Source: Scenedesmus sp. ARA3
Lineage: Eukaryota > Chlorophyta > Chlorophyceae > Sphaeropleales > Scenedesmaceae
DNA length: 64,000 bases
Direction of reading: 5' to 3'
Assembly: GCA_004335835.1 (NCBI GenBank)
Contig: RWJK01001556.1
Span: 1 to 64,000 of the forward strand
Of this stretch, positions 1 through 64,000 are shown one piece after another (within the stretch, counting starts at the first letter, position 1; the number at the start of each line of letters is the position of its first letter). Both the position numbers and the translations under genes were made by a program. The notes beneath the pieces are model-generated. The model saw nothing but the letters and a program-made list of their open reading frames with translations, did no database searches and was not told the DNA's origin.

Positions 1-1
1 G

Positions 2-57
<56 letters not shown>

Positions 58-60
58 CAA
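1..60. repeat. GCAG tetranucleotide microsatellite at left edge
   Basis: Fifteen uninterrupted GCAG units fill the first 60 bases, and the tract probably continues beyond the window. It lies inside an intron of the minus-strand ATM3 gene, downstream of the last exon visible here. Confidence 0.95.
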
Positions 61-191
61 GCAGCAAGGCGCACCAGCTTGGAACCGCAGCGCGCTGACC
101 ATTACAGTCATTCAAGTGTATGAGTTATCTGCTTCAAGTGTATGCTATGAAAAAGGCACGATTATGGCAAGATACATCGCCAGCTGCCAAC

Positions 192-3100
192 CTGGAACAG
201 CAGCGCGTTGACCATGACCAGATCCCCCACTGTGTTGGTGCCTGCAGCGATGCCCCCGCATGTCAGCGCCATGGCGGCAGCCAGGCTGCTGCTGAAAATA
301 ACACTCTGGCCAAAGTTAAGCAGCGACAGTGACTGCTGCGTCTTGATGCCAGCCTCCTGCAATGCGGCAGGTACGGCAGTTGGTGGTTGGGGTGGTTGAT
401 GAGCGCCACATGTGCACTGGTGTTGCCACATATCAGCGGTTGCGCAGTGACAGTGACTGCTGCGTCTTGATGCCAGCCTCCCGCAGGGCAGGACAGCAGG
501 CAGTGGTGAGCATCAGTGGTGAGCTGGACGCGGGGTACAAGTGGTGAGCGGCATAGCGCACTGTTGCTACTTATTTGCTTCACTTTGGAGGACATGCGCC
601 TTGTCTGATGTTGTGCAAGCAATTAAATTGAGCATCAGTGGTAAGGTGGCGAGGCATGCGCAAAGGCCAGGCTGATACACGTGCAACTGCACGCACAGAA
701 GCGCCAGTGCACTTGAACAGTAAGTCAAACATGACGCCCATCAACAGATTCACATGCAAAGAATGCACCCCGCACCTGGTACTTGGCCATGCACTGTTGT
801 TAGCGAGCAAAACAGTGCTTGCAAAAAATGGCCACCAAGCAGACGCACGTTTGGCGTCACAGGTGTAACACAACCATGCACGCCCCGCACCTGGTACTTG
901 GCCATGCACTCGTCGTAGCTCACATACGTCGTAATCACACAAAGCTGTTACAAAGCAAATGCACAACATGCGCCAGCATGCGCACCGCACCTGGTACTTG
1001 GCCATGCACTCGTCGTACCGGTCCACCTCGTGCTGCTCGTTGCCGCAGTACTTGACGGTCTCGTAATTGATCAGGCTGTCGATGGCGCGGTTGTTGGCCT
1101 GGGCCTCAGCGCGGTTCATGTCCTTGCGGAAGCCCGTGCGCCACTGCAGGCGGCGCAGAATGTAACAAAGTAACAAGAATGTAACATACATCTACGTAGT
1201 TTGACACAAAAGGCTCTGACTGAGGGCCACGCCCTTGCAGAAGCCATGACAGATGAGCATGCATGCTGAGGTGCCATGTTCATGTTCATGTTGAGCGCAT
1301 ATGCTGAACTTCAATGCGCTCAAGACACTGTGATATAACACTTTGTAACATGTCGCACCATTTCATTTAAAGGTGTGACTGAGAATGTGAAGGCCATGTA
1401 GGCCGGCCCCCACTGTGCCGCATGTCAGCGAAAGGCCACAATTGGCTGTGAAGACGGCAGACACCATGGCCACCTCAAACACAGTAAGTTTTGCATAGAG
1501 CACAACGGCTGGGTGCTGACACTACGCATAAACAACTGCTCCCACATCAGCACGACAGCAGCAACCCAACAACCCATCAACTGGTCCACGCCCCTCACCT
1601 GCGTTACTGAAAAGGTGAAGGCCATGTATGCCCCCACTGTGCCGCATGTCAGCGCAGCCAGTGACAGGCCGCACTTGGCTGTCAGGATGGCTGATACCAT
1701 GGCCACCTCAAACACAGTAGGCACCACGTTGAAGACCATGCTGCTCAACGTCCAGTTGATGCCGCGCGTGCCGCGGTCAATCACGCGGTTCAGGGCGCCT
1801 GCATTTCAATACATGTTACATGTTATCACATGTGTTACATAGCATGTGTTGAAGACAGTGGGCACCACGTTGAACACCATGCTGCTCAGCGTCCAGTTGA
1901 TGCCGCGCGTGCCGCGGTCAATCACGCGGTTCAGGGCACCTGCAAAAAACCCACCAAGTAACATGTTATGTGACAAGATGTGGCATCATCAATTGGATGC
2001 TGAAGCCACGCGTGCCGCGGTCAATCACGCGGTTCAGCGCACCTGGAATAATAACAGCATGAGACGTGTTTGTGTGACAAGTGGGGGCTGGCAGCTGCAT
2101 GTTAGCTGAGCAGGGACATGTAAGCGGCAGAGACACCATGGGGCAACTCAAAAGCAGCTGAAGTTACGTTGGTGATTGGAGCGTCCAGCCGTACACAGCT
2201 GTACTTCAGCTTCCGCACATATGCTTCAGTTCACTGCTCCTCCAACACCACGGTATGTTCAATTGCAGCCTGCAAGCCAGCATCAACGAGCTGCTGCATA
2301 GCAGCAGCAGCAGCATGCAGTGCTCACCGGTCTGCCTGCTGAGGTGGAACTGAAGGTCCAGCTCATGCAGGTGCCTGAACACCTGCAACACAGCAGCGCA
2401 GCAACAGCCAGCAGCAGCCAGCAGCAGCAAACAAATGGATCAGCATCAGGTGCACAAGTGCTGTTACAGGCACCGTATCATGCAGCAAATGCCAGCTATA
2501 TACCCCACACAGCGATACAAGCGCAGATACTGCAGCAGCCAGCCACGCTGCACCTGCTTGGCCATGCCACGGATCACGCTCTGCCAGACCATGGCAAACC
2601 GCGTTGTGCACCTTGTAACCAGAAACCCTCGATCCAACCCCAGATTCAAACCCATCCTCGCCGCACCTCCTTCGCCATGCCGCGGATCACGCTCTGCGAC
2701 ACCTTTGCAAACATCATGTTGTGCACCTTGAAACCATAAGCACAGATTCCAAACCCTTGAATCAAACCCTTCTTCGCCGCACCTCCTTGGCCATGACGCT
2801 GTGCAAGACCATCGCAAACACCACGTTGTGCACCTTGACACCATAAACCCTCAATGCACACCCTTAATAATCGAACCCATCCTTGCCGCACCTCCTTGGC
2901 CATGCCGCGCATCACGCTCTGCGACACCTTTGCAAACCCTTTAAAGCGTTACATCATCACCCCGAACCATAAAACCCTCAACACTTGAAACCCTGCATCC
3001 AGCCATGCCGCACCTCCTTGGCCATGCCGCGGATCACGCTCTGCGACACCTTGGCAAACACCACGTTGCGCATCTCCCCGCAGAAGGCAGCACCCGCCCG

Positions 3101-3338
3101 GGCAATGCCGTAGCCCAGCAGCAGCGCCACAGGCGTAAGCTGCAGCATGCCTAAGTAGTTGGCTGTTGCTGCGCCGGTGGGGTCGATGTTGAGCGCATCG
3201 ATGGCGTGCTTGAAAAAGAAGGGCACCTGCAAGCGTTATGTTAGAACAAGTGTTATGTTGTACATGGTTAGGCTGTCACACTAGTATCATGCTGCATTGT
3301 GATTGACGTCACGTTGATGCTGGAGGAGGATTGTGCAA

Positions 3339-3384
<46 letters not shown>

Positions 3385-3475
3385 GTGTGCGCCCACCTGC
3401 ACAGTCAGCAGCTTTGCTGACACCAGCAGCCCCAGCGCCAGCACGATGCGCCGCTTGAACTCGGGGTTGTCTGGT

Positions 3476-3517
<42 letters not shown>

Positions 3518-4254
3518 GCAGCGGCAGCGGCAGCGGCAGCGGCAGCAGCAGCAGCGGCAGCAGCAGCAGCAGCAGCGGCAGCAGCAGCCGCAGCAGCAGC
3601 GGACCGCGGGTAAGCAGCAGTGCGGCATGACTGCTGTAGGGTTGGTGATGTAACATCACTGATGTTCGCTACACATGCGGGATCGCAGGAGGCTGGCAGC
3701 ACAGCTATGCAGCCCCACCTTTTGGGCCACAGGTGCTGCCATTTAGTACCAACCTTCAAGCCTTTACAACTGTAAAGCCGCCTTGATGTCTGGCACAAGA
3801 CAAGCAGCTAGCTACGGCTGCATTCTGAGCTGCTCACTCCATCTTTGGGCCACAGGTGCTGTGCCAGCGTTGCCATATGTTTGGCATGCAGGCACATAAG
3901 ATGTTGCTGCAGCGCCAGAGCTGGTCAAGTATTTGAAACAGTATCCAAACCCCACCTTTTGGCCACAAGTGCTGCGCAAGTGTGGCCAGGATCTCCCTGT
4001 CACTCATCTTCTCAGCAGCCAGCTCATAGCTGCTGGGGCCATGAGCAGATGACACGCTGCCATGGCTGGGCGCGTGCCCTGCTGCTGCTGCTGCTGCCGC
4101 ATGTGTGACAGCCTTCTTACTGCTGCTGCTGCTGCTGCCGCTGCTGCTGCTGGTGTGGAGTCCACACAGCCAGCCATGGCTGCTGCTGCTGATGATGATG
4201 ATACCAGGATATCGGCTGTGACCTGGCAGCTGGAGCCAGCTGCTTAGGCCAGGT

Positions 4255-4286
<32 letters not shown>

Positions 4287-4463
4287 TGGATGCAAATGCA
4301 GCTGCTGCCGCTGCTGGCCCCACAGCTGATGTTGCTGCTGCAAGGCGTGACTGCTCAACGACCTGCTGCTGTTGCGGCTGCAACCGCTGGCTGCGATGCC
4401 TGCTGCTAACCTGCCTGCTGACTGTTGCCGGAGGGCTGCGACTGCACTGCTGGTGGCGTGCAT
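192..4463 (-). CDS. ATM3: Mitochondrial half-type ABC transporter, ATM3/ABCB7 family (3' part off window)
   Basis: Inner-membrane mitochondrial exporter of a sulfur/glutathione compound needed for cytosolic Fe-S assembly (family knowledge). Seven exons fit in phase: 4463-3956, 3470-3397, 3226-3014, 2382-2328, 1798-1599, 1143-991, 356-192, together 456 codons. The start [14 protein letters not shown] opens an Arg/Ser/Ala-rich, acid-poor leader typical of mitochondrial presequences, followed by poly-A, S and H tracts. The transmembrane domain then matches ATM family signatures: [79 protein letters not shown] and [13 protein letters not shown]. The Walker A/B nucleotide-binding domain should follow the [13 protein letters not shown] exon but is off the left edge. 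Almost every exon edge is copied into the neighbouring intron (see the repeat entries). The family is certain; the N-terminal start is inferred. Confidence 0.93.
320..490 (-). repeat. ATM3 exon-7 acceptor edge, two copies
   Basis: The segment coding the start of exon 7 (around KTQQSL and its acceptor, 320-370) recurs upstream in the intron at about 435-490 with few changes. Only the copy at 356 continues into the rest of the exon. Confidence 0.8.
770..1022 (-). repeat. ATM3 exon-6 donor edge, three copies
   Basis: The end of exon 6 (ECMAKYQ followed by the GTGCGG donor) is present at donor positions 990, 890 and 775. The copy at 990 carries the full 51-codon exon. The other two keep the last 8-13 codons and the donor but have lost the remainder. 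Spacing is about 100 and 115 bp. Confidence 0.85.
1373..1725 (-). repeat. ATM3 exon-5 3' part, two copies
   Basis: The second half of exon 5 (1606-1725) is repeated at 1373-1497 inside the following intron. The intronic copy is diverged and frameshifted, so it looks dead. Confidence 0.75.
1725..2044 (-). repeat. ATM3 exon-5 acceptor edge, three copies
   Basis: The start of exon 5 ([13 protein letters not shown]) with its acceptor occurs three times, with acceptor AG at 1800-1799, 1941-1940 and 2044-2043. The first is functional. The second matches for about 30 codons with six synonymous and no non-synonymous differences before diverging. The third diverges after GTRG. Confidence 0.88.
2548..3075 (-). 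repeat. ATM3 exon-3 donor edge, five-copy tandem array
   Basis: The 3' end of exon 3 ([15 protein letters not shown] plus GTGCGG donor) recurs with donors near 3013, 2891, 2782, 2665 and 2553, a spacing of about 110-122 bp. The exon-proximal copy is functional. Copies 2-4 keep an open frame with a few substitutions or a 9-base deletion. The most distal copy is frameshifted. Each unit is roughly half exon and half intron sequence. Confidence 0.92.
3341..3382 (+). repeat. CAG/CTG triplet tract in ATM3 intron 2
   Basis: Uninterrupted CAG units on the plus strand, read as CTG in the transcript, begin 15 bases downstream of the exon-2 donor. Length instability would be expected. Confidence 0.9.
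3474..3600 (+). repeat. Imperfect CAG/CGG tract ending at the ATM3 exon-2 acceptor
   Basis: About 125 bases of GCA/CAG units with interspersed CGG lie directly before the exon-2 acceptor. In the transcript they read as CTG/CCG units and occupy the place of the polypyrimidine tract. Confidence 0.85.
3712..3990 (-). repeat. ATM3 exon-1 donor edge, three copies
   Basis: The end of exon 1 (LAQHLWPK and donor) occurs near 3955, 3840 and 3717. Only the copy at 3956 has both the donor and the phase needed to join exon 2 (AAA G|AC gives Lys-Asp). The middle copy has lost its GT. The distal copy has one base more, so its donor is out of phase. Confidence 0.85.
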
Positions 4464-4633
4464 TGCTGCCGCTGGCAGCAAGCTGTTGCATCTGCTGATG
4501 TCGGCAGGCATGCTGATGCCAGCTCTTGTGCTCTGCCTGCTGCTGCTGCTGATGTGCCTGCAAGCGTTGGCATCAACACGCGTGCTCCACCAACTGTGTA
4601 TCCAGCCAGTCAGAGGTCGTCTGCTGTTGTGGC

Positions 4634-4664
<31 letters not shown>

Positions 4665-5545
4665 CTGCTTCTTCCATGGCACCGCTACCTCCTGTCGTCC
4701 GAATCCGATGTAGTTGCAAACCTTGTTTGATAACAACTTCGTGAACGTGGGATTACGTGCTGCTTGCTGCCGTGGAAGCCTGCAGAGCCACCCTGCTGAC
4801 CTCATCTGCTGCTATGGCCTGTGCCAGTCCTAGTCGTTTTGATGCATATGTATGATCAATAACAGTCCTGATTAGGCTTGCCGAGCTGAAGAGGCACAGC
4901 CACGTGGTGCAGGAGCGACAGAAGGGCTTTTGGGGCTTGTGCGGGAGTGTGCAACGCTGGCGCCACGAGCGTGAACGCACAAGCATTTTCTGTTATGCCA
5001 ACTAACCCTTGGTTATAGAGAACCAGACACAGCACCATCCAACGCGTGTTTACTAACGGTGGACTTCACAGTGAAGTCATCCTGACCACGAAGATTTGGT
5101 CAGTAAGAAGCTTGCATAGGCATGTAAACACAGTTGGTCAGCTGGAGTTTCCCGTAATAAGAAGCTTCGGCGCAACAGTGGTGCTGTTTGACGCCCCATC
5201 AAAGTGCATGCAACCACTGAGGAGCCTTTGGACTGCTGAACGATTTCGTAGCAGACAACTCAAGCACTGTTACCCACATCTCTGTGCACAATGCACGACG
5301 ATGGTAGCAGCTTCCCCAGTTGCAGCAACCACGATCCGCATCACTTCAATTGCATCCGCACCGCTGCACTGTGCAGCTGCACCACACCACCAGCCATCTG
5401 CTAGTCAGTAGTACACAGGCTGTGCAAGCAGGCAGCTGCACCGCATGCCCATCACAACCTGCAGCATCATCTGCTGCTCATCTCGCCAGCGATCCCTCTA
5501 CACCTATCTTCCTACAATCCAATACGCTGCTGCAACAACTAGCAC
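4464..5545. other. Intergenic: ATM3 upstream region and exonuclease 3' flank
   Basis: Both neighbours are on the minus strand, so this 1.1 kb should hold the ATM3 promoter and 5' UTR and the exonuclease 3' UTR. I see no conserved coding sequence and no clear TATA box. Short open frames here are Ser/His/Ala-rich and unrecognised. Confidence 0.5.
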
Positions 5546-5907
5546 TCACTCAGCCCCCTCCTCGCTGCTGCTCCTGCTGCTGCCGCCGCCGCCAGCCTGC
5601 CCCTTGGCCATACCCGAAGGCCACGGCAGCCGCCGCGCACACCCACAGCCGCCGCACTCTGCCCATTTCGGCTTGTGATCTGCCCTCTCGCAGTGCTGCA
5701 GGTACCCCCGGATATCCCGGAAGCCCTTGCCGCAGCTGCACATGTATCCGCTGGCGCTGCTGCCGCCGCCCGCGCTGCAGCTGCTGCTGCTGACGCGTGC
5801 CAGGTCATAGTGACACACCTCACACAGTGAGGGCGAGGAGTGCCACAGCCGCAGCGCCCGGAAGACCTGCCCTGCCACCAGCACATCCAGCGCCGCATAC
5901 TTGACCT

Positions 5908-6000
<93 letters not shown>

Positions 6001-8849
6001 GGAGCATGGGCCTGTCAGTGAACAAGCAAGGCCATGCTGCTGCTCACATGCAGCCAACCAGCTGCCCGCAGCACACAGGGAGCAAGACAACCATGCACTG
6101 CTATCAGTCTTTCCCATTTCTGAACACCATAATTTTAGCTGGAACAGTCCATGTTGCAACACCAGCACACCCCCAAAACCCACATTGATCTACCGTATTC
6201 ACATTTTAGTTCACACAGTGGAAAAGCATCAAATCATACAGAAAACTGCCGCACCTGCGCCCGTGAGAGCTGCGCCAGCTCCCAGTTGCTCATGCTGACC
6301 TTCTTGCTCTTCGGCAGCGCCAGCCCCAGCACAGCCCGCGTCAGCCGCGCCAGCCCAAACCCGCAATACCCTAAGCCCTGCGCCACTGCCTGCAGTGCAA
6401 AAGAAATGCATGAAAACAACACTTGGCAAAGCACGATGCAACTTAGCACTCACTCACACATCTAAAATGGCCCCCCGCCACCACGGCTACTTCAAGCTCA
6501 GCTGTCCAGATGCGCTTCTCGTGCTGTATGCTTGCTCTAGTCTTACCTGCAGGTCCAAAAACCGCCCAAAGTCCTTACAGCCGACGCCAAATGTGCTTTG
6601 CATCTTGCCTTCGTCACTGGCTGCCCATCCAAAGCCTAAAAGTGAGATGCTTGGATCTTTCAAAAAGTCCTTGAGCACTGCCGGCAGCTTGTAGCTCATG
6701 CGGCAGGTGCGGATGAGCACTGCGACGCGGCTGCTGGCCAGCTGCACCATCGCAACAGGTGTGAAGCGGCGCCCAAATTCGGGCCGCCACTCGAGGTCTA
6801 TTGCCACGACAGGGTCCTGCATGCTGGCGCGAAGGGCGCCCAGCGCGTTGCCAATGTAGGCGGCATTCTCCACCACCAGCACCTGAGGCGGCAAAACAAC
6901 AAACCAAAGCAAAACAAGAGGCAGCCGGTGAGTTACAGCGTGTTGATGATACCGCAGATGGTTGGCGTGGCGAGTGCGTTGCCAATGTAGGCGGCGTTCT
7001 CCACCACCAGCACCTGAGGCGACAATGACAGAACAAGCGGCAGCCGGTGAGTTACAGCGTGTTGATGGCAACTGCAGAGATGCTTGGAGCGGCGAGTGCA
7101 TTGCAGATGTAGGCGGCGTTCTCCACCACCAGCACCTGAAGCGAGGTGAAGCAGAAGTGAAGCAGACATGACACGGTAGGCAGCTGTTCAGATACAGGCG
7201 TGTTGCCGGCACAGCAGAAAATTGGCTCATCAATGTCATTTGGCTTTGGCACCCAGGGGAGTAGTAGGGGCAGCTTGCAAAACATGACAGCTGCAGACTG
7301 AATAACACAACATTGGACGCGTGTATTGTGCTTCGACGCAAGCATTGTGTACGATGACAGCCGCACCTGCAGCCCGCCCAACAACTCGATGCGCTCGTAG
7401 CAAAACAACGCTGCACAACAGCTGCAGAATCGGGCAAACATAGGCAACACATGCTCCAAGGACTACGCGCCGCACCTGCAGCCCTCCCGGCAGCTCGATG
7501 CGCTCGTAGCAGCCATTGCCACAACGACAGCTGCAGAGTGAATGCAGCAGAAGGCATATCCATGGCATGCAAACACAATTAGTGCCGCACCTGCAGCCCT
7601 CCCGGCAGCTCGATGCGCTCGTTGCAGAAAAGTACAGCACAGCAGCTGCAAAAGCAATCATAAGAGAAACATGCTTGGTGTATGCCGCGCCGCACCTGCA
7701 GCCCTCCCGGCAGCTCGATGCGCTCGTATCCGGGGGCCAGCTTGAAGCTGGGCACCCCACCCAGCTCAGCCTCCAGCACATGACCCCAGTCCACATGCGG
7801 CAGCCGCACCTGCAGGCATCAGGCACATCAGCGCAACACACAATGTCAGTGTTGTGTGCATTGTTGTTTGTGTCGGCTGCTGTGCAGCTGCCCAGCTCAG
7901 CCTCCAGCATCTGACCCCAGTCCACATGCGGCAACCGCACCTGCAAGCACAAGCCACATCAGCACGTCATACACTGTTATTGCTGTGCTCATTGTTGTTT
8001 GTGTCAGTTACTGTGCTCCTGCCCAGCTCAGCCTCCAGCACGTGACCCCAGTCCACATGCGGCAGCCGCACCTGCATGCACCAGGCACATCAGCACATCA
8101 TACACTGTTATTATTATTGTTATTGTTGTGTTCATGGTTGTTTGTGTCAGCTACTGTGCAGCTGCCCAGCTCAGCCTCCTGCACGTGACCCCAATACACG
8201 TTGGCTTTCACCGCACCTGCGTATGGCACCAGCCGTTTGCAAGGCTGTGGCTGCAATCCGCTGCACATGCTGCAACCTGCACGTGCGGCTGCTGCGCCTG
8301 CTCAACTGCTGTCGGCGAGCTTGCGACGCCGGCAGCAGCAGCAACAACAGCGGCACCGAGCTCCTGCTCCTGGTCTTGCTGCTGCTGCTGCTGACGTGCC
8401 TGCTGCTGCTGTGTGTGCTGCAGCTGCAGGTGCAGCTGCAGCGGTTGTTGCTGCTGCTGCTGCTGCTGCTGCCGCATCGTATGGTGCCGTCCTTGCAATT
8501 GCTGCAGCACCTGCTGAAGCTTGGCCAGCTGCGGATTCTGCTGCACAGTAGAAGCAGCGGCAGCTGATGCTGCAGCTGCAGCATCCCAGGAGTGACTAGA
8601 CACAGCAGCCGCCTGCACACCTGCAGCAGCACCCGCTGCAGCAGCAGCAGCTGGCGCGCTGCTGTTGCCCTCAAACTTATTGATCACAGAGTCAAGGCTG
8701 CTTCTGTGGCGCTTGTGTTGCAGCTGCGCGGCTGCTGCTGCAGGCAGCGCTGGCGCAGCTGCAGCTGCGATGCTGCCCGAGCCAAACCTTGCTGCTAGCA
8801 GCGCCTCTGCTGCTTTGCGCTTGGCACTCTTGGTGCTTGCGGGAGCCAT
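5546..8849 (-). CDS. DEDDy 3'-5' exonuclease domain protein with C-terminal zinc fingers
   Basis: Nucleic-acid 3'-5' exonuclease of the RNase D/Werner-exonuclease fold. Five in-phase exons: 8849-8217, 7809-7696, 6882-6547, 6389-6255 and 5905-5546, giving 525 residues. The first exon is a Q/A-rich leader with a basic KSAKRK nuclear-type signal and no known domain. The catalytic domain shows motif I (VVAIDLEWRP, Asp and Glu), motif II (LLGFGWAASDEGKMQ, Asp) and motif III (YAALD, the DEDDy Tyr and Asp). The C-terminus has a CEVC pair and a C2H2-like CSCGKGFRD...HCERADH finger. The exon-1 donor is uncertain: 8217 or the in-frame CAG|GTTGCAG near 8275. A phase-compatible exon upstream (9049-9485) may extend the N-terminus. 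Substrate (DNA or RNA) cannot be told. Confidence 0.88.
5908..5995 (+). repeat. (CAG)29 tract abutting the last acceptor of the exonuclease gene
   Basis: About 29 pure CAG units on the plus strand read as CTG repeats in the transcript and end exactly in the CAG of the exon-5 acceptor. The repeat therefore supplies the acceptor and the sequence where a polypyrimidine tract would lie. Confidence 0.95.
6838..7142 (-). repeat. Exonuclease exon-3 acceptor edge, three copies
   Basis: The start of exon 3 (VLVVENAAYIGNAL with acceptor) is present with acceptor AG near 6884, 7015 and 7137, spacing 131 and 122 bp. The first is functional. The second differs synonymously until it diverges after the Leu codon. 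The third has one Gly-to-Cys change. Confidence 0.9.
7363..7735 (-). repeat. Exonuclease exon-2 donor edge, four copies
   Basis: The end of exon 2 (YERIELPGGLQ plus GTGCGG donor) occurs with donors near 7695, 7590, 7475 and 7366, spacing about 105-115 bp. Copies are nearly identical over 30 bases. Only the copy at 7696 is attached to the rest of exon 2. Confidence 0.92.
7755..8217 (-). repeat. Exonuclease exon-2 acceptor edge, four copies
   Basis: The start of exon 2 (VRLPHVDWGHVLEAEL with acceptor) is repeated with acceptors at 7811, 7942, 8073 and, degenerate, 8218, spacing 131, 131 and 145 bp. The outermost copy overlaps the proposed end of exon 1, which makes that exon's donor less certain. 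The unit is about 50 bp of exon plus 80 bp of intron. Confidence 0.9.
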
Positions 8850-9048
8850 GTGCGCCCTGCAACGACAGTGACAACAGTAACGGCATAGTTACACAGACGC
8901 CACCAACACTTAAAGGCCCAAGGTCACCAAACGTGTCACAAACAGCACTGCACAGGCTCCCAAGCCGGTGCCAAAATCAACTGGTTTTCCTTGTAGACAT
9001 GTTCTGCAGTGCATGGTGACACAGTGGTACCTGCATGGCATGTGTCAC

Positions 9049-9485
9049 CTGCCGGAGGACTGCAAGGCAAAACCTGCCCTGCCTCCATGCGCGCACCTGT
9101 CTAGCTGGCAGCACTCGGATAAGCTGCTGCTGGGGGAAGGGGTTGCAGGCCCTGCCAGTCCTCTCTTCTTCTGGCCACCTTGCTGTACCTCACCACCGCG
9201 CTGCTGCTGCTTCTGTTGATGCTGCTGCTGGTGGTGAGCTGTGGTGCCCATGCTGCTCTGCTGATAGCTGCTCTGCTGCTGGTGCTGGAGTGGGTGCCCT
9301 GTGGTCATGTGCCCAGTGCTGCTGAAGTTGCTGCTGAGCCTGGTGCTCCCAGTGCTGCTGCTGAGCCCAACAAACAGCCCCTCTGCTGCTGTAAAGGTCT
9401 GCTGCTGATGTCCGATGAACCAGCGAAGACTGAGCGCCTGTAGCTGTTGCTGTAGTGCTTTTGCCTGTGCTGCTCGCAATGACAT
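9049..9485 (-). other. Candidate 5' exon of the exonuclease gene
   Basis: An open frame starting MSLRAAQAKALQQQ runs 437 bases to a donor (GGC AG|GTGACA). An acceptor exists just before the MAPAST start (CAG|G GCG CAC ATG, 8856), and joining the two keeps the exonuclease frame. The peptide is Q/H/S-rich with no recognised domain. The phase match could be chance (one in three), and the sequence before its ATG is itself acceptor-like. Transcript data would decide. Confidence 0.35.
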
Positions 9486-10043
9486 GCTGCACCCTGCAAA
9501 GCATGCACAACAGTACATAAGATGTGCCAGCTTAACCCAAAGCCCCCGGAAACGAGCATGGTGAAACACGAGGGAAGAGCAGCTGGCAGCAAACAACACA
9601 TGCTGACAGCTGAGGGGCTGCTGAACCCACCAAAGTGTCCGGGAGCGATGGCAGGCTGCTGTGCCGCGCGTCGGAAGCTCAGATCATATTTAAGGTATGT
9701 TCAAGGCTGCGGGCCGGCTCAGCAAACACAGCACTCACAGGACAATCACCGGTGCCGCCCTTCGAAGCCCCGGTTGCAAAACACAGCGAAGAAGCAGAGG
9801 CACAGGCTTATCCAACTATGCGCATTGCTGTGCATGTAGTATGCAGTGCCTCTCATGGCAGCACGATCCACCACAGCGGTTGTCATTGTCCTTGTCACAA
9901 GCGTCACGGAGCAATGCTGATGGCAAAATTCGTATCGTTTGTTCGATGAACACCTGCTATAACAAATTTGAAGAACTGCCTGCTGCCGTGTCCTGGTGCC
10001 CCACTAGTCTCGGTGAAACGCGTGATCAGCCGCTGATCATAAA
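9486..10043. other. Intergenic between divergent exonuclease and CBSX genes
   Basis: About 560 bases lie between the upstream ends of a minus-strand and a plus-strand gene and presumably hold both promoters. No TATA-like box or conserved coding is evident. Confidence 0.4.
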
Positions 10044-12092
10044 ATGCTAGCCCTGCACATCGTTCCAGGTGCTCAGCGTGTTGTCAACGCCAGATCCTGC
10101 TGCCAGACGCCGCTGCGGCCACGGCTGGTACAGCCATGCAGCTGGAGGGTCCATGCTGGTGCCAGCAACAGCAACAGCACGCCAAGCACGCTGTATGAAG
10201 CTAAAGTAGGTTGCATTCTCACTAAATGTGCAGCTTGCACGATCCTTGCACGTGCATGCATGCCACTGCCCTGTCCAGATTCCCAACTGACTGCCTGCCG
10301 CATCTTCCGGCTGTGCCTGCAGAACTACGACACTGTGGCAGATGCAATGACAGCAACAGCGCTGTACTCATGCAAGCCTGAGGACACCGTAGATGACGGT
10401 GAGGCTGCAAAGCTGCTGAAGCTGCAGCAGTACGGATCTAGGCCTCATGCGTGCCTGTGATGACAGCAGTGGCTCCTGCAGTTGCCGAAAGTACTACTAC
10501 TGCGTTTGCCGTCTCACAACCTGTGGTTTGCCTTCCTGACTGCAGCTCTTGAGATGCTTGTACAACATCGCATCACGGGCCTACCTGTGGTTGATGCCAA
10601 AGGGAAAGTGGTGAGCAGTGCTGGCCGCACGGCTGTGGGGGAATGCAGCTGCACAGAAGCTGAACATTTGCCGATGCCAGGCTGTCCTGGTGTCCAGTCA
10701 CAACCCAGCAGCGAATGCAGACGCAGAGCACCCACGCATCCAATGTTGCTGGCGTTGTGCGACTCTCGCTACCAGACAGCAGTTATGCATGTGTGCTTGC
10801 AGCGGCACTGCCAAGTTGAGTTATCCTGGCACATGCAGATTTTAAGTTGCATGAAGGTTGTCCTACATCCTGCTACTATTACCTCACATGTTGTTTATTA
10901 TGTCACCTTTCCTGCAGGTTGGTGTGGTGTCGGACTATGACCTGCTAGCACTTGACAAGCTGGGGTCAGTCAAGAACGACAAGCAGCTGTTCCCAGCAGC
11001 AGACGAGACATGGCAGGTGCGGGCAGCAGCAGCCTGTGACCACCGGGGCCTCCCTGTTCAGCTGAAGCAGCAGCATAGCACAGCAGGTGGCAGCTGTTCT
11101 TTGCAGGAACACGCATCAGGCCTTTTCTGCAAACGCATTTGTCCGGTAGCTGATTGCACCTTCCTGTGCTGTTGCAAGGATACGACTGGCAAGAGGGAGT
11201 GGGTTAAGACGGAGTTTGTGAGCATGCTGTGCTGTTGCCTTGCTGCTTGCTGCAGGCGTTTAAGGAGGTAAAGAAGCTGCTGGCGAAGAGCTCGGGCAAG
11301 AAGTGAGTGCAAGGGCAACCTCTGCTTGCAGGAGAGCTGTCAATGCAGCAGCAGTAGCAGCGCCAGCGCTGCCAGCATGCAGCACAGCTCTTGCTTATCA
11401 TCAGCCGCATTGCAAGGTTCTAGGCGCCCCTAACGACAGGGTTGATGTGTCTCACTCAAGACTGTGCAAATGCCAATGCCTGCAGTGCAGGCTGTGTTCA
11501 GCTGGGGTCGTAGTCCAAGAGCTGCAGTGTGATGTACCCGGAGCATGTCAGCTGCAGCCGGCTGCTTGCGGCATGCAGAGGCGGCTCCAGCTGTGGCAGC
11601 ATGCGTCAGCGTCTCTTGATGTGCTGCTGACCTGGCAATGTGCTGTGTTGTCCTGCAGGGTGGTTGATGTCATGACAGCCACACCCATTACAGTGCACCC
11701 CGAGACAGACCTCGATGAGGCTGCCACGTAAGCACTGCTTGCAGCCATCACAGCATGCATTTTGACTGCACTGCATTTCTACTTGACTCACTGTCACAGA
11801 TGCCATGCTGCTCACCGCCACCAGCCTTGTTTCTAGGACCTTGCGCGCGCATTACTCGCATACAGTTCTCGCAGCTTGTTGCGTAAATTAATGGCTTTGA
11901 CGCCCAGCATAATGATTCAAGCTCAGCACACTGTGTGCTGTGTTCTGTCACACCGTTTCCTGCAGGCTGCTGCTGTCCAAGAAGATCCACCGGCTGCCGG
12001 TGGTGGATGCTGAGGGCAAGCTGGTGGGCGTGCTGTCACGCGGCAACCTGGTCAAAGCAGCGCTGGCAGTGCGCAGGGCAGCCAGCCAGTAG
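10044..12092 (+). CDS. CBSX: CBSX-type paired CBS-domain protein, probably plastid targeted
   Basis: CBS-pair proteins of the plant CBSX1/2 type bind adenosine nucleotides and modulate thioredoxin-dependent enzymes in the chloroplast (family knowledge). Seven exons in phase: 10044-10205, 10323-10398, 10546-10610, 10918-11016, 11256-11302, 11659-11727 and 11966-12092, giving 214 residues. Residues 1-54 form a Cys/Arg/Ser-rich transit-like leader. CBS1 runs from DTVADAMTA through HRITGLPVVDAKGKVVGVVSDYD; a linker AFKEVKKLLAKSSGKK follows; CBS2 runs from VVDVMTATPITV through KIHRLPVVDAEGKLVGVL. The conserved VSDYDLLALD and SRGN motifs match CBSX1/2 closely. Length is close to plant CBSX1/2. The first exon is the least certain. 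No exon-edge arrays are present. Confidence 0.9.
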
Positions 12093-12630
12093 CAGCAGCA
12101 GCAGCAGCAGCAGCAGAGGCAGAAGCAGCTTGTGATGCGCTGGGCAGAAGATGCATTGGTATCTGTGTCTGATCTGTGAGCAGGTAGTAATGACAGGGCT
12201 GGATGTGTTTATGTCCGCTGTCTTCGGCTGTAGCTGTGGCAGCAGTTGCGGGCTTGCAGGATGATGGCAGCAGCGGTGCCGCATTGGTGCATGCAGTGCC
12301 TCTTCCTCAGGCTGTTGATGTCCAGTAGAAGGTCCAGGAGTATTAGCAGCAGGTGGCAGGTGCGCGGCAATGCATTGCACACGACAGGGCGTGAAAGCAG
12401 GCTGGCTGCTGACAAAGCGTCTGATAGACGCAGCAAGGTCAGGAGCTCCGGAAGTGTGTGTGGTGTTGGGCATGACGCCAGGTCGGCTCAAGTTGACTGA
12501 GTTGACTGGCATTGCCTGCACTGCAACGTTGTGTTGGGGCACGTGCACATCACAGCAGGGCTGACGGCTACTGCCAGTAGCCAACATGTGGCTTGCCCTG
12601 TCGCTAGCGACAGGTACAACTGTCGTCACT

Positions 12631-12635
12631 TGTAA
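12631..12635 (+). terminator. TGTAA polyadenylation word, CBSX
   Basis: TGTAA, the usual green-algal polyadenylation signal, lies about 540 bases after the CBSX stop codon. Function is inferred from the motif and position only. Confidence 0.4.
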
Positions 12636-12952
12636 TAGATACATGAGCCACATGAAATCGTCCAGTATACATGAGCATGCTTGGCAGAGTCATTGTTTCT
12701 CGGTGCAATGACAAATGCAACTGCTTCCTAGTCATATTCAGGCTGCTGACAGCAGTAGTATCTTAAGACTGATAAAGCCCCCTTCCCCGCCCTTCCCGCC
12801 ATCAACACAACAAGCTGCCAGGGACAACAAATGATGCGCGGCTCGCACATCACTCAAGGAAATGGACAATGCAGCCAGCTGTGCTGTTGTGGCAGCCACA
12901 CAACTCTCCGGAACCCAGACAAAAGCCCATCAATGTTCCAGGATGAAATGCT

Positions 12953-12959
12953 TATAAAA
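12953..12959 (+). promoter_or_regulatory. TATA-box-like element
   Basis: TATAAAA followed by AGGCTC sits in otherwise mixed sequence. No supported coding sequence follows within 1.5 kb, so its target is unknown. Confidence 0.3.
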
Positions 12960-14543
12960 AGGCTCAAGTGGCGATAGAATGCTGATGAGGAGTGGGCTAC
13001 CCTACAGCAGATTCACCCAGCAACTGCTTTACCCGCCGCTGCTTTGGCCATGACCCAACAGAGACCGAGCAGCATAGCTGTTCCACAACTTGCATTACTC
13101 ACAATCTTACCCGTTGCATGGATAGGCAACAAGGATCGGGCCCACACCCAGTGCCAGCTGGATTGGCTCCTGCACCAGCTGCACCTCCTGCCTGTCCTCG
13201 GGCAGCTCCTGTGCCGAGTGACACTCGCATCTAAAGAGCCTAATGCATGCCGTGACAGACTTGTTATTGAATGTTTACCTGTGGGCGGTGCCTCAACGTG
13301 CGACGACGACGGCATGTTAGCGCAGCATTGCGTTGTTCAGTTGGCACCAGCTGGGCACCAGCTGCATGACATTGCACACAATTGCGTGCAGCTGAAACCG
13401 ATTTGCTTGCAGAATGCTAACAGCTGGTGGTTGCTGCATGCTAGGGCTGCCCCTGCATCCACACAACGGTTCTAACAGGGTCTGCGGAACCGTTAGCACG
13501 CGGCCTATGCGAACGATACCTGATACCATGCTGATGCAGAGCCAAAGTCCTTCAGTGTTGTTGTTTCACTGCTTGTCAATTCTATAATCTCATAAGCGTC
13601 TTCGTCCATCTCGCACCAGGTAGCACCTGCTTCAGCGGGGCCGGCGACCACGGCTTACTTGAACTGGATCAGGTGAATACCTTGCGACGTAATGGCTCAA
13701 GTTGTTTGCAAAGCTAGCAAGGCCTGGCACGCGCACTTTTGTCACTAGTGGGTGGAGTCACACCGGCTACAAAGCCGGTCCCGAGGCAGCTTGTGCAGAG
13801 CCAGTCAGAACCAGCACGCATGCATCATATTGCTTATGGGAGAGTGATTCTGCGTCCGCAGGTTTTACTGGCACAGGGGCTGCAGCTTGTTATCACTGGA
13901 GCCTTGACAGCGCAGCGACAGCAGCAGGGCTTTTGAACGCTTCAGAGGGAGTCACCATTGTTCTCAGGCATCACCACAAGGTTAGTCTAGCAGCCTCACG
14001 GCGCCCCTGAGCAAGCTACGCAAGTGCCAGCAGTTGTTTCACGCCTCAGCAGGCCGCAGCCTGGGGCCGTTCAGGCGTCACATTCAGCCTTTGTGTGCAT
14101 AGAATGATACGTGTATAGTGGTTCTCACAACGCCTGAGGCTGCACTCGACAGCAGCACAGTTGCTCAGTTGTTCGCGAGCCCCTCTAGTTGGACGAGTGC
14201 TTGACGCAGCGGCGGGTGCGTAGGCAGCATCATACTTTACTGGCTTCTGTTTCTTTGAATTGCATTGCCGCCAAGGCTATGATTAGGGGCCGGAAAACAT
14301 TGCGCGCCAGCAGCGACCAAAGGCGCTCAACGCCCAGCAGCTTACATCCCCTTGTTTGGCAAGTTGACTCAACCTTCTTGCTCTTGTCATGCTTGCAGGT
14401 GGCCCATAGACACGGGCGGGACCTTGGCAGCCTTTAGCCAAGGCCAGCAGTAGTTGGCTAGGCAGCCAGTGCTGCCAGCAGGCACCCACAGCAGAGGCCC
14501 TGCAGCAGCGCAGCAGGCGCACAAAGCAGCAGCAGCAGCAACC

Positions 14544-17395
14544 ATGTGGTGGTATATAGCTTTCAGTATCATCTTCACGGTCTACGCAGTGGACCTGCTG
14601 TTCCTGTTTGTGGCATCATTGTTTGCAGCAGTAACAGAGTACTTTGTGCCACCGCTGTCGACAGCAGCCACGCTGCAGCATAAGAAGCAGCAAAAACGCC
14701 TTACAGCCAAGGAGCAGCAGCAACAAGCAGCAGCAAAGGCACAGGTAGCAGCAAGCAAGGATGCCAAGCAGGACCTGTCCATTGTGGTGGACACCCGTGC
14801 CGGCCAGGTGCGACATTGTGCTATTGCAGATCATCAGTTCAGTGGGAACAGCAGACACACTTGCAGGAATCCCCATTGCTGCTTAAATGGGAGATGCTAG
14901 TGTTGTTTCAGCATTCCTGAGGCATTATGATAGAGTTCCCTGAGTTCAGCTGCACAGCTGTTGACTGCATCAGCTTTCAAACAATAGCACTGCTTTGCTG
15001 AGTGTAGTTTCAGTTTGCCCGTGTGTAAGCTGCGCATGTCCAGCCTCATGTTACGATATGTCCAGCAAATCTGGCCTGTCGACTGGGGTGCAGGCTGCTG
15101 CGCCAGCAGAGCGCCTGCAATGCTGTGCAGATGCGGTGTGCACATTACAGGAACCATGTGCATTCACACACACTAAAACTCTCCCTTGCGCTATCTTCTG
15201 ATGGCTCCTTTTGCTTTCCTTGCTGTGCGCTATCTTGTAACTTCAAACAACAGAATGCCGTGCCGGACCCGCCAGTCAAGTCCATGCCTGGCAGCAGCGA
15301 CTACAGCTACCTGACGGACCTGTACAATGGAGAGTTCCCCAAGGTGCTCATCCAGCTGCCCATGTACAATGAGGATGCACACTGCGACCTGATCATCCAG
15401 CGCTGCTGCAAGATCAAGTGGCCCAGCCACCGCATCCTCATCCAGGTGGGTTTGCTTGCCGAGTGCAGAGCACAAGCTACAACCATCAGGGCTGCACTTG
15501 CAGGAACAGCATAACCTCCATCATGCATGCATCCAGCTGGCGACACTGTGTGTTATTGTTGGATTTCACACAGCTGGATGGAGCTTGTTTTTCTGTTCCT
15601 AGTGCAGAAAGCTGCACAGCTGTTTCTGAAAGCTGCGCTGCTGGTTGTGCTGCATGTGCTGCTATTAACTGCCACAGGTGTGCGATGACTCCACACGCGA
15701 ATCTGTGAGGCAGAAGGTGGATGCCGCAGTGATCAGCTGCCTGGAGCAGGGTCACAACGTGCAGCTGGTGCGCCGTGACAACCGCAGCGGCTACAAGGCC
15801 GGCGCAATGGTTGATGGCATGGCTCGCGTGGAGGACCAGGGCTTCGAGTTTGTGGCCATCTTCGATGCGGACTTTGAGCCCCCACACGATTTCTTGTACC
15901 AGACAGTCATCCACATGGTGCGCGACGACAACCTGGCCTTTGTTCAGACTTGCTGGACCTTCACCAACAGCGACAGCCTGCTGACCTGGGCGCAGAAGGT
16001 TGGACTGGACTTCCACTTTGCCGTGGAGCAGCGTGCACGCTCGTTCCTGGGCCACTTCTTCAACTTCAACGGCACTGCTGGTGAGTATGCTGCTTGGGTG
16101 CTGGTATGTGGGCAGCGAGTCTTGAAGCACAGGTCTACACACTGGACACTGCAGGTGGCATGCAATGCAAGCAGTTGCTCAAGCTATGCGTGACAGGATG
16201 ACTGCTGCTGCTGCTTGTTCTTGCAGGCGTGTGGCGCGTGAAGGCCATCAACGACGCTGGCGGCTGGGAGAGCGACACTGTGGTGGAGGACATGGACCTG
16301 TCACTGCGCGTGTACCTGAAGGGCTGGCGCTCCATCTACCTGCACGACGTCAAGTGCCCCAACGAGCTGCCCAGCACGCTCAGCGCGTACAAGACGCAGC
16401 AGTTCCGCTGGCTGTCAGGCCCCATGCAGATTGTGCGCAAGTCCTTCGCCAACATCTGGTTCAGCAAGTGAGTGTGGTGCAATGTGCTGCTTGCAGGATA
16501 CTGCTGAGAATAGTTTTACAGCCGCTGCATATGTTTGAGCTCTGACATGGAAGCTAGCTGTGCATCTGTGATGGAACTACTTGCAGGAAAGCAGGTTGCA
16601 GGCAGTTTGGTGGCCAGAAGCCCTGCATGTGATGCATCCGGTGTGTCTGTCTGATAGTTGCGACCTCCGCTGACCTACTGCTCCATCTGCTGCTGCCTCC
16701 ATCCTTGGTAACTGCCTGCCTGCAGGGACATCGGCTTCCTGTCCAAGCTGAACTGCTACTGGTTCTTCTGCCGCTACTTTGTGTTCGCCATCGTGACAAT
16801 CGTGGCGCTGCTGGCGTCGCCCATCGTGCTGTGGCTGGACCCGTGGATCTGGGGCTTCCCCACCATCTACTTCCTGGTGTCCGCCAACGTGGCAGTGGTG
16901 GTGTACCTGTACTTCACCATCTTCAGCTACATCTTCCTGCTGTTCTCAGTGGTGAGTGGGGCTGCGCTGCAGTGGACATCTGCGCGGGTGCTGGCGCTGG
17001 TTTGTTTGTGATGGACAGCAGCTGCTGCGCTTGGAAAGCACTGTTAATGACCACTGCAGCAGCTGCCACCTGTGTTGCTGACTCGTTCTTGCTGCTGTGC
17101 ATGCTACCCTACCTGCCAGGTGCTGGGCTACTTCAAGATGTGGGCCATGACCAGCGGCATCCTGGGCCTCAAGAAGTCCAAGAGCTGGAAGGTGACGCTG
17201 AAGTTCGCCGCCAACGACAACAACAGCTGGCTGCGCAGCTACCACAAGCCCTACACCCTCGAGCTGGCCCTGTTTGCCTACTACGGGCTCATGCTGGGCT
17301 TCAGCATATGGTACGAGAACTGGGGCCTCACCGCGTACAACGGTGTGATGAGCTTTGCCTTCCTGGTGGTGTCATTCGGTGACTACTTCCTGTAG
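14544..17395 (+). CDS. CSLA: Cellulose synthase-like A family glycosyltransferase (GT2, beta-mannan type)
   Basis: Golgi GT2 enzyme that polymerises beta-1,4-linked mannose/glucose from GDP-sugars in plants; green algae have one ancestral CSLA/CSLC-like form, so the exact product is inferred. Six exons in phase: 14544-14807, 15254-15445, 15678-16080, 16227-16467, 16726-16951 and 17120-17395, giving 533 residues, the usual CSLA length. It has an N-terminal membrane segment (from MWWYIAFSIIF), then the catalytic domain with LIQLPMYNE, VCDDST (first Asp), FDADFEPP (DxD), VVEDMDLS (third Asp) and QQFRW (QxxRW). Four C-terminal hydrophobic segments follow, from YWFFCRYFVFA to FLVVSFGDYFL. The ATG at 14544 has a GCAACC context and directly opens the membrane segment. 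No exon-edge arrays are present. Confidence 0.92.
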
Positions 17396-20196
17396 ACGGC
17401 GAGGCTGGGTAGGCTGGCTGGGCAGCAGTGTGGGGCAGGCCTCCAGTGCGCACACATGCAGCGGCGGCACCGTGTGGCTGTGCAACAGCAGCAGCCGAGG
17501 TGCGTAGGAGCAGCCGCAGGGAGTGTGTCATGTGTAGGCAAGGTGTGTGCGTGTTGTGTGTGGTGCATGCTGCCCAGGTGCTGGCGGGTGGGTGAGCCAT
17601 TGGCAGCTGAGCACAGCAGTGAGACGCTGTGATGTGCATTGGTGTTGAATGTCATGCATTCATCTACCCAACTGTTGTTGATGTTGCCTGGCAACCCTAC
17701 CTGGGCACAGTAGATGTCGAGTGCCCCAGCTTGTTTGAGTGCCCCAGCGCAGCCGCTGGTGCTACATAGCCCGGCATGTCTTGGCTGGTTTGGCTGTAGG
17801 CTTTGTTCAGCGCAGGTGAGCCGGCCGCTGAACATGCGGGGCTGCAATGACAATGTTGAAACCTCCGGCTACGCATCGTCATGGTGTCCACTGCGCTGAC
17901 TGTTTTTCGCATTGCGGCGGTGGAACGGGTCTTGGGGTGCACTGCACTTCTATGGTGCAGTTGGGAGGGGTTGGGGCTGGGGCGGCGGGGTGTCAGCAGC
18001 TCGATCTGCATATGTCTAGATTCATCCATGGCTGCCAGTTGCCACATAGAGCCTGCTGCCTTGCAGCCTCAGATGCTGCAACCGTGGCGTGCATGGATTG
18101 CTGATGAGTGTCACCCTAGCAATGCCAGCAGTGCCTGCCGAGCTGTCCTTGCTGCTGGTAGCTTGGACATATAGTAGCTCAGGGATATCATGGCGCTGCT
18201 GGCATGGCAGGGTGAGGGCTGGCGTGCTAGGTTGTTGCACTTGCAAAATGTATGCGTTCTCCATTGCGCCAGCTCTTGGAAGGCGGCTGCTGCTGGTGCA
18301 TGTTGTGCAGCGGTCGGTGCATGGCCTTGGCGTGAGGGTGGTGATGCCCAATCACCCCCTCTCTTTTCTTTGCTGTCGGTACAGCTGGCGACGAAGGGGC
18401 GGTTGGAAGCAATGGGGTGCGGCGGCAGTGTATAGTTGTGTAGCAACGGGGCAGATGGAGGTGCTGTCAAGTGGCAAGGGCTTTACTGTCCTGCCATTTT
18501 GCACGCTCAGGATGCACAACGCAATTGTAGAACACTGCGCACTTGGATGTGATCCCCTTGCTGCTGCAAAGCTTGGCCTCGCTTGGTTCCTCAGGCATTA
18601 GCCTGGCGCTTCCTGTCTGGACGGCGTCATCTTTTCTGCTGTCATATGTTACATAACCACGTGCACGGCGTACAGGGTAGCAGGGCTATTGGCAGTGGGG
18701 TGAGTGGTGGATGGCAGCTGGACGCAGCAGGGAGTCGTGCGTGTGGTGATGAGACGGGGGTTGACACGTTGTGAATGTCGACATGCTTGCTTTCACAACA
18801 CACAGAAATGTATGCTTGTTGAGGGGGCTGCAGTGCCCTACTCGGAAAGCCGAGCATGGTGAAGTGCCATGGATCCGTTAGGTGATGCTGCATTGCAGAC
18901 AGCAGATTGGCGCGGAGTAGCTGCCTGCAGCACATTCGTTCAGTGCACGGGGTTGCAGCTGCATCTCGTGGGCTTCAGATGTGCTGCAGCGGCTACTGCA
19001 TGCTCCTTACTCTGCTTATTTGGATTTCAACCACAGCCTGGCAGGATTGGGCTGTCTGGTGGGTGCATGTTGGTGGGGGTACATGAGCAGAGCAGGGGCG
19101 GGGTGAGTGGGACGGATGTGCCGTGGGCACTGCCTGACTTGGCACTTCTCTATGAAGGCAGGTCTCATCCATGGCCAGGCTGTTGGTGGCCACATGCGCA
19201 TCTGGCACTCAGTTGTGTGCTTGTGTTGAGACATGGGGCCTGCGCTCCACACACATGAGGACTGCACCCATGCGCAGACTCGAATAACAGCACAGCATTA
19301 CAGCGGGTCGCCTGTGTTGCTGGGGCGCTGTCGCCACTGTCGATCCATGGCATGAATCTGGAACAGCAACAGCTAGCTAGCTGGATCTGCATGCCGACAG
19401 TTAGGAGTTCTTTCGCTTAGCTGGCACCACGGGATGGCCTGTTAGCGCAGTCGTATGATTACGCAGCACCTGTGTCCTGCGGAGAACTGATGTATTGAGT
19501 GCTTTGTTGGCAACCTACTTGTCAATGAGAGATATAGCTGTGAAGGATCATATTTAATTACCTGCCAGAAGCTTCATTTGCGTCTGGTTTGTGTGCCTCA
19601 ACATCTGATGTGTTCACCTGGTCAGTCACCGAGTGCAGCCAGACTGACACACAGACCGTTGCACAGAAGCAGACGATGCCTTCAACTGCGCTTGCCTGGG
19701 CACGTCCTCACCACCTGCTTGTTCCCTGCTGCTTTTGAAAAACTTACTGTGCAGGACAACGCGTCATCCACTTCTGCGGAACACGGCTTCTGCATGCACG
19801 TCGCAGATCCGTCTAGAGATAAGCGCGCGTGTACGTTTACGCAGATGACACAGGCCACGAAAGACCCAGGCAGAAGCAGATGAAAATACACCTCAACGTC
19901 ATCAGCATGATCACAGCGTGCCTGGCGGCTGCTTGATTGGATACCGTCATGCTACTCGTCACGTTGGTCATTGCACACACGAGGTTACGCGAGCCCGGCT
20001 TACGGGATACGTAGGGAATCACATATTGCTGAGTAGCTTCTGCAGCAGATGAAACGGTGTCAGGAACGGCTACAACCAGCAGCCAAAAGGAAACAGGCAA
20101 ACCGAGCAGCAGCTGTCGGAAAGGCGGTACACGTTAAGGCCCCATCAACCGGCCAATACTACTCGCCACACAACTCATCTCAAATCCCTGCTGTGT
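17396..20196. other. CSLA 3' flank and GH3 upstream region
   Basis: A 2.8-kb stretch that is partly TG-rich. The open frames in it have no recognisable domain and no splice-consistent extension. The CSLA 3' UTR presumably occupies the first part. I see no tRNA, repeat array or second gene. Confidence 0.5.
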
Positions 20197-22283
20197 ATGT
20201 TGAGTTCGCAGTCGATGGAGCAGCACCCTCAAGCTATGCTGCTGGCCTCTATAGCACAGAGTGGATGCTGCCCAGCTCTGCGGCACCTGCACGCAGGCGC
20301 TCCTCATGCACAGGTGCTGCAGGAGCTGCGTAAGAGCCCTCTGACAACCTACGATGAGAAGTATGGCGCGGCATGCAGCGCGCTGCTGCAGGCGCAGCGG
20401 GCAGGTGCTGAGCCAGCTGTCCTGCAAGCACTTGCTGCTGACCTGTGCGGGGAGGTGAGCATCAGCGCCAAACAGCTGCACAAGTCAACTTGCCAGCTGC
20501 GCTCATGGATGCTTCAGCAGCAGTGTCACACTGCACCAGTGTTTTGGAGCTAGAGGCTCTTGTCTATGTGCTCTTTGCATCCATGCTCCCCTGCTGGCTA
20601 TGCAGCATGCACAAAGCATGGCGGAATGGTCGCGGGGCAGTCCCAAGCTGAATGCTGTTGCTTCTGACAGCAGCATAGGCACTAGCCTCGAGCATACCAG
20701 CCGACGATCCACATAAGTTCCCGCCGCTCTCCTTCTTTCTGTCATTTAACATTGTTACATTGTTACATTGTGTCATTTTGTTGCAGGTGCCCACTGCATG
20801 GGCCATGACTTCCGGCACAACTGGTGACTCCAAGTACTAACCTATCACCCCCACAGCCAGCCAGATGCTGGCAGCAGCAGGCGGCAACATGTGGCAGCTG
20901 CAGCTGCACAAGTTCCCGCTGCCAGCACAGCCGCCGGCAGCAGCAGGGTGCGGCGAGAGCCTGCCGCAGCAGCAGCAGCAGCAACAGCAGCGCGTGCCGG
21001 TGCGCCACTGTGTGCTAAGCCTGCGGCTGTCAGGGCCATGCGAGGAGCTGCCTGGTGGGTGGCGCGGCTGGCAGCCTGCAGGCATGATTTCATGTGAATT
21101 GATGCACACCACATTGTGATAGCTCAATTTTGGCTGCTGACCTTCCGGCTATGGGCCAGCTGGCTTAGCAGCACTTGCTCAGCGCTAGGCTGCGCTCACA
21201 ACAGCAGCTGAAACCACATCGCTGCTGCGCTGCTGCTGCTGCTGCCCTGCAGGTGGCGTGCTCGTGGGCAGCATGTCATCGCTGTGGATCAACCGCATGT
21301 CACGCGCTGGCATGCACTCCGACATTGACCGAGAAGGCAAAGTTCTTTCCTGCCAACCGGCTGAGTTCATGTGGATCACCGCACAGGCCGGCTGCAGCGC
21401 ATCGCAGCGCTACTACCTGCTGTGGCTGTGTGCTGCTGCTGCCCCGGGGCTTGCAGTCGTGACGTTTCTGGCGGATATCTTCGCGGGGAATCTGCTGACT
21501 GCGGTGGCGGTGCTGCAGCAGCGCTGGCGGGAGCTAGTAGAAGACTTGGAGGCAGGTGAGGGAGCCTGACACGAGTGGTAGAGCATCTACAAGGACAGAC
21601 TTTTACAGTATGTGAGGGTGCATAACACGAGTGTCAGAGCATGTACAAGGACACACTTTTACAGTTAATGTGTCAACAGCTGGTGAGGCAGTACTTGGTG
21701 GCGGTGCGTTAGCAGTGCTGGAGCTGGTAGAGGATGTACAAGCAGGTTGGTTGGGGCCAGCGCATAAGGTGTTGCTGGTTGGCTGGTTGGCTGTGGTTGG
21801 CTGGTTGGCTTGCACTGTTGCAGTCAAGGGTGGTGCTGCAGCAGCGCTGGCAGGAGCTGGCGGAGGACCTAGAGGCAGGTGAGGGGACATATTGTGCGTG
21901 TAAGCAGCTTGCGAGGCAGTACGGTAGTACTTGGTGGCGGTGCTGGGGGAGGAAGCAGGCGCATTGGCCAGCACATACAGTGCTGCTGGTTGGCTGGTTG
22001 GCTGGCACTGTGGCAGTCGAGCGCCAAGACAGCGTGTCTACTGCCGCATCGTGCAACGTGTTGTCAAGGTCTGTGTGTGCACTGGCTCTTGGTGATCCTG
22101 CTTGTGCCTGCCTGCCTGCTGCTGCTGCTGCTGCTGTTGTACACTGTCTGCTATAGGCAAGCTGCTGCAGGCGCGCCAAGAGGGCCTGCCTGCCCAAGTG
22201 GTGCAGCTGATTGATGCGTACTTGGCAAAGGCAACACCAGAGGCCCGCACAGCAGAAGCGCAGCGCCTGAGAAGCATCATGGC

Positions 22284-22324
<41 letters not shown>

Positions 22325-22706
22325 CCCAGCAGACGCGCAGCAGCGACCAGTGAAATGGCGGCAGCAGCAGCAGCAAGCCGCCGCCGCTGCTGCAGCAGCT
22401 GATGCCGCACCTGCAGGCAGCAGTGGCCATCACTACTGGCTCTCACAGCAAATTTGTGCACCACCTGCAGCAGCTGATCAGCCCCCGCACAGCCATACTC
22501 ACCTCATTTTATGGCGCGACAGAAGGCCTGTATGGCTATTCTGCGCAGTTGCTAACGCCGGGTCCTTGGGACTTCTCTGAGCATCCGGGCAAGCAGCAGT
22601 ATGTGCTGCTGCCTGATGGCACGTGCTTTTTTTGAATTCATTCAAACGGCATCAGCAGATGGGGTCAGCATTGAGGGTGGTGACAACATGGACAGCAGCG
22701 CCTCAA

Positions 22707-22739
<33 letters not shown>

Positions 22740-23920
22740 GTGAGAGGGTGGTAACGATGGATCAGCTGCAAGCAGGTTGCAGCTGCGAGCTGGTTGTCAC
22801 TAACTGCCTGGGCTTGGTGCGCTACCGCATCGGCGACGTGGTCAAAGTAACACGCTTCATGCGTTATGACGTCGCCAGCCGCCGCCAGGCAGAAGATGCT
22901 CCAGCGGCGGCAACAGCAGCAGCAGATGCGCCAGGCCAGAAGCAGGTGGTTGACGCGCCTGTGATTTTGTTTGAGCGGCGCGCGGGCGTGGCGCTGAACC
23001 TGGTGTGGTGAGTGGCGGTTGACGTTTTAGGCGGTTGTCTGTTTGCGGGATGGCTGGCTGTTGACGTGAAGTAGGTAACTGTGCTTGCCATGTCATTGCA
23101 GCTTGAACAACAGCCTGCTTGAAGACCCTCACCTGCACCCGAAGTATAAACATGTTTGTGCAGCGCCTCACAATCAGCCTTCGCTCGGCTTTGCAGCTTT
23201 GCGGCTTTGCTGTTTGGTGGCTTGCCCTGCTGCATTGCCCGCAGGATAAGGGCAGCTGCTCACAGCAGGCATGTGCCAGCCTGCTTGAACACCCCAACCT
23301 GCTCTAAAGCTCTAGACCGCGTTGGAGCTTACTGTGCTTTGTTCTATGTGGCGCTGTGTTTGCTTGTCTGTACCACCTGCAGGGAGAAGTATGATGAGGG
23401 GCAGCTGCTGGAGGCAGTGGCTGGCGCAGTGGCAGTGCTGTTGAAGGGCAAAGGCGCCGGCAGCCAGCAGCAGCAGCAGCAGCAGCGGCAGCTGGCAGCA
23501 TTTCCAGGCCTTGCAGAGGTAAGCAGAGGCTTGCATAACTTGCCATTCAATCTGGATAATACCCAGCATGTGCGGCTTGTCCAGCGCTGGGTCCTGTTGA
23601 CATTTCAGTTGGCCACTTTCAGGTTGGGCTCACTGAGCCTGGCAGGGGGAGGTTCCACACTGTTGTGCTGCCTGTACTAGTAGTTTGGCTGCTTGCTTGG
23701 CTAATCACCGCTGATCAGCGGCCGTGCCAGCTAGTGTTCCGACAATGTGCTTGCTGCCTCATGCTGCTGCATGCAAGAATCCTTGGTACCAAGTCTTTGC
23801 TTGACTGCCTGCTGCGCTGCCTGCTGCCCTGCCTGCTGCTCATCTGCTGATTCAGTTCACTGTGCGTGAGTCCATTGAGGATGAGGCCCGCAAGCACTAC
23901 GCATTCTACTGGGAGCTCAC

Positions 23921-23965
<45 letters not shown>

Positions 23966-24329
23966 TGACACACCCACCGGCACAGCAAGCTCAGGCAGCA
24001 CAACACCCACTCCCGCCACCAGCACCACCACCAGCAGCAGCAGCAGCGACTACAGCGCTGTCTTCACTGCTGCTGACCTGGCTCACTGGGAGGCCGTTCT
24101 CAACTATCAGCTGAGCCAGCACAGCAAGGTGTATGCCTCCCTGCTGGCGGCTGGCCAGGTCAGCCCTGCAGAGATAACGCTAGTAGCGCCAGGTGCCTTT
24201 GCTGCACTAAAGGAGGCTGCTGTCGCTGCCAAGGGCATCAGCCCTTCTCAGTTCAAGATGCCTACTGTGGTGGCGAGCGGTAGCTCGCAAGTGCGGCACC
24301 TGGAAGCGAGGAGGGTGGCGCTGGTGTAG
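20197..24329 (+). CDS. GH3: GH3-family acyl-acid amido synthetase, frame broken three times as given
   Basis: GH3 enzymes adenylate a carboxylic acid (auxin, jasmonate or other) and conjugate it to an amino acid. Exons fit as 20197-20454, 20787-21054, 21253-21555, 22157-23007, 23383-23518 and 23856-24329. Motifs: ATP-binding TSGTTGDSK, then FYGATEG and LVRYRIGDVV, with a C-terminus GISPSQFKMP like the family's NQYKTPR region. Poly-Q runs interrupt the protein. Lesions: TAA at 20838 where SKY(Leu)PIT is expected; TGA at 22351 between SSDQ and NGGSSS; and a T7 run at 22627-22633 that shifts frame between GTCFF and EFIQT (T6 expected). The gene may be decaying, or the sequence may contain errors. 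The N-terminal exon start is uncertain. Substrate cannot be predicted. Confidence 0.82.
21520..22025 (+). repeat. Duplicated block around the GH3 exon-4 donor
   Basis: The exon-4 end (VLQQRW...EDLEAG plus GTGAGG donor, to 21556) recurs at 21830-21880. In addition, 21570-21612 repeats at 21630-21668, and a GGTTGGCTGGTT-rich segment at 21685-21835 repeats at 21915-22020. These are nested partial duplications of one intron. Confidence 0.75.
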
Positions 24330-24344
24330 AGGCGGTGCAAGTTG

Positions 24345-24379
<35 letters not shown>

Positions 24380-24830
24380 CTTCAGGCAGTTGTGTGAGCA
24401 GCGGCCAGCAGTGCGGCTGGCTCCCTGCCGCTGAAGTAACAAGACTCAAAAAAAGCTGCAGGAGGGCCAGGGGCTTGTGGCTATGTGTGTTGCAGCTAGG
24501 GGCATCAGTCCTTCTCAGTTCAAGATGCCTACTGTGGTGGCGAGCGGCAGCTCACAGGTGCGGCACCTGGAAGCGAGGAGGGTGGCGCTGGTGTGAGGCA
24601 TCTGCGTCCACATACAAGGCAGCGCCACTAGTTCTGAGATTACTACCCGTAGTCACCACAGGCTGTGGTGGCGGGCGGCAGCCTGCAAGTGCGGCAGTTG
24701 GAAGCGAGGAGGGTGGCGTGAGGGGCTGCCATTGCGGCTGTGGTGCTGGCAGCAGCAGCAGCAGCAACGCCAGTGCGACACCTGAAGGCAGGCGGGTGGC
24801 AGTTTTTTTGGCGGGTGGCAGTGCAGTGAG
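24225..24830 (+). repeat. GH3 last-exon 3' end, three to four tandem copies
   Basis: The end of the last exon (GISPSQFKMPTVVASG...RRVALV and stop) recurs at about 24497-24597, with four synonymous differences over 31 codons and its own stop TGA instead of TAG. It recurs diverged at 24662-24721 and as a fragment near 24767-24800. The first extra copy could serve as an alternative terminal exon. Confidence 0.85.
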
Positions 24831-25739
24831 GTGGTGCTATGGCGGTTGTGGGGCCACTGGCAGGCAGCGGCAGCGCTGCCGCAGCGCTAGCGGCAGGCAG
24901 TCCAGTGGACTGCAGCAGTGGAATCGGTTGCTTGCTTCGCCGGCAGCTGCTCGGTTACTACCTTACTAACGCCGGCAGCTGGATAGTGAGAGGAATGTAA
25001 CACATTTAATGTGCACAAGTTGTGCCTGTAACACCCTGTGCACTAAGCAAGCTGCATAGGACAATTCCGGCAAGTAACTCTGATGTTCAGTGAAAGATAT
25101 CAAACGTCTGTTACATCCGTTGCGATGTGGCCGTGCCTGTAGGTGACGCAGCACTGCTGTGCATGGCATGCCACAGGGCCTCTGCTAACGGTCAGCTGAC
25201 TGCCAGCAGGCAGCAGGTCTAGGTTCATTTGTCACATTGCCCAGCCAAGTCACGGCATCAGCTTGACGCACTGCTACTAGCACTGCGAGTAGCACGCCAC
25301 GCAATAAAGAAAGTCTCAAAAACGTGAAATCTGCTGATCCGCATGAATCACTTGCGGGTGTTACAGCAGCTCAAAACCACGCGTGGAGGGATATCCGCCA
25401 CACATCACCACCCGCTGTTCTGGCATGTGACAGAAAAGGTGCTGTTGCTGTTGCTGTGTGCATGCATGCAAGGGCAATGCACAACTTGCGCAATTTGCGC
25501 ACGCAGCAAGCCATCGGTCGTGCGCTGCTGCAACTGACCCCCGCTTCACGGCAGCAAGCTGCCGCACATCACGCACAGCAGTCATGCTATGGCCTGCATG
25601 GTAATGCGTAGATGTAACGGGGCCTGTATTGTCTACTGGAAGTGCCAAGCAATGCCACCAATGAGGTGAAGCCCATGCACAACTGTCCTGATAACTGTCC
25701 TGATAACTGTCCTGATAACATCAATGATGTGAATGTTTC
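24831..25739. other. Convergent intergenic between GH3 and sirtuin 3' ends
   Basis: This stretch contains the TGTAA words of GH3 on the plus strand and a TTACA (TGTAA on minus) at 25361-25365 suited to the sirtuin transcript. A 13-base CTGTCCTGATAA unit is repeated three times at 25684-25720. No gene is seen. Confidence 0.5.
24996..25000 (+). terminator. TGTAA polyadenylation word, GH3
   Basis: TGTAA at 24996, with a second at 25027, lies about 670 bases after the GH3 stop and just past the duplicated last-exon copies. Confidence 0.4.
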
Positions 25740-26835
25740 CTACTGGTCGTTATCTCCTGCAGCTGCTGGCTGCACGGCGCTTCCCGCCTGCGCTGCCACA
25801 GCCGCTGCCGCCTTGGCAAAGGCAGCAAGAGCAGCACGCAGAGCATCGTCAGATGCTGCTGCTGCTGCTGTTACTGCTGGGGCAGGTGCCACAGCGTCAA
25901 CACTGCTGCCGTTTGGCAGCGCTGCCAGAGGTTCTGCTGCTGCTGCTGCTGCGGCAGGCGGAGCGCTGCTGCCTGCTGCGCTTGGAGCCGCTCCTTTCTG
26001 GGCTCCTGCAAGTGCTGCCAGCACTGCCGGCGACGTCAGCAGTGATGACAAACCTACTGCTGGTGCTGCTGCTGCTGAAGTCGGCGCAGGTGGTGGAAAG
26101 GCAGCGGACCCCGCCCCGCCACCTCCTGCCACCGTAGCTGCCAGCAGCGCCTGCACATTGGCTGCTCCTGCAGCACCTGCTGCAGCAAGCGGCGATCCAT
26201 TGGTTGCTGCCACCTGCTGCTGCTGCTGCTGCTGCTGTAACAGCGCCTGCAGCAGGACAGCTTGCAGGTTGCCAGCCGGAACTGGGCTGCCTGCTGCTGC
26301 AGGTGCCATGCTAGCTGCTACTGCAGCATGCTGCTGCTGCTGCTGCTGCTGGGCTTGTAACAACAGCTGCAGTGTACCGGCCCCGTTCACAGCCGCTGCT
26401 GCTGCTGGCTGCCACGAACCACTCCCATTGTGCTGCTGATGCTGCTGCTGCTGCTGCAGCGCCTGCAACAGCAGTCCCTGCAGGTTGCTGACACCAGCTG
26501 CTGCTGGGGCAGTCACCCCATTGCCTGCTGCTGTTGCTGCTGCATTTCGCTGCGTAGACTGCAGCAATGCCAGCAGCGCACTAGCGCCACCGCCTGCAGC
26601 AGCAGCAGCAGCAGTGCCTGCGCCTGCTGCTGCTTTCAGGGGCGAGTTGACCCCTGCTGCTAACTTCTGAGCCAGCAGGGCCTGCAGGCTGGCAGCACCT
26701 GCTGCTGCTGCGGCTGCAATTGGTGAGCTGACACCCCCGCTGCTAGATGCTTTGAGCACGGCTTGCAAGCTACCTAGCGCTGATGATGCAGCACCAGGTG
26801 CTGCTGGGCTGGCCCCTGCTGCTGCTGCTGCAGAG

Positions 26836-26871
<36 letters not shown>

Positions 26872-26905
26872 AGTGAATGCAACACCTGCTGCTTCAAATC
26901 CTGGA

Positions 26906-26962
<57 letters not shown>

Positions 26963-29900
26963 CCTGCTTCAACAACGGCGACAGCTGCTGCTGCTGCTGC
27001 TGCTTCAGCTGCTGCTGCAGGAAGTGCTGCTGCACTGCGGCAGGCAGTGCCAGCGCAGCAGCTGCTGCACTGTCATGCTCCAACCCCAGCTGCTGCTGCT
27101 GCTCCTGCTCTGCTAGCAGCTTTATGTTGCCGCTGCTTGATGACCCCCTGCCCCTCCTAGGTGATGGTGCTGCAGCAGCAGCCTCTGCTTCCGCTGCTTC
27201 AGCAGCTGCCTGCTGGGCTTGCGCCTTGCGGCGCGCTGCCGCTGCTGCTGCTGCCGCCTCTGCTGCTGCCTTTGAGTATGTGGGGTCTGGGCTGGTGCCG
27301 CTGGCTGCATGCAGAGCTGACACCATTGCTGGCAGCACATCATCGCTGGTGCCGCGCACATCCAGCAGCTGCAGCGCATTCACAGAATAATGCAGTGTAT
27401 GCGGTGGTGAAGCAGCATTGTCAGCCCTTGCAACAGCAGAACAAGCACAACACTCTACGTGCCACAGCAGGTCAGGCATAAGAACAAGGTAGCAGCTAGA
27501 CGCCGCTGTCAAAGCTCAAGCTTCTGACCAGGTTGTCAGGTGAGCACCGTACTATCGGTCATGTCTGTTTGATGCAAGTATAGCCTACTGTGCTGTGCCT
27601 GTGCCCTCCATCTCCCTGACCAAAACCTAAGGCTCCCTCTCGCCTTGACGTCCTCGTGCTTGACAACATTGGACAGCACATTGAATACGGCTCTATCGCT
27701 GGGGTCATTCACCACCTGCCCTGCCTCCCATGACACTATTCATATAGCCTAAGGCTTCCTCTCACCTTGACGTCTTCGCGCTTAGAAACGGTTGATAGCA
27801 CATTGAACGCGGCTTCATCGCTGGGGTTGATCACCACCTGCACCACACTGCCCAGGCGCCCCGCAGCAGCCAGCATGTGGCGCACCTGAGCGGCAACAGC
27901 GGCAACAGCGTGGCAGGAAACACAGAGGCAGAAGCATGAGAGTAAGCAAGCAAGCAGGCACGCCGCAGCAGCCAGCATGTGGCGCACCTGGAGGGAGGGA
28001 CAGCAGATGCAGCAGCGGCAGACGCATGCAAGTAGGCGGGCCAGGTGGGCAGCGGAGAATGTAGCATGCAGCGTCGCATATGAGGGGAGGCAGCAGAAAC
28101 GAGCCCAGGTACCCCGCACACGCGCAGCGGGTGGGGTGACTCAGAGGTAGAGCAGATCCCAGCTGCGCGCGGCTGCTTGTATGCAGAGGTGAAGGCACAT
28201 GGTCTAACAGCCTATGGACAAGTCGAGCACTAATCCCCACATACCACTGCAAGCTGTGGTGCCGCACGCCACGTCGTCAGATCGCAGCATCACGCCCCAC
28301 CACGCACCTTCCTAAAGTACTCGGTGCTCGCGCTCTGCTCGAAGCTGATGCCCGCCCACAGCACGTCGTCAGCAACAAACCAAGCCCCACCATCTCAACA
28401 ATACATAATAATGAAATAGCATATAACATCTGCGCACCTTTCTGAAGTACTCTGTGCTCGCGCTCTGCTCGAAGCTGATGCCCACCCACAGCACGCCGTC
28501 AGCCACAGCCAGGTCGTCCTCCAGGCGCTCAAACACGTCCTCAGGGGTGATGCAATCACCCTCCTCATCGTCGTACAGCATCACCTGCACGCACAGCCAG
28601 TTGGATGCAATCCATGAGCAAGTGCTGAGCGATGATGCTCAAAACATGTCCTCAGGCGTGATGCAATCACCCTCCTCGTCGTTGTACAGCATCACCTGCG
28701 GGAGGGCAATGAGATAACAGTGTGACAGTGGGATTGTAGGTTGAGGCTGTATGACATGTAATGTGACATGTCATGTGACAACTGCGTAACCTTGAAGCAC
28801 ATCGCGTCCACATGGCAGGAGCCGCAGGCCACCGGCTGTGCCACCTTCAAGGTGGCCACGACGAGGCCGTTCATCTGATAAGACATGGTGTGTAACATGT
28901 TATATAACGACTACGTACCTTGAAGCGCATCTCGTCTTCCCCACAAGCGGTACATGCCAGGGGCTGTGCCGCCTTCATAGTGGCCATGACAGGCCCTTCA
29001 TGTTATGTGGCATGTTATGTGGTGTGTATTATGACAACTTATGTGACACAACGCACCTTGAAGCGCATTTCATCCTCTCCGCAAGCAGTACAGGCCAGAG
29101 GCTGTGCCGCCTTCATGGTGGCCATGACTGGCCCACTCAGCCGCTCAGTGGCATGGCAGCTGGGGCACACCACGTAGCTGCAGCAGCAGCAGCGAAAGGG
29201 TTGGCACAGGTGTCAGCGCAGCAAGCTAATGACAACAGCCGCATCAGTGGCACACCACGTAGCTGCAGCAGACAGGCAGATAGAATGAAATTCTGCTTTC
29301 AGCATGGCGGTGGCAGCGGTGGCATACACAGGTGTACCATTACCAGGACATGCCTGAGGATACCATGTTCTATGCACAGCTGCTGCTGTAGTTTCGCGTG
29401 CTGCTGCCTTACACACTAACAACAATGCCTATCGATAGCTCCTCTTCCTGCCGTTGCTGATGCTGCTGCTGTGCGCACCTGCTGCTGCTGTTGCCACCTG
29501 CTGTTGCCTGCTGCCACTGCTGCTGCTGAAGCTGCTGCCCCCCCGCACCTGATGTTGCCGTGCATCTCCACTGTAATGCCTTCAGGGTTCTTCTCGTGGT
29601 GCCACGTGTCCATGCCCACCACCTGCAGCAGCACAGCAGGAGAAATATGAACTCAAGCAACGACCCTCATAATTGCGTCCCTGATGCATGCATTATCATG
29701 CTGCCGTGTTGAGATGTTCGCCAGACGCTCTGCAGGCAAGTCAAGCTGCTGCTATTCTACACACTTGCACAGCATCGCATCTGCAACTGCCGATGCAAAT
29801 CAAAAACACTGCACCAGCATCAGCGGCAGAGCAGGCACCTGCGTGCATGCTGGCTACGCCGACAAATGCCATGCCGGTGTGCCCTCCCACCCCAGGCACA

Positions 29901-31149
29901 GTGTGGACCATGCTAGCATCTCCCAGTTGCTGTGGCTGCTGCTGTGGTGTTTCCCTGGCTGCTGCTACTGCTGCTGCCACTGCCGCTTCTGCTGCTGCCG
30001 CTGCTGCTGCTACCGCTGCTGCTGCCGCTGCCGCTGTTGTGTTCCTTTCGCTGCTGCTGCCGCTGCTGCCGCTGCTGCGCACCTCAGCGAGGCCGTCTAT
30101 GTTGAGTGTGTAGTGCCGCTGCAGCTTGCCGAGCTCGTGCAGCTGCGCGATGGCCACGTGGCCCGGGGAGGCCTTGCTGTTCTTGGCCTCGCCGTAGATC
30201 TGCGCAAAGAATTGCTGCAGACGGATAGCAAGAAAGAGAAAGGAGTAGCAGACAGCCAACAGGATGCAGTTTAGCGCACCACAGACTGTTTAAACCTGGT
30301 TGATATTTGCAAGAGCTGTGTTGGCACTGCGTGCGCTGCCTGATGAATGGTGATGTCAGCACCCAGCCCGCCAGCAGCATACGAAGTCGCGCGTGCTGCC
30401 AAGAATGGTTGTTCCTGCAAGACCCTGCCACTGCTGGTGCGCTCCTTCGCATACACAAAACTTTCAATGGCCCTGCTACAAGCATATTGAAGTCCTGCAA
30501 GCAAGCAAGTACCTGCACGTCCATGCGGCGCTGCTTGTAGAAGGGGTAGCTGAAGAGCTTGATGCCATCCTGAATCTTGAAGCGCTGCCGCGCACGCTCA
30601 TACAGGCCGTTCTTTGTGCTGAACATGGACATGCCTGCAGCGCATGAATGTTGAGTAATGCCGATGTAGCTTGTGAAGGGACAAATGATGCTGGCTAGGT
30701 GACATGCAAGGGTAGGGGTGCACAGCTGACAGCTGCTGCTTGAAGTCTGTTCTACTGTAGAACTTCTACAGTAGAACTTCTACTGCAGTGGTGACCAGCT
30801 GACGTGCCCAGCCTCGTGAGGAGCACTTAGCAAGGCATGATGCCTGATCAAACCCTTTTGAGTTGAACCCACTCGGTTCAATGCCTAGCAAAGGCACCGT
30901 GGTGCCCCAGACACGCACCTGAATTGGCCGAGAGCCCACTGCCGCTGAAAATCACTAAGCGGCCGCATGATGCCGTCAGCTCTAGCAATTGGTTTAAGGC
31001 CTCATCAATCCTGCAGTGGTGAACGTGCTGGTAAGCATCGGCTGCACCAGGAGCACGCTGTGTCCCTGCCCGACTGGTGGATGCCTGTACCCGTCTTGCT
31101 GCGGCCTTCTACGTTTCCTGAAGCTGTAGCGACTACCATCATCCCCCAT
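25740..31149 (-). CDS. Sirtuin (SIR2-family NAD-dependent deacylase) with long Q/A-rich C-terminal tail
   Basis: NAD-dependent protein deacetylase/deacylase. Nine in-phase exons: 31149-31091, 31010-30919, 30634-30513, 30214-30083, 29622-29549, 29177-29057, 28584-28438, 27885-27766 and 27368-25740, giving 831 residues. The start peptide MGDDGSRYSFRKRRRP is basic and nuclear-like. Sirtuin motifs: LVIFSGSGLSANSG (GAG-S NAD loop), STKNGLYERA, HYTLNIDGLAE (TQNIDG site), VEMHGNIS with the catalytic His, a Cys4 zinc site split as CPSC and CTAC, VLWVGISFE and VVINPSDEAAFN. The last exon adds about 540 residues of poly-Q, poly-A and Gln/Ala repeats with no domain. Exons 1 and 2 are short and were found by extending the NAD-binding motif and the splice phases; exon 1 is the least certain. 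Several exon edges are duplicated in the introns. Confidence 0.9.
26838..27010 (-). repeat. CAG-repeat cluster encoding poly-Q in the sirtuin tail
   Basis: Several pure CTG runs on the plus strand (about 26838-26871, 26908-26960 and 26985-27003) encode Gln tracts of the last sirtuin exon. They are in frame and likely to vary in length between strains. Confidence 0.9.
27628..27992 (-). repeat. Sirtuin exon-8 edges copied on both sides
   Basis: The donor side of exon 8 (NPSDEAAFNVLS...REDVK, 27766) recurs at about 27640-27725 with its donor changed to GC. The acceptor side (VRHMLAAA, 27885) recurs at about 27960-27990. Spacing is about 122 and 102 bp. Confidence 0.82.
28302..28700 (-). repeat. 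Sirtuin exon-7 edges copied on both sides
   Basis: The donor side (LWVGISFEQSASTEYFRK) is repeated at 28308-28375 with two amino-acid and three silent changes. The acceptor side (VMLYDDEEGDCITPED) is repeated at 28635-28695, where it ends in a stop. Spacing is about 130 and 111 bp. Confidence 0.85.
28787..29060 (-). repeat. Sirtuin exon-6 zinc-half, three copies
   Basis: The second half of exon 6, carrying the CTAC zinc pair, is present with donors near 29056, 28918 and 28790. The middle copy encodes the same 26 residues through ten synonymous differences. The distal copy is diverged but open and keeps a Cys-x2-Cys pair (CGSC). Confidence 0.9.
30750..30786. repeat. Short palindromic tandem in a sirtuin intron
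   Basis: Two overlapping palindromes of the form TTCTAC-N-GTAGAA follow each other, with a third TTCTAC beginning after them. They could form small hairpins in DNA or in the intron RNA. Confidence 0.6.
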
Positions 31150-31803
31150 AACACAAATTTATTCGTATTCAAGCACGCGATAACCTATAGATCTCCCAGC
31201 AGCACGTAAAACGTAGGTGAAGTTTGCAGTGCTGTGCCGGTGCCTGTACTGATCAGAGCCTGTGATGATGGACGATCAACGTGAGTGTAGTAATAAACCG
31301 TATACAAGTTGTGCTTGGGCAGGGGATTTCAGACTCGCTGCACACCAAGAAGTGCAGAGTAGCCATGCGCTTCAGGGCTTAGTTACACTACTCAGCATCA
31401 TGACAACTGACAGCGTTACTGTCCCACTGCCGTGCCGTGTGATCAAGCCAGCTATTCAAAGACGCACCACCTGCAACCCAATTGCACCTACATGAGACTG
31501 GGGGCTCAGCCACTAATGCACCCCAGCTAGCAACTACTTGCCATGCTCCTGCACGCCGTCACTTGCCTGCGGACACAGCAGCAGCACACCACAACGCAAC
31601 ACTGCAACCTGCTTGAAGCACGCCCTGAGGCCCTGTCAATTCAATAAGGCACTGAGGGTGTTTGGACACCTTGTGCAAACACCATTGCTTACACCCAAAC
31701 GCTGTGTAAACCAAGGAGCAGACTCCGCTGGGGTCCCCACTTGGACCCTATTTGCCTGCGACTGATAAGCATACCAGCCCACCTGCTCAGTTGGACAGCA
31801 GCT

Positions 31804-32433
31804 TCAGCCCTGCTTTATCCTCTGGCCCCTGGCAGGCTTCACACTGCTGCTGCTGGGTGACAGCGCAGCTGCTGCCAGCAGCAGCGAGAACAGCCCGCCA
31901 CATCTGGCTGACCACCATTTAGCCATGTTGACCGTTGACCCTGCAACTGCTGCTGCCTCCCACCAAGCTGCTGATGTCAGCTGTGGCTGCTGCATGTAGG
32001 CCAGCACCAGCAGCAGCTGCAGTGCATCCTCTGCTACATCTAGCCCAACAACAAGCAGCACCCACAAGTACGACTTGCGCAGCACTGGCAGGCCGGTTTT
32101 ACGTGCTGCCATAGGGCCCATTCGGTTCATGAGCACTAGCAGCACACAGCCAAAGCACGGCATGTGCAGCAGGTAGTCAACGACCTCACATACAACAAAC
32201 CACCATGCACCTGTATTGCCCCAGTTTGACAGCAGCTGTCTCGCCTCGTTCGGCGTGTAGCCCATTCGCAGGTCTAACACGAGAAGGTCTTTTGCAGTGC
32301 CCTTGTAGCCATTCGCTCTTGCTGCTTGCAGCATCTGTTCCTGTAGGAAGTGGAACACGCCAAAGAAGCAGATGTCCAGCACCAGACACACAGCTAGCAA
32401 TTTCCAGCTCCTGATCTTGCTCGGATCAAACAT
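31804..32433 (-). CDS. Predicted four-pass membrane protein, family not recognised
   Basis: An intronless frame of 209 residues from the ATG at 32433 (MFDPSKIRSWKLL). An upstream in-frame ATG at 32517 would add 28 polar residues. I prefer the internal start because a hydrophobic segment follows at once. Segments: WKLLAVCLVLDICFF, WWFVVCEVVDYLL to LLVLMN, YLWVLLVVGLDVAEDALQ, and CGGLFSLLLAAAAL, ending in a basic tail KPARGQRIKQG. It carries no motif I can assign. It lies in tandem upstream of the sirtuin gene, separated by 650 bp. It could also be an exon of a larger gene, but no splice partner is obvious. Confidence 0.5.
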   Translation of the reverse strand: MFDPSKIRSWKLLAVCLVLDICFFGVFHFLQEQMLQAARANGYKGTAKDLLVLDLRMGYTPNEARQLLSNWGNTGAWWFVVCEVVDYLLHMPCFGCVLLVLMNRMGPMAARKTGLPVLRKSYLWVLLVVGLDVAEDALQLLLVLAYMQQPQLTSAAWWEAAAVAGSTVNMAKWWSARCGGLFSLLLAAAALSPSSSSVKPARGQRIKQG

Positions 32434-33577
32434 TTTCTTTTCAGGTGGTCGCGTACGGTTGTGATCAGGCCGGTCAATGTCTGTTTGAGCGGATCCACAG
32501 TTACACAGACTCCTCACGACATAGTCACGCGAAGCAGAGATATGTCTGTGCGCCGCGCATTATCTCGCACCTTCGCTGACTTACTTGCCGTGGTGATGTT
32601 ACTAGGAGGGATGTCATGTGGAACCACTGACATCTGCCTGTACTAGTAGTACTGCTCTGTCACAGCTCAGGCAGCTGAAATCCGGGCAGTAACACTGGCG
32701 AGCCAGTCCTGCCAATTGTGCTGCCCCAGCTTTTGCAACCTTCTGCATTCTTATCTTCCCAGTTCACGGGCAAGTCGCCTCAATGGCAGCATGCATGGCC
32801 CAATGGCGGCCATTGCCACCCACCAGCAGCCTATGACCGTCATGTATACAGTACGTACTGCATGCGGCATGCACTGCATTGCAGTACACAGTCATAATCT
32901 ATCATATATACCACACCCAAGACACAAAACCCAGGCTGTTGAATGGTTACTGCATTGCCTCGGACCAAGATCGAGCTAATCTTCTAAGCCAGCCGCCTGC
33001 TGGTGACGCAGAAGCAGCACTGTGCACTACATGGTGATGAGTAACATGATGATGATGATGGTGATGATGAGTGTGCACTACAGCAATCTCCAGCTGGACA
33101 GCTATGCTCTCAACTTCATCATCATCATCATCATCATCATCACACCAACCAAACCATAGCACCGCAACAGTCTGTGAATGCATCGACTGCTCGTGAGGTC
33201 TCCATCGTGCATGCTGCGCCATACACTGTGATGTATGATACATTGCTCCTATGGACTACACATGATGTGCAGCTCTTGACACTACCTCCAGGGATAAATC
33301 AATTGGCCTGCCTGCCCTGCTGTCAGTAAAAATGTACTTGTACACCAGCCTGCTCATGGCTACTGTCATCGTCACCGTTGTCGTGATCACGGTCATAATC
33401 TAGGCTGCCGTCATCTAACACTGCTTTGTCAAGCTTGTCAAGCAGCCTCCAGTTGTCACATGGAGGTCCCAAAGCATTTCATCCTGCCACTGCTGCTAGC
33501 TGCTGCTGTTGCTGCGCACGCAGCCGTCCTGCTGCCAGCTCTTAGATGCCTCAACACTACACCAGCTGCTGCCCGCA
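32434..33577. other. Intergenic with ATG/ATC triplet tracts
   Basis: A 1.1-kb stretch between the membrane-protein start and the DRP5B stop. It carries (ATG)n-like DNA at 33046-33071 and a purer (ATC)8 tract at 33117-33142 on the same strand, which are complementary and about 60 bp apart. No coding sequence is supported. Confidence 0.6.
33046..33142 (+). repeat. Inverted pair of GAT/ATC triplet tracts
   Basis: A GATGAT-rich run (33046-33071) is followed by an ATCATC run (33117-33142). The two are reverse complements and could pair into a stem with a loop of about 45 bases. Confidence 0.75.
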
Positions 33578-36500
33578 TCACTGCCCAGATAGAGTGGCCG
33601 TAGACAGCGAGACTGCATGTGCGCGCACAGACACGCCACTGTCACCCCTGCCGCTCTTGATCAGGCCCCTATCCCCAGCCCCACTCGCACCTCCAGTAAG
33701 CTTGCTGAGCCCAGCAGCAAGCGCGCCTGCCGCTGCTGATGCACTGCCTGGCTGCGTGGCACCCTGCTCCAGCATGCCTGCGCTGCTGCCGGACCTGCTG
33801 TGGCTCTTCAGGCTGCCATCTGCTGCGCCTCCCTCGCTGCCGAGCGCCTTGCCGTCCCGCTGCCCCCTGGCGTCCCTGCCGCTGTCTCCTGCAGTAGCTG
33901 CTGCAGCCCCTCCCTGGCTCAGCGAGGCCAGCGGCGGCATGCTGCCGCTTGGTGCACGCGGCAGCCGCAGCTTGCTGAAGCTGCTCAGGCTGACAGAGTC
34001 TGCCAGCGACATGAGGCTCATGCGCTCCGTGAGGTCGGACTGCTTCACGCCTGGCGGCGCGGACTGCAGCGTGGCCTGCTGTGCCAGCGTGGAGTGGATC
34101 AGCGCAAACTTGCGCTGCAGGCGCTCCACCTGCAGGAGGCACACACCACACCGCCACCGACAGCAAGCTGATAGTCAGGCACGAGCGCTGAGTGCTCCAC
34201 TGAGGGCATGGTAGGTGTGCCACAACAAGCGCACATTTCCGGAAGCATTGCACTGTCAGCTTGCTGAGTATTGATGTGAGTAGACCCAGCAGCTGCCCTT
34301 CAAAATGCCGTCTTGACCTTTTCTACCCCAGCACAGCTGTGGGGCTGCACTTCCATCTACAACAGCTGCGGCAACGCTCTACATCAATTGCCAGCGTCCC
34401 TCTGCTGCTGCGTACCTGCTGCTTCTCTGCCTCCACGCTGCGCAGGCGCGCCTCCAGTGCCGCGCGCACGGCCTTCACGTCAAACACGCCCTCCACATCC
34501 TCCTCCCACGCCTCCTCCAGCTGCTCACGTAGGCGCTGTGGATCACAGCATCACAGAACAGTGCGCGTAGCAGTATGCATGTTATACAGGCGTCACCGTT
34601 TATGGTCAGTGCACATGTCTACGCAGACTACTGTACAGATAAGCCGGTATCTGGAGGATTAGCACAGGATTAGATGTCGCTGCTTGTGCTGCGCATGGTT
34701 GCGGTGCAGAGCCTGGGTTTGTGGTGCTGTCCACAATCGGTGCAACTTGGCAGGCTTATTGCCAACACATGTACGCAGTCCAGCAGCATTGGCAAGTACC
34801 TGGGGGAAGGTGTCCACCAGCGGCATCAGGAAGAAGCAGTTGAACTGCAGACAAAATAGGCAGACAGGCAAACAGGGGCGCATCTCGGGGTGGGGATCTC
34901 TCTCAGAACTGTTCCATGACTGCATGCGAGCTGTCACACAAGTGTGCACAGCATTTGGCAAGCCTGCTGTAATTTGGTTAAAAAGCACAATATCTGCAGC
35001 TGCTTTGCAACTGATGACAACCTGCAACCACAGACGCACACCTTCAGCTCAACTGCCTGTACGATGAAGTCCCTGATGCCCTCAAACACCTGCAGCAGCA
35101 GCAGTGGCAGCAGCATTCAGACCAGCCAGCAGAGCATGCGCCAACTTCATGCTGCCACAGACAGCTGCGCCATGTGCATGTGCTGCAAGCCGCACGCGCT
35201 AGGGAGCCAGCAAGTGCTGTCGCTATCAAGGCACCATTGCGTGTTTGTCTCATGCATGTGCAAGTATTTGCACCATCTGCTGGGCTACATTTATCCTACC
35301 TGAGCCACCAGCGCTGCCACTGTCTCCTCAGACAGCGTGCCCAGCTGGCGCTGCCACAGCGTGCACTCCAGCAGGTCAATCATCACGCCCGCAGTCGCAC
35401 TCGCAGTGTCGCCAGCGCCCTGCTGGTGCTGCTGCCCCTGCGCGGCTGCGCTCCTGCTGCAGCCGCCGCCGCGCAGCACGTCTGGCAGCTGCAGCTTGCT
35501 CATGATGCTGCGCAGCGCCTTGGTGGACTTGGTGTGCAGCGACCAGGTCACGAAGCGCGTGGTGCTCTGCAGGTCCTCCAGGCAGCGGTGCTTGCAGCCG
35601 CCCTCCACCTGCAGCGAGGAACACAGAACTAGTCGTGAGGCTGCATTTAGCTAAAAGGTTCTTGCAGCAGCCAAACACTGCTTGTGTCTTTTAACAGAAG
35701 GCGGGCTAGCAATGATGTGTGAATACACAGAGGTGCCGCAGAGGCTTTGAAAACGCTGCACGGAGCTGGAGTAGACTGCAATGTATCCCAAGAGAGCATG
35801 CTGAGAAGCCAATGATCAGCATTTTGCATGGCGAAGTTTAGCAAAGGTTCTTGCTGCGCCCACCTCCTCAATGAAGTCTTGGAAGCTGCTGCTGATGCGG
35901 CGCAGCAGCAGGTCGTGGCCGCTGAGGCACTGCCCGTCCTTCTGCAGCAGGTACATGGAGATGGGCATGATGCGCCGCAGGATGTGCGCCAGGCGGCAGC
36001 CCAGCTGCAGCAGGGAGAGGAGGGTGAGGAAGCACGACGTATTGCAGGCAGTGCGGACGGAAGCGTCAGGTGAGGCCGGATCGTTCACAATATACTCCAT
36101 GGCTGCTGAAATGACGCTGGCAAGCCTTAAGAACACAGAGACCGTAGTTGCAAGCATTGCCGCGCTGAATATGGCACAGCCATCCAGGTTGCAGGGGTTG
36201 TGGGTGGCCATCAACCACCACCATATCTGTCTCACCTGGTGGATGAGCGGCTCAAAGATCTCCTTGCTCTTGGACACGGCAATCACGCAGGCTGTGCGCA
36301 CGTAGTTCACGCCATCGTGGATGTCATCCACACCGCATGCATTGACGATCTCTTCCTGTGGCCACAAGGAAGTGACAACATTGCGGTCAGGTAACACACG
36401 AGACCAAGGGAAGGCTGGCAGGGTAACAGCGACAGCCAGATTCATGTTGTAAGTGCCGTGCTGCAGGTGGGCAGAACGCATATGTTGCATTGTTTGTCCA

Positions 36501-39500
36501 GCAGCCTTGGTACCCGCTGAATGCCCGGCTTTTCTGTCTGCTGCTACATGGCGTTACCACACAGGACAAAACAACGAGTAGCTGTGCGCCAGCGCTGCGT
36601 CTCACCCGTGTCACACTGGGGCAGGCCATCTGGCCCACGCCCACCCTGAACTCCGCCATGGCGCGGTGGAACTGCGCGCCGCCATACAGGCGCATGTTGC
36701 AGTTGGGCAGCTCGCCTGGCTGCACCAGCGGCTTGCCGTCCGTGCCCATGAAGGCGCCTGCGCGGTACAACAGGAACATGCTTGGACTGACGTCTGGTTG
36801 TGGCATTGATTATCAGTTCAAGACAGCTGCCGCCACTGGTTCTGCAGCTAGTGCAGTTGTTACACTCCTGATGCTGTTCTGAGCAGGCGCCGGGGGCAAA
36901 CAAACGCAAACCTTGCAACCAGTGCTTGCAGCGCCGCTGCAACGACCGCAATGCATTCCATGCCATGCGACTGCTGCGCCCATGTCTCACCTCCGCGCAG
37001 GTGCTCGTCTGCCAGCGTCTCTCCAAAGCGGTTGCTGGGCGCTGCCACTGTGCCCTTCAGCAGCAACGTCAGCTTGCTCAGGAAGGACTCCCTGAAGCCG
37101 CGCCCCTTCTCCTGCAAGCAGCAATCAGGCCAAGGAATGCTGTTCATTCATGCTGTTGTCACTGTGCTAGCTGCAGCCTACTCAAGTCCATGACTGCCCC
37201 CATCTGCGGCGAAGGAAAGCAACAGCGTGTTGAGCACAGTGACTGTCCGACAATTTCCAGGTTTGTGAGCTAAAACCTTGTCAGTTCAGCGAACCTTCAG
37301 CTTGTCTGTCGCCAGCTGCTCCAGCTCTTTCCTGCTTGCCGCCAGGCGCTGCTCCGCGGTGCGGTGCTCCCTGTCCAGCAGCGGCACGATGGCCGGGATA
37401 CACTCCAGGTACTTTTGCTGCAGCAGCGCCTCCAGGAAGCGGCGCAGCTGGTGCACGCCCAGCCGGCTCAGCTCGTGAGAGTCCAGCCTGCAGGGGCAAG
37501 GGCAGGCGAAGCTTGAGTACAAACTTACTGCTAGCATAAATATGGGCTGCCAGTAGCGTGGCGCTGGAGCCATGCTGCCTGCATTAGCCTGCAACCACCT
37601 ACGGCCGCGTGCTACACATGTGACGCCACCTGGCTAAACCTTCCTGAGTGTCCTGCAAGTCAGCTGCACCAGCACCCCCCTGAAGGCATGTTGTGATCTT
37701 GGCCGCTCCTGCTGCTGCTGTATTGCTGTGGTGATGAACGGCTCACTTGCGCTGCAGCTTGCCCTCCAGCTCTGTGATGTCCTGCATCTCGCGCTGCGCC
37801 ACTGCCTCCCTGAACTGGTCGTTGCTGCGGAAGACAGCCTCCCGCTGCGCGCCCACGCGCCCAGACGGCACAGACCTGCAGGCATCCCAACAGCAGCAGA
37901 AGCAGCAAAACCAGTCGGGCATTTTAAACTAAAGGCTGTCAGCATGATGAGTCTTTTGACGTGGACACAATGTTCAAGGGCACAGCTGCTGCAACACTTG
38001 GATGCGACCTGCAGCTGCGAAGTGCTGGCTGCTTTGGGTTGCGCTGCTTCAGTTGTCAGCTTTTTGCGCTGCTTGATACATCAGCTCACGTGAAGAAGGG
38101 CGAGCCTCCCAGCATCTGCACGTCATTGGCCAGCCCAGGTGCTCGCAGGAAAGCCTCGACATCAGATGGTGTGGAGAACTGCGGCAGCCTCGTGTCAAAC
38201 TTGGTGCTCACAAGCACCGTGCGTGACAGGGTAGGGTCGACCTGGCGCAGGCGAGTAAGAAGGGCATGGCAACAACATCAAACTGAGTCAATTGATGGTC
38301 AGCATGGACCACAGCACCTGAGTTTGCTATGCGGCTGCCTGCGTGCCTGCTGTGGACATCATCAGTCAGCGCTGCTCAGGCAACTAATTGTTTCATCATG
38401 CAGGGGTTTGCCTGTTGCTGCTGCTGTCACGCACCTGCATCACTGTCCTGCGAGTTGTGGCATTGTTCCAGTCGCTGGAGTCCTCCAGGCAAAGGATGAT
38501 GTACTCCTGCAGCACAGTAGCACATCACAGAAGAAGTCAAACACAAGTTGCCTGATGGCGGTGTGCTCGCCAGCTCATGGCTGCATCTGCTCAACCAGGC
38601 CACAGCCTACTGATGCAAGTGCAATCTGGTGGAATTTCTCGTGCTCACAATGTGGCTGGCTGATCCCCGGCAACCAGCCTAAGTGCGAAAGTCGGGCCGC
38701 ACCTGCTGCATCATCTTCTGCGTGACCATGGTCTCCACTGCCTTGGCCGCCTGCTGCAGTGCCATGTTCTTCTTGCCTGGCGCTGCGCTGATGAGGCCGG
38801 GTGTGTCAATGATGGTGAGGTTGGGCGAGTACTTGTACTCGATGCGCACAACAATTTCCTGCAAGGCAAGGCAACCTGGTGAGTGTCCATTGTGGCTGGA
38901 TACCCACGTTCCATGCTGGATGTGGGCTGCATTGTTGGCAACTGCACACGCTGTGGCAGCATCTCCACCTAGTCATGTCAAGTGCTCAGGGCTGGTTAGC
39001 CAGCTGCTGCGATGCATGCTGTGCACAGACTGTGTCTAGCGGAACATTATGTGAAGGGGCTGACCTTTGACCAGAACTGCTGCTCCTCCTCCAGGCGCGC
39101 ATTCTCGTGATGAATGTGCTCCTGCAAGCATCGGCAGGCACAGCAGGCATGTGGTTGGGCAGACATACGTCAGTATTCCGAGTCTTGTTCCACACAGGCC
39201 GCGCACAAAAGGGTGCTCATGTAGGCGGACTTGTCACACAGCAGCTGTCAGGCCTCTGCTAAGCACAGCTGCCGCCGGACAAATCGTCATGTGCTTGTTT
39301 CTGCTGGCAACGCCTGTTTCACCGCATGCAGCTGCTCTGCAGTTGCTGCGCACACACCTGTAGCTCCTCCAGTGTGACCTCCTGCTCTCCTGCATCCTCT
39401 GTCATGAGGAAGCAGCACGGCTGCACAGCGTCCTTGTTGTACTTCATGTGCAGCGTGATGGGCCTGCGTGTCTTGGTGCCGCCACCAACGTGGTTGAACT

Positions 39501-40175
39501 GGAAGCCCTGCAGGACAAAGATTGGTTGCAAGCCAATATGTTGCTGCTCGTGGCGCATGCCGTCTGCTGAGTCTGCAGTCTGCAGCTGCTGTTCAGAGTC
39601 AACCGTGTCAGTGCCTGCTGATGTGTAGTGGAGCTGGCTGCTGCTCATCAGATGTAACCATCTGCCAGATTGTTTGGCCGAGGGAGTGCCTGCGAGCCTG
39701 CAGCAGCCTACCCACCATCAGTGCCTCCACCAGTGCGCTCTTGCCATCTGTCTGGTGGCCCACTACCAGGATGGCTGGCGCGTCAAATGGCTTCTCAAAG
39801 TCTGTGGTGCCAGCAGTTGATTCCAAGTCAGGTTGAGTGTAAACTCAGGAAGTGAAGAGCACCAGCAAAGACATAGACTGCTTGACATGCAACTAAAGCA
39901 CAAGTGTAAGCTGCTGAGCATAGTGAGCGCGGCCTCCGACTGAAAGCTGCTGCAGGCACCAACCACCTGCACGCGTTGTCAACAGCTGCAGTCCAACAAG
40001 TCGCAGCCGCACCCTGTGCAAGACCATGCAGCTCTTGAAAAGCCTGATATAGATGTTCATTGCAGTCCTGGAAGCGACCGTCGTCTTGCTTGCGGGGAGC
40101 GTTCTTCTTCTGCTGCTGCTGCTGCTGTTCCATCTCGCCCTCCTCTGCTTCGTCCTTGTAGCGACCCTTCATCAT
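33578..40175 (-). CDS. DRP5B: Dynamin-related protein 5B (ARC5), chloroplast division GTPase
   Basis: DRP5B/ARC5 assembles on the cytosolic face of the chloroplast (and peroxisome) constriction site and powers division. Eighteen exons join in phase: 40175-40013, 39801-39716, 39507-39358, 39121-39065, 38858-38703, 38506-38435, 38241-38090, 37875-37747, 37487-37295, 37111-36991, 36757-36606, 36355-36236, 36004-35864, 35608-35300, 35089-35042, 34844-34800, 34535-34416 and 34129-33578, giving 921 residues. GTPase motifs: P-loop VVGHQTDGKSALVEALM, FNHVGGGTKTRRPITL (switch I Thr), NLTIIDTPGLI (DxxG) and VSTKFD (TKxD). Downstream blocks RLYGGAQFHRAMAEFR and EEIVNACGVDDIHDG are diagnostic of ARC5 rather than other dynamins. 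No PH domain is visible. The last exon adds a Ser/Gly/Ala-rich tail beyond the plant length. The start is the first of two adjacent Met codons. Confidence 0.95.
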
Positions 40176-40871
40176 GTTTCAATGGATCAAAACGGTGGTG
40201 AGCCTGGAACGGGCAACTATCACCACAACAGACAGGTCTGAAAGTCAAACGTCCGGGACTAAAACGCCAGCTGAAGCAGGAGTGAACACGAATGCTCTCC
40301 CTGACTCCAAATCATTAAGTAATCGCCCTTTTTCGATCATATTTGTGCTGCGGATGTTCTGGCTGTTACGGGAAATGACTGACAATATCTGTCTGCACGA
40401 GACGAAAGTTTGCTTAACGAAATCGTAGCAAATTAACACCTTATCATTGTTGGTCGCATGCTAGTGATCGAGTGCCCGAGCACACTTGGGCACCTGCATC
40501 GACGAAACAAGGCCTGGTGCAAGCAACAGCAGGTACACGACACAATCGCATGTTTGATTGACCGTTACAGCTGCAATTTGTAGAATGTGCTGGGAGTAGA
40601 GCTTGCTGGCTGCTGCTCAGTCTTGCACGCTCCTGGTCACACACACTGCAGCTGGCCGCATTCGCAATTGCACCGTTGCAGCTCATCAATTGCATCTAAT
40701 ACGTACCTAACTTGTTTATAGTTTCAGACAGGTGCAGAATCAACGCACCAGCGGTGCTGCTGCTGCTGCTGCTGCTGCTGCTCAGGCTGGTGCCACACCT
40801 GCCTGGTAACTCTGGTGTGCTCTGCTGCTTGCTGTCCTTCCTGCAGGTCGCAGTGCTCTGCTGCAGGAGCC
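40176..40871. promoter_or_regulatory. Shared divergent upstream region of DRP5B and GlyRS
   Basis: About 700 bp separate the start codons of two head-to-head genes that both serve organelles. An acceptor-like TTCCTGCAG just before the GlyRS ATG (near 40845) hints at a 5' UTR intron. No TATA box is evident on either strand. Co-regulation is an inference from layout. Confidence 0.5.
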
Positions 40872-42151
40872 ATGAGTGGTGTGCATTGCAGCCACAGCAG
40901 CAGTATGCGCTTCAGCAGCCTGCAGTCACTGGGGCGCCTCTCCCTGCGTGCGCTGCGCCGCGCACCTGCAGCAACACCCCTGCAGGTGACCGCACCGCGC
41001 GCAGCAGCACCATGCAGCACTAGCATCAGCAGCTTTGCAGGAAGCAGCAGCAGCAAGCTGCCAGCAGCAGCTGCTCGCCGCTCGCAGCTGGCATGCGCAA
41101 GCTCACATGCTCGTGCAGTTGCAGTGGCAGCTGCAGCTGCGTCACCTGCTGTGCTGGAGCCAGCAGCACAGCAGCAGGCGGCTGCTGTGTCAGTCAGCAG
41201 CAACGGCAATGGCAGTGCAGCGCCTAGCTTTCAAGAAGCCATCAAGCGCTTGCAGGACTACTGGGCCTCTGTGGGCTGCATCGTGTGGCTGCCACACAAC
41301 ACAGAGGTCGGCGCGGGCACCATGAACCCCGCTACCTTCCTCAGGTGAGCTTGTTGGGCATGCAGCAATGGCAGCAGCAGCAGCAGCAGCAGCAGCGTTT
41401 TAGACCAACGGTCGCCATGTTGCTGCAAGAGGAGCAGCACAGGCAGTCCCCTGCAGCAGTCATCAGTGTCTTGCACCTGCAGCAGCAAAAGCAGCAGATA
41501 TGCCTATGTCACAGCACATACCAGCAGCAGCAGCCAAAAACCTCGGTTATAGTCAACATGCTTGCACCACTGCAGGGTGCTGGGCCCTGAGCCCTGGAAC
41601 GTGTGCTATGCTGAGCCCAGCATCCGCCCCGATGACTCACGCTATGGCGACAACCCCAACCGCGTGCAGCGGCACACACAGTTTCAGGTGGGTATTCATA
41701 GAGAGCTACCAGTATTATCTCAAGCTTGCTTGCAGCTAGTTGGACCTGACAGTGACAGCAGCCTGCAGCTGTTGGCCTCACAAATGTGACAGCAGACCCC
41801 AGCTTCTGCTCCTCCCCACACACATCGTTAACGTGCTGCCCAATTGTTTACTCTACCCGCCGCCTGTTGCGCCCTGCCTGCCGCCAGGTCATCTAGCACG
41901 CATATCACCCAACATGCTGCCCCACTGTGTTACATCTGCTGCCTGCTGGCCCTGCCTGCCGCCAGGTCATCCTGAAGCCCGACCCGGGCAATGCGCAGGA
42001 GCTGTACCTGGGCAGCCTGGAGGCCCTGGGCATTGACACCTCAGCACATGACGTCAGGTGGGACGCGGCAGCAGCAGCAGCAGCAGCAGCAAGATGTGCG
42101 TGTGCCTGCTGGCTGTGGTTGCAGGCCGGTGTCTGCGCACTGCCAGCTGCA

Positions 42152-42182
<31 letters not shown>

Positions 42183-44000
42183 GTTCACTGCGACGCCTGG
42201 AGCAGCTGTTGCAGCACGTGCACCTGAATGCGCGGATGCTCTCGGGGGATAGATGCTTCAGCGCACATGCGCTGTGTTCAGCACACTGCCTAGACTAGCA
42301 GCAGCAGGCGGAGCAGCAGCATGTTCAGCAGGCGTTGTGCCAGTTCCAAATCCTTGAATCTGCTTGCGTCGATTGCTGCTGCGCCAGGTTTGTGGAGGAC
42401 AACTGGGAGTCTCCCGTGCTGGGCGCGTGGGGCCTGGGCTGGGAGGTGTGGCTGGACGGCATGGAGGTCACGCAGTTCACATACTTCCAGCAGGTGCGGC
42501 GCGGCGGCAGGTTGGCGCAGTGATGTGCATGGCTGGCAGGGTGTAGCAGTGGTGAGGCTGGACGGCATGGAGGCCGCGCAGTTCACATACTTCCAGCAGG
42601 TGCGGCACGGCGGCAGTTGTAGGCAGTTTTTTTTGTGGATCTAATTGCTTGGCGCAAACGGTCCTAGCCGACTGCAGCCTGCAGTTGTGGTTGTTCAAGG
42701 CGTTAGGAGTTTCAACGCGCGCTGTAACGTCCGCAGGGTCTGAGCCTGCAGCAAAAATGTTTACATCATTGTACCCCAAACTAGAGGCAGGCAAGTTGAG
42801 TTAAGTCGTGCTGTGTTGTTATGTGTGGCGTGGTGCAGGTGTGCAGCAGGAGCAGCCTCTGCTGCACATGTGGGCTGTGTTTCTCGCTAGCTATCGTAAA
42901 GGAAATGGGCGACTGCATCACTGACATCAAGTCATGTTGTGCAGGTTGTGCTGGCTGCTGCTGCGCAGCCAGTTGTACAGCACATAGTACGTGCTGCTGT
43001 GCTGTTGCTGCTGCTACTGCCTTCGCGCCGCAGGCAGGCAGCAGTGCTGCGTTGTACATCACGCTGTATGCAGCCTGACAACAAATGCACATGCAAACTC
43101 CGCGATGGACAAAGTGCAGGCATACCCATGCTGTACCTACTGCTGCTGCTGGTGGTGCTGCTACTGCTTCCACGCCTGCTGCTGAGGTCGTCGCCAATTC
43201 GAAGCAAGATATTATTGATTAATTATTACTCAACATTATACAGCCCTCGTACTGAACAATCGCAGCTGTGCATGCAGTACAAGATTGTGACAGCCACTGC
43301 CTGTCTGGACATCGCCCTGCCGGCGTGGAAAGACTGAAGATTAATCGAGTAGTGCGTGTGGTAAATTTAATCGAGTAGTGCGTGTGGTAAAATTCCAGAC
43401 AACCTGTAGCAACCACAAGGCACTCAACAGCAGGCCGCCTTCAGCATGACGGTTTTACATTGGACTCGGAGCCTGAGGGCGTGCATGCATGCACGCCCCG
43501 ATGCACAATCGTAGGTGCCTAATGCATGCTGTATGTATTGAAATTGATATTGCATGCTCTCGATTGCCGTGCATGGGTCGAGATTCACCGGACAGGGATG
43601 CCGGCCCGTGTGGGCGTGCATGCCTGCACGCCCTGCTGCAAGATCCGACAAGTGCTATGGCTTCATGCTGTTTTACAACCTGTGCTGCTACTGCTCCAAG
43701 GTTGCTGCAGTGCCCCGATTGATAGCGCATTTCTACCGGCCCGGGGCTATGTACATTGCACCAAAGTCTCAACTTGCAACCACTTGCTTTGCCCTTATTT
43801 CCCCCGTTCCATCTTGACCCCCTTCAGAATTGCGTGTGATGGGAGAGACGGTTATGCTTGCATGACCAAAGTTGATCTCACACACAGAGGTTTTCATGGG
43901 GTTGAACCTCATTTGAGTGACAGCCCGAGCTGAGCTGTTTGCAGCTTCAAATCCTTTCAGGTGTTAGTGGTGGCGTATGCCGCGTGAGTACACCAGTGTA

Positions 44001-44045
<45 letters not shown>

Positions 44046-46512
44046 GTTCCATCTTGTCCTTGCTTGTGCATGTCCCGCTTTACATTGCTGCCGCCAGGCT
44101 GGCGGCAAGGTGCTGGACGCGCCTGCTGTTGAGATCACGTACGGCCTGGAGCGCATCCTGATGAGCCTGCAGGGCGTGAAGCACTTCAAGGACATCCGGT
44201 GAGACCACGCACGCCTGGGTGTGAACTTCACAGCATAGAGGCTCTGAAGTTTCAGCGTGCACTGTGGCAGCAGTGGTGCAGCGCAGCGCGCTTGAGGATA
44301 GTCTACCTGAATGCATGCTCTGCCCTTCTGTTGCCATGGCTGCTCTTGGTCAATTCAATGCATCTGCTTGCTGGGAAGATGCTGATTCACTGTTACCATC
44401 TGGTGCTGCTCCCTATGCTGCTGTAGCTCAGTTTTGTCCGCCGCTCTGCTTGTGTTACGGCCGCCAGGTACTGCGAGGGCGTCACGTACGGCGAGCTGTT
44501 CCTGCAGAACGAGTACGAGATGAGCTGCTACAACCTGGACGAGGCCGACGTGGCTGACCAGCGCCAGCGCTTCGCGCTCTGCGAGGCAGAGGTGCGCTGA
44601 CCAGCAATGTGTTATGGTGTGGTGGTGGCAGCAGCGGCAGCGGCAGAGGCACAGCTTGTACTCACAGCAATAGCAATGCGGGATGCTTTAGCGTGATGTG
44701 TCCATTGGCACCTTGTGTCCAAGGCTGTTTGCCAGCAGAGAGCAGGTCAGCTGTCAGCTGTCTATGCTGAGATCCATATGTCTCGGTAATGGATGAGGCT
44801 GACGTGGCAGACCAGCGCCAGCGATTCGCGCTTTGCGAGGCAGAGGTGCGTGCCCGAAAGCAGCACTGCAGCGCATATGTGTTGCAAACGAGTGTTGCAG
44901 CAGCAGCTGCAACACTTGCGCTCGCCACAGCATCATCAACAGCAACGTTGTGTGTGCAGCGGCCGCCAGTGTGTGCGCACATCTGTTCATGGTGGCTACC
45001 TACACAACTGCCGGCCCTGTCCAACTACAGAGGCTGTTGTCTGAGGCTTTCATCATGCTGCTGCGTGAACCCTGCCGCTATTCTTGGATTCTGCAGGCTC
45101 GCCGCATGCTAGAGAAGCGGCTGCCAGTTCCTGCATATGACATCATGCTGCGGCTTGACCCCTGCTGCTGTTGCTGCTGCCTCCGCCGCCGCCGCCGCCA
45201 CCACTGCTAACTCTGCTGCTGCCGCTGCTGCCATGTACCTTGCAGGCTCGCCGCATGCTTGAGAAGCGGCTGCCGGTGCCTGCATACGACATGCTGCTCA
45301 AGTGCAGCCACGCCTTCAACGTGCTGGATGCGCGTGGTGCCGTGGGCGTCACGGAGCGCGCAGACTGCTTCGCCAGGATGCGCGCGCTGGCGCGCGAGGT
45401 GACAGGTGTGTGGGGTGTCATTATTGCATGTGAAGCAGGAGATTATGCCCTGCCCATCTTTTGCTGCACGGCAGTGTATGCTGTGCTGGTTGCTTTGCCG
45501 TGAATGGTTACGACATATTGCTGGTGGCCTTGGTTTCATTGCAATAGCATCATTCTCAGCTGGGGCTGAAGTGATTGTGTACGCGTTGTTGCATTAGCCT
45601 GTAAGGGCTGATCTGGCGTTTACACTTCTGCTGCTGCTCCTGCTTGTCGCGTTCAGGCCTGTGGATGGCTCGGCGGGAGGAGCTGGGCCACCCCCTGGGC
45701 ACTGTCAGCTCCTCAACAGACGAGGACGCAGCGCCAGCAGCAGCAGCAGCAGGCAAGGCAGCAGCAGCAGCAGCAGCAGGCCCCAGCAGCCCCGAGCTGT
45801 TTGTGCTGGAGGTGGGCAGTGAGGAGCTGCCCCCTGATGATGTGCTGGCAGGCATGGCGCAGCTCAGGTGCGTAATAAAACATGTCCAGAGATTACAAAG
45901 ATGTTTTATCAGAGACTAGATAGGTATGTGTTGGATAGCTGTATAATTTCAATGGTCGTGGGCGACTCCTGCTGTGTGTGGACAGATGTGTGCACAGCTA
46001 CATCATTAAGTTGCACAAGACGTCAGGTTAGCTCTCCAAAAAGCAACACAGCATTGCCGCGTCAGTGAGCAGCCTCAATGCACGCCTTTTCAAATGCCAC
46101 CACTGTCTAATTGAAGCGTCATCGCTGCCGCAGGGAGCGCCTACCTGCCCTGCTGGCCAAGCTGCGCCTGAGCCACGCAGGCGTGGAGGTGCACGGCACG
46201 CCGCGCCGCCTGACGGCGCTGGTGCGTGACCTGGCGCCCGCGCAGACGGCGCAGGAGTCCAAGGTGAGCACAACGTAGTGCACTTGCTGTTTGTGTGCCT
46301 ATTTAGCCATGTTGCATCAATGGCTTTTGTTTTGGGGGGTGGATAGAGCGTCCTGCAGGACCGGAGTTTAAACCAGAGGCAGCGCGAGTGTGCTATCAGC
46401 CCTGCATACCCGTATGTTGTTCACACATGTTCAAGTCTGTAGTTGCCTTCAGCGCGTGGCGTTGCTGCTGTTTCGGGTATACATCTGGGTCTGAGCATCA
46501 TCCCAAGACGCT

Positions 46513-46558
<46 letters not shown>

Positions 46559-48795
46559 GCCGCCAGGTGCGTGGCCCGCCCGCCAAGGCCGCTTTTGATG
46601 CCTCAGGGGCGCCCACCAAGGCGCTGCAGGGCTTCTGCAAGAAGGCCGGCGCAGACATTGGCTCAGTTACAGTGGAGGCTGATGCCAAGGGCGTGGAGTA
46701 CTGCTTCGTGGTGGTGAAGGACGCGGGCAGGAGCGCAGTGGAGGTGAGGCTGTTTTAGCTGTTTTGATATGGATTTTCTAGGCAAAGCAGAGAAGTGAGG
46801 TGAGGCTGTTGCTGTGTTGGTGCTTTGGAACTCGCTTACAAAGCTACGCGGGACAAGAACGCTGTCATGAGCAGCTGGTGTGGGTAGTGTGGGGCAGTGT
46901 TTGGTGATGGTATGATCGTGTGGTTGGTGACAGTGGTGCTGCTCCTGCGCTGCCGACGCTTGTAGGCTAGCTGCCTGTTCTCAAGTGCATGCAAGGCCTC
47001 CTGGCCTGTGTGCTGAACGCCGCCTGTGCGCCCGCATTTGCTGTCTGTCATTTGCTTGTCGTTTACATTTCAAACAGGTGCTGCCTGTCTGCTTAGCTGC
47101 CGGCGCTTGTGGGCAGCCTGTCCTTGTAGAAGAGCCTGCGCTGACACTTGGTTCCCCACTTTGTTACTTTGTCACCTGTCACTTTTTGAACAGGTGCTGT
47201 CAGCTGAGCTGCCGGCGCTGGTTGGCAGCCTGTCGTTCAAGAAGAGCATGCACTGGCCTCCTTACTCACCACTCTGTTACTTTGTCACTTGTCACTTTTC
47301 GAACAGGTGCTGTCAGCTGAGCTGCCAGCGCTGGTGGGCAGCCTGTCCTTCAAGAAGAGCATGCGCTGGAACGCCTTTGGCGCAGCATACAGCCGGCCGC
47401 TGCGCTGGCTGCTGGCGCTGCATGGCGACACTCCACTGGCCTTCACCTATGGTGGGCTGTGTGCTGGTGACGCAACGCGCGTGCTGCGCAATGCGGCACA
47501 GCCGGAGCTGCAGGTGCGCTGGTGGCGTGGGGTGTTTGGGCTGCACCCCTGCTCAGCAGCAGCTGCTGCTGAGAATATGTGCAGGCAGGGCGGTGGCAGC
47601 ATCAATGCCACGCAAGAACCTGGGATCATTGCGTGTTCATATCTTTGGGCGTACGGATGCTGTTCAGAACTGCTGATGATATGCATGGCTGCAGCAGGTT
47701 GTGCACTGTGGTTTCCTGGGCATGCAGCACCACGGTATTGCCCGCAGGCGCTTGCCTCACTGCAGTCTGGCCCTGTGTGTCTGTCTTGCAGGTGCCGTCC
47801 GCGTCTGCCTACCTGTCGCTGCTGCAGCAGCAGGGCATCCAGCTAGACTTTGAGGCGCGCAAGGCAGCCATCTGGCAGGGAGCAGCAGCAGCAGCAGCTG
47901 AGGTGCGGCGGCCCAGCGTTGTTACGCCTGCATGCTGGCAGTCTGATGCTGCTGTGTTGGGCTTTGTGTCCCGAATTGAAACTTTTACAGCTGTCCTGCT
48001 GATGCTATGACAATGAACCATAGGCTGAGCCGTGGAATGTGGTCCCACAAATAATACTGGTGCAACACTCTATAACGTTTGTAATGTATGCTATGTGTGC
48101 CGAATGCTGCAGGTTGGTGGCATCATCCCTGCGTCTGCGTCTGGCGACCTGCTTGACGAGGTGGCAAACCTGGTGGAGAGCCCCACAGTGATCAGGGGCG
48201 GCTTCGACCCCGCCTTCCTGGAGCTGCCAGAGTGAGTGTTGCTTGCGGTTTAAACCAGGGTTTGATCAGCTTCAACACATTTGAGCCCCACAGTGATCAG
48301 GGGCGGCTTCGACCCGGCCTTCCTGTGGCTGCCAGAGGGAGTGCTGCCCGCAGCTTACAGGGCTTCAAAGATAATCACATTATGACGGGTTTTTCGTTCA
48401 GAAGCGCGTTCACTTGTGGCCAACAACAGGGCTGCTTGTCCTGACATCAATGCAGCAGGCATGCTGTCCGTATATCCATGTGTATGGTGTGTCATCAGCA
48501 TGTCACCAGTCACGCTCTACCAATGACACACTAACACCAGGCTCTCATGTTGTGTGTGCCGCTACTGTCGCTGCGCAGGGACGTGCTGGTGATGGTCATG
48601 CGCAAGCACCAGCGCTACTTCCCGGTCTTCTCAGCGGACGGCAAGCTGCTGCCAGCATTCATCACAGTGGCCAATGGGCCAGTCGACCCCACAGCAGTAG
48701 CAGCAGGCAATGAGGCGGTGCTGCGCGCCCGCTTTGAGGACGCGGCCTTCTTCTACAGGGAGGACCTGAAGCAGCAGCTGGCAGACTTCAGGTGC

Positions 48796-48852
<57 letters not shown>

Positions 48853-50854
48853 AGTGTGCAGGCTAGCAGGGCGTAAATTTGTGATGAGGCTTGTGCAGCG
48901 GCGTATTCTGTTAGCATTATCGTCCCTGGCGTCTTGCTGACCTGCACACTTGTACTTTTCAGCCACTTTCAACCGCAATCTGTTCTGCGGCTGTTCATGG
49001 GAATCTCTGGCTGCTGATGCTGCCGCTGTGTTTGACTGCTGTGTCGTGGCCGCTGCCCTGCAGGCCCAAGCTGAAGGGCACGCTCTTCCAGAAAGACCTT
49101 GGCACCATCTTCGACAAGTCGGTGCGCGTTGAAGCCCTGTGCCCCGCCCTGGCAGCCACCATGGGCTTCGCCGCAGCCGCCGACACCGCAGTGGCAGCAG
49201 CAGCGCTGTGCAAGGCTGACCTGGCCACGTACACCGTCACAGAGATGACCGCACTTGCAGGAACAATGGGCCGGCATTACGCGCAGGTTCAGGGGCTGCC
49301 AGAGGATGTTTCAACCGCCATTTTTGAGGCTGTGTTGCCTCGCCAGGCCGGGGATATTCTTCCTGCAAGCCCTGCAGGAATTGTGGTGGCAGTTGCGGAT
49401 CGGCTGGACAGTTTGGTGGGGCTGGTGGCGGCGGTTGGGGCGCCCAGTGCGACTGCAGACCCCTACGGGCTGCGTAGGGCTGCGTACGGCATGCTGCAGG
49501 TGCGGGGCTGAGGGGCGTGTGTTGATGCTCGCATGCATGCATGTGTTTGTATGCGGCGTTGCATGGGGCAGCATTGCTTGTCTGTTGGACTTGTGTGATG
49601 TGTCTGGCTGCACGGATGCACATTGTCCATGAGTTCGTCCTTTTATTGTTGTGTTCCTGCATGGATGCCTGTACATGCTTGCTCTTTGCAGGGGCCATTT
49701 GCAGCATTGCTTACTTCGTACTGTGTTGCCAGCATCATGCTTTAGCTGACTGTTGCGCTGCTGCTCTGGCCTTGCTGTTGTCCTGCAGGCGCTGGTGTCC
49801 AACAATGTCTCCCTCAGCCTGCAAGCACTTGCATGGCCACACTCCTTGGGGTGCTGACTGCTGCGCTGCATGCTCCTGCTGCTATCGTCTTGCAGGCGCT
49901 GGTGTCCAACAACGTCTCCCTCAGCCTGCAAGCACTTGCATGGCCACAGGCTGTGCAGTGTTGACTGATTCGCTGCATGTCCCTGCGGCTGTCTCCTGCA
50001 GGCGCTGGTGTCCAACAATGTGTCCCTCAGCCTGCGCAGCGCAGTGGCGCTGGCAGCAGCGCAGCAGCCGCTGCCTGTGCGCGGCCAGCAGCAGGAGGCC
50101 GTTGTGGACTTTGTGAGCAGGAGGCTGGAGCAGCTGCTGGTGGACTCTGGCGTGTCTGCAGAAGCAGGTGCGCTGAAGCTGCGGCGTTTTGCAAGTCTGC
50201 TTGCCAGGGAGATGGTGTGGCTGTAGCAGTGGACAGTAGTGCCGGTGTTGTGTTGGGCCCTCATAGCTCATAGCATGTGTTGCAGTGGCTTGCTGCCTAC
50301 AGGTCTTGTGTGGGCTGGGTGCGGACTTCTCGCGACAGCCCCTGGCATCAGCTGCCTCGTGCGGCTGCTGTGTGCTGTGTGCTTAATAATGCAGCTGCTC
50401 TGCTGCACAAACTGCCTGACCAGCTGCTCCTGGAAGAAGCGCTGTGTTGTTGTTTGCTCGTGCCTGCTGCTGATCCTGGCTGCATTTACTGCTACGCAAC
50501 TCTGTGTGAGCGGTGCGGCAAGTCCTGCCTCCACGCCTTCAGCTTGCTGCCCTGTAACACACTTGCCTCGTCAATCATGCTGCATGTTTGTTTGCCCTTG
50601 CAGTGCGTGCCGTACTCGCGGAGCGCGGGGACAACCCTGCGCTGGCTGCATCCACAGCATCGCAGCTGCAGGCAGCACTGGATGCAGGCGACAGCGGCCC
50701 TCTCGGAGCCATCATGACGGCGCTGTCCCGCCCAACACGCATCGTGCGCGGCAAGACTGTCGACGTGTCTGTCTCAGTGAATCCGGCGCTGTTTGAAAAC
50801 GCAGAGGAGAAGCAGCTGCATGCAGCATACCAGGCAGTGGCGCAGCAGCTGCAA

Positions 50855-50888
<34 letters not shown>

Positions 50889-51076
50889 GCAGCTTAGATG
50901 TGGCTGGCTGGCTGGCAGCAGTGCAGGCGCTGGTGGCGCCGATTGATGCGTTCTTCGACAAGGTGTTTGTGATGTGTGAGGATGAGAAGGTGCGCGCAAA
51001 CAGGCTGGCGCTGCTGCGGGACGTGGCGGGCGTTACAAAGGGTTTTGTCGACCTCAGCCAGCTGCCAGGGTTTTAG
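40872..51076 (+). CDS. EDD1: Bacterial-type glycyl-tRNA synthetase, fused alpha-beta, organelle targeted
   Basis: Charges tRNA-Gly in plastids and mitochondria; plants carry the bacterial alpha and beta subunits as one chain. Seventeen in-phase exons: 40872-41344, 41576-41687, 41966-42057, 42388-42493, 44098-44198, 44468-44591, 45246-45405, 45657-45867, 46134-46263, 46567-46743, 47307-47513, 47792-47902, 48113-48231, 48579-48791, 49064-49499, 50002-50167 and 50604-51076, giving 1136 residues (plants about 1,070). The leader ([19 protein letters not shown]) is an organelle presequence; Met 40872 or 40905 may start. Alpha part: [52 protein letters not shown] and [14 protein letters not shown] poly-A linker follows, then beta: [37 protein letters not shown], ending in the DALR-like tail [20 protein letters not shown]. 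Seven exon edges are copied into introns. Confidence 0.97.
41870..41970 (+). repeat. GlyRS exon-3 acceptor edge, two copies
   Basis: A 20-base acceptor context ending CCGCCAGGTCAT occurs at 41873-41892 and again at the functional junction (41966), 78 bp apart. The copied exon part is only a few bases. Confidence 0.6.
42440..42612 (+). repeat. GlyRS exon-4 donor edge, two copies
   Basis: The last 16 codons of exon 4 ([14 protein letters not shown] with the GTGCGG donor, 42494) recur at 42550-42600 with three amino-acid changes and an intact donor, 106 bp downstream. Confidence 0.88.
43477..43633. repeat. Two copies of a 22-bp palindrome in GlyRS intron 4
   Basis: A perfect palindrome with half-site GGGCGTGCATG is at 43477-43498, and a second with one mismatch is at 43612-43633, 135 bp apart. 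They lie within the 1.6-kb intron 4, the longest GlyRS intron. Confidence 0.75.
44004..44043 (+). repeat. (CT)n pyrimidine microsatellite before GlyRS exon 5
   Basis: About 19 CT units lie 55 bp upstream of the exon-5 acceptor and may act as an extended polypyrimidine tract. Confidence 0.95.
44535..45300 (+). repeat. GlyRS intron 6: inward copies of exon-6 end and exon-7 start
   Basis: The exon-6 end ([18 protein letters not shown], donor 44592) recurs at 44792-44845 with five synonymous and no amino-acid changes over 18 codons. The exon-7 start ([15 protein letters not shown], acceptor at 45245) recurs at 45097-45141 with four synonymous and no amino-acid changes over 15 codons, then a 3-base insertion. 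Order is exon 6, copy of 6, copy of 7, exon 7. Confidence 0.9.
46515..46566 (+). repeat. CTG tract abutting GlyRS exon-10 acceptor
   Basis: Fourteen or so CTG units run into CCGCCGCCAG, the acceptor of exon 10, so the repeat replaces the polypyrimidine tract. Confidence 0.92.
47050..47370 (+). repeat. GlyRS exon-11 acceptor edge, three copies
   Basis: The exon-11 start ([19 protein letters not shown]) with acceptor and 30-40 bp of intron occurs with AG at 47077, 47193 and 47306, spacing 116 and 113 bp. The middle copy has three synonymous and no amino-acid differences over 19 codons. The first copy is frameshifted. Confidence 0.92.
48168..48345 (+). repeat. GlyRS exon-13 donor edge, two copies
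   Basis: The exon end ([19 protein letters not shown]) recurs at 48283-48336 about 104 bp downstream. The copy has lost its donor (GAGGGAG instead of GAGTGAG). Confidence 0.88.
48797..48852 (+). repeat. CTG tract just after the GlyRS exon-14 donor
   Basis: Eighteen CTG units begin six bases after the GT of intron 14. Confidence 0.93.
49780..50045 (+). repeat. GlyRS exon-16 acceptor edge, three copies
   Basis: The exon-16 start ([11 protein letters not shown] with CCTGCAG/CTTGCAG acceptor) occurs with AG at 49788, 49895 and 50001, spacing 107 and 106 bp. The first two copies share a common continuation of about 20 bp that differs from the functional exon. Confidence 0.92.
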
Positions 51077-51106
51077 GGTGGGCAGGTTGGCGGAGTTTTA
51101 GGCTTT

Positions 51107-51111
51107 TGTAA
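51107..51111 (+). terminator. TGTAA polyadenylation word, GlyRS
   Basis: TGTAA lies 31 bases after the GlyRS stop codon; another is near 51197. This is the typical green-algal signal; the used site is not known. Confidence 0.5.
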
Positions 51112-53980
51112 CACGACGATGAGTGTGCCAGTCTCATGCTGTGGTGAACGTTTACCGGGTGGTGCTATGTGACATATGTGCGGATTGTTAACAGCTTGTA
51201 AGCCTTGCAGGACAGGTATGACAGGTACACAGACCGCCTGACGCGAACCATGTACATGTGGTAGCGCCTGGCGACTGGTGCCAATGCTGCTGCAGACTCG
51301 TGCTGCATGAAATACTGCACGTGCGTAGGGGCAGTACTGTCAACGACCCGCAAGCAGCAGGTTGCTAGCAAACGATTGTTGTCGATTTGCTGCCTCCCAG
51401 GTTTGGGGGCCCAGGGCTGAGCCGCAGCGCCGATGCCAGAAGGTAGGCTTCCACTGGAATGGGCAAGGACTATCACGATCTGTGTGTTACGCAATGGGAA
51501 CACAGCCCGTTCTCGAGCCAATGAGAGGCTCATTATTGATATTAGAGGCAGCAGGCGGCTGTAGTGCCGCCACTGCCAGTTTCGACAAATGCAGCCACAA
51601 GTCCCCGCAATGAATCCTTACCAAACACACATTGGCGCCAGCAGAGGTGAAAAATGCAAGCCTGAACATATCTGTGCATAAGCCGTCAACAATAGATGCA
51701 AGCCACCTTCAAACCCACTCGTCACATGCGATGTGCATTTGCTGACCACACCAAAGTAGGGCCACAGGCCCACCCACAAAGGAGCCAGACAAGGCCCATG
51801 GGGTCCAAATATATCCTAAACAAAAACACAGACACTAAGCGTCTCGTCGTCACTGCAGTTGCCCCAACAAGCTGTCCGACTGCCAACGGGCCAACCTGCA
51901 AACATGCATGGCCTACCCAGAAACATCTGTGCACTAAAGTGCAGGCAACACTAACATGCATCCGCTTTGTTGGATACTGGACACGCTTAAACAGGAAAAA
52001 ACGCTGAGCTGCAGTAGAACAAGGTACGAGCAACCGTCCCAGCTGAAACAGCCGCATGTAAACCTCAATGCGCACACGCCCAGCGTCGGCAAAAACAGCC
52101 CTGGTGGACAGAAGCAGAAGCGTGATCTTGGCATGGCGGAAGGACCCCGGCAGCAAACACAGACCAGGTTGAAAAAAAGAAGGATGCATCTGCAGGGGAC
52201 GATGTGCAGGAAGGAGCATGCAGTGATGGGTTGGTGAAGTGCTCCAGTAGAGCTCTGGAGCAAGGCGGGAAAATGGAAGTGTTCAATCAGTGGACTGCAA
52301 CAGGTGTGAATATGACGATTCTAAGCATGGTAAAAGCATAACTGCGCACCTTCAAGCAATGCTGGTCCAGATGGTGTGTTCGCAGCATCCAAACACACAT
52401 GATAGCACACTCACAAGGTAACCCTCAATGCCCTACAGTCACTCAACAGCATCACAACCGCTGTGTGTAAGCCTGCAGCTTCAAACTTGCTGCCAATGGC
52501 AAGTGCTGAGGCAGGCTGACAAACTGCCCAGACAGCAATCCCTGTCCCCTGCTCAAGTAACAAACAAAACAACGCCACGCCAGACTACCGAATGTAGACC
52601 AAGCAGGCCATATGCATCCTGGCTCAGCTAGCAGAGCATAGCCGCGCAGTAAGGACCCTTCTGCTTAACAGGAGCTTCACAGTCAACTGCTCTGCAAACT
52701 CCATGTGAACAGTCAAATGCTCTGTGGCTGGGTGATACACCACGCCTGGGTGTCACTGCACGCCTGGGTGTCACTGGACTGCTGCTTCACCTGCGTACTG
52801 CTGCACAGCACAGCAAGCACCCACAGCCATTCCACCCATGGGCACATCCTGCCCTTCCCTAGGACTCCCCTGGCCACTACAAAAGTAGATTCAAATCATA
52901 CACACAGTGCCGTTGCCTGGGCTGCAGCACACACACCAGAGACAAACTCAAATGCCCAGGACAAAACACAGGGTCAAATTTGTGCACCTTCTGCAGCTGC
53001 GCTGTCCGTCAGGCGTGTTTGTGACAGCAACGGCAGTCACAGCAGCCTGGGAGGCAGTAGGCAGCATGGCAGCCAGTCGCCAAAAAAAGGCAAGTACTTC
53101 AATAGGTTCACTTCGCGGCTCGATTCTCTGTTCGTGGCTTTGCTGCAGCAGCAGACCTTGAAGCAGGCCTCTGCAGCAGCACCCCAGCCATATGCAAGCT
53201 GCCCCATCACAGCTGCTGCAGCAGCAGCAGCAGCCCAATTGCCAACTGCCCCGCCGTGCATGAGCAGCAGCAGCAGGCTCTTTACTTTGACTCATGCACC
53301 AACAGGCAAACACGGAGCACGCAGCAAGACACCGATTGCATCAACACGTGTGTATACAAGCAACTCAACAGCATCGCACACCCAGCCACACACTGCCGCT
53401 GTAGCAGGAGCAACAGCAGGCATGCGTGCACTCTCCTTGCAAGCTCAACCCCTGCCAGCAAACTAGCGCCCACTGCCTGCAGCAATGCAGTTTTATAGTG
53501 TACACAACCTTATCAAAGCGCAACAGCCACAGCATTAGCCCGTTCAGCACATACACCTGCAGCCGTGAAGTGTTCGGCAACGCCAGCAGCAGACTGCATA
53601 CAGCCACATAATGGTAGGAGGCGTGGAGGCGCATGAGGTATCCTCATCGCCACACACGCCCCCTTCCTTAATTTATGCGGGTGTTAAGTGTGAACACACC
53701 ACGCGTAGCTCATTCATTCATACAGCCACAGGCGAATAAAACTCACCCAGACACACGCCTCCATTTCAAGACCTGGCCTTATGTTGCTCTGCCACCATGG
53801 ACAACTGCCAAGCGTGGAGCAGCAGAGGATCCCACACCCGCATGCCGGCTAGGGCAGCAGATGCATCCACTTCCACATGCAGCAGATGCATCCACGTCCA
53901 CCTGCCTTCACGCATCCCAAACTCAATTCAAGGTTGCCCGCTGAAAGAACCTGACAAGTATCACAGATGGTTGCCCCAGA
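51112..53980. other. Intergenic, no supported gene
   Basis: This stretch holds open frames on both strands that are Ser/Thr/Gln-rich (plus) or Leu/Cys-rich (minus), without domains or splice-consistent structure. I see no RNA gene. A short CAG cluster lies at 53144-53236. The upstream part holds the GlyRS 3' UTR. Confidence 0.45.
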
Positions 53981-53989
53981 GGAGCAGGG

Positions 53990-54262
53990 AGCTCCCGACC
54001 AAAGGGCAGGGAACCCCACGCCAAAGGGCAGGGCGCTCCAAGCCAAAGGGCTAAATACCCCAAGCCAAAGAGCAGGGCCCCTGCCACCCAAAGCCAAGGG
54101 CAGGGCGCCCCAAACCAAAGGGCAGGGCGCTCCAAACCAAAAGGGCAGGGAACCTCAAGCAAAAAGGGCAAGGGGTGCCCTCAGTTGGTGAGCTAGCTGG
54201 CGCGCCCATAGACAACCCCAATACCAAAACCAAAGGGCAGGGAGCCCCAAACCAAAGAGTGA
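53990..54262. repeat. 22-bp minisatellite
   Basis: About eight to ten imperfect units of roughly 22 bp with core CCAAAGGGCAGGG run from 53995 to about 54180, then two more units follow near 54230-54262 after unrelated sequence. The period is not a multiple of three, so the Pro/Leu-rich minus-strand frames across it are not credible proteins. Confidence 0.85.
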
Positions 54263-54985
54263 GGCTGGTGACCTGGTTGCCGCGCCCATAGAAATCCATG
54301 TGCTGCCCAAACACAAGCCCGAAGCGTGCCTGAAAAGCACGCCAAGTGATGCAGAGGTCAAGCCACATGCCAAGTGATGCCAACTACACACGGTGAGCTC
54401 CGAAGCCCATAAGCCCCAGCCAACACCCAGGCAAGCGTGACAAACGCAGTAGTGCGCATGCTGTCTTGAATCGCAATACGTGCTGTGCCGCCTCACCACT
54501 GCAGCGCCGCAGTGCTGGCAAGCGCACCAGCCGCAAAAAACAACCGCACAGCGAATTGCAAGCAGCGCCAGGCATGCCACCAGCCATACAATTTCTGCGC
54601 CAGGCCCAAGCTGTGATCCTCGAGTGCCGCAAAAGGCGCACCCAGGCACAGCAACACAGATACACGGAAGGCATCCTGTCATACCACGGCAGTACCTGCT
54701 AGCTTACAAGCGATGCATAAGCACGACAAGCTCAGGCAGCCACTGCAACCTTGTGCTGCCACTTCGCACTGCGGCTGCTTTTCATGCGGGCAGAACTACA
54801 TTTCTCATAGCACCCTGTCGCAGTAGGGACGAGTGCAGTAACCTGCCCAGCATCGATCAATCGATCAACGTCAGCATGCAACAACATAAACCATACAATC
54901 AGGCGCAGGGCACGAGCCCCGCAAGCTGCTGTCACAGCAAAGGCTTTCCAAAAGGCTTTCAAAAGGCTTTCAAATCTGAAGTTCA
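54263..54985. other. Unassigned stretch with a Cys/His-rich minus-strand frame
   Basis: A minus-strand frame contains CQHCGAAVVRRH...HYCVCHAC, which could be a metal-binding exon. I cannot match it to a family or define splice partners, and it merges with the minisatellite-derived frame downstream. It also holds a triple AAAAGGCTTTC repeat near 54940-54975. Confidence 0.25.
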
Positions 54986-54989
54986 GCCA

Positions 54990-55700
54990 CCCCATGTATC
55001 GGGTATGCACGCCACTTCAGCACTTCCCGCCACTGCTCCATACAACACGGCCCTCACCTCACACGCGCTGCATTATGGTGCCACCTGCCTCAACAGCTGC
55101 TTTTCAGCTACCCCATGTATCGGGTATAAACGCCACTTCAGCACTTCCCGCCACTGCTCCAAGCAAAATGGCCTGCACCTCACACCCGCTGCATTATGGT
55201 GCCACCTGCCTCAACTGTAGCAGCCGGGTATTGGGTGTGCACGCCACTTCAGCACTTCCAGCCACTGCCCCATACAAGATGGCCCTCATCTCACACACGC
55301 TGCATTGTGGTGCCACCTGCCTCAATGGTAGCAGCTGGGTATCGGGTATGCACGCCACTTGAGCACTTCCCGCCACTGCTCCATGCAAAATGGCCCGCAC
55401 CTCACACACGCAGTATCGTGCCACCCGCCTCAAAAGTAGCAGCCGGATATCGGGTATGCTCACCTCTTCAGCACTTCCCGCCACTGCCTGAGCAGAACGG
55501 CCCGAACCTCACACGCTGCATTATGGTGCCACCTGCCTCAACGGAAAACAGCCGGATACAGCCAGATACAGCCCAGTAAGCTGCTTTTCAGCCACCCCAT
55601 GTATCGGGTATGCACGCAACTTCAGCCTTCCCGCCACTGCTCCATTTAAGACGGCCCGCACCTTCCTCACACGCGCTGCATTATGGTGCCACCTGCCTAA
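54990..55700. repeat. ~110-bp tandem array, six copies
   Basis: Units recognised by ATCGGGTATGCACGCC occur near 54997, 55122, 55228, 55338, 55447 and 55601 (spacing about 106-154 bp). Each contains, on the minus strand, a GAGGCAG|GTGGCACC acceptor-like and a GTGTGAG|GTGAGG donor-like sequence. The period equals that of the exon-edge arrays in the genes. Confidence 0.88.
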
Positions 55701-56842
55701 ATGGCAACGGCCAGATACAGCAGATGCCTGTGCCAAAACTTCAAAAACAGCAGCGCTATCGCTGCGATGCACGCCGCTGGAATTGACCCTTGTTAACAGC
55801 AGCACCGTCCCGCCTCGCCCCTACTACCACAGACACACGCACGCACAGCAGGCACGCCACGCCTCACACAGACTCGACGCACCAACACAGCAGCAATCTC
55901 ATAACGTACCCCAAGGCACAAAGGTGCAAAAAACGCCCTGATCGTCCAAAGTATTTGCCAGTGGCAGCAGAATGCTCCTTGAAACAGCTGGCGCCCTTTG
56001 AGCGCCAATGCTGCTGCAATGCTTACGTATCACAGCCATCATTGCTGCTGCTGACACTGCACCTGCCTTGATCAGAGAGGCCTGCAAGCAGCAGCAGCAG
56101 CAGCAGCAGTGCACCAGCAGCAGCACTGCCAAACTGAACAGGCTCAACTGCTGACTACCACGCACTGTACGCCATAGAGATGCAATGCAGCAGACACACA
56201 AATGCCAGTGATGCAGCTGCATACCGGATACTTTGTTTGTAATACGCGAACCGCATGCATACAATGCCAAGACACACAGGCACTAGCGGTTTTACGGCTG
56301 GCACCGTCTAGAGATGCAGGTAGCAATAGGCTATTACTAATAGCGCCCTTCTGCACACAGTCCAGGTGCGCACTGCAGCCATGTGAAGCTGCTGCCACCA
56401 ATGCCGCAGGTCTCAACCGGAAAAGAACATGTGCTGTCCATCGGAAACAGCACAGCACATCACAGCGCAGCATAGCACAGCAGCAATGGCTGCCACGTAG
56501 TGCCCACCCAAGAACCTGTGTGCGCTGCCAGAACCCGTGCAGCAGCACCAACGCGCTAGCTTAGCGCTAAGCATCAATTGCAGGTCAAGCTCAGCAAAGC
56601 TGGCCTGTATATTCCATCGCAGCCTAAGTGTGCTGCGATGGAAAGGCAACAACGCAAACCACACAGGCCTAGACTGGCAGTCGCCTTGTGTCTCAGACTC
56701 AGGGCCTAAGGGTGGAGTTCACAAGTGATCCCATGGACAGATCTGCCTGTCGCCCTGCGCGTATGTGTTTTTGATTGGCGAGCATCAACAAATGTCCCCA
56801 TGCTAGCCAGCAGAGCTGCATAGGTATGCAGCCACTGACTGG
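55701..56842. other. Intergenic, downstream of the zinc-finger gene
   Basis: No supported coding sequence. A short CAG run lies at 56090-56109. The 3' UTR of the minus-strand zinc-finger gene should occupy the right part, but I find no TTACA word close to its stop. Confidence 0.4.
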
Positions 56843-56978
56843 CTACTTCCACTGCTGCTGCTGCTGCTGCTGCTGCTGAAGCAGCCGCAGGGCTGTAGCA
56901 GGATCTGACAGCTCAGCAAGTGTGCCCTGAAAGCCACCCCAATCAACATGTGTACTGCCAGCTTGCCCTGGCTGGTTG

Positions 56979-57011
<33 letters not shown>

Positions 57012-59076
57012 ATGTACTGCTGCTGCTCCTGCTGCCTGTACAGCTGCTGCTGCTGCATGTACTGCTGCAGCTGCTGCTGCTGCTGTGCAGCCAGCTGCAG
57101 CCGTGCCTGCTGCTGCATCAGTGCAACATGCCGCTGAAGTGCATTTGAATCTGGCAGCTCATTAGGGTTGAGGTTCAGCTGATGCCGAGCACTGCACAAG
57201 TCAACCCATGGGGAGGCTGCGCTGCCAAAACCACCCACCGCAGCAGCAGCAGCAGCAGCAGCAGTGTAACCGTCTCCAACAGTGCTGCTGCTGCCTCCGC
57301 TGCCGGTCCTATAGGCACCGGCAAAGCTTCCGCTGCTGCTGCCCACAGTAGCTAAAGGACCGGACATGAACCCCGAAGATGAGCTGCTGTTGTTCAACCC
57401 TGAAAACTGCCGTGACAAAACCGCAGCCGGGCCAAAACCTGACAGGTACCCTTGGCTGAGCTGCGCAGGATATGCTGTGTCCATGCTAGCTCTTGATGAG
57501 TACACTGTATCCATACTGGCCCTTGCGTAAGCCACATCCATGCTAGCACGTGCAGTAGCATCTGCAGTTATCGAGTTTGCGGCAGTGAAAGTGACACTGT
57601 CCATACTGACCCGAGGTAAGGTGCTGCTGCTGCTGCTGCTGCTGCTTGCAGGGAATCCTGGCAGCAGCGGCAGCTGCATTGCTGGCGCTGCGTTGTTGAA
57701 CCGCAGCCTTGCCAACTGCTGCTGCTGCTGCAGAAGCAGCAGCTGTCTGCAGTGTGTTGTATCTGCTGCTGCTGCTGCTGCTGTCGCAGCTGAGTCAGCT
57801 TGCTGCTGCGCTGCAAAACTGTCCAACACATCCTGCACCTGCATGATTGGGTCCAGTAAGCCCCACTGGGAGCTGCCGGTGTATTGCTCTCCTGCTGCTG
57901 CTGCTGCTGCCGCTGCTGCTGCCGCTGCTGCACTTGCACCTGCTGCCGCACCTGCTGCTGCTGCTGCTGCTGCTGCTGCGGAGTGATCGAGTGTTAGCAG
58001 TGGGCTGCGCCCAGCAGCAGCTGCTGCAGTGTAAGCCGGCGGCAGTTGCTGCTGCCCATGCCTCCGGCTGCTGCTGCTGCTGTTGCTGTTCCTGCTGCGG
58101 CTGCGAAGATCATCACCAGCAGCAGCAGCAGCAGCAGCAGCTGCTGCAAGTGCGGCTGATGGATAGCTATCTCCCTCTGCAGTTGCCTTCGCTGCTGCTG
58201 CATATGCGGCCTTTTGAAGATCATCTGCCAACAGCAACTGCTGCTGCTGCCGCTGCGGGGAAGCTACGCCTTGACTGGCAATCGGGCCCTGACATCGCTG
58301 GAACTGCAGTCCAGCAGCTGCTGGTGACAGGGAGGCAGCATCATGCCGGCCGTGCTGTGATTGAGGCTGCTCAGTGGATGCTTGCCGGCGCAGCCGCTGC
58401 TGCTGCGTCATGCTGCTCTGCCTGTGCAGCTGCAAAGCGGACTGCTCGGCTGATGCCAGCCATGGCTGCTGCTGCTGCTGCTGCTCCATTGCCTGACTGC
58501 TGTTGCACAGCCATGTTGCTGCAGCCGCCGTGTTGCTGCTGCTGCTGCTGTGATCCGCCTGACCTCTGCTGCCACTGCCTGCTGCTGCCAGCGCTGTTGC
58601 TGCTTGCAGCTGCGCAAGGCAGCTGGCAGCTTCTGACCGTGCAGAAACTGCCTGCTGCCTGCTGATGTGTGCCTCTTGCAGCAGACCAGGCAGCACATCT
58701 AACAGTGCAGAGGTGTCTGAGTAGCGCCCCTGCTGCTGCTGATGCTGCTGGGTGTCATGCATGGCCTGTGGCGCTGCTGCTGCCTCTGCTGCTGACAGCA
58801 ACGACTGCAGCCGCATCAGGTGCGACAAATCCATACTGTCATCCCGCTGAAAAGGCTCTTTCTGCTCCTCCTCCGCCGGCTGCTGCTGCTGCTGCTGCTG
58901 CTGTTCTGCTCCTTGCTCGCAGCTTGACCTGCGTGCTGCACCGCCAACAGCAGTGCAGCTGGCACATGCCCCGCCTGTAGTGGGGCTGCCAGCATATGCT
59001 GAGTCAGCCTGCTCCTCCGCTGCTGCTGCTGCTGCTGCGGGCAGTTCAGCTGCATCCGGGGCGTCAGCTGTTGCTG

Positions 59077-59111
<35 letters not shown>

Positions 59112-61085
59112 ACAGCCATCTGCACTGGTGTTGGCTGCCGCAGCTCCTGTGGGTTATGTGCAAAGAAGCAGAGCCGCCGCCTGCACCTGCTGCCGGCAGT
59201 GCACATGGTGGTGCGGTACCTGCAGCAGCACCATCAACCGTACATCGCTGCTTCAGTTCTAGCTGCTGGTACAGAACTGATCTGCAGCTGCATGCAGACT
59301 AATGCGCCATAAGGCAGGCGTGTCTGGCAGCTGGTACAATGTGACTTACAAACAAAGATGCAAGCAGCTGCGGCCTGATGCTATGCCTACGCTGGTTTAG
59401 CAGCTGCCGTTTCATTTAGCATTCCCTGGGCCCTCCCTGCTGTGCTCACATCTCTGGGTGCAGATGCGTCTCAAACAGCTGCAAGAAGCAGAGCAGTGGC
59501 AGCAGTGGCAGCAGCAGCAGCAGCAACAAGGGTATTGAGGATGGAGCCGATGGGTGCCTGCAGCAGCTCAGTGTTGGCTGGCGCGGCTGCGCTGCGTGTT
59601 CTCGGTGAGCTCTTCATCTTGCGTGCTGGATGTTAGCTCACAGTGGTTGCGTCGACACCTCTAGAGGCAACGGCTGCTCAGGCGGGTGTGCTTCAGAAGT
59701 CCCACAGTTGTGCTTGCAGGCACCAGTGCATACTACAACACAGCTGATGCGATTTGGCCCTGCCAGTTCTGCAGGACAGCTGGTGCAAGTATGATAGAAC
59801 AGGTGCAACGGCGTCTGCAGTGTGTGCGTGCTCACGTTATGGCTGTAATGGCAAGCATCGCCACGAGGGCACACCTCGCCCTTCTGCAGCTGCAGCAGGA
59901 AATGCAGCAGAAGCGGGAGCAGAAGTAAGTAGCAGAGTGAAGCAGCAGAGTGATCCTGTGTGATACTGTGCGCAGGAGCAGCTTGGGAGCACTACGGTGC
60001 TGCAGAGGGCTACGAAAGTGCTGCCAAGCAGTCCCTGGCGCTCCAGCAAGAGGCCACAATCAAACCTGCATTGTGCAAAACAGCTGACTCGCTTTGACCT
60101 GCTTCCACGCTACAAACTGCTTGTGATTTGAGTGTGAAGGCCGCCTACTGACGCTGCCTGTTGCTGTGCTAAGGGGCAACTCACTGCCAGGCTGTTGTCT
60201 GGGCAGGGCTGGCTGGAGTAGTGGTGCAGCCTGGGGTCCCTGCGGCGCGCTTTCTCGCCAGGGTGCACGTACGGGCATTCTGCAGCAGCAGCACACAAAC
60301 AAAGGACCGTCGCTAAGCTGCAATACAGTAGTGAGGCGGTTGCTTCGCTTATGGTTACGTAATCATTGATCAATGACGTGTAAGCGTAAACCGTCCAAAC
60401 AGCATGAGGCATCTGTAGGAACATACTATAGAGGTCCGAACTCTCAAACCTAAGCTGTATATTGAATACAACCTGCCATATTTTAGCATGTGCATGCTCC
60501 ATGTGCAGTGGCTGTCACAGTGTGTGGCACTGCTGCTACCTTGCCACGTGTCTCACCTGACCAGACGTGTATTGCCTTCTGCGTTCAGCAAAGCAGATCA
60601 ACGGAAACCATTTACTTTTAGCAGCAAGTTAGGCCGTGCTTGTTAACAAACGTCCAGCAATGCGTGTCCGCAGTACAGTCCAAAGATATCCATCTGATCG
60701 CGATCGTGCATATCTTAGCGTATCTTCCTGCGGCTGCCCACTTTGAGCTTGAAAGCCAGACAGAAAAGCATTCTATTTAAACTAGACGCTTTGTCGCTGC
60801 TATTTGCCTGTGCATGCTTGCTGGAGGTGAACTTACCCTTGGACAGATAGCGATCTTTGCAACAAAAAGTCTAAACTCGTCGCTGTCGTATGCTATGTCC
60901 TGGGCATCTCCCTGCGTATATGCATCAAGTTTGTTAGTCAGCAGCAGCAGTAAAGCTGAGTGCGAACTGGTGCGATTGGCCAACCAAGGCAGCCCATTCA
61001 AGCAAGCGCTTGCGAGGCATCATGATACCTTTATTACAGCTGATTCAAGCGTTCCAGTGCCATCGTGGTCGTCCTTGCATGCCAT
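56843..61085 (-). CDS. Plant-type CCCH zinc-finger protein (RR-TZF) with long Q/A/S tail
   Basis: RNA-binding regulator of the plant RR-TZF family, which acts on mRNA turnover in cytoplasmic granules (family knowledge). Seven in-phase exons, two of them microexons: 61085-61029, 60911-60837, 60578-60557 (22 nt), 60279-60185, 59889-59836, 59478-59450 (29 nt) and 59219-56843, giving 902 residues. [12 protein letters not shown] leads into a C-x5-H-x4-C-x3-H unit (CPRKAIHVWSECPYVH), the basic [16 protein letters not shown] block, then C-x5-C-x3-H ([11 protein letters not shown]), [12 protein letters not shown] and C-x5-C-x4-C-x3-H ([16 protein letters not shown]): the diagnostic order of the family. 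The remaining ~750 residues are poly-Q, poly-A and Ser-rich, with SMDx[12 protein letters not shown] short repeats reminiscent of the Ser-rich motifs of plant members. Exon 1 and the 59889/59883 acceptor choice are the weakest points. Confidence 0.9.
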
Positions 61086-62040
61086 AGACCCAGCCCGCCA
61101 TAACCTTCCTTCCAACTATTGAGGCTGTGTCGTTTGATGCGTAGCTAGTCGTAAACACTATTAGACAAACAGTTGCTTCATCCTGGGCGTGTACGAGACT
61201 GATATGTCACGCAATTTCGCGTTCGCACAAAAAGACGTTATGCCAGACTGGCAGGGGCTGTGTCAACCTTATGAGAGCCACACACCTTTATGACGTGCAG
61301 TACGCGAGGCCAGCTGCAAACGTTCACAGCATCCTCCAGGACAAACTTTTACATCTTGCAACATCGTAAAATATCTGCTCTGATACGCTGCCTGCAGCAG
61401 ATAAGTACTGCTTTCACGTGCTGCTGCTGCTGCTGCTCCTGCTGCATCACCAGCGTCATGCGGCTGGTCACCAAATGTCACAAAGGTGACTCAGCTCATG
61501 GACGTATATAGAGTTGCAGGTACTACGGACGTGACATGGGAACTGTTACCGGAACAAACACCGATTCATCGTGTGGCATCTCTGCACTGCAGCTGCCACA
61601 GAACAAGCTCCAGATACCTACATCGATGTACATGTGTAGCATCCCTCCTGTTACACAATCACCGCGTCGTTCCCGTGTACGTTCTTGTACGTTGTCTGAC
61701 TCAAAATGTTGCGTGCATGAGCCAGGAGGAGCACTGCACAGCACAGCCACCTGTTGCTGCTGCTGGTTGCCACGAGGGCTCTCTGAAAACTGCCCTGCAG
61801 CAAGCATACAGCAGGGAAAAGCTGCATCATGCTGCAACACAGCGCCACAGCTAACCGTCGTGTCTACAGCTGATCACTGCGTGACAACTGCTGCTGCAGA
61901 TCGCCCAATTCAAATCGCAGACAGCCTGCAGAATGCTTTGCTGCCTTGGCAGCTAGATACTGCTGTTGCCCTGCCAGTTGCAGTCATCACACCACCCTGC
62001 TCTAGCCTGCGCCACCTGCGGCAGGCTGCCGCCCTCACCA

Positions 62041-62074
<34 letters not shown>

Positions 62075-62389
62075 GCACAGAAAAATGACAACAGTACCCA
62101 GTTTGCTGTAGTACAAAAAACACAAGCAAGAAAAAAGCAGTCAACAGCAGAAGCTGCGATGCTGAAACTGATTGGTAGCATATCCTCCCAAGCGCTGGTG
62201 GGCCCGGAGTGGTTTGCATGAAGTAACGTAACATAACATAGCGTAACAAAAGTAACATAACATACCAGTTTGCTGCCGCTGCGCAGACAGACAGATGCCC
62301 AGTGCTGCTGCTGACCAGACAAACACAAGAGGTTTTGCTGCTGCGCGCACGCAGCCTGCCTGCAGAGCACCTTTCACAACACAGCAAGC
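61086..62389. other. Upstream of the zinc-finger gene, no supported gene
   Basis: It probably holds the zinc-finger promoter. A CTG tract lies at 62041-62073. An AT-rich patch of repeated GTAACATAAC units is at 62224-62265. Open frames on both strands lack recognisable domains. Confidence 0.45.
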
Positions 62390-62632
62390 TTTGAAAGCCC
62401 CGCTGGACCTTTGTTGAAAAACAGACGCACAGCGAAGCCCTGCTGGACCTTGGTTGAGACAGAATCACACAGCAAAGCCCTGCTGGACCTTTTTGAGATA
62501 CAAGAACACAGCAAAGCCCTGCTGGACCTTTTTGAGACACGAGAACACAGCAAAGCCCTGCTGGACTTTTGTTGAGACACGAGAACACAGCAAAGCCCTG
62601 CTGGACCTTTGCTGAGACACAAACGCACAGCC
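62390..62632. repeat. 40-bp minisatellite, six copies
   Basis: Units containing AAGCCCTGCTGGACCT start near 62401, 62441, 62481, 62520, 62560 and 62600. The 40-base period is not divisible by three; a minus-strand frame passes through it by reading alternating phases, so it is not treated as coding. Confidence 0.92.
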
Positions 62633-64000
62633 TTGCTCTGCATGCATACGCTCTACCAGGCACCGCGTTTACAAGGACCCCTTTAAATAAAGTCCCAGCT
62701 GTGGCGAGCCTGTCGCAACCCTTGCACACACCAGCGGCCAGCACCATGCATCAAACCTGGCAGGTTCCAGAAGGTTTCAAACACACAATAAGGCAATGCT
62801 TGACATGTGTTGTTTGCCAGAGCAATACCAGACACACTCCGCAGCTCTCTAGGCCATTGCATTGCTGCAAGCAAGTGAGACCCTCACACACCACCATGTA
62901 TGCACACCAGCTGTCACCCCTGCTATGCAAGCATGCTGATTCAAGGCCAGATATCAAGGTGCGTGAAGATGCAATGCGTCCTTGTGACTCACGATGTACA
63001 GCAACAACACACCAGTGCAACTCACGTCCGTGGCTGCTTTTGAGCCTAAACAAGTTGCGGTTTGTGTGAGCCACAGTCCGAAGAAGACAGGCACACAGAA
63101 GCTACAAACACAAACCCATTGGAAGCCATCGGCATGCAGACATGGCAGTACAGGCAGCAGCCACCAATGCAAGGCAGTATATAATCTTCAATATATATGC
63201 TCGCCGCACAGAGTTGCGCCTGCAGTGACAAGCTGAACAGGAGGTGCGGCAAGCACCAAAAAAGTAGACAGTGCAGCGGACAGTGCTGTTGTACTGCCCC
63301 AGGCCTGGTTTGAATGAATTGGCGAGTGCAGGGCTGCAACAGCCTTGAAGGGTTTGAAGGGTTTCTCGTGTTTCTCAGCATTTCCTGCAGAGCTGTCAAA
63401 CACATCACCACCAGGTACGCTTAAACCGCACCAAGGTTCTGCCATTGCACAACACCCCAGTGCTTTCAAACGCTACAAAAAAACATATGCACAGACTGCC
63501 GCTGCAATCATGCGGCCCCATCACCTTGCTGGCACTGTGGCACACAGCTTCAGCCCTGCTTACATGTAGTAAGATGACAACTCGCCCTTTACAACTCGTT
63601 GCATCTACAACATGACACAAATGGATGCCAATGCAGACTAGTTCAACAGGATGGTGTTTCAACACAACGGCGCCACAGTAGTAACACGCTCTGACGCTGA
63701 TGACAAAGGCTGCAACTCACAAAGCTTCATAAACAACCCAGACATTACCAGGCAGCACTAGACAATCAACAATGGACCGTCCTCACTGCAGCGCTGCGGC
63801 ATGATGCGGCATAGTGTACGACACATGATGTGGCATAACCCAGCTCAGGGATGACACACCTGAGCAGCCAGCTCTAGCAGCAAAAGAAGGGTTCCCGCTC
63901 TTTCTGGAAGCACTGCATCCAGAAAGAACTATGGCATAGTACGACATATGATGTGGCATAACCCAGCTCAGGGATGACACACCTACCCCTCAGCCTCATG
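62633..64000. other. Right-end region, no supported gene
   Basis: AT-rich compared with the genes. A frame at 63783-63980 (minus) spans a duplicated edge (next entry) and may touch a gene lying beyond the window. Nothing else is supported. Confidence 0.4.
63826..63986 (-). repeat. Duplicated splice-edge-like segment at the right end
   Basis: A 35-base segment containing AACCCAGCTCAGGGATG occurs at about 63829-63862 and 63952-63985, 123 bp apart. On the minus strand both copies begin with AG|GTGTGTC, like the acceptor edges copied in other genes here. The parent exon is not identified. Confidence 0.6.

Follow-up and report, generated by a model that had tools for sequence, protein, structure and literature searches.

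Among the closest described systems, introners are reportedly dispersed elements that share sequence between genes. Introns can also arise by duplication in place: in the tandem-duplication model of intron gain, an exonic AGGT segment makes the intron (Rogers 1989, Hellsten 2011, Gao and Lynch 2009, as cited in the available parts of PMC3443670 and PMC4974935). In the potato RdRp gene, a tandem genomic duplication across an intron-exon boundary made a new intron that is used, with RNA-seq support, according to the available part of that report (Ma, Lan and Niu, 2016; PMC4974935).

Tandem copies of the neighbouring exon's edge and splice site are present in a number of introns of the green alga Tetradesmus obliquus, and in these apparently unused copies the amino-acid changes stay well under the number expected of dead DNA. 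Each unit combines an exon edge and its splice site with part of an intron, often about 100–140 bp in all, and the copies are direct tandem repeats spanning exon edge and intron sequence, that is, duplications across exon-intron boundaries. The feature is not confined to the window (the whole stretch of 64,000 nucleotides analysed here): it was found at 58 of the 420 exon edges tested, the largest array holding seven mutually different units (C1428:58089, a functional edge plus six copies). Of 92 pairs, 38 have matches that continue for at least 60 bases beyond the exon, and 26 have matches that do so for fewer than 10. Splice signals travel with the unit, GT being intact in 44 of 47 copies and AG in 43 of 47, figures that are partly ascertained because matches had to cross the junction. 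Among 55 adjacent tandem pairs, 36 touch an exon edge and none lies inside an exon. Two 10-kb stretches (C300 and C700) gave no edge copy at the thresholds used for the exon-edge survey. Many of the junctions read in the window are CAG^GTG-like. Rfam at gathering thresholds returned no match within the window, and no dispersed relative of the GlyRS or sirtuin regions that could point to a dispersed element as the source was seen in the assembly; the short extra GlyRS matches elsewhere in the assembly sit at CAG/CTG-rich stretches.

The gene finder behind the counts had a training set of 1,745 codons, taken from seed peptides read in the window's translations. In 264 kb, 194 predicted pair rows at all exon scores were reduced to 95 by exon-score, junction, gap and copy-score filters, and later counts (score 10, offset under 700, one-sided junctions) comprised 92 pairs in 284 kb, made up of stretches of seven contigs chosen for convenience and non-randomly.

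According to the initial annotation, six copies in the window differ from the functional exon at synonymous sites only, with 32 synonymous (S) and no non-synonymous (N) differences over 139 codons. A codon-by-codon recount upheld the lack of N differences and corrected the totals to 31 S / 0 N over 131 codons. On the reverse strand, functional sirtuin exon 6 (29057..29177, donor edge at 29057; a gene model matched by T. obliquus protein P0121) has a middle copy of its donor edge (28919..28996, then GTACGT), for which 10 S / 0 N over 26 codons proved exact. Its distal copy (28791..28868) carries 4 S and 18 N base changes over 26 codons; the shorter BLAST match, of 22 codons, gives 4 S / 9 N. 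At three positions where L, A and G stand in the functional exon, this distal copy has V, S and H, the residues found in protein P0122 of a related alga; arrays may thus preserve earlier exon states. Sirtuin exon 6 falls below the score filter and is absent from the wider counts, while being present in the window tally. Sirtuin exon 7 (28438..28584, reverse strand) has a donor-edge copy within 28303-28377 (4 S / 2 N) and an acceptor-edge copy within 28637-28699 (2 S / 2 N). In ATM3, also on the reverse strand, the acceptor edge of exon 5 (functional at 1599..1798) recurs as a second copy with an intact TTGCAG acceptor (1851..1939), where 6 S / 0 N over 30 codons, the first of them intron-split, was reproduced exactly, and as a third, shorter copy (2003..2042; 2 S / 1 N, 13 codons); the donor edge ending at 3014 belongs to an array with four copies (2535..3075), each with 1-2 S and 1-6 N.

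The remaining starting comparisons come from the forward strand. The functional end of the GH3 last exon (24234..24329, stop TAG) and its copy (24501..24596, stop TGA) again gave 4 S / 0 N over 31 codons, and the BLAST match begins further upstream, adding 3 S and 1 N (Lys/Arg). In GlyRS, the donor-edge copy of exon 6 (44792..44845; functional exon 44468..44591, in agreement with T. obliquus P0001) retained its count of 5 S / 0 N over 18 codons, as did the acceptor-edge copy of exon 7 (45097..45141; functional exon from 45246) with 4 S / 0 N over 15, to which a BLAST match two codons longer adds 2 N. For the acceptor edge of exon 11, present as three units (49789..50034; functional exon starting at 50002), the middle copy indeed shows no N difference, but only 11 of the 19 codons counted are homologous to the functional exon and the tally becomes 2 S / 0 N in place of 3 / 0; over 11 codons each, the copy starting at 49789 gives 1 S / 0 N and that starting at 49896 the 2 S / 0 N. 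Compared with each other over 19 codons, the two intronic copies differ by 1 S / 3 N. The donor-edge copy of exon 4 (within 42551-42616; functional exon 42388..42493) has 0 S / 3 N over 16 codons, and in a three-unit acceptor-edge array (47065..47370; functional exon 47307-47513) the nearest copy has 3 S / 1 N, and the far one, which contains two stops, 3 S / 4 N. When the GlyRS copies were compared by eye with P0001, P0002 and P0012, none of their N differences corresponded to a residue of these proteins, which counts against an origin from another haplotype.

The six comparisons are a selection, the clean end of a spread: all counted copy pairs in the window's homology-supported genes amount to 33 pairs and 554 codons, with 90 S and 68 N. 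Over 95 pairs, the scatter of S:N does not exceed that of a single shared proportion (p = 0.31).

A synonymous surplus persists in the wider sample. The 92 filtered pairs, from 51 exons in 284 kb, show 255 S and 154 N, or 62% synonymous (95% 57-68%, bootstrap by exon, which is safer here because copies in one array share history and pair-count p-values are too small). Noncoding tandem pairs read as codons served as a control and gave 447 S : 1326 N, or 25%. The original expectation that dead copies should show mostly amino-acid changes needs qualification, since a constrained exon beside a free copy yields a synonymous share of about 41% (calculated from 26%); the observed share is nevertheless well above this value. 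A dN/dS near 1 across copies had been named as the outcome that would speak against the claim; pairwise dN/dS is about 0.22, where 0.5 is expected if the copy is free and the exon next to it fully constrained. Furthermore, an intron clock was taken from those columns of the BLAST match that align outside the functional exon, and 49 of the 92 pairs had at least 30 such bases; in arrays of at least three units these columns include exon parts of other copies, which makes the clock, if anything, too slow. Against it, S differences were 126 with 129.8 expected, and N differences 66 with 190.9 expected. Simple neutral decay at one clock was rejected on the synonymous share, the N deficit and the model fit.

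The reading that we tentatively favour, at a probability of about 0.42, is that a large share of the differences built up when both sequences served as functional exon edges, on different haplotypes, and that unequal exchange then moved one of them into the intron. The haplotypes would be long diverged, either as alleles of a diploid with long-standing heterozygosity or as the parental genomes of a hybrid. With each edge in service on its own haplotype, synonymous and intronic differences would accumulate first; unequal exchange or template switching between haplotypes would then set one edge beside the other's, and the intronic copy would decay freely, so that amino-acid changes, stops and splice-site loss would come later. 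Duplications crossing an exon edge or lying inside an intron would survive because splicing can skip the extra unit, while wholly exonic ones would usually destroy the gene. The synonymous share declines over tertiles of intron divergence (0.71, 0.67, 0.62), as expected if amino-acid changes come later. First- and second-position divergence is 0.033, 0.029 and 0.059 at intron clocks of 0.126, 0.189 and 0.239, with no steady rise, which counts against this reading. A model with a broad spread of offsets fits nearly as well (logL -79.7) as the best of those tried (logL -77.9); a fixed offset of 0.15 is worse (logL -84.7), some pairs being younger than 0.15.

Unequal exchange with another functional allele, one of the options raised by the initial annotation, is the best fit in kind: there is a surplus of S, intron and synonymous clocks run in step, and later changes are little filtered. 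In degree it fits less well, as alleles would realistically differ too little and the regions tested revealed no alternate haplotype. Exponential allelic offsets with means of 4% and 10% fit poorly (logL -104.4 and -89.1), and the NREL paper paired haplotypes at >95% identity; ordinary allelic diversity is therefore too small, and the reading would require either a hybrid or haplotypes of unusual age. The middle sirtuin copy, with 10 S in 26 codons, has more synonymous divergence than expected of alleles and counts against this explanation. No second haplotype was seen for five tested regions of the 87 Mb assembly, three of them scored for the best 40 of 567, 419 and 78 candidates. Other matches among those listed were, for one region, CAG/CTG stretches and diverged matches at WRN-type exons and, for two regions, mainly short repeated stretches. 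Published T. obliquus assemblies measure 208 Mb for DOE0152z and 109 Mb for UTEX 393 (PMC5552973), a difference that fits a diploid with separable haplotypes, although the paper itself does not say so.

Since synonymous changes are unpolarised here, an amino-acid-poor copy and a synonymously fast exon are separated only via the clock. A somewhat unlikely alternative is that the copies were always free of selection and that the functional exon is fast at synonymous sites, through codon-usage turnover and CpG decay, inflating the synonymous share. Changes specific to the functional exon are 20 S : 5 N, and the earlier suggestion that the functional copy changed recently is right for at least part of the surplus; as the sole cause, it would need a synonymous rate in the functional exon several times neutral. 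Copy-specific changes number 76 S : 73 N under stricter filters (an earlier tally of 103 S : 134 N included one exon that is itself a copy). In kind, the N changes come close to the neutral expectation. Differences affect 36.6% of CpG third positions, compared with 29.6% of CpG beyond the exon and 11.1% of CpG at positions 1 and 2; where the functional exon has A or T as its third base, mismatches amount to 42% and 32%, respectively. Outside CpG, however, the ratio of third- to first/second-position differences is still 2.3 against a calculated value of about 1.7, and CpG as the whole cause was rejected. By our reckoning, a fast exon would also require a synonymous rate 3-4 times that implied by the copies' N differences, yet the synonymous total equals the intron clock, and the neutral-copy model is far worse than the best one (logL -126.3 vs -77.9).

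The best-fitting model tried gives copies a constant amino-acid rate of 0.36 of neutral, which speaks for direct selection on the copies, now or intermittently, whether they are used in some transcripts or serve as spare edges that recombination can return, damaged ones being purged. N differences are over-dispersed among the 49 clocked pairs (p 0.004), as if some copies were maintained while others had died; comparisons between copies likewise give 53.5% synonymous differences; the amino-acid replacements are a little milder than neutral ones (mean BLOSUM62 -0.36 vs -0.60 expected, p 0.067); and the GH3 copy retains a stop codon. This explanation is nonetheless unlikely. An in-frame stop closes 82 of 92 units, and neither offset nor unit length modulo 3 has an effect, so read-through translation of the unit was rejected. 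Although copies of the donor type are located past the donor in use, their S:N equals that of acceptor-type copies. Frameshifting indels (17 of the 20 in exon parts have lengths not divisible by three) are tolerated, as are stops (4 of 106 amino-acid changes, with 3.4 expected neutrally), and the copies are absent from the two fetched T. obliquus proteins, GlyRS and sirtuin, which use the exon-contiguous edge, and from fetched transcript-derived ORFs. The idea that the copies are translated is thus not supported, and their present translation is unlikely. As candidate functional alternative exons, they have a dN/dS well below the free-copy expectation, and for most of them a stop prevents in-frame reading into the remaining protein. 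In a few arrays inspected by eye, no seamless splice from exon interior to copy via an internal AG^GT was found. It is quite unlikely that introns act as an archive of working exon edges, with recombination shuttling edges between functional position and array; copies would then be in service for a large part of their history and be cleared of damage on each return, which would provide housekeeping genes with a reservoir of pre-tested edges and splice sites.

Within a match, divergence is lower in the exon part than in the remainder (8.7% vs 17.8%), as it might be if ordinary slippage duplications were homogenised by gene conversion between exon and copy. The WRN-type exonuclease gene (reverse strand) gives an instance. 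In its donor-edge array (7367..7728; functional edge 7696-7728, copies 7591-7623, 7476-7508 and 7367-7399), the two nearest copies are identical to the functional edge over 10 and 11 codons, beside aligned columns outside the exon that differ by 25% and 23%. Units of 131 bp at 7760..8232 copy the acceptor edge of the exon at 7696-7809. Conversion, however, resets S and N alike, and copy-to-exon conversion carrying N changes would be rejected by selection; the predicted dN/dS of roughly 0.8-1 (calculated, not simulated) contrasts with the observed 0.22, and the synonymous total equals the intron clock. This reading is very unlikely, and gene conversion was rejected as the cause of the synonymous surplus on that calculation only.

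Young tandem pairs are scarce: 2 of 103 fall below 4% divergence, and most lie at 8-20%, a pattern that also agrees with the favoured exchange between haplotypes. This scarcity and the 100-140 bp spacings, near short-read lengths, might suggest an assembly artefact in which two haplotypes of a heterozygous genome were laid end to end; an old duplication burst or collapse of near-identical units during assembly could also account for the scarcity. Assembly doubling is highly improbable and was rejected, as arrays hold up to seven mutually different units, none of the 55 pairs lies inside an exon, although artefacts would fall there too, and the GlyRS exons are intact, encoding 950 residues with no stop and six differences from P0001.

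If much of the copy divergence arose in service, as the favoured exchange between haplotypes would have it, the arrays would preserve, within an assembly of a single haplotype, a record of old haplotypes or of hybridisation. They are also natural tests of spliceosome choice among near-identical splice sites that differ mainly in position. In addition, they constitute an annotation trap, the codon-based gene finder having called a copy an exon in 45 of 95 pairs.

Compared with known systems, the arrays resemble introners in that genome-wide repetition is tied to introns, but differ in that the GlyRS and sirtuin regions have no dispersed relative. With tandem-duplication intron gain, as outlined in the available parts of the sources cited above, they share AG^GT at both unit ends; in contrast, a splice junction is already part of the unit here, and the intron in which the copy sits existed beforehand. 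For GlyRS, no intron gain between duplicated AGGT sites was found, P0001 keeping the exon-contiguous edge with no extra segment. As in the potato RdRp case, so far as the available part of that report describes it, the 3' end of an intron and the 5' edge of an exon are tandemly duplicated and splice signals are copied along. Unlike that single event, the duplications described here affect 58 of 420 edges in arrays of up to seven units, and the two fetched T. obliquus proteins give no sign of an altered message.

Self-comparison of the window revealed about 28 short-range repeat groups, with a spacing of 100-149 bp in nineteen or twenty of them. At exon edges, the unit read on the DNA combines that edge and its splice site with a stretch of intron; among donor-type units, CAG/GTGCG-like ends are frequent, and acceptor-type units start after CAG. 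In the glycyl-tRNA synthetase (GlyRS) and sirtuin genes, the Tetradesmus obliquus protein contains the copy joined to the remaining exon. We trained a small gene finder on codon usage in the window, where it retrieved the exons of homology-supported genes with a few ends shifted, and then applied it to 264 and later 284 kb of the same genome. A copy was detected at 58 of 420 exon edges with a coding score of at least 10, and among 55 adjacent tandem pairs none lay inside an exon, 36 touched an exon edge and 19 touched no predicted exon. Further arrays were found at 54982-55725 (five units of about 111 bp, a spacing within the exon-edge range), and at 53976-54170 (22-44 bp units) and 62394-62631 (40/79 bp units), the latter two with periods unlike those of exon-edge arrays.

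The window covers 64 kb; the assembly it comes from totals 87 Mb in 1,567 contigs. Its GlyRS is 99% identical to T. obliquus P0001 (OEZ85_007280; six differences over 950 aligned residues) and its sirtuin 99% identical to T. obliquus P0121 (OEZ86_006973; one difference by eye, 237 residues used). Judging from these protein matches, the source belongs to T. obliquus or to a strain very close to it. The GH3, ATM3, WRN-type exonuclease and glycosyltransferase genes were named by us from their translations, and database matches also back the names of GlyRS, sirtuin and ATM3. Among the matches listed, two other contigs of the assembly (G000:C924 and G000:C796) show partial, diverged matches (66-73% identity) to 1-8900, falling at the WRN-type exonuclease exons among other places; these are probably paralogues.

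Six copy-exon comparisons had been described in the initial annotation as wholly synonymous, and recounting upheld this at a corrected 31 synonymous to 0 amino-acid differences over 131 codons. These six lie at the clean extreme of a range: all counted copies of the window's homology-supported exons gave 90 synonymous to 68 amino-acid differences (33 pairs), and the ratio showed no over-dispersion over 95 pairs (p 0.31). At 7360-7728 on the reverse strand, two donor-edge copies equal the functional edge, even at synonymous sites, over stretches of 10 and 11 codons, and the aligned columns outside the exon are nevertheless 25% and 23% different. At the GH3 end, the functional stop is TAG (24327-24329) and the copy stop TGA (24594-24596), two changes with the stop retained.

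By chance, 26-27% of changes in these codons would be synonymous, and noncoding tandem pairs, treated as if they were codons, gave 25.2% (447/1,773); with the exon limited to synonymous changes and the copy free, our own calculation predicts about 41% (0.52/1.26). The observed share was 62.3% (92 pairs, 51 exons; bootstrap by exon 57.3-67.6%), a pairwise count that takes the synonymous changes of exon and copy together. It was 60.7% with one pair per edge, 64% for acceptor-type and 59% for donor-type units, and 53.5% between copies. In the 49 of 92 pairs with at least 30 aligned bases outside the functional exon, which serve as a clock, synonymous differences numbered 126 (129.8 expected) and amino-acid differences 66, where a free copy predicts 190.9. 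Synonymous sites thus diverge as fast as the clock predicts, while amino-acid sites reach about one third of the predicted number.

Restricted to non-CpG sites, 5.1, 3.1 and 9.5% differed at codon positions 1, 2 and 3 and 15.6% outside the exon, and the amino-acid lag was weaker. We consider it less likely that the copies are plain neutral DNA and that CpG decay or codon turnover has made the exon evolve unusually quickly: in models fitted to the 49 clocked pairs and compared by log-likelihood, neutral copies scored -126.3. A constant copy rate of 0.36 gave -77.9, a broad, uniform-like spread of allelic offset -79.7, a live/dead mixture of copies -83.1 and a fixed 15% offset -84.7, while allelic offsets following an exponential distribution (mean 4% or 10%) fitted poorly (-104.4 and -89.1). 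Given the values of the offset models, alleles of ordinary depth are therefore insufficient; old haplotypes, a hybrid past or copies repeatedly returned to service would be needed instead.

Present translation of the copies, one of the options first raised for this pattern, is disfavoured by several observations. A stop in the exon's frame lies within the unit in 82 of 92 pairs, the synonymous share is indifferent to offset modulo 3 (0.64, 0.57 and 0.66 for 0, 1 and 2), 17 of 20 exon-part indels are not multiples of three, and stops make up 4 of 106 single-base amino-acid changes (3.4 expected). Donor-type copies sit past the used donor, normally unread in frame, and show the same pattern nonetheless. 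The severity of amino-acid changes is near neutral (mean BLOSUM62 -0.36 versus -0.60, p 0.067), and GlyRS copies alter residues constant in the three GlyRS proteins compared (Trp to Arg, Thr to Ala, by eye). Amino-acid changes are therefore scarcer than expected, with their kind little filtered. Three transcript-derived sirtuin ORFs of related algae (EukProt P0122, P0126 and P0128) finish by running past an exon end into apparently unspliced intron, hinting that these algae may often retain introns.

Full synonymous divergence combined with few, unfiltered amino-acid changes leads us to propose a two-part history, in which both sequences would first have been working apart from each other and one would then have died. 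Specifically, we give a probability of roughly 0.4 to edges having diverged while working on separate haplotypes, one then moving into the intron. Young tandem pairs are rare (2 of 103 under 4% divergence, the bulk at 8-20%), as if copies were already different on joining; an old burst of duplication, or near-identical units collapsed during assembly, could also produce this rarity. The distal sirtuin exon 6 copy (28791-28868, reverse strand) carries V, S and H, as does P0122, in place of the L, A and G of the present exon; it may be a relic of an earlier state of the exon, and copies of different ages therefore seem to coexist. Published T. obliquus assemblies measure 208 Mb (DOE0152z) versus 109 Mb (UTEX 393) (PMC5552973, PMC5255914); from published assembly data on T. 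obliquus and Scenedesmus sp., it is therefore possible that haplotypes exchange sequence in this group. Comparison of GlyRS (46,900-50,120) and sirtuin (27,500-29,250) with this assembly revealed no alternate haplotype, and none appeared among the matches listed there for 1-8,900 and two stretches of another contig, C1428.

In the literature searched, we found no account of exon-edge arrays being widespread in Scenedesmaceae, and a word search for 'intron' in PMC12571836 and PMC7590803 (main text of each) gave no hits. Among the ways in which introns are gained, tandem duplication is a recognised one (PMC3443670). In potato, one tandem duplication across an intron-exon boundary has been described (PMC4974935), a single case, whereas the exon-edge arrays reported here are widespread.
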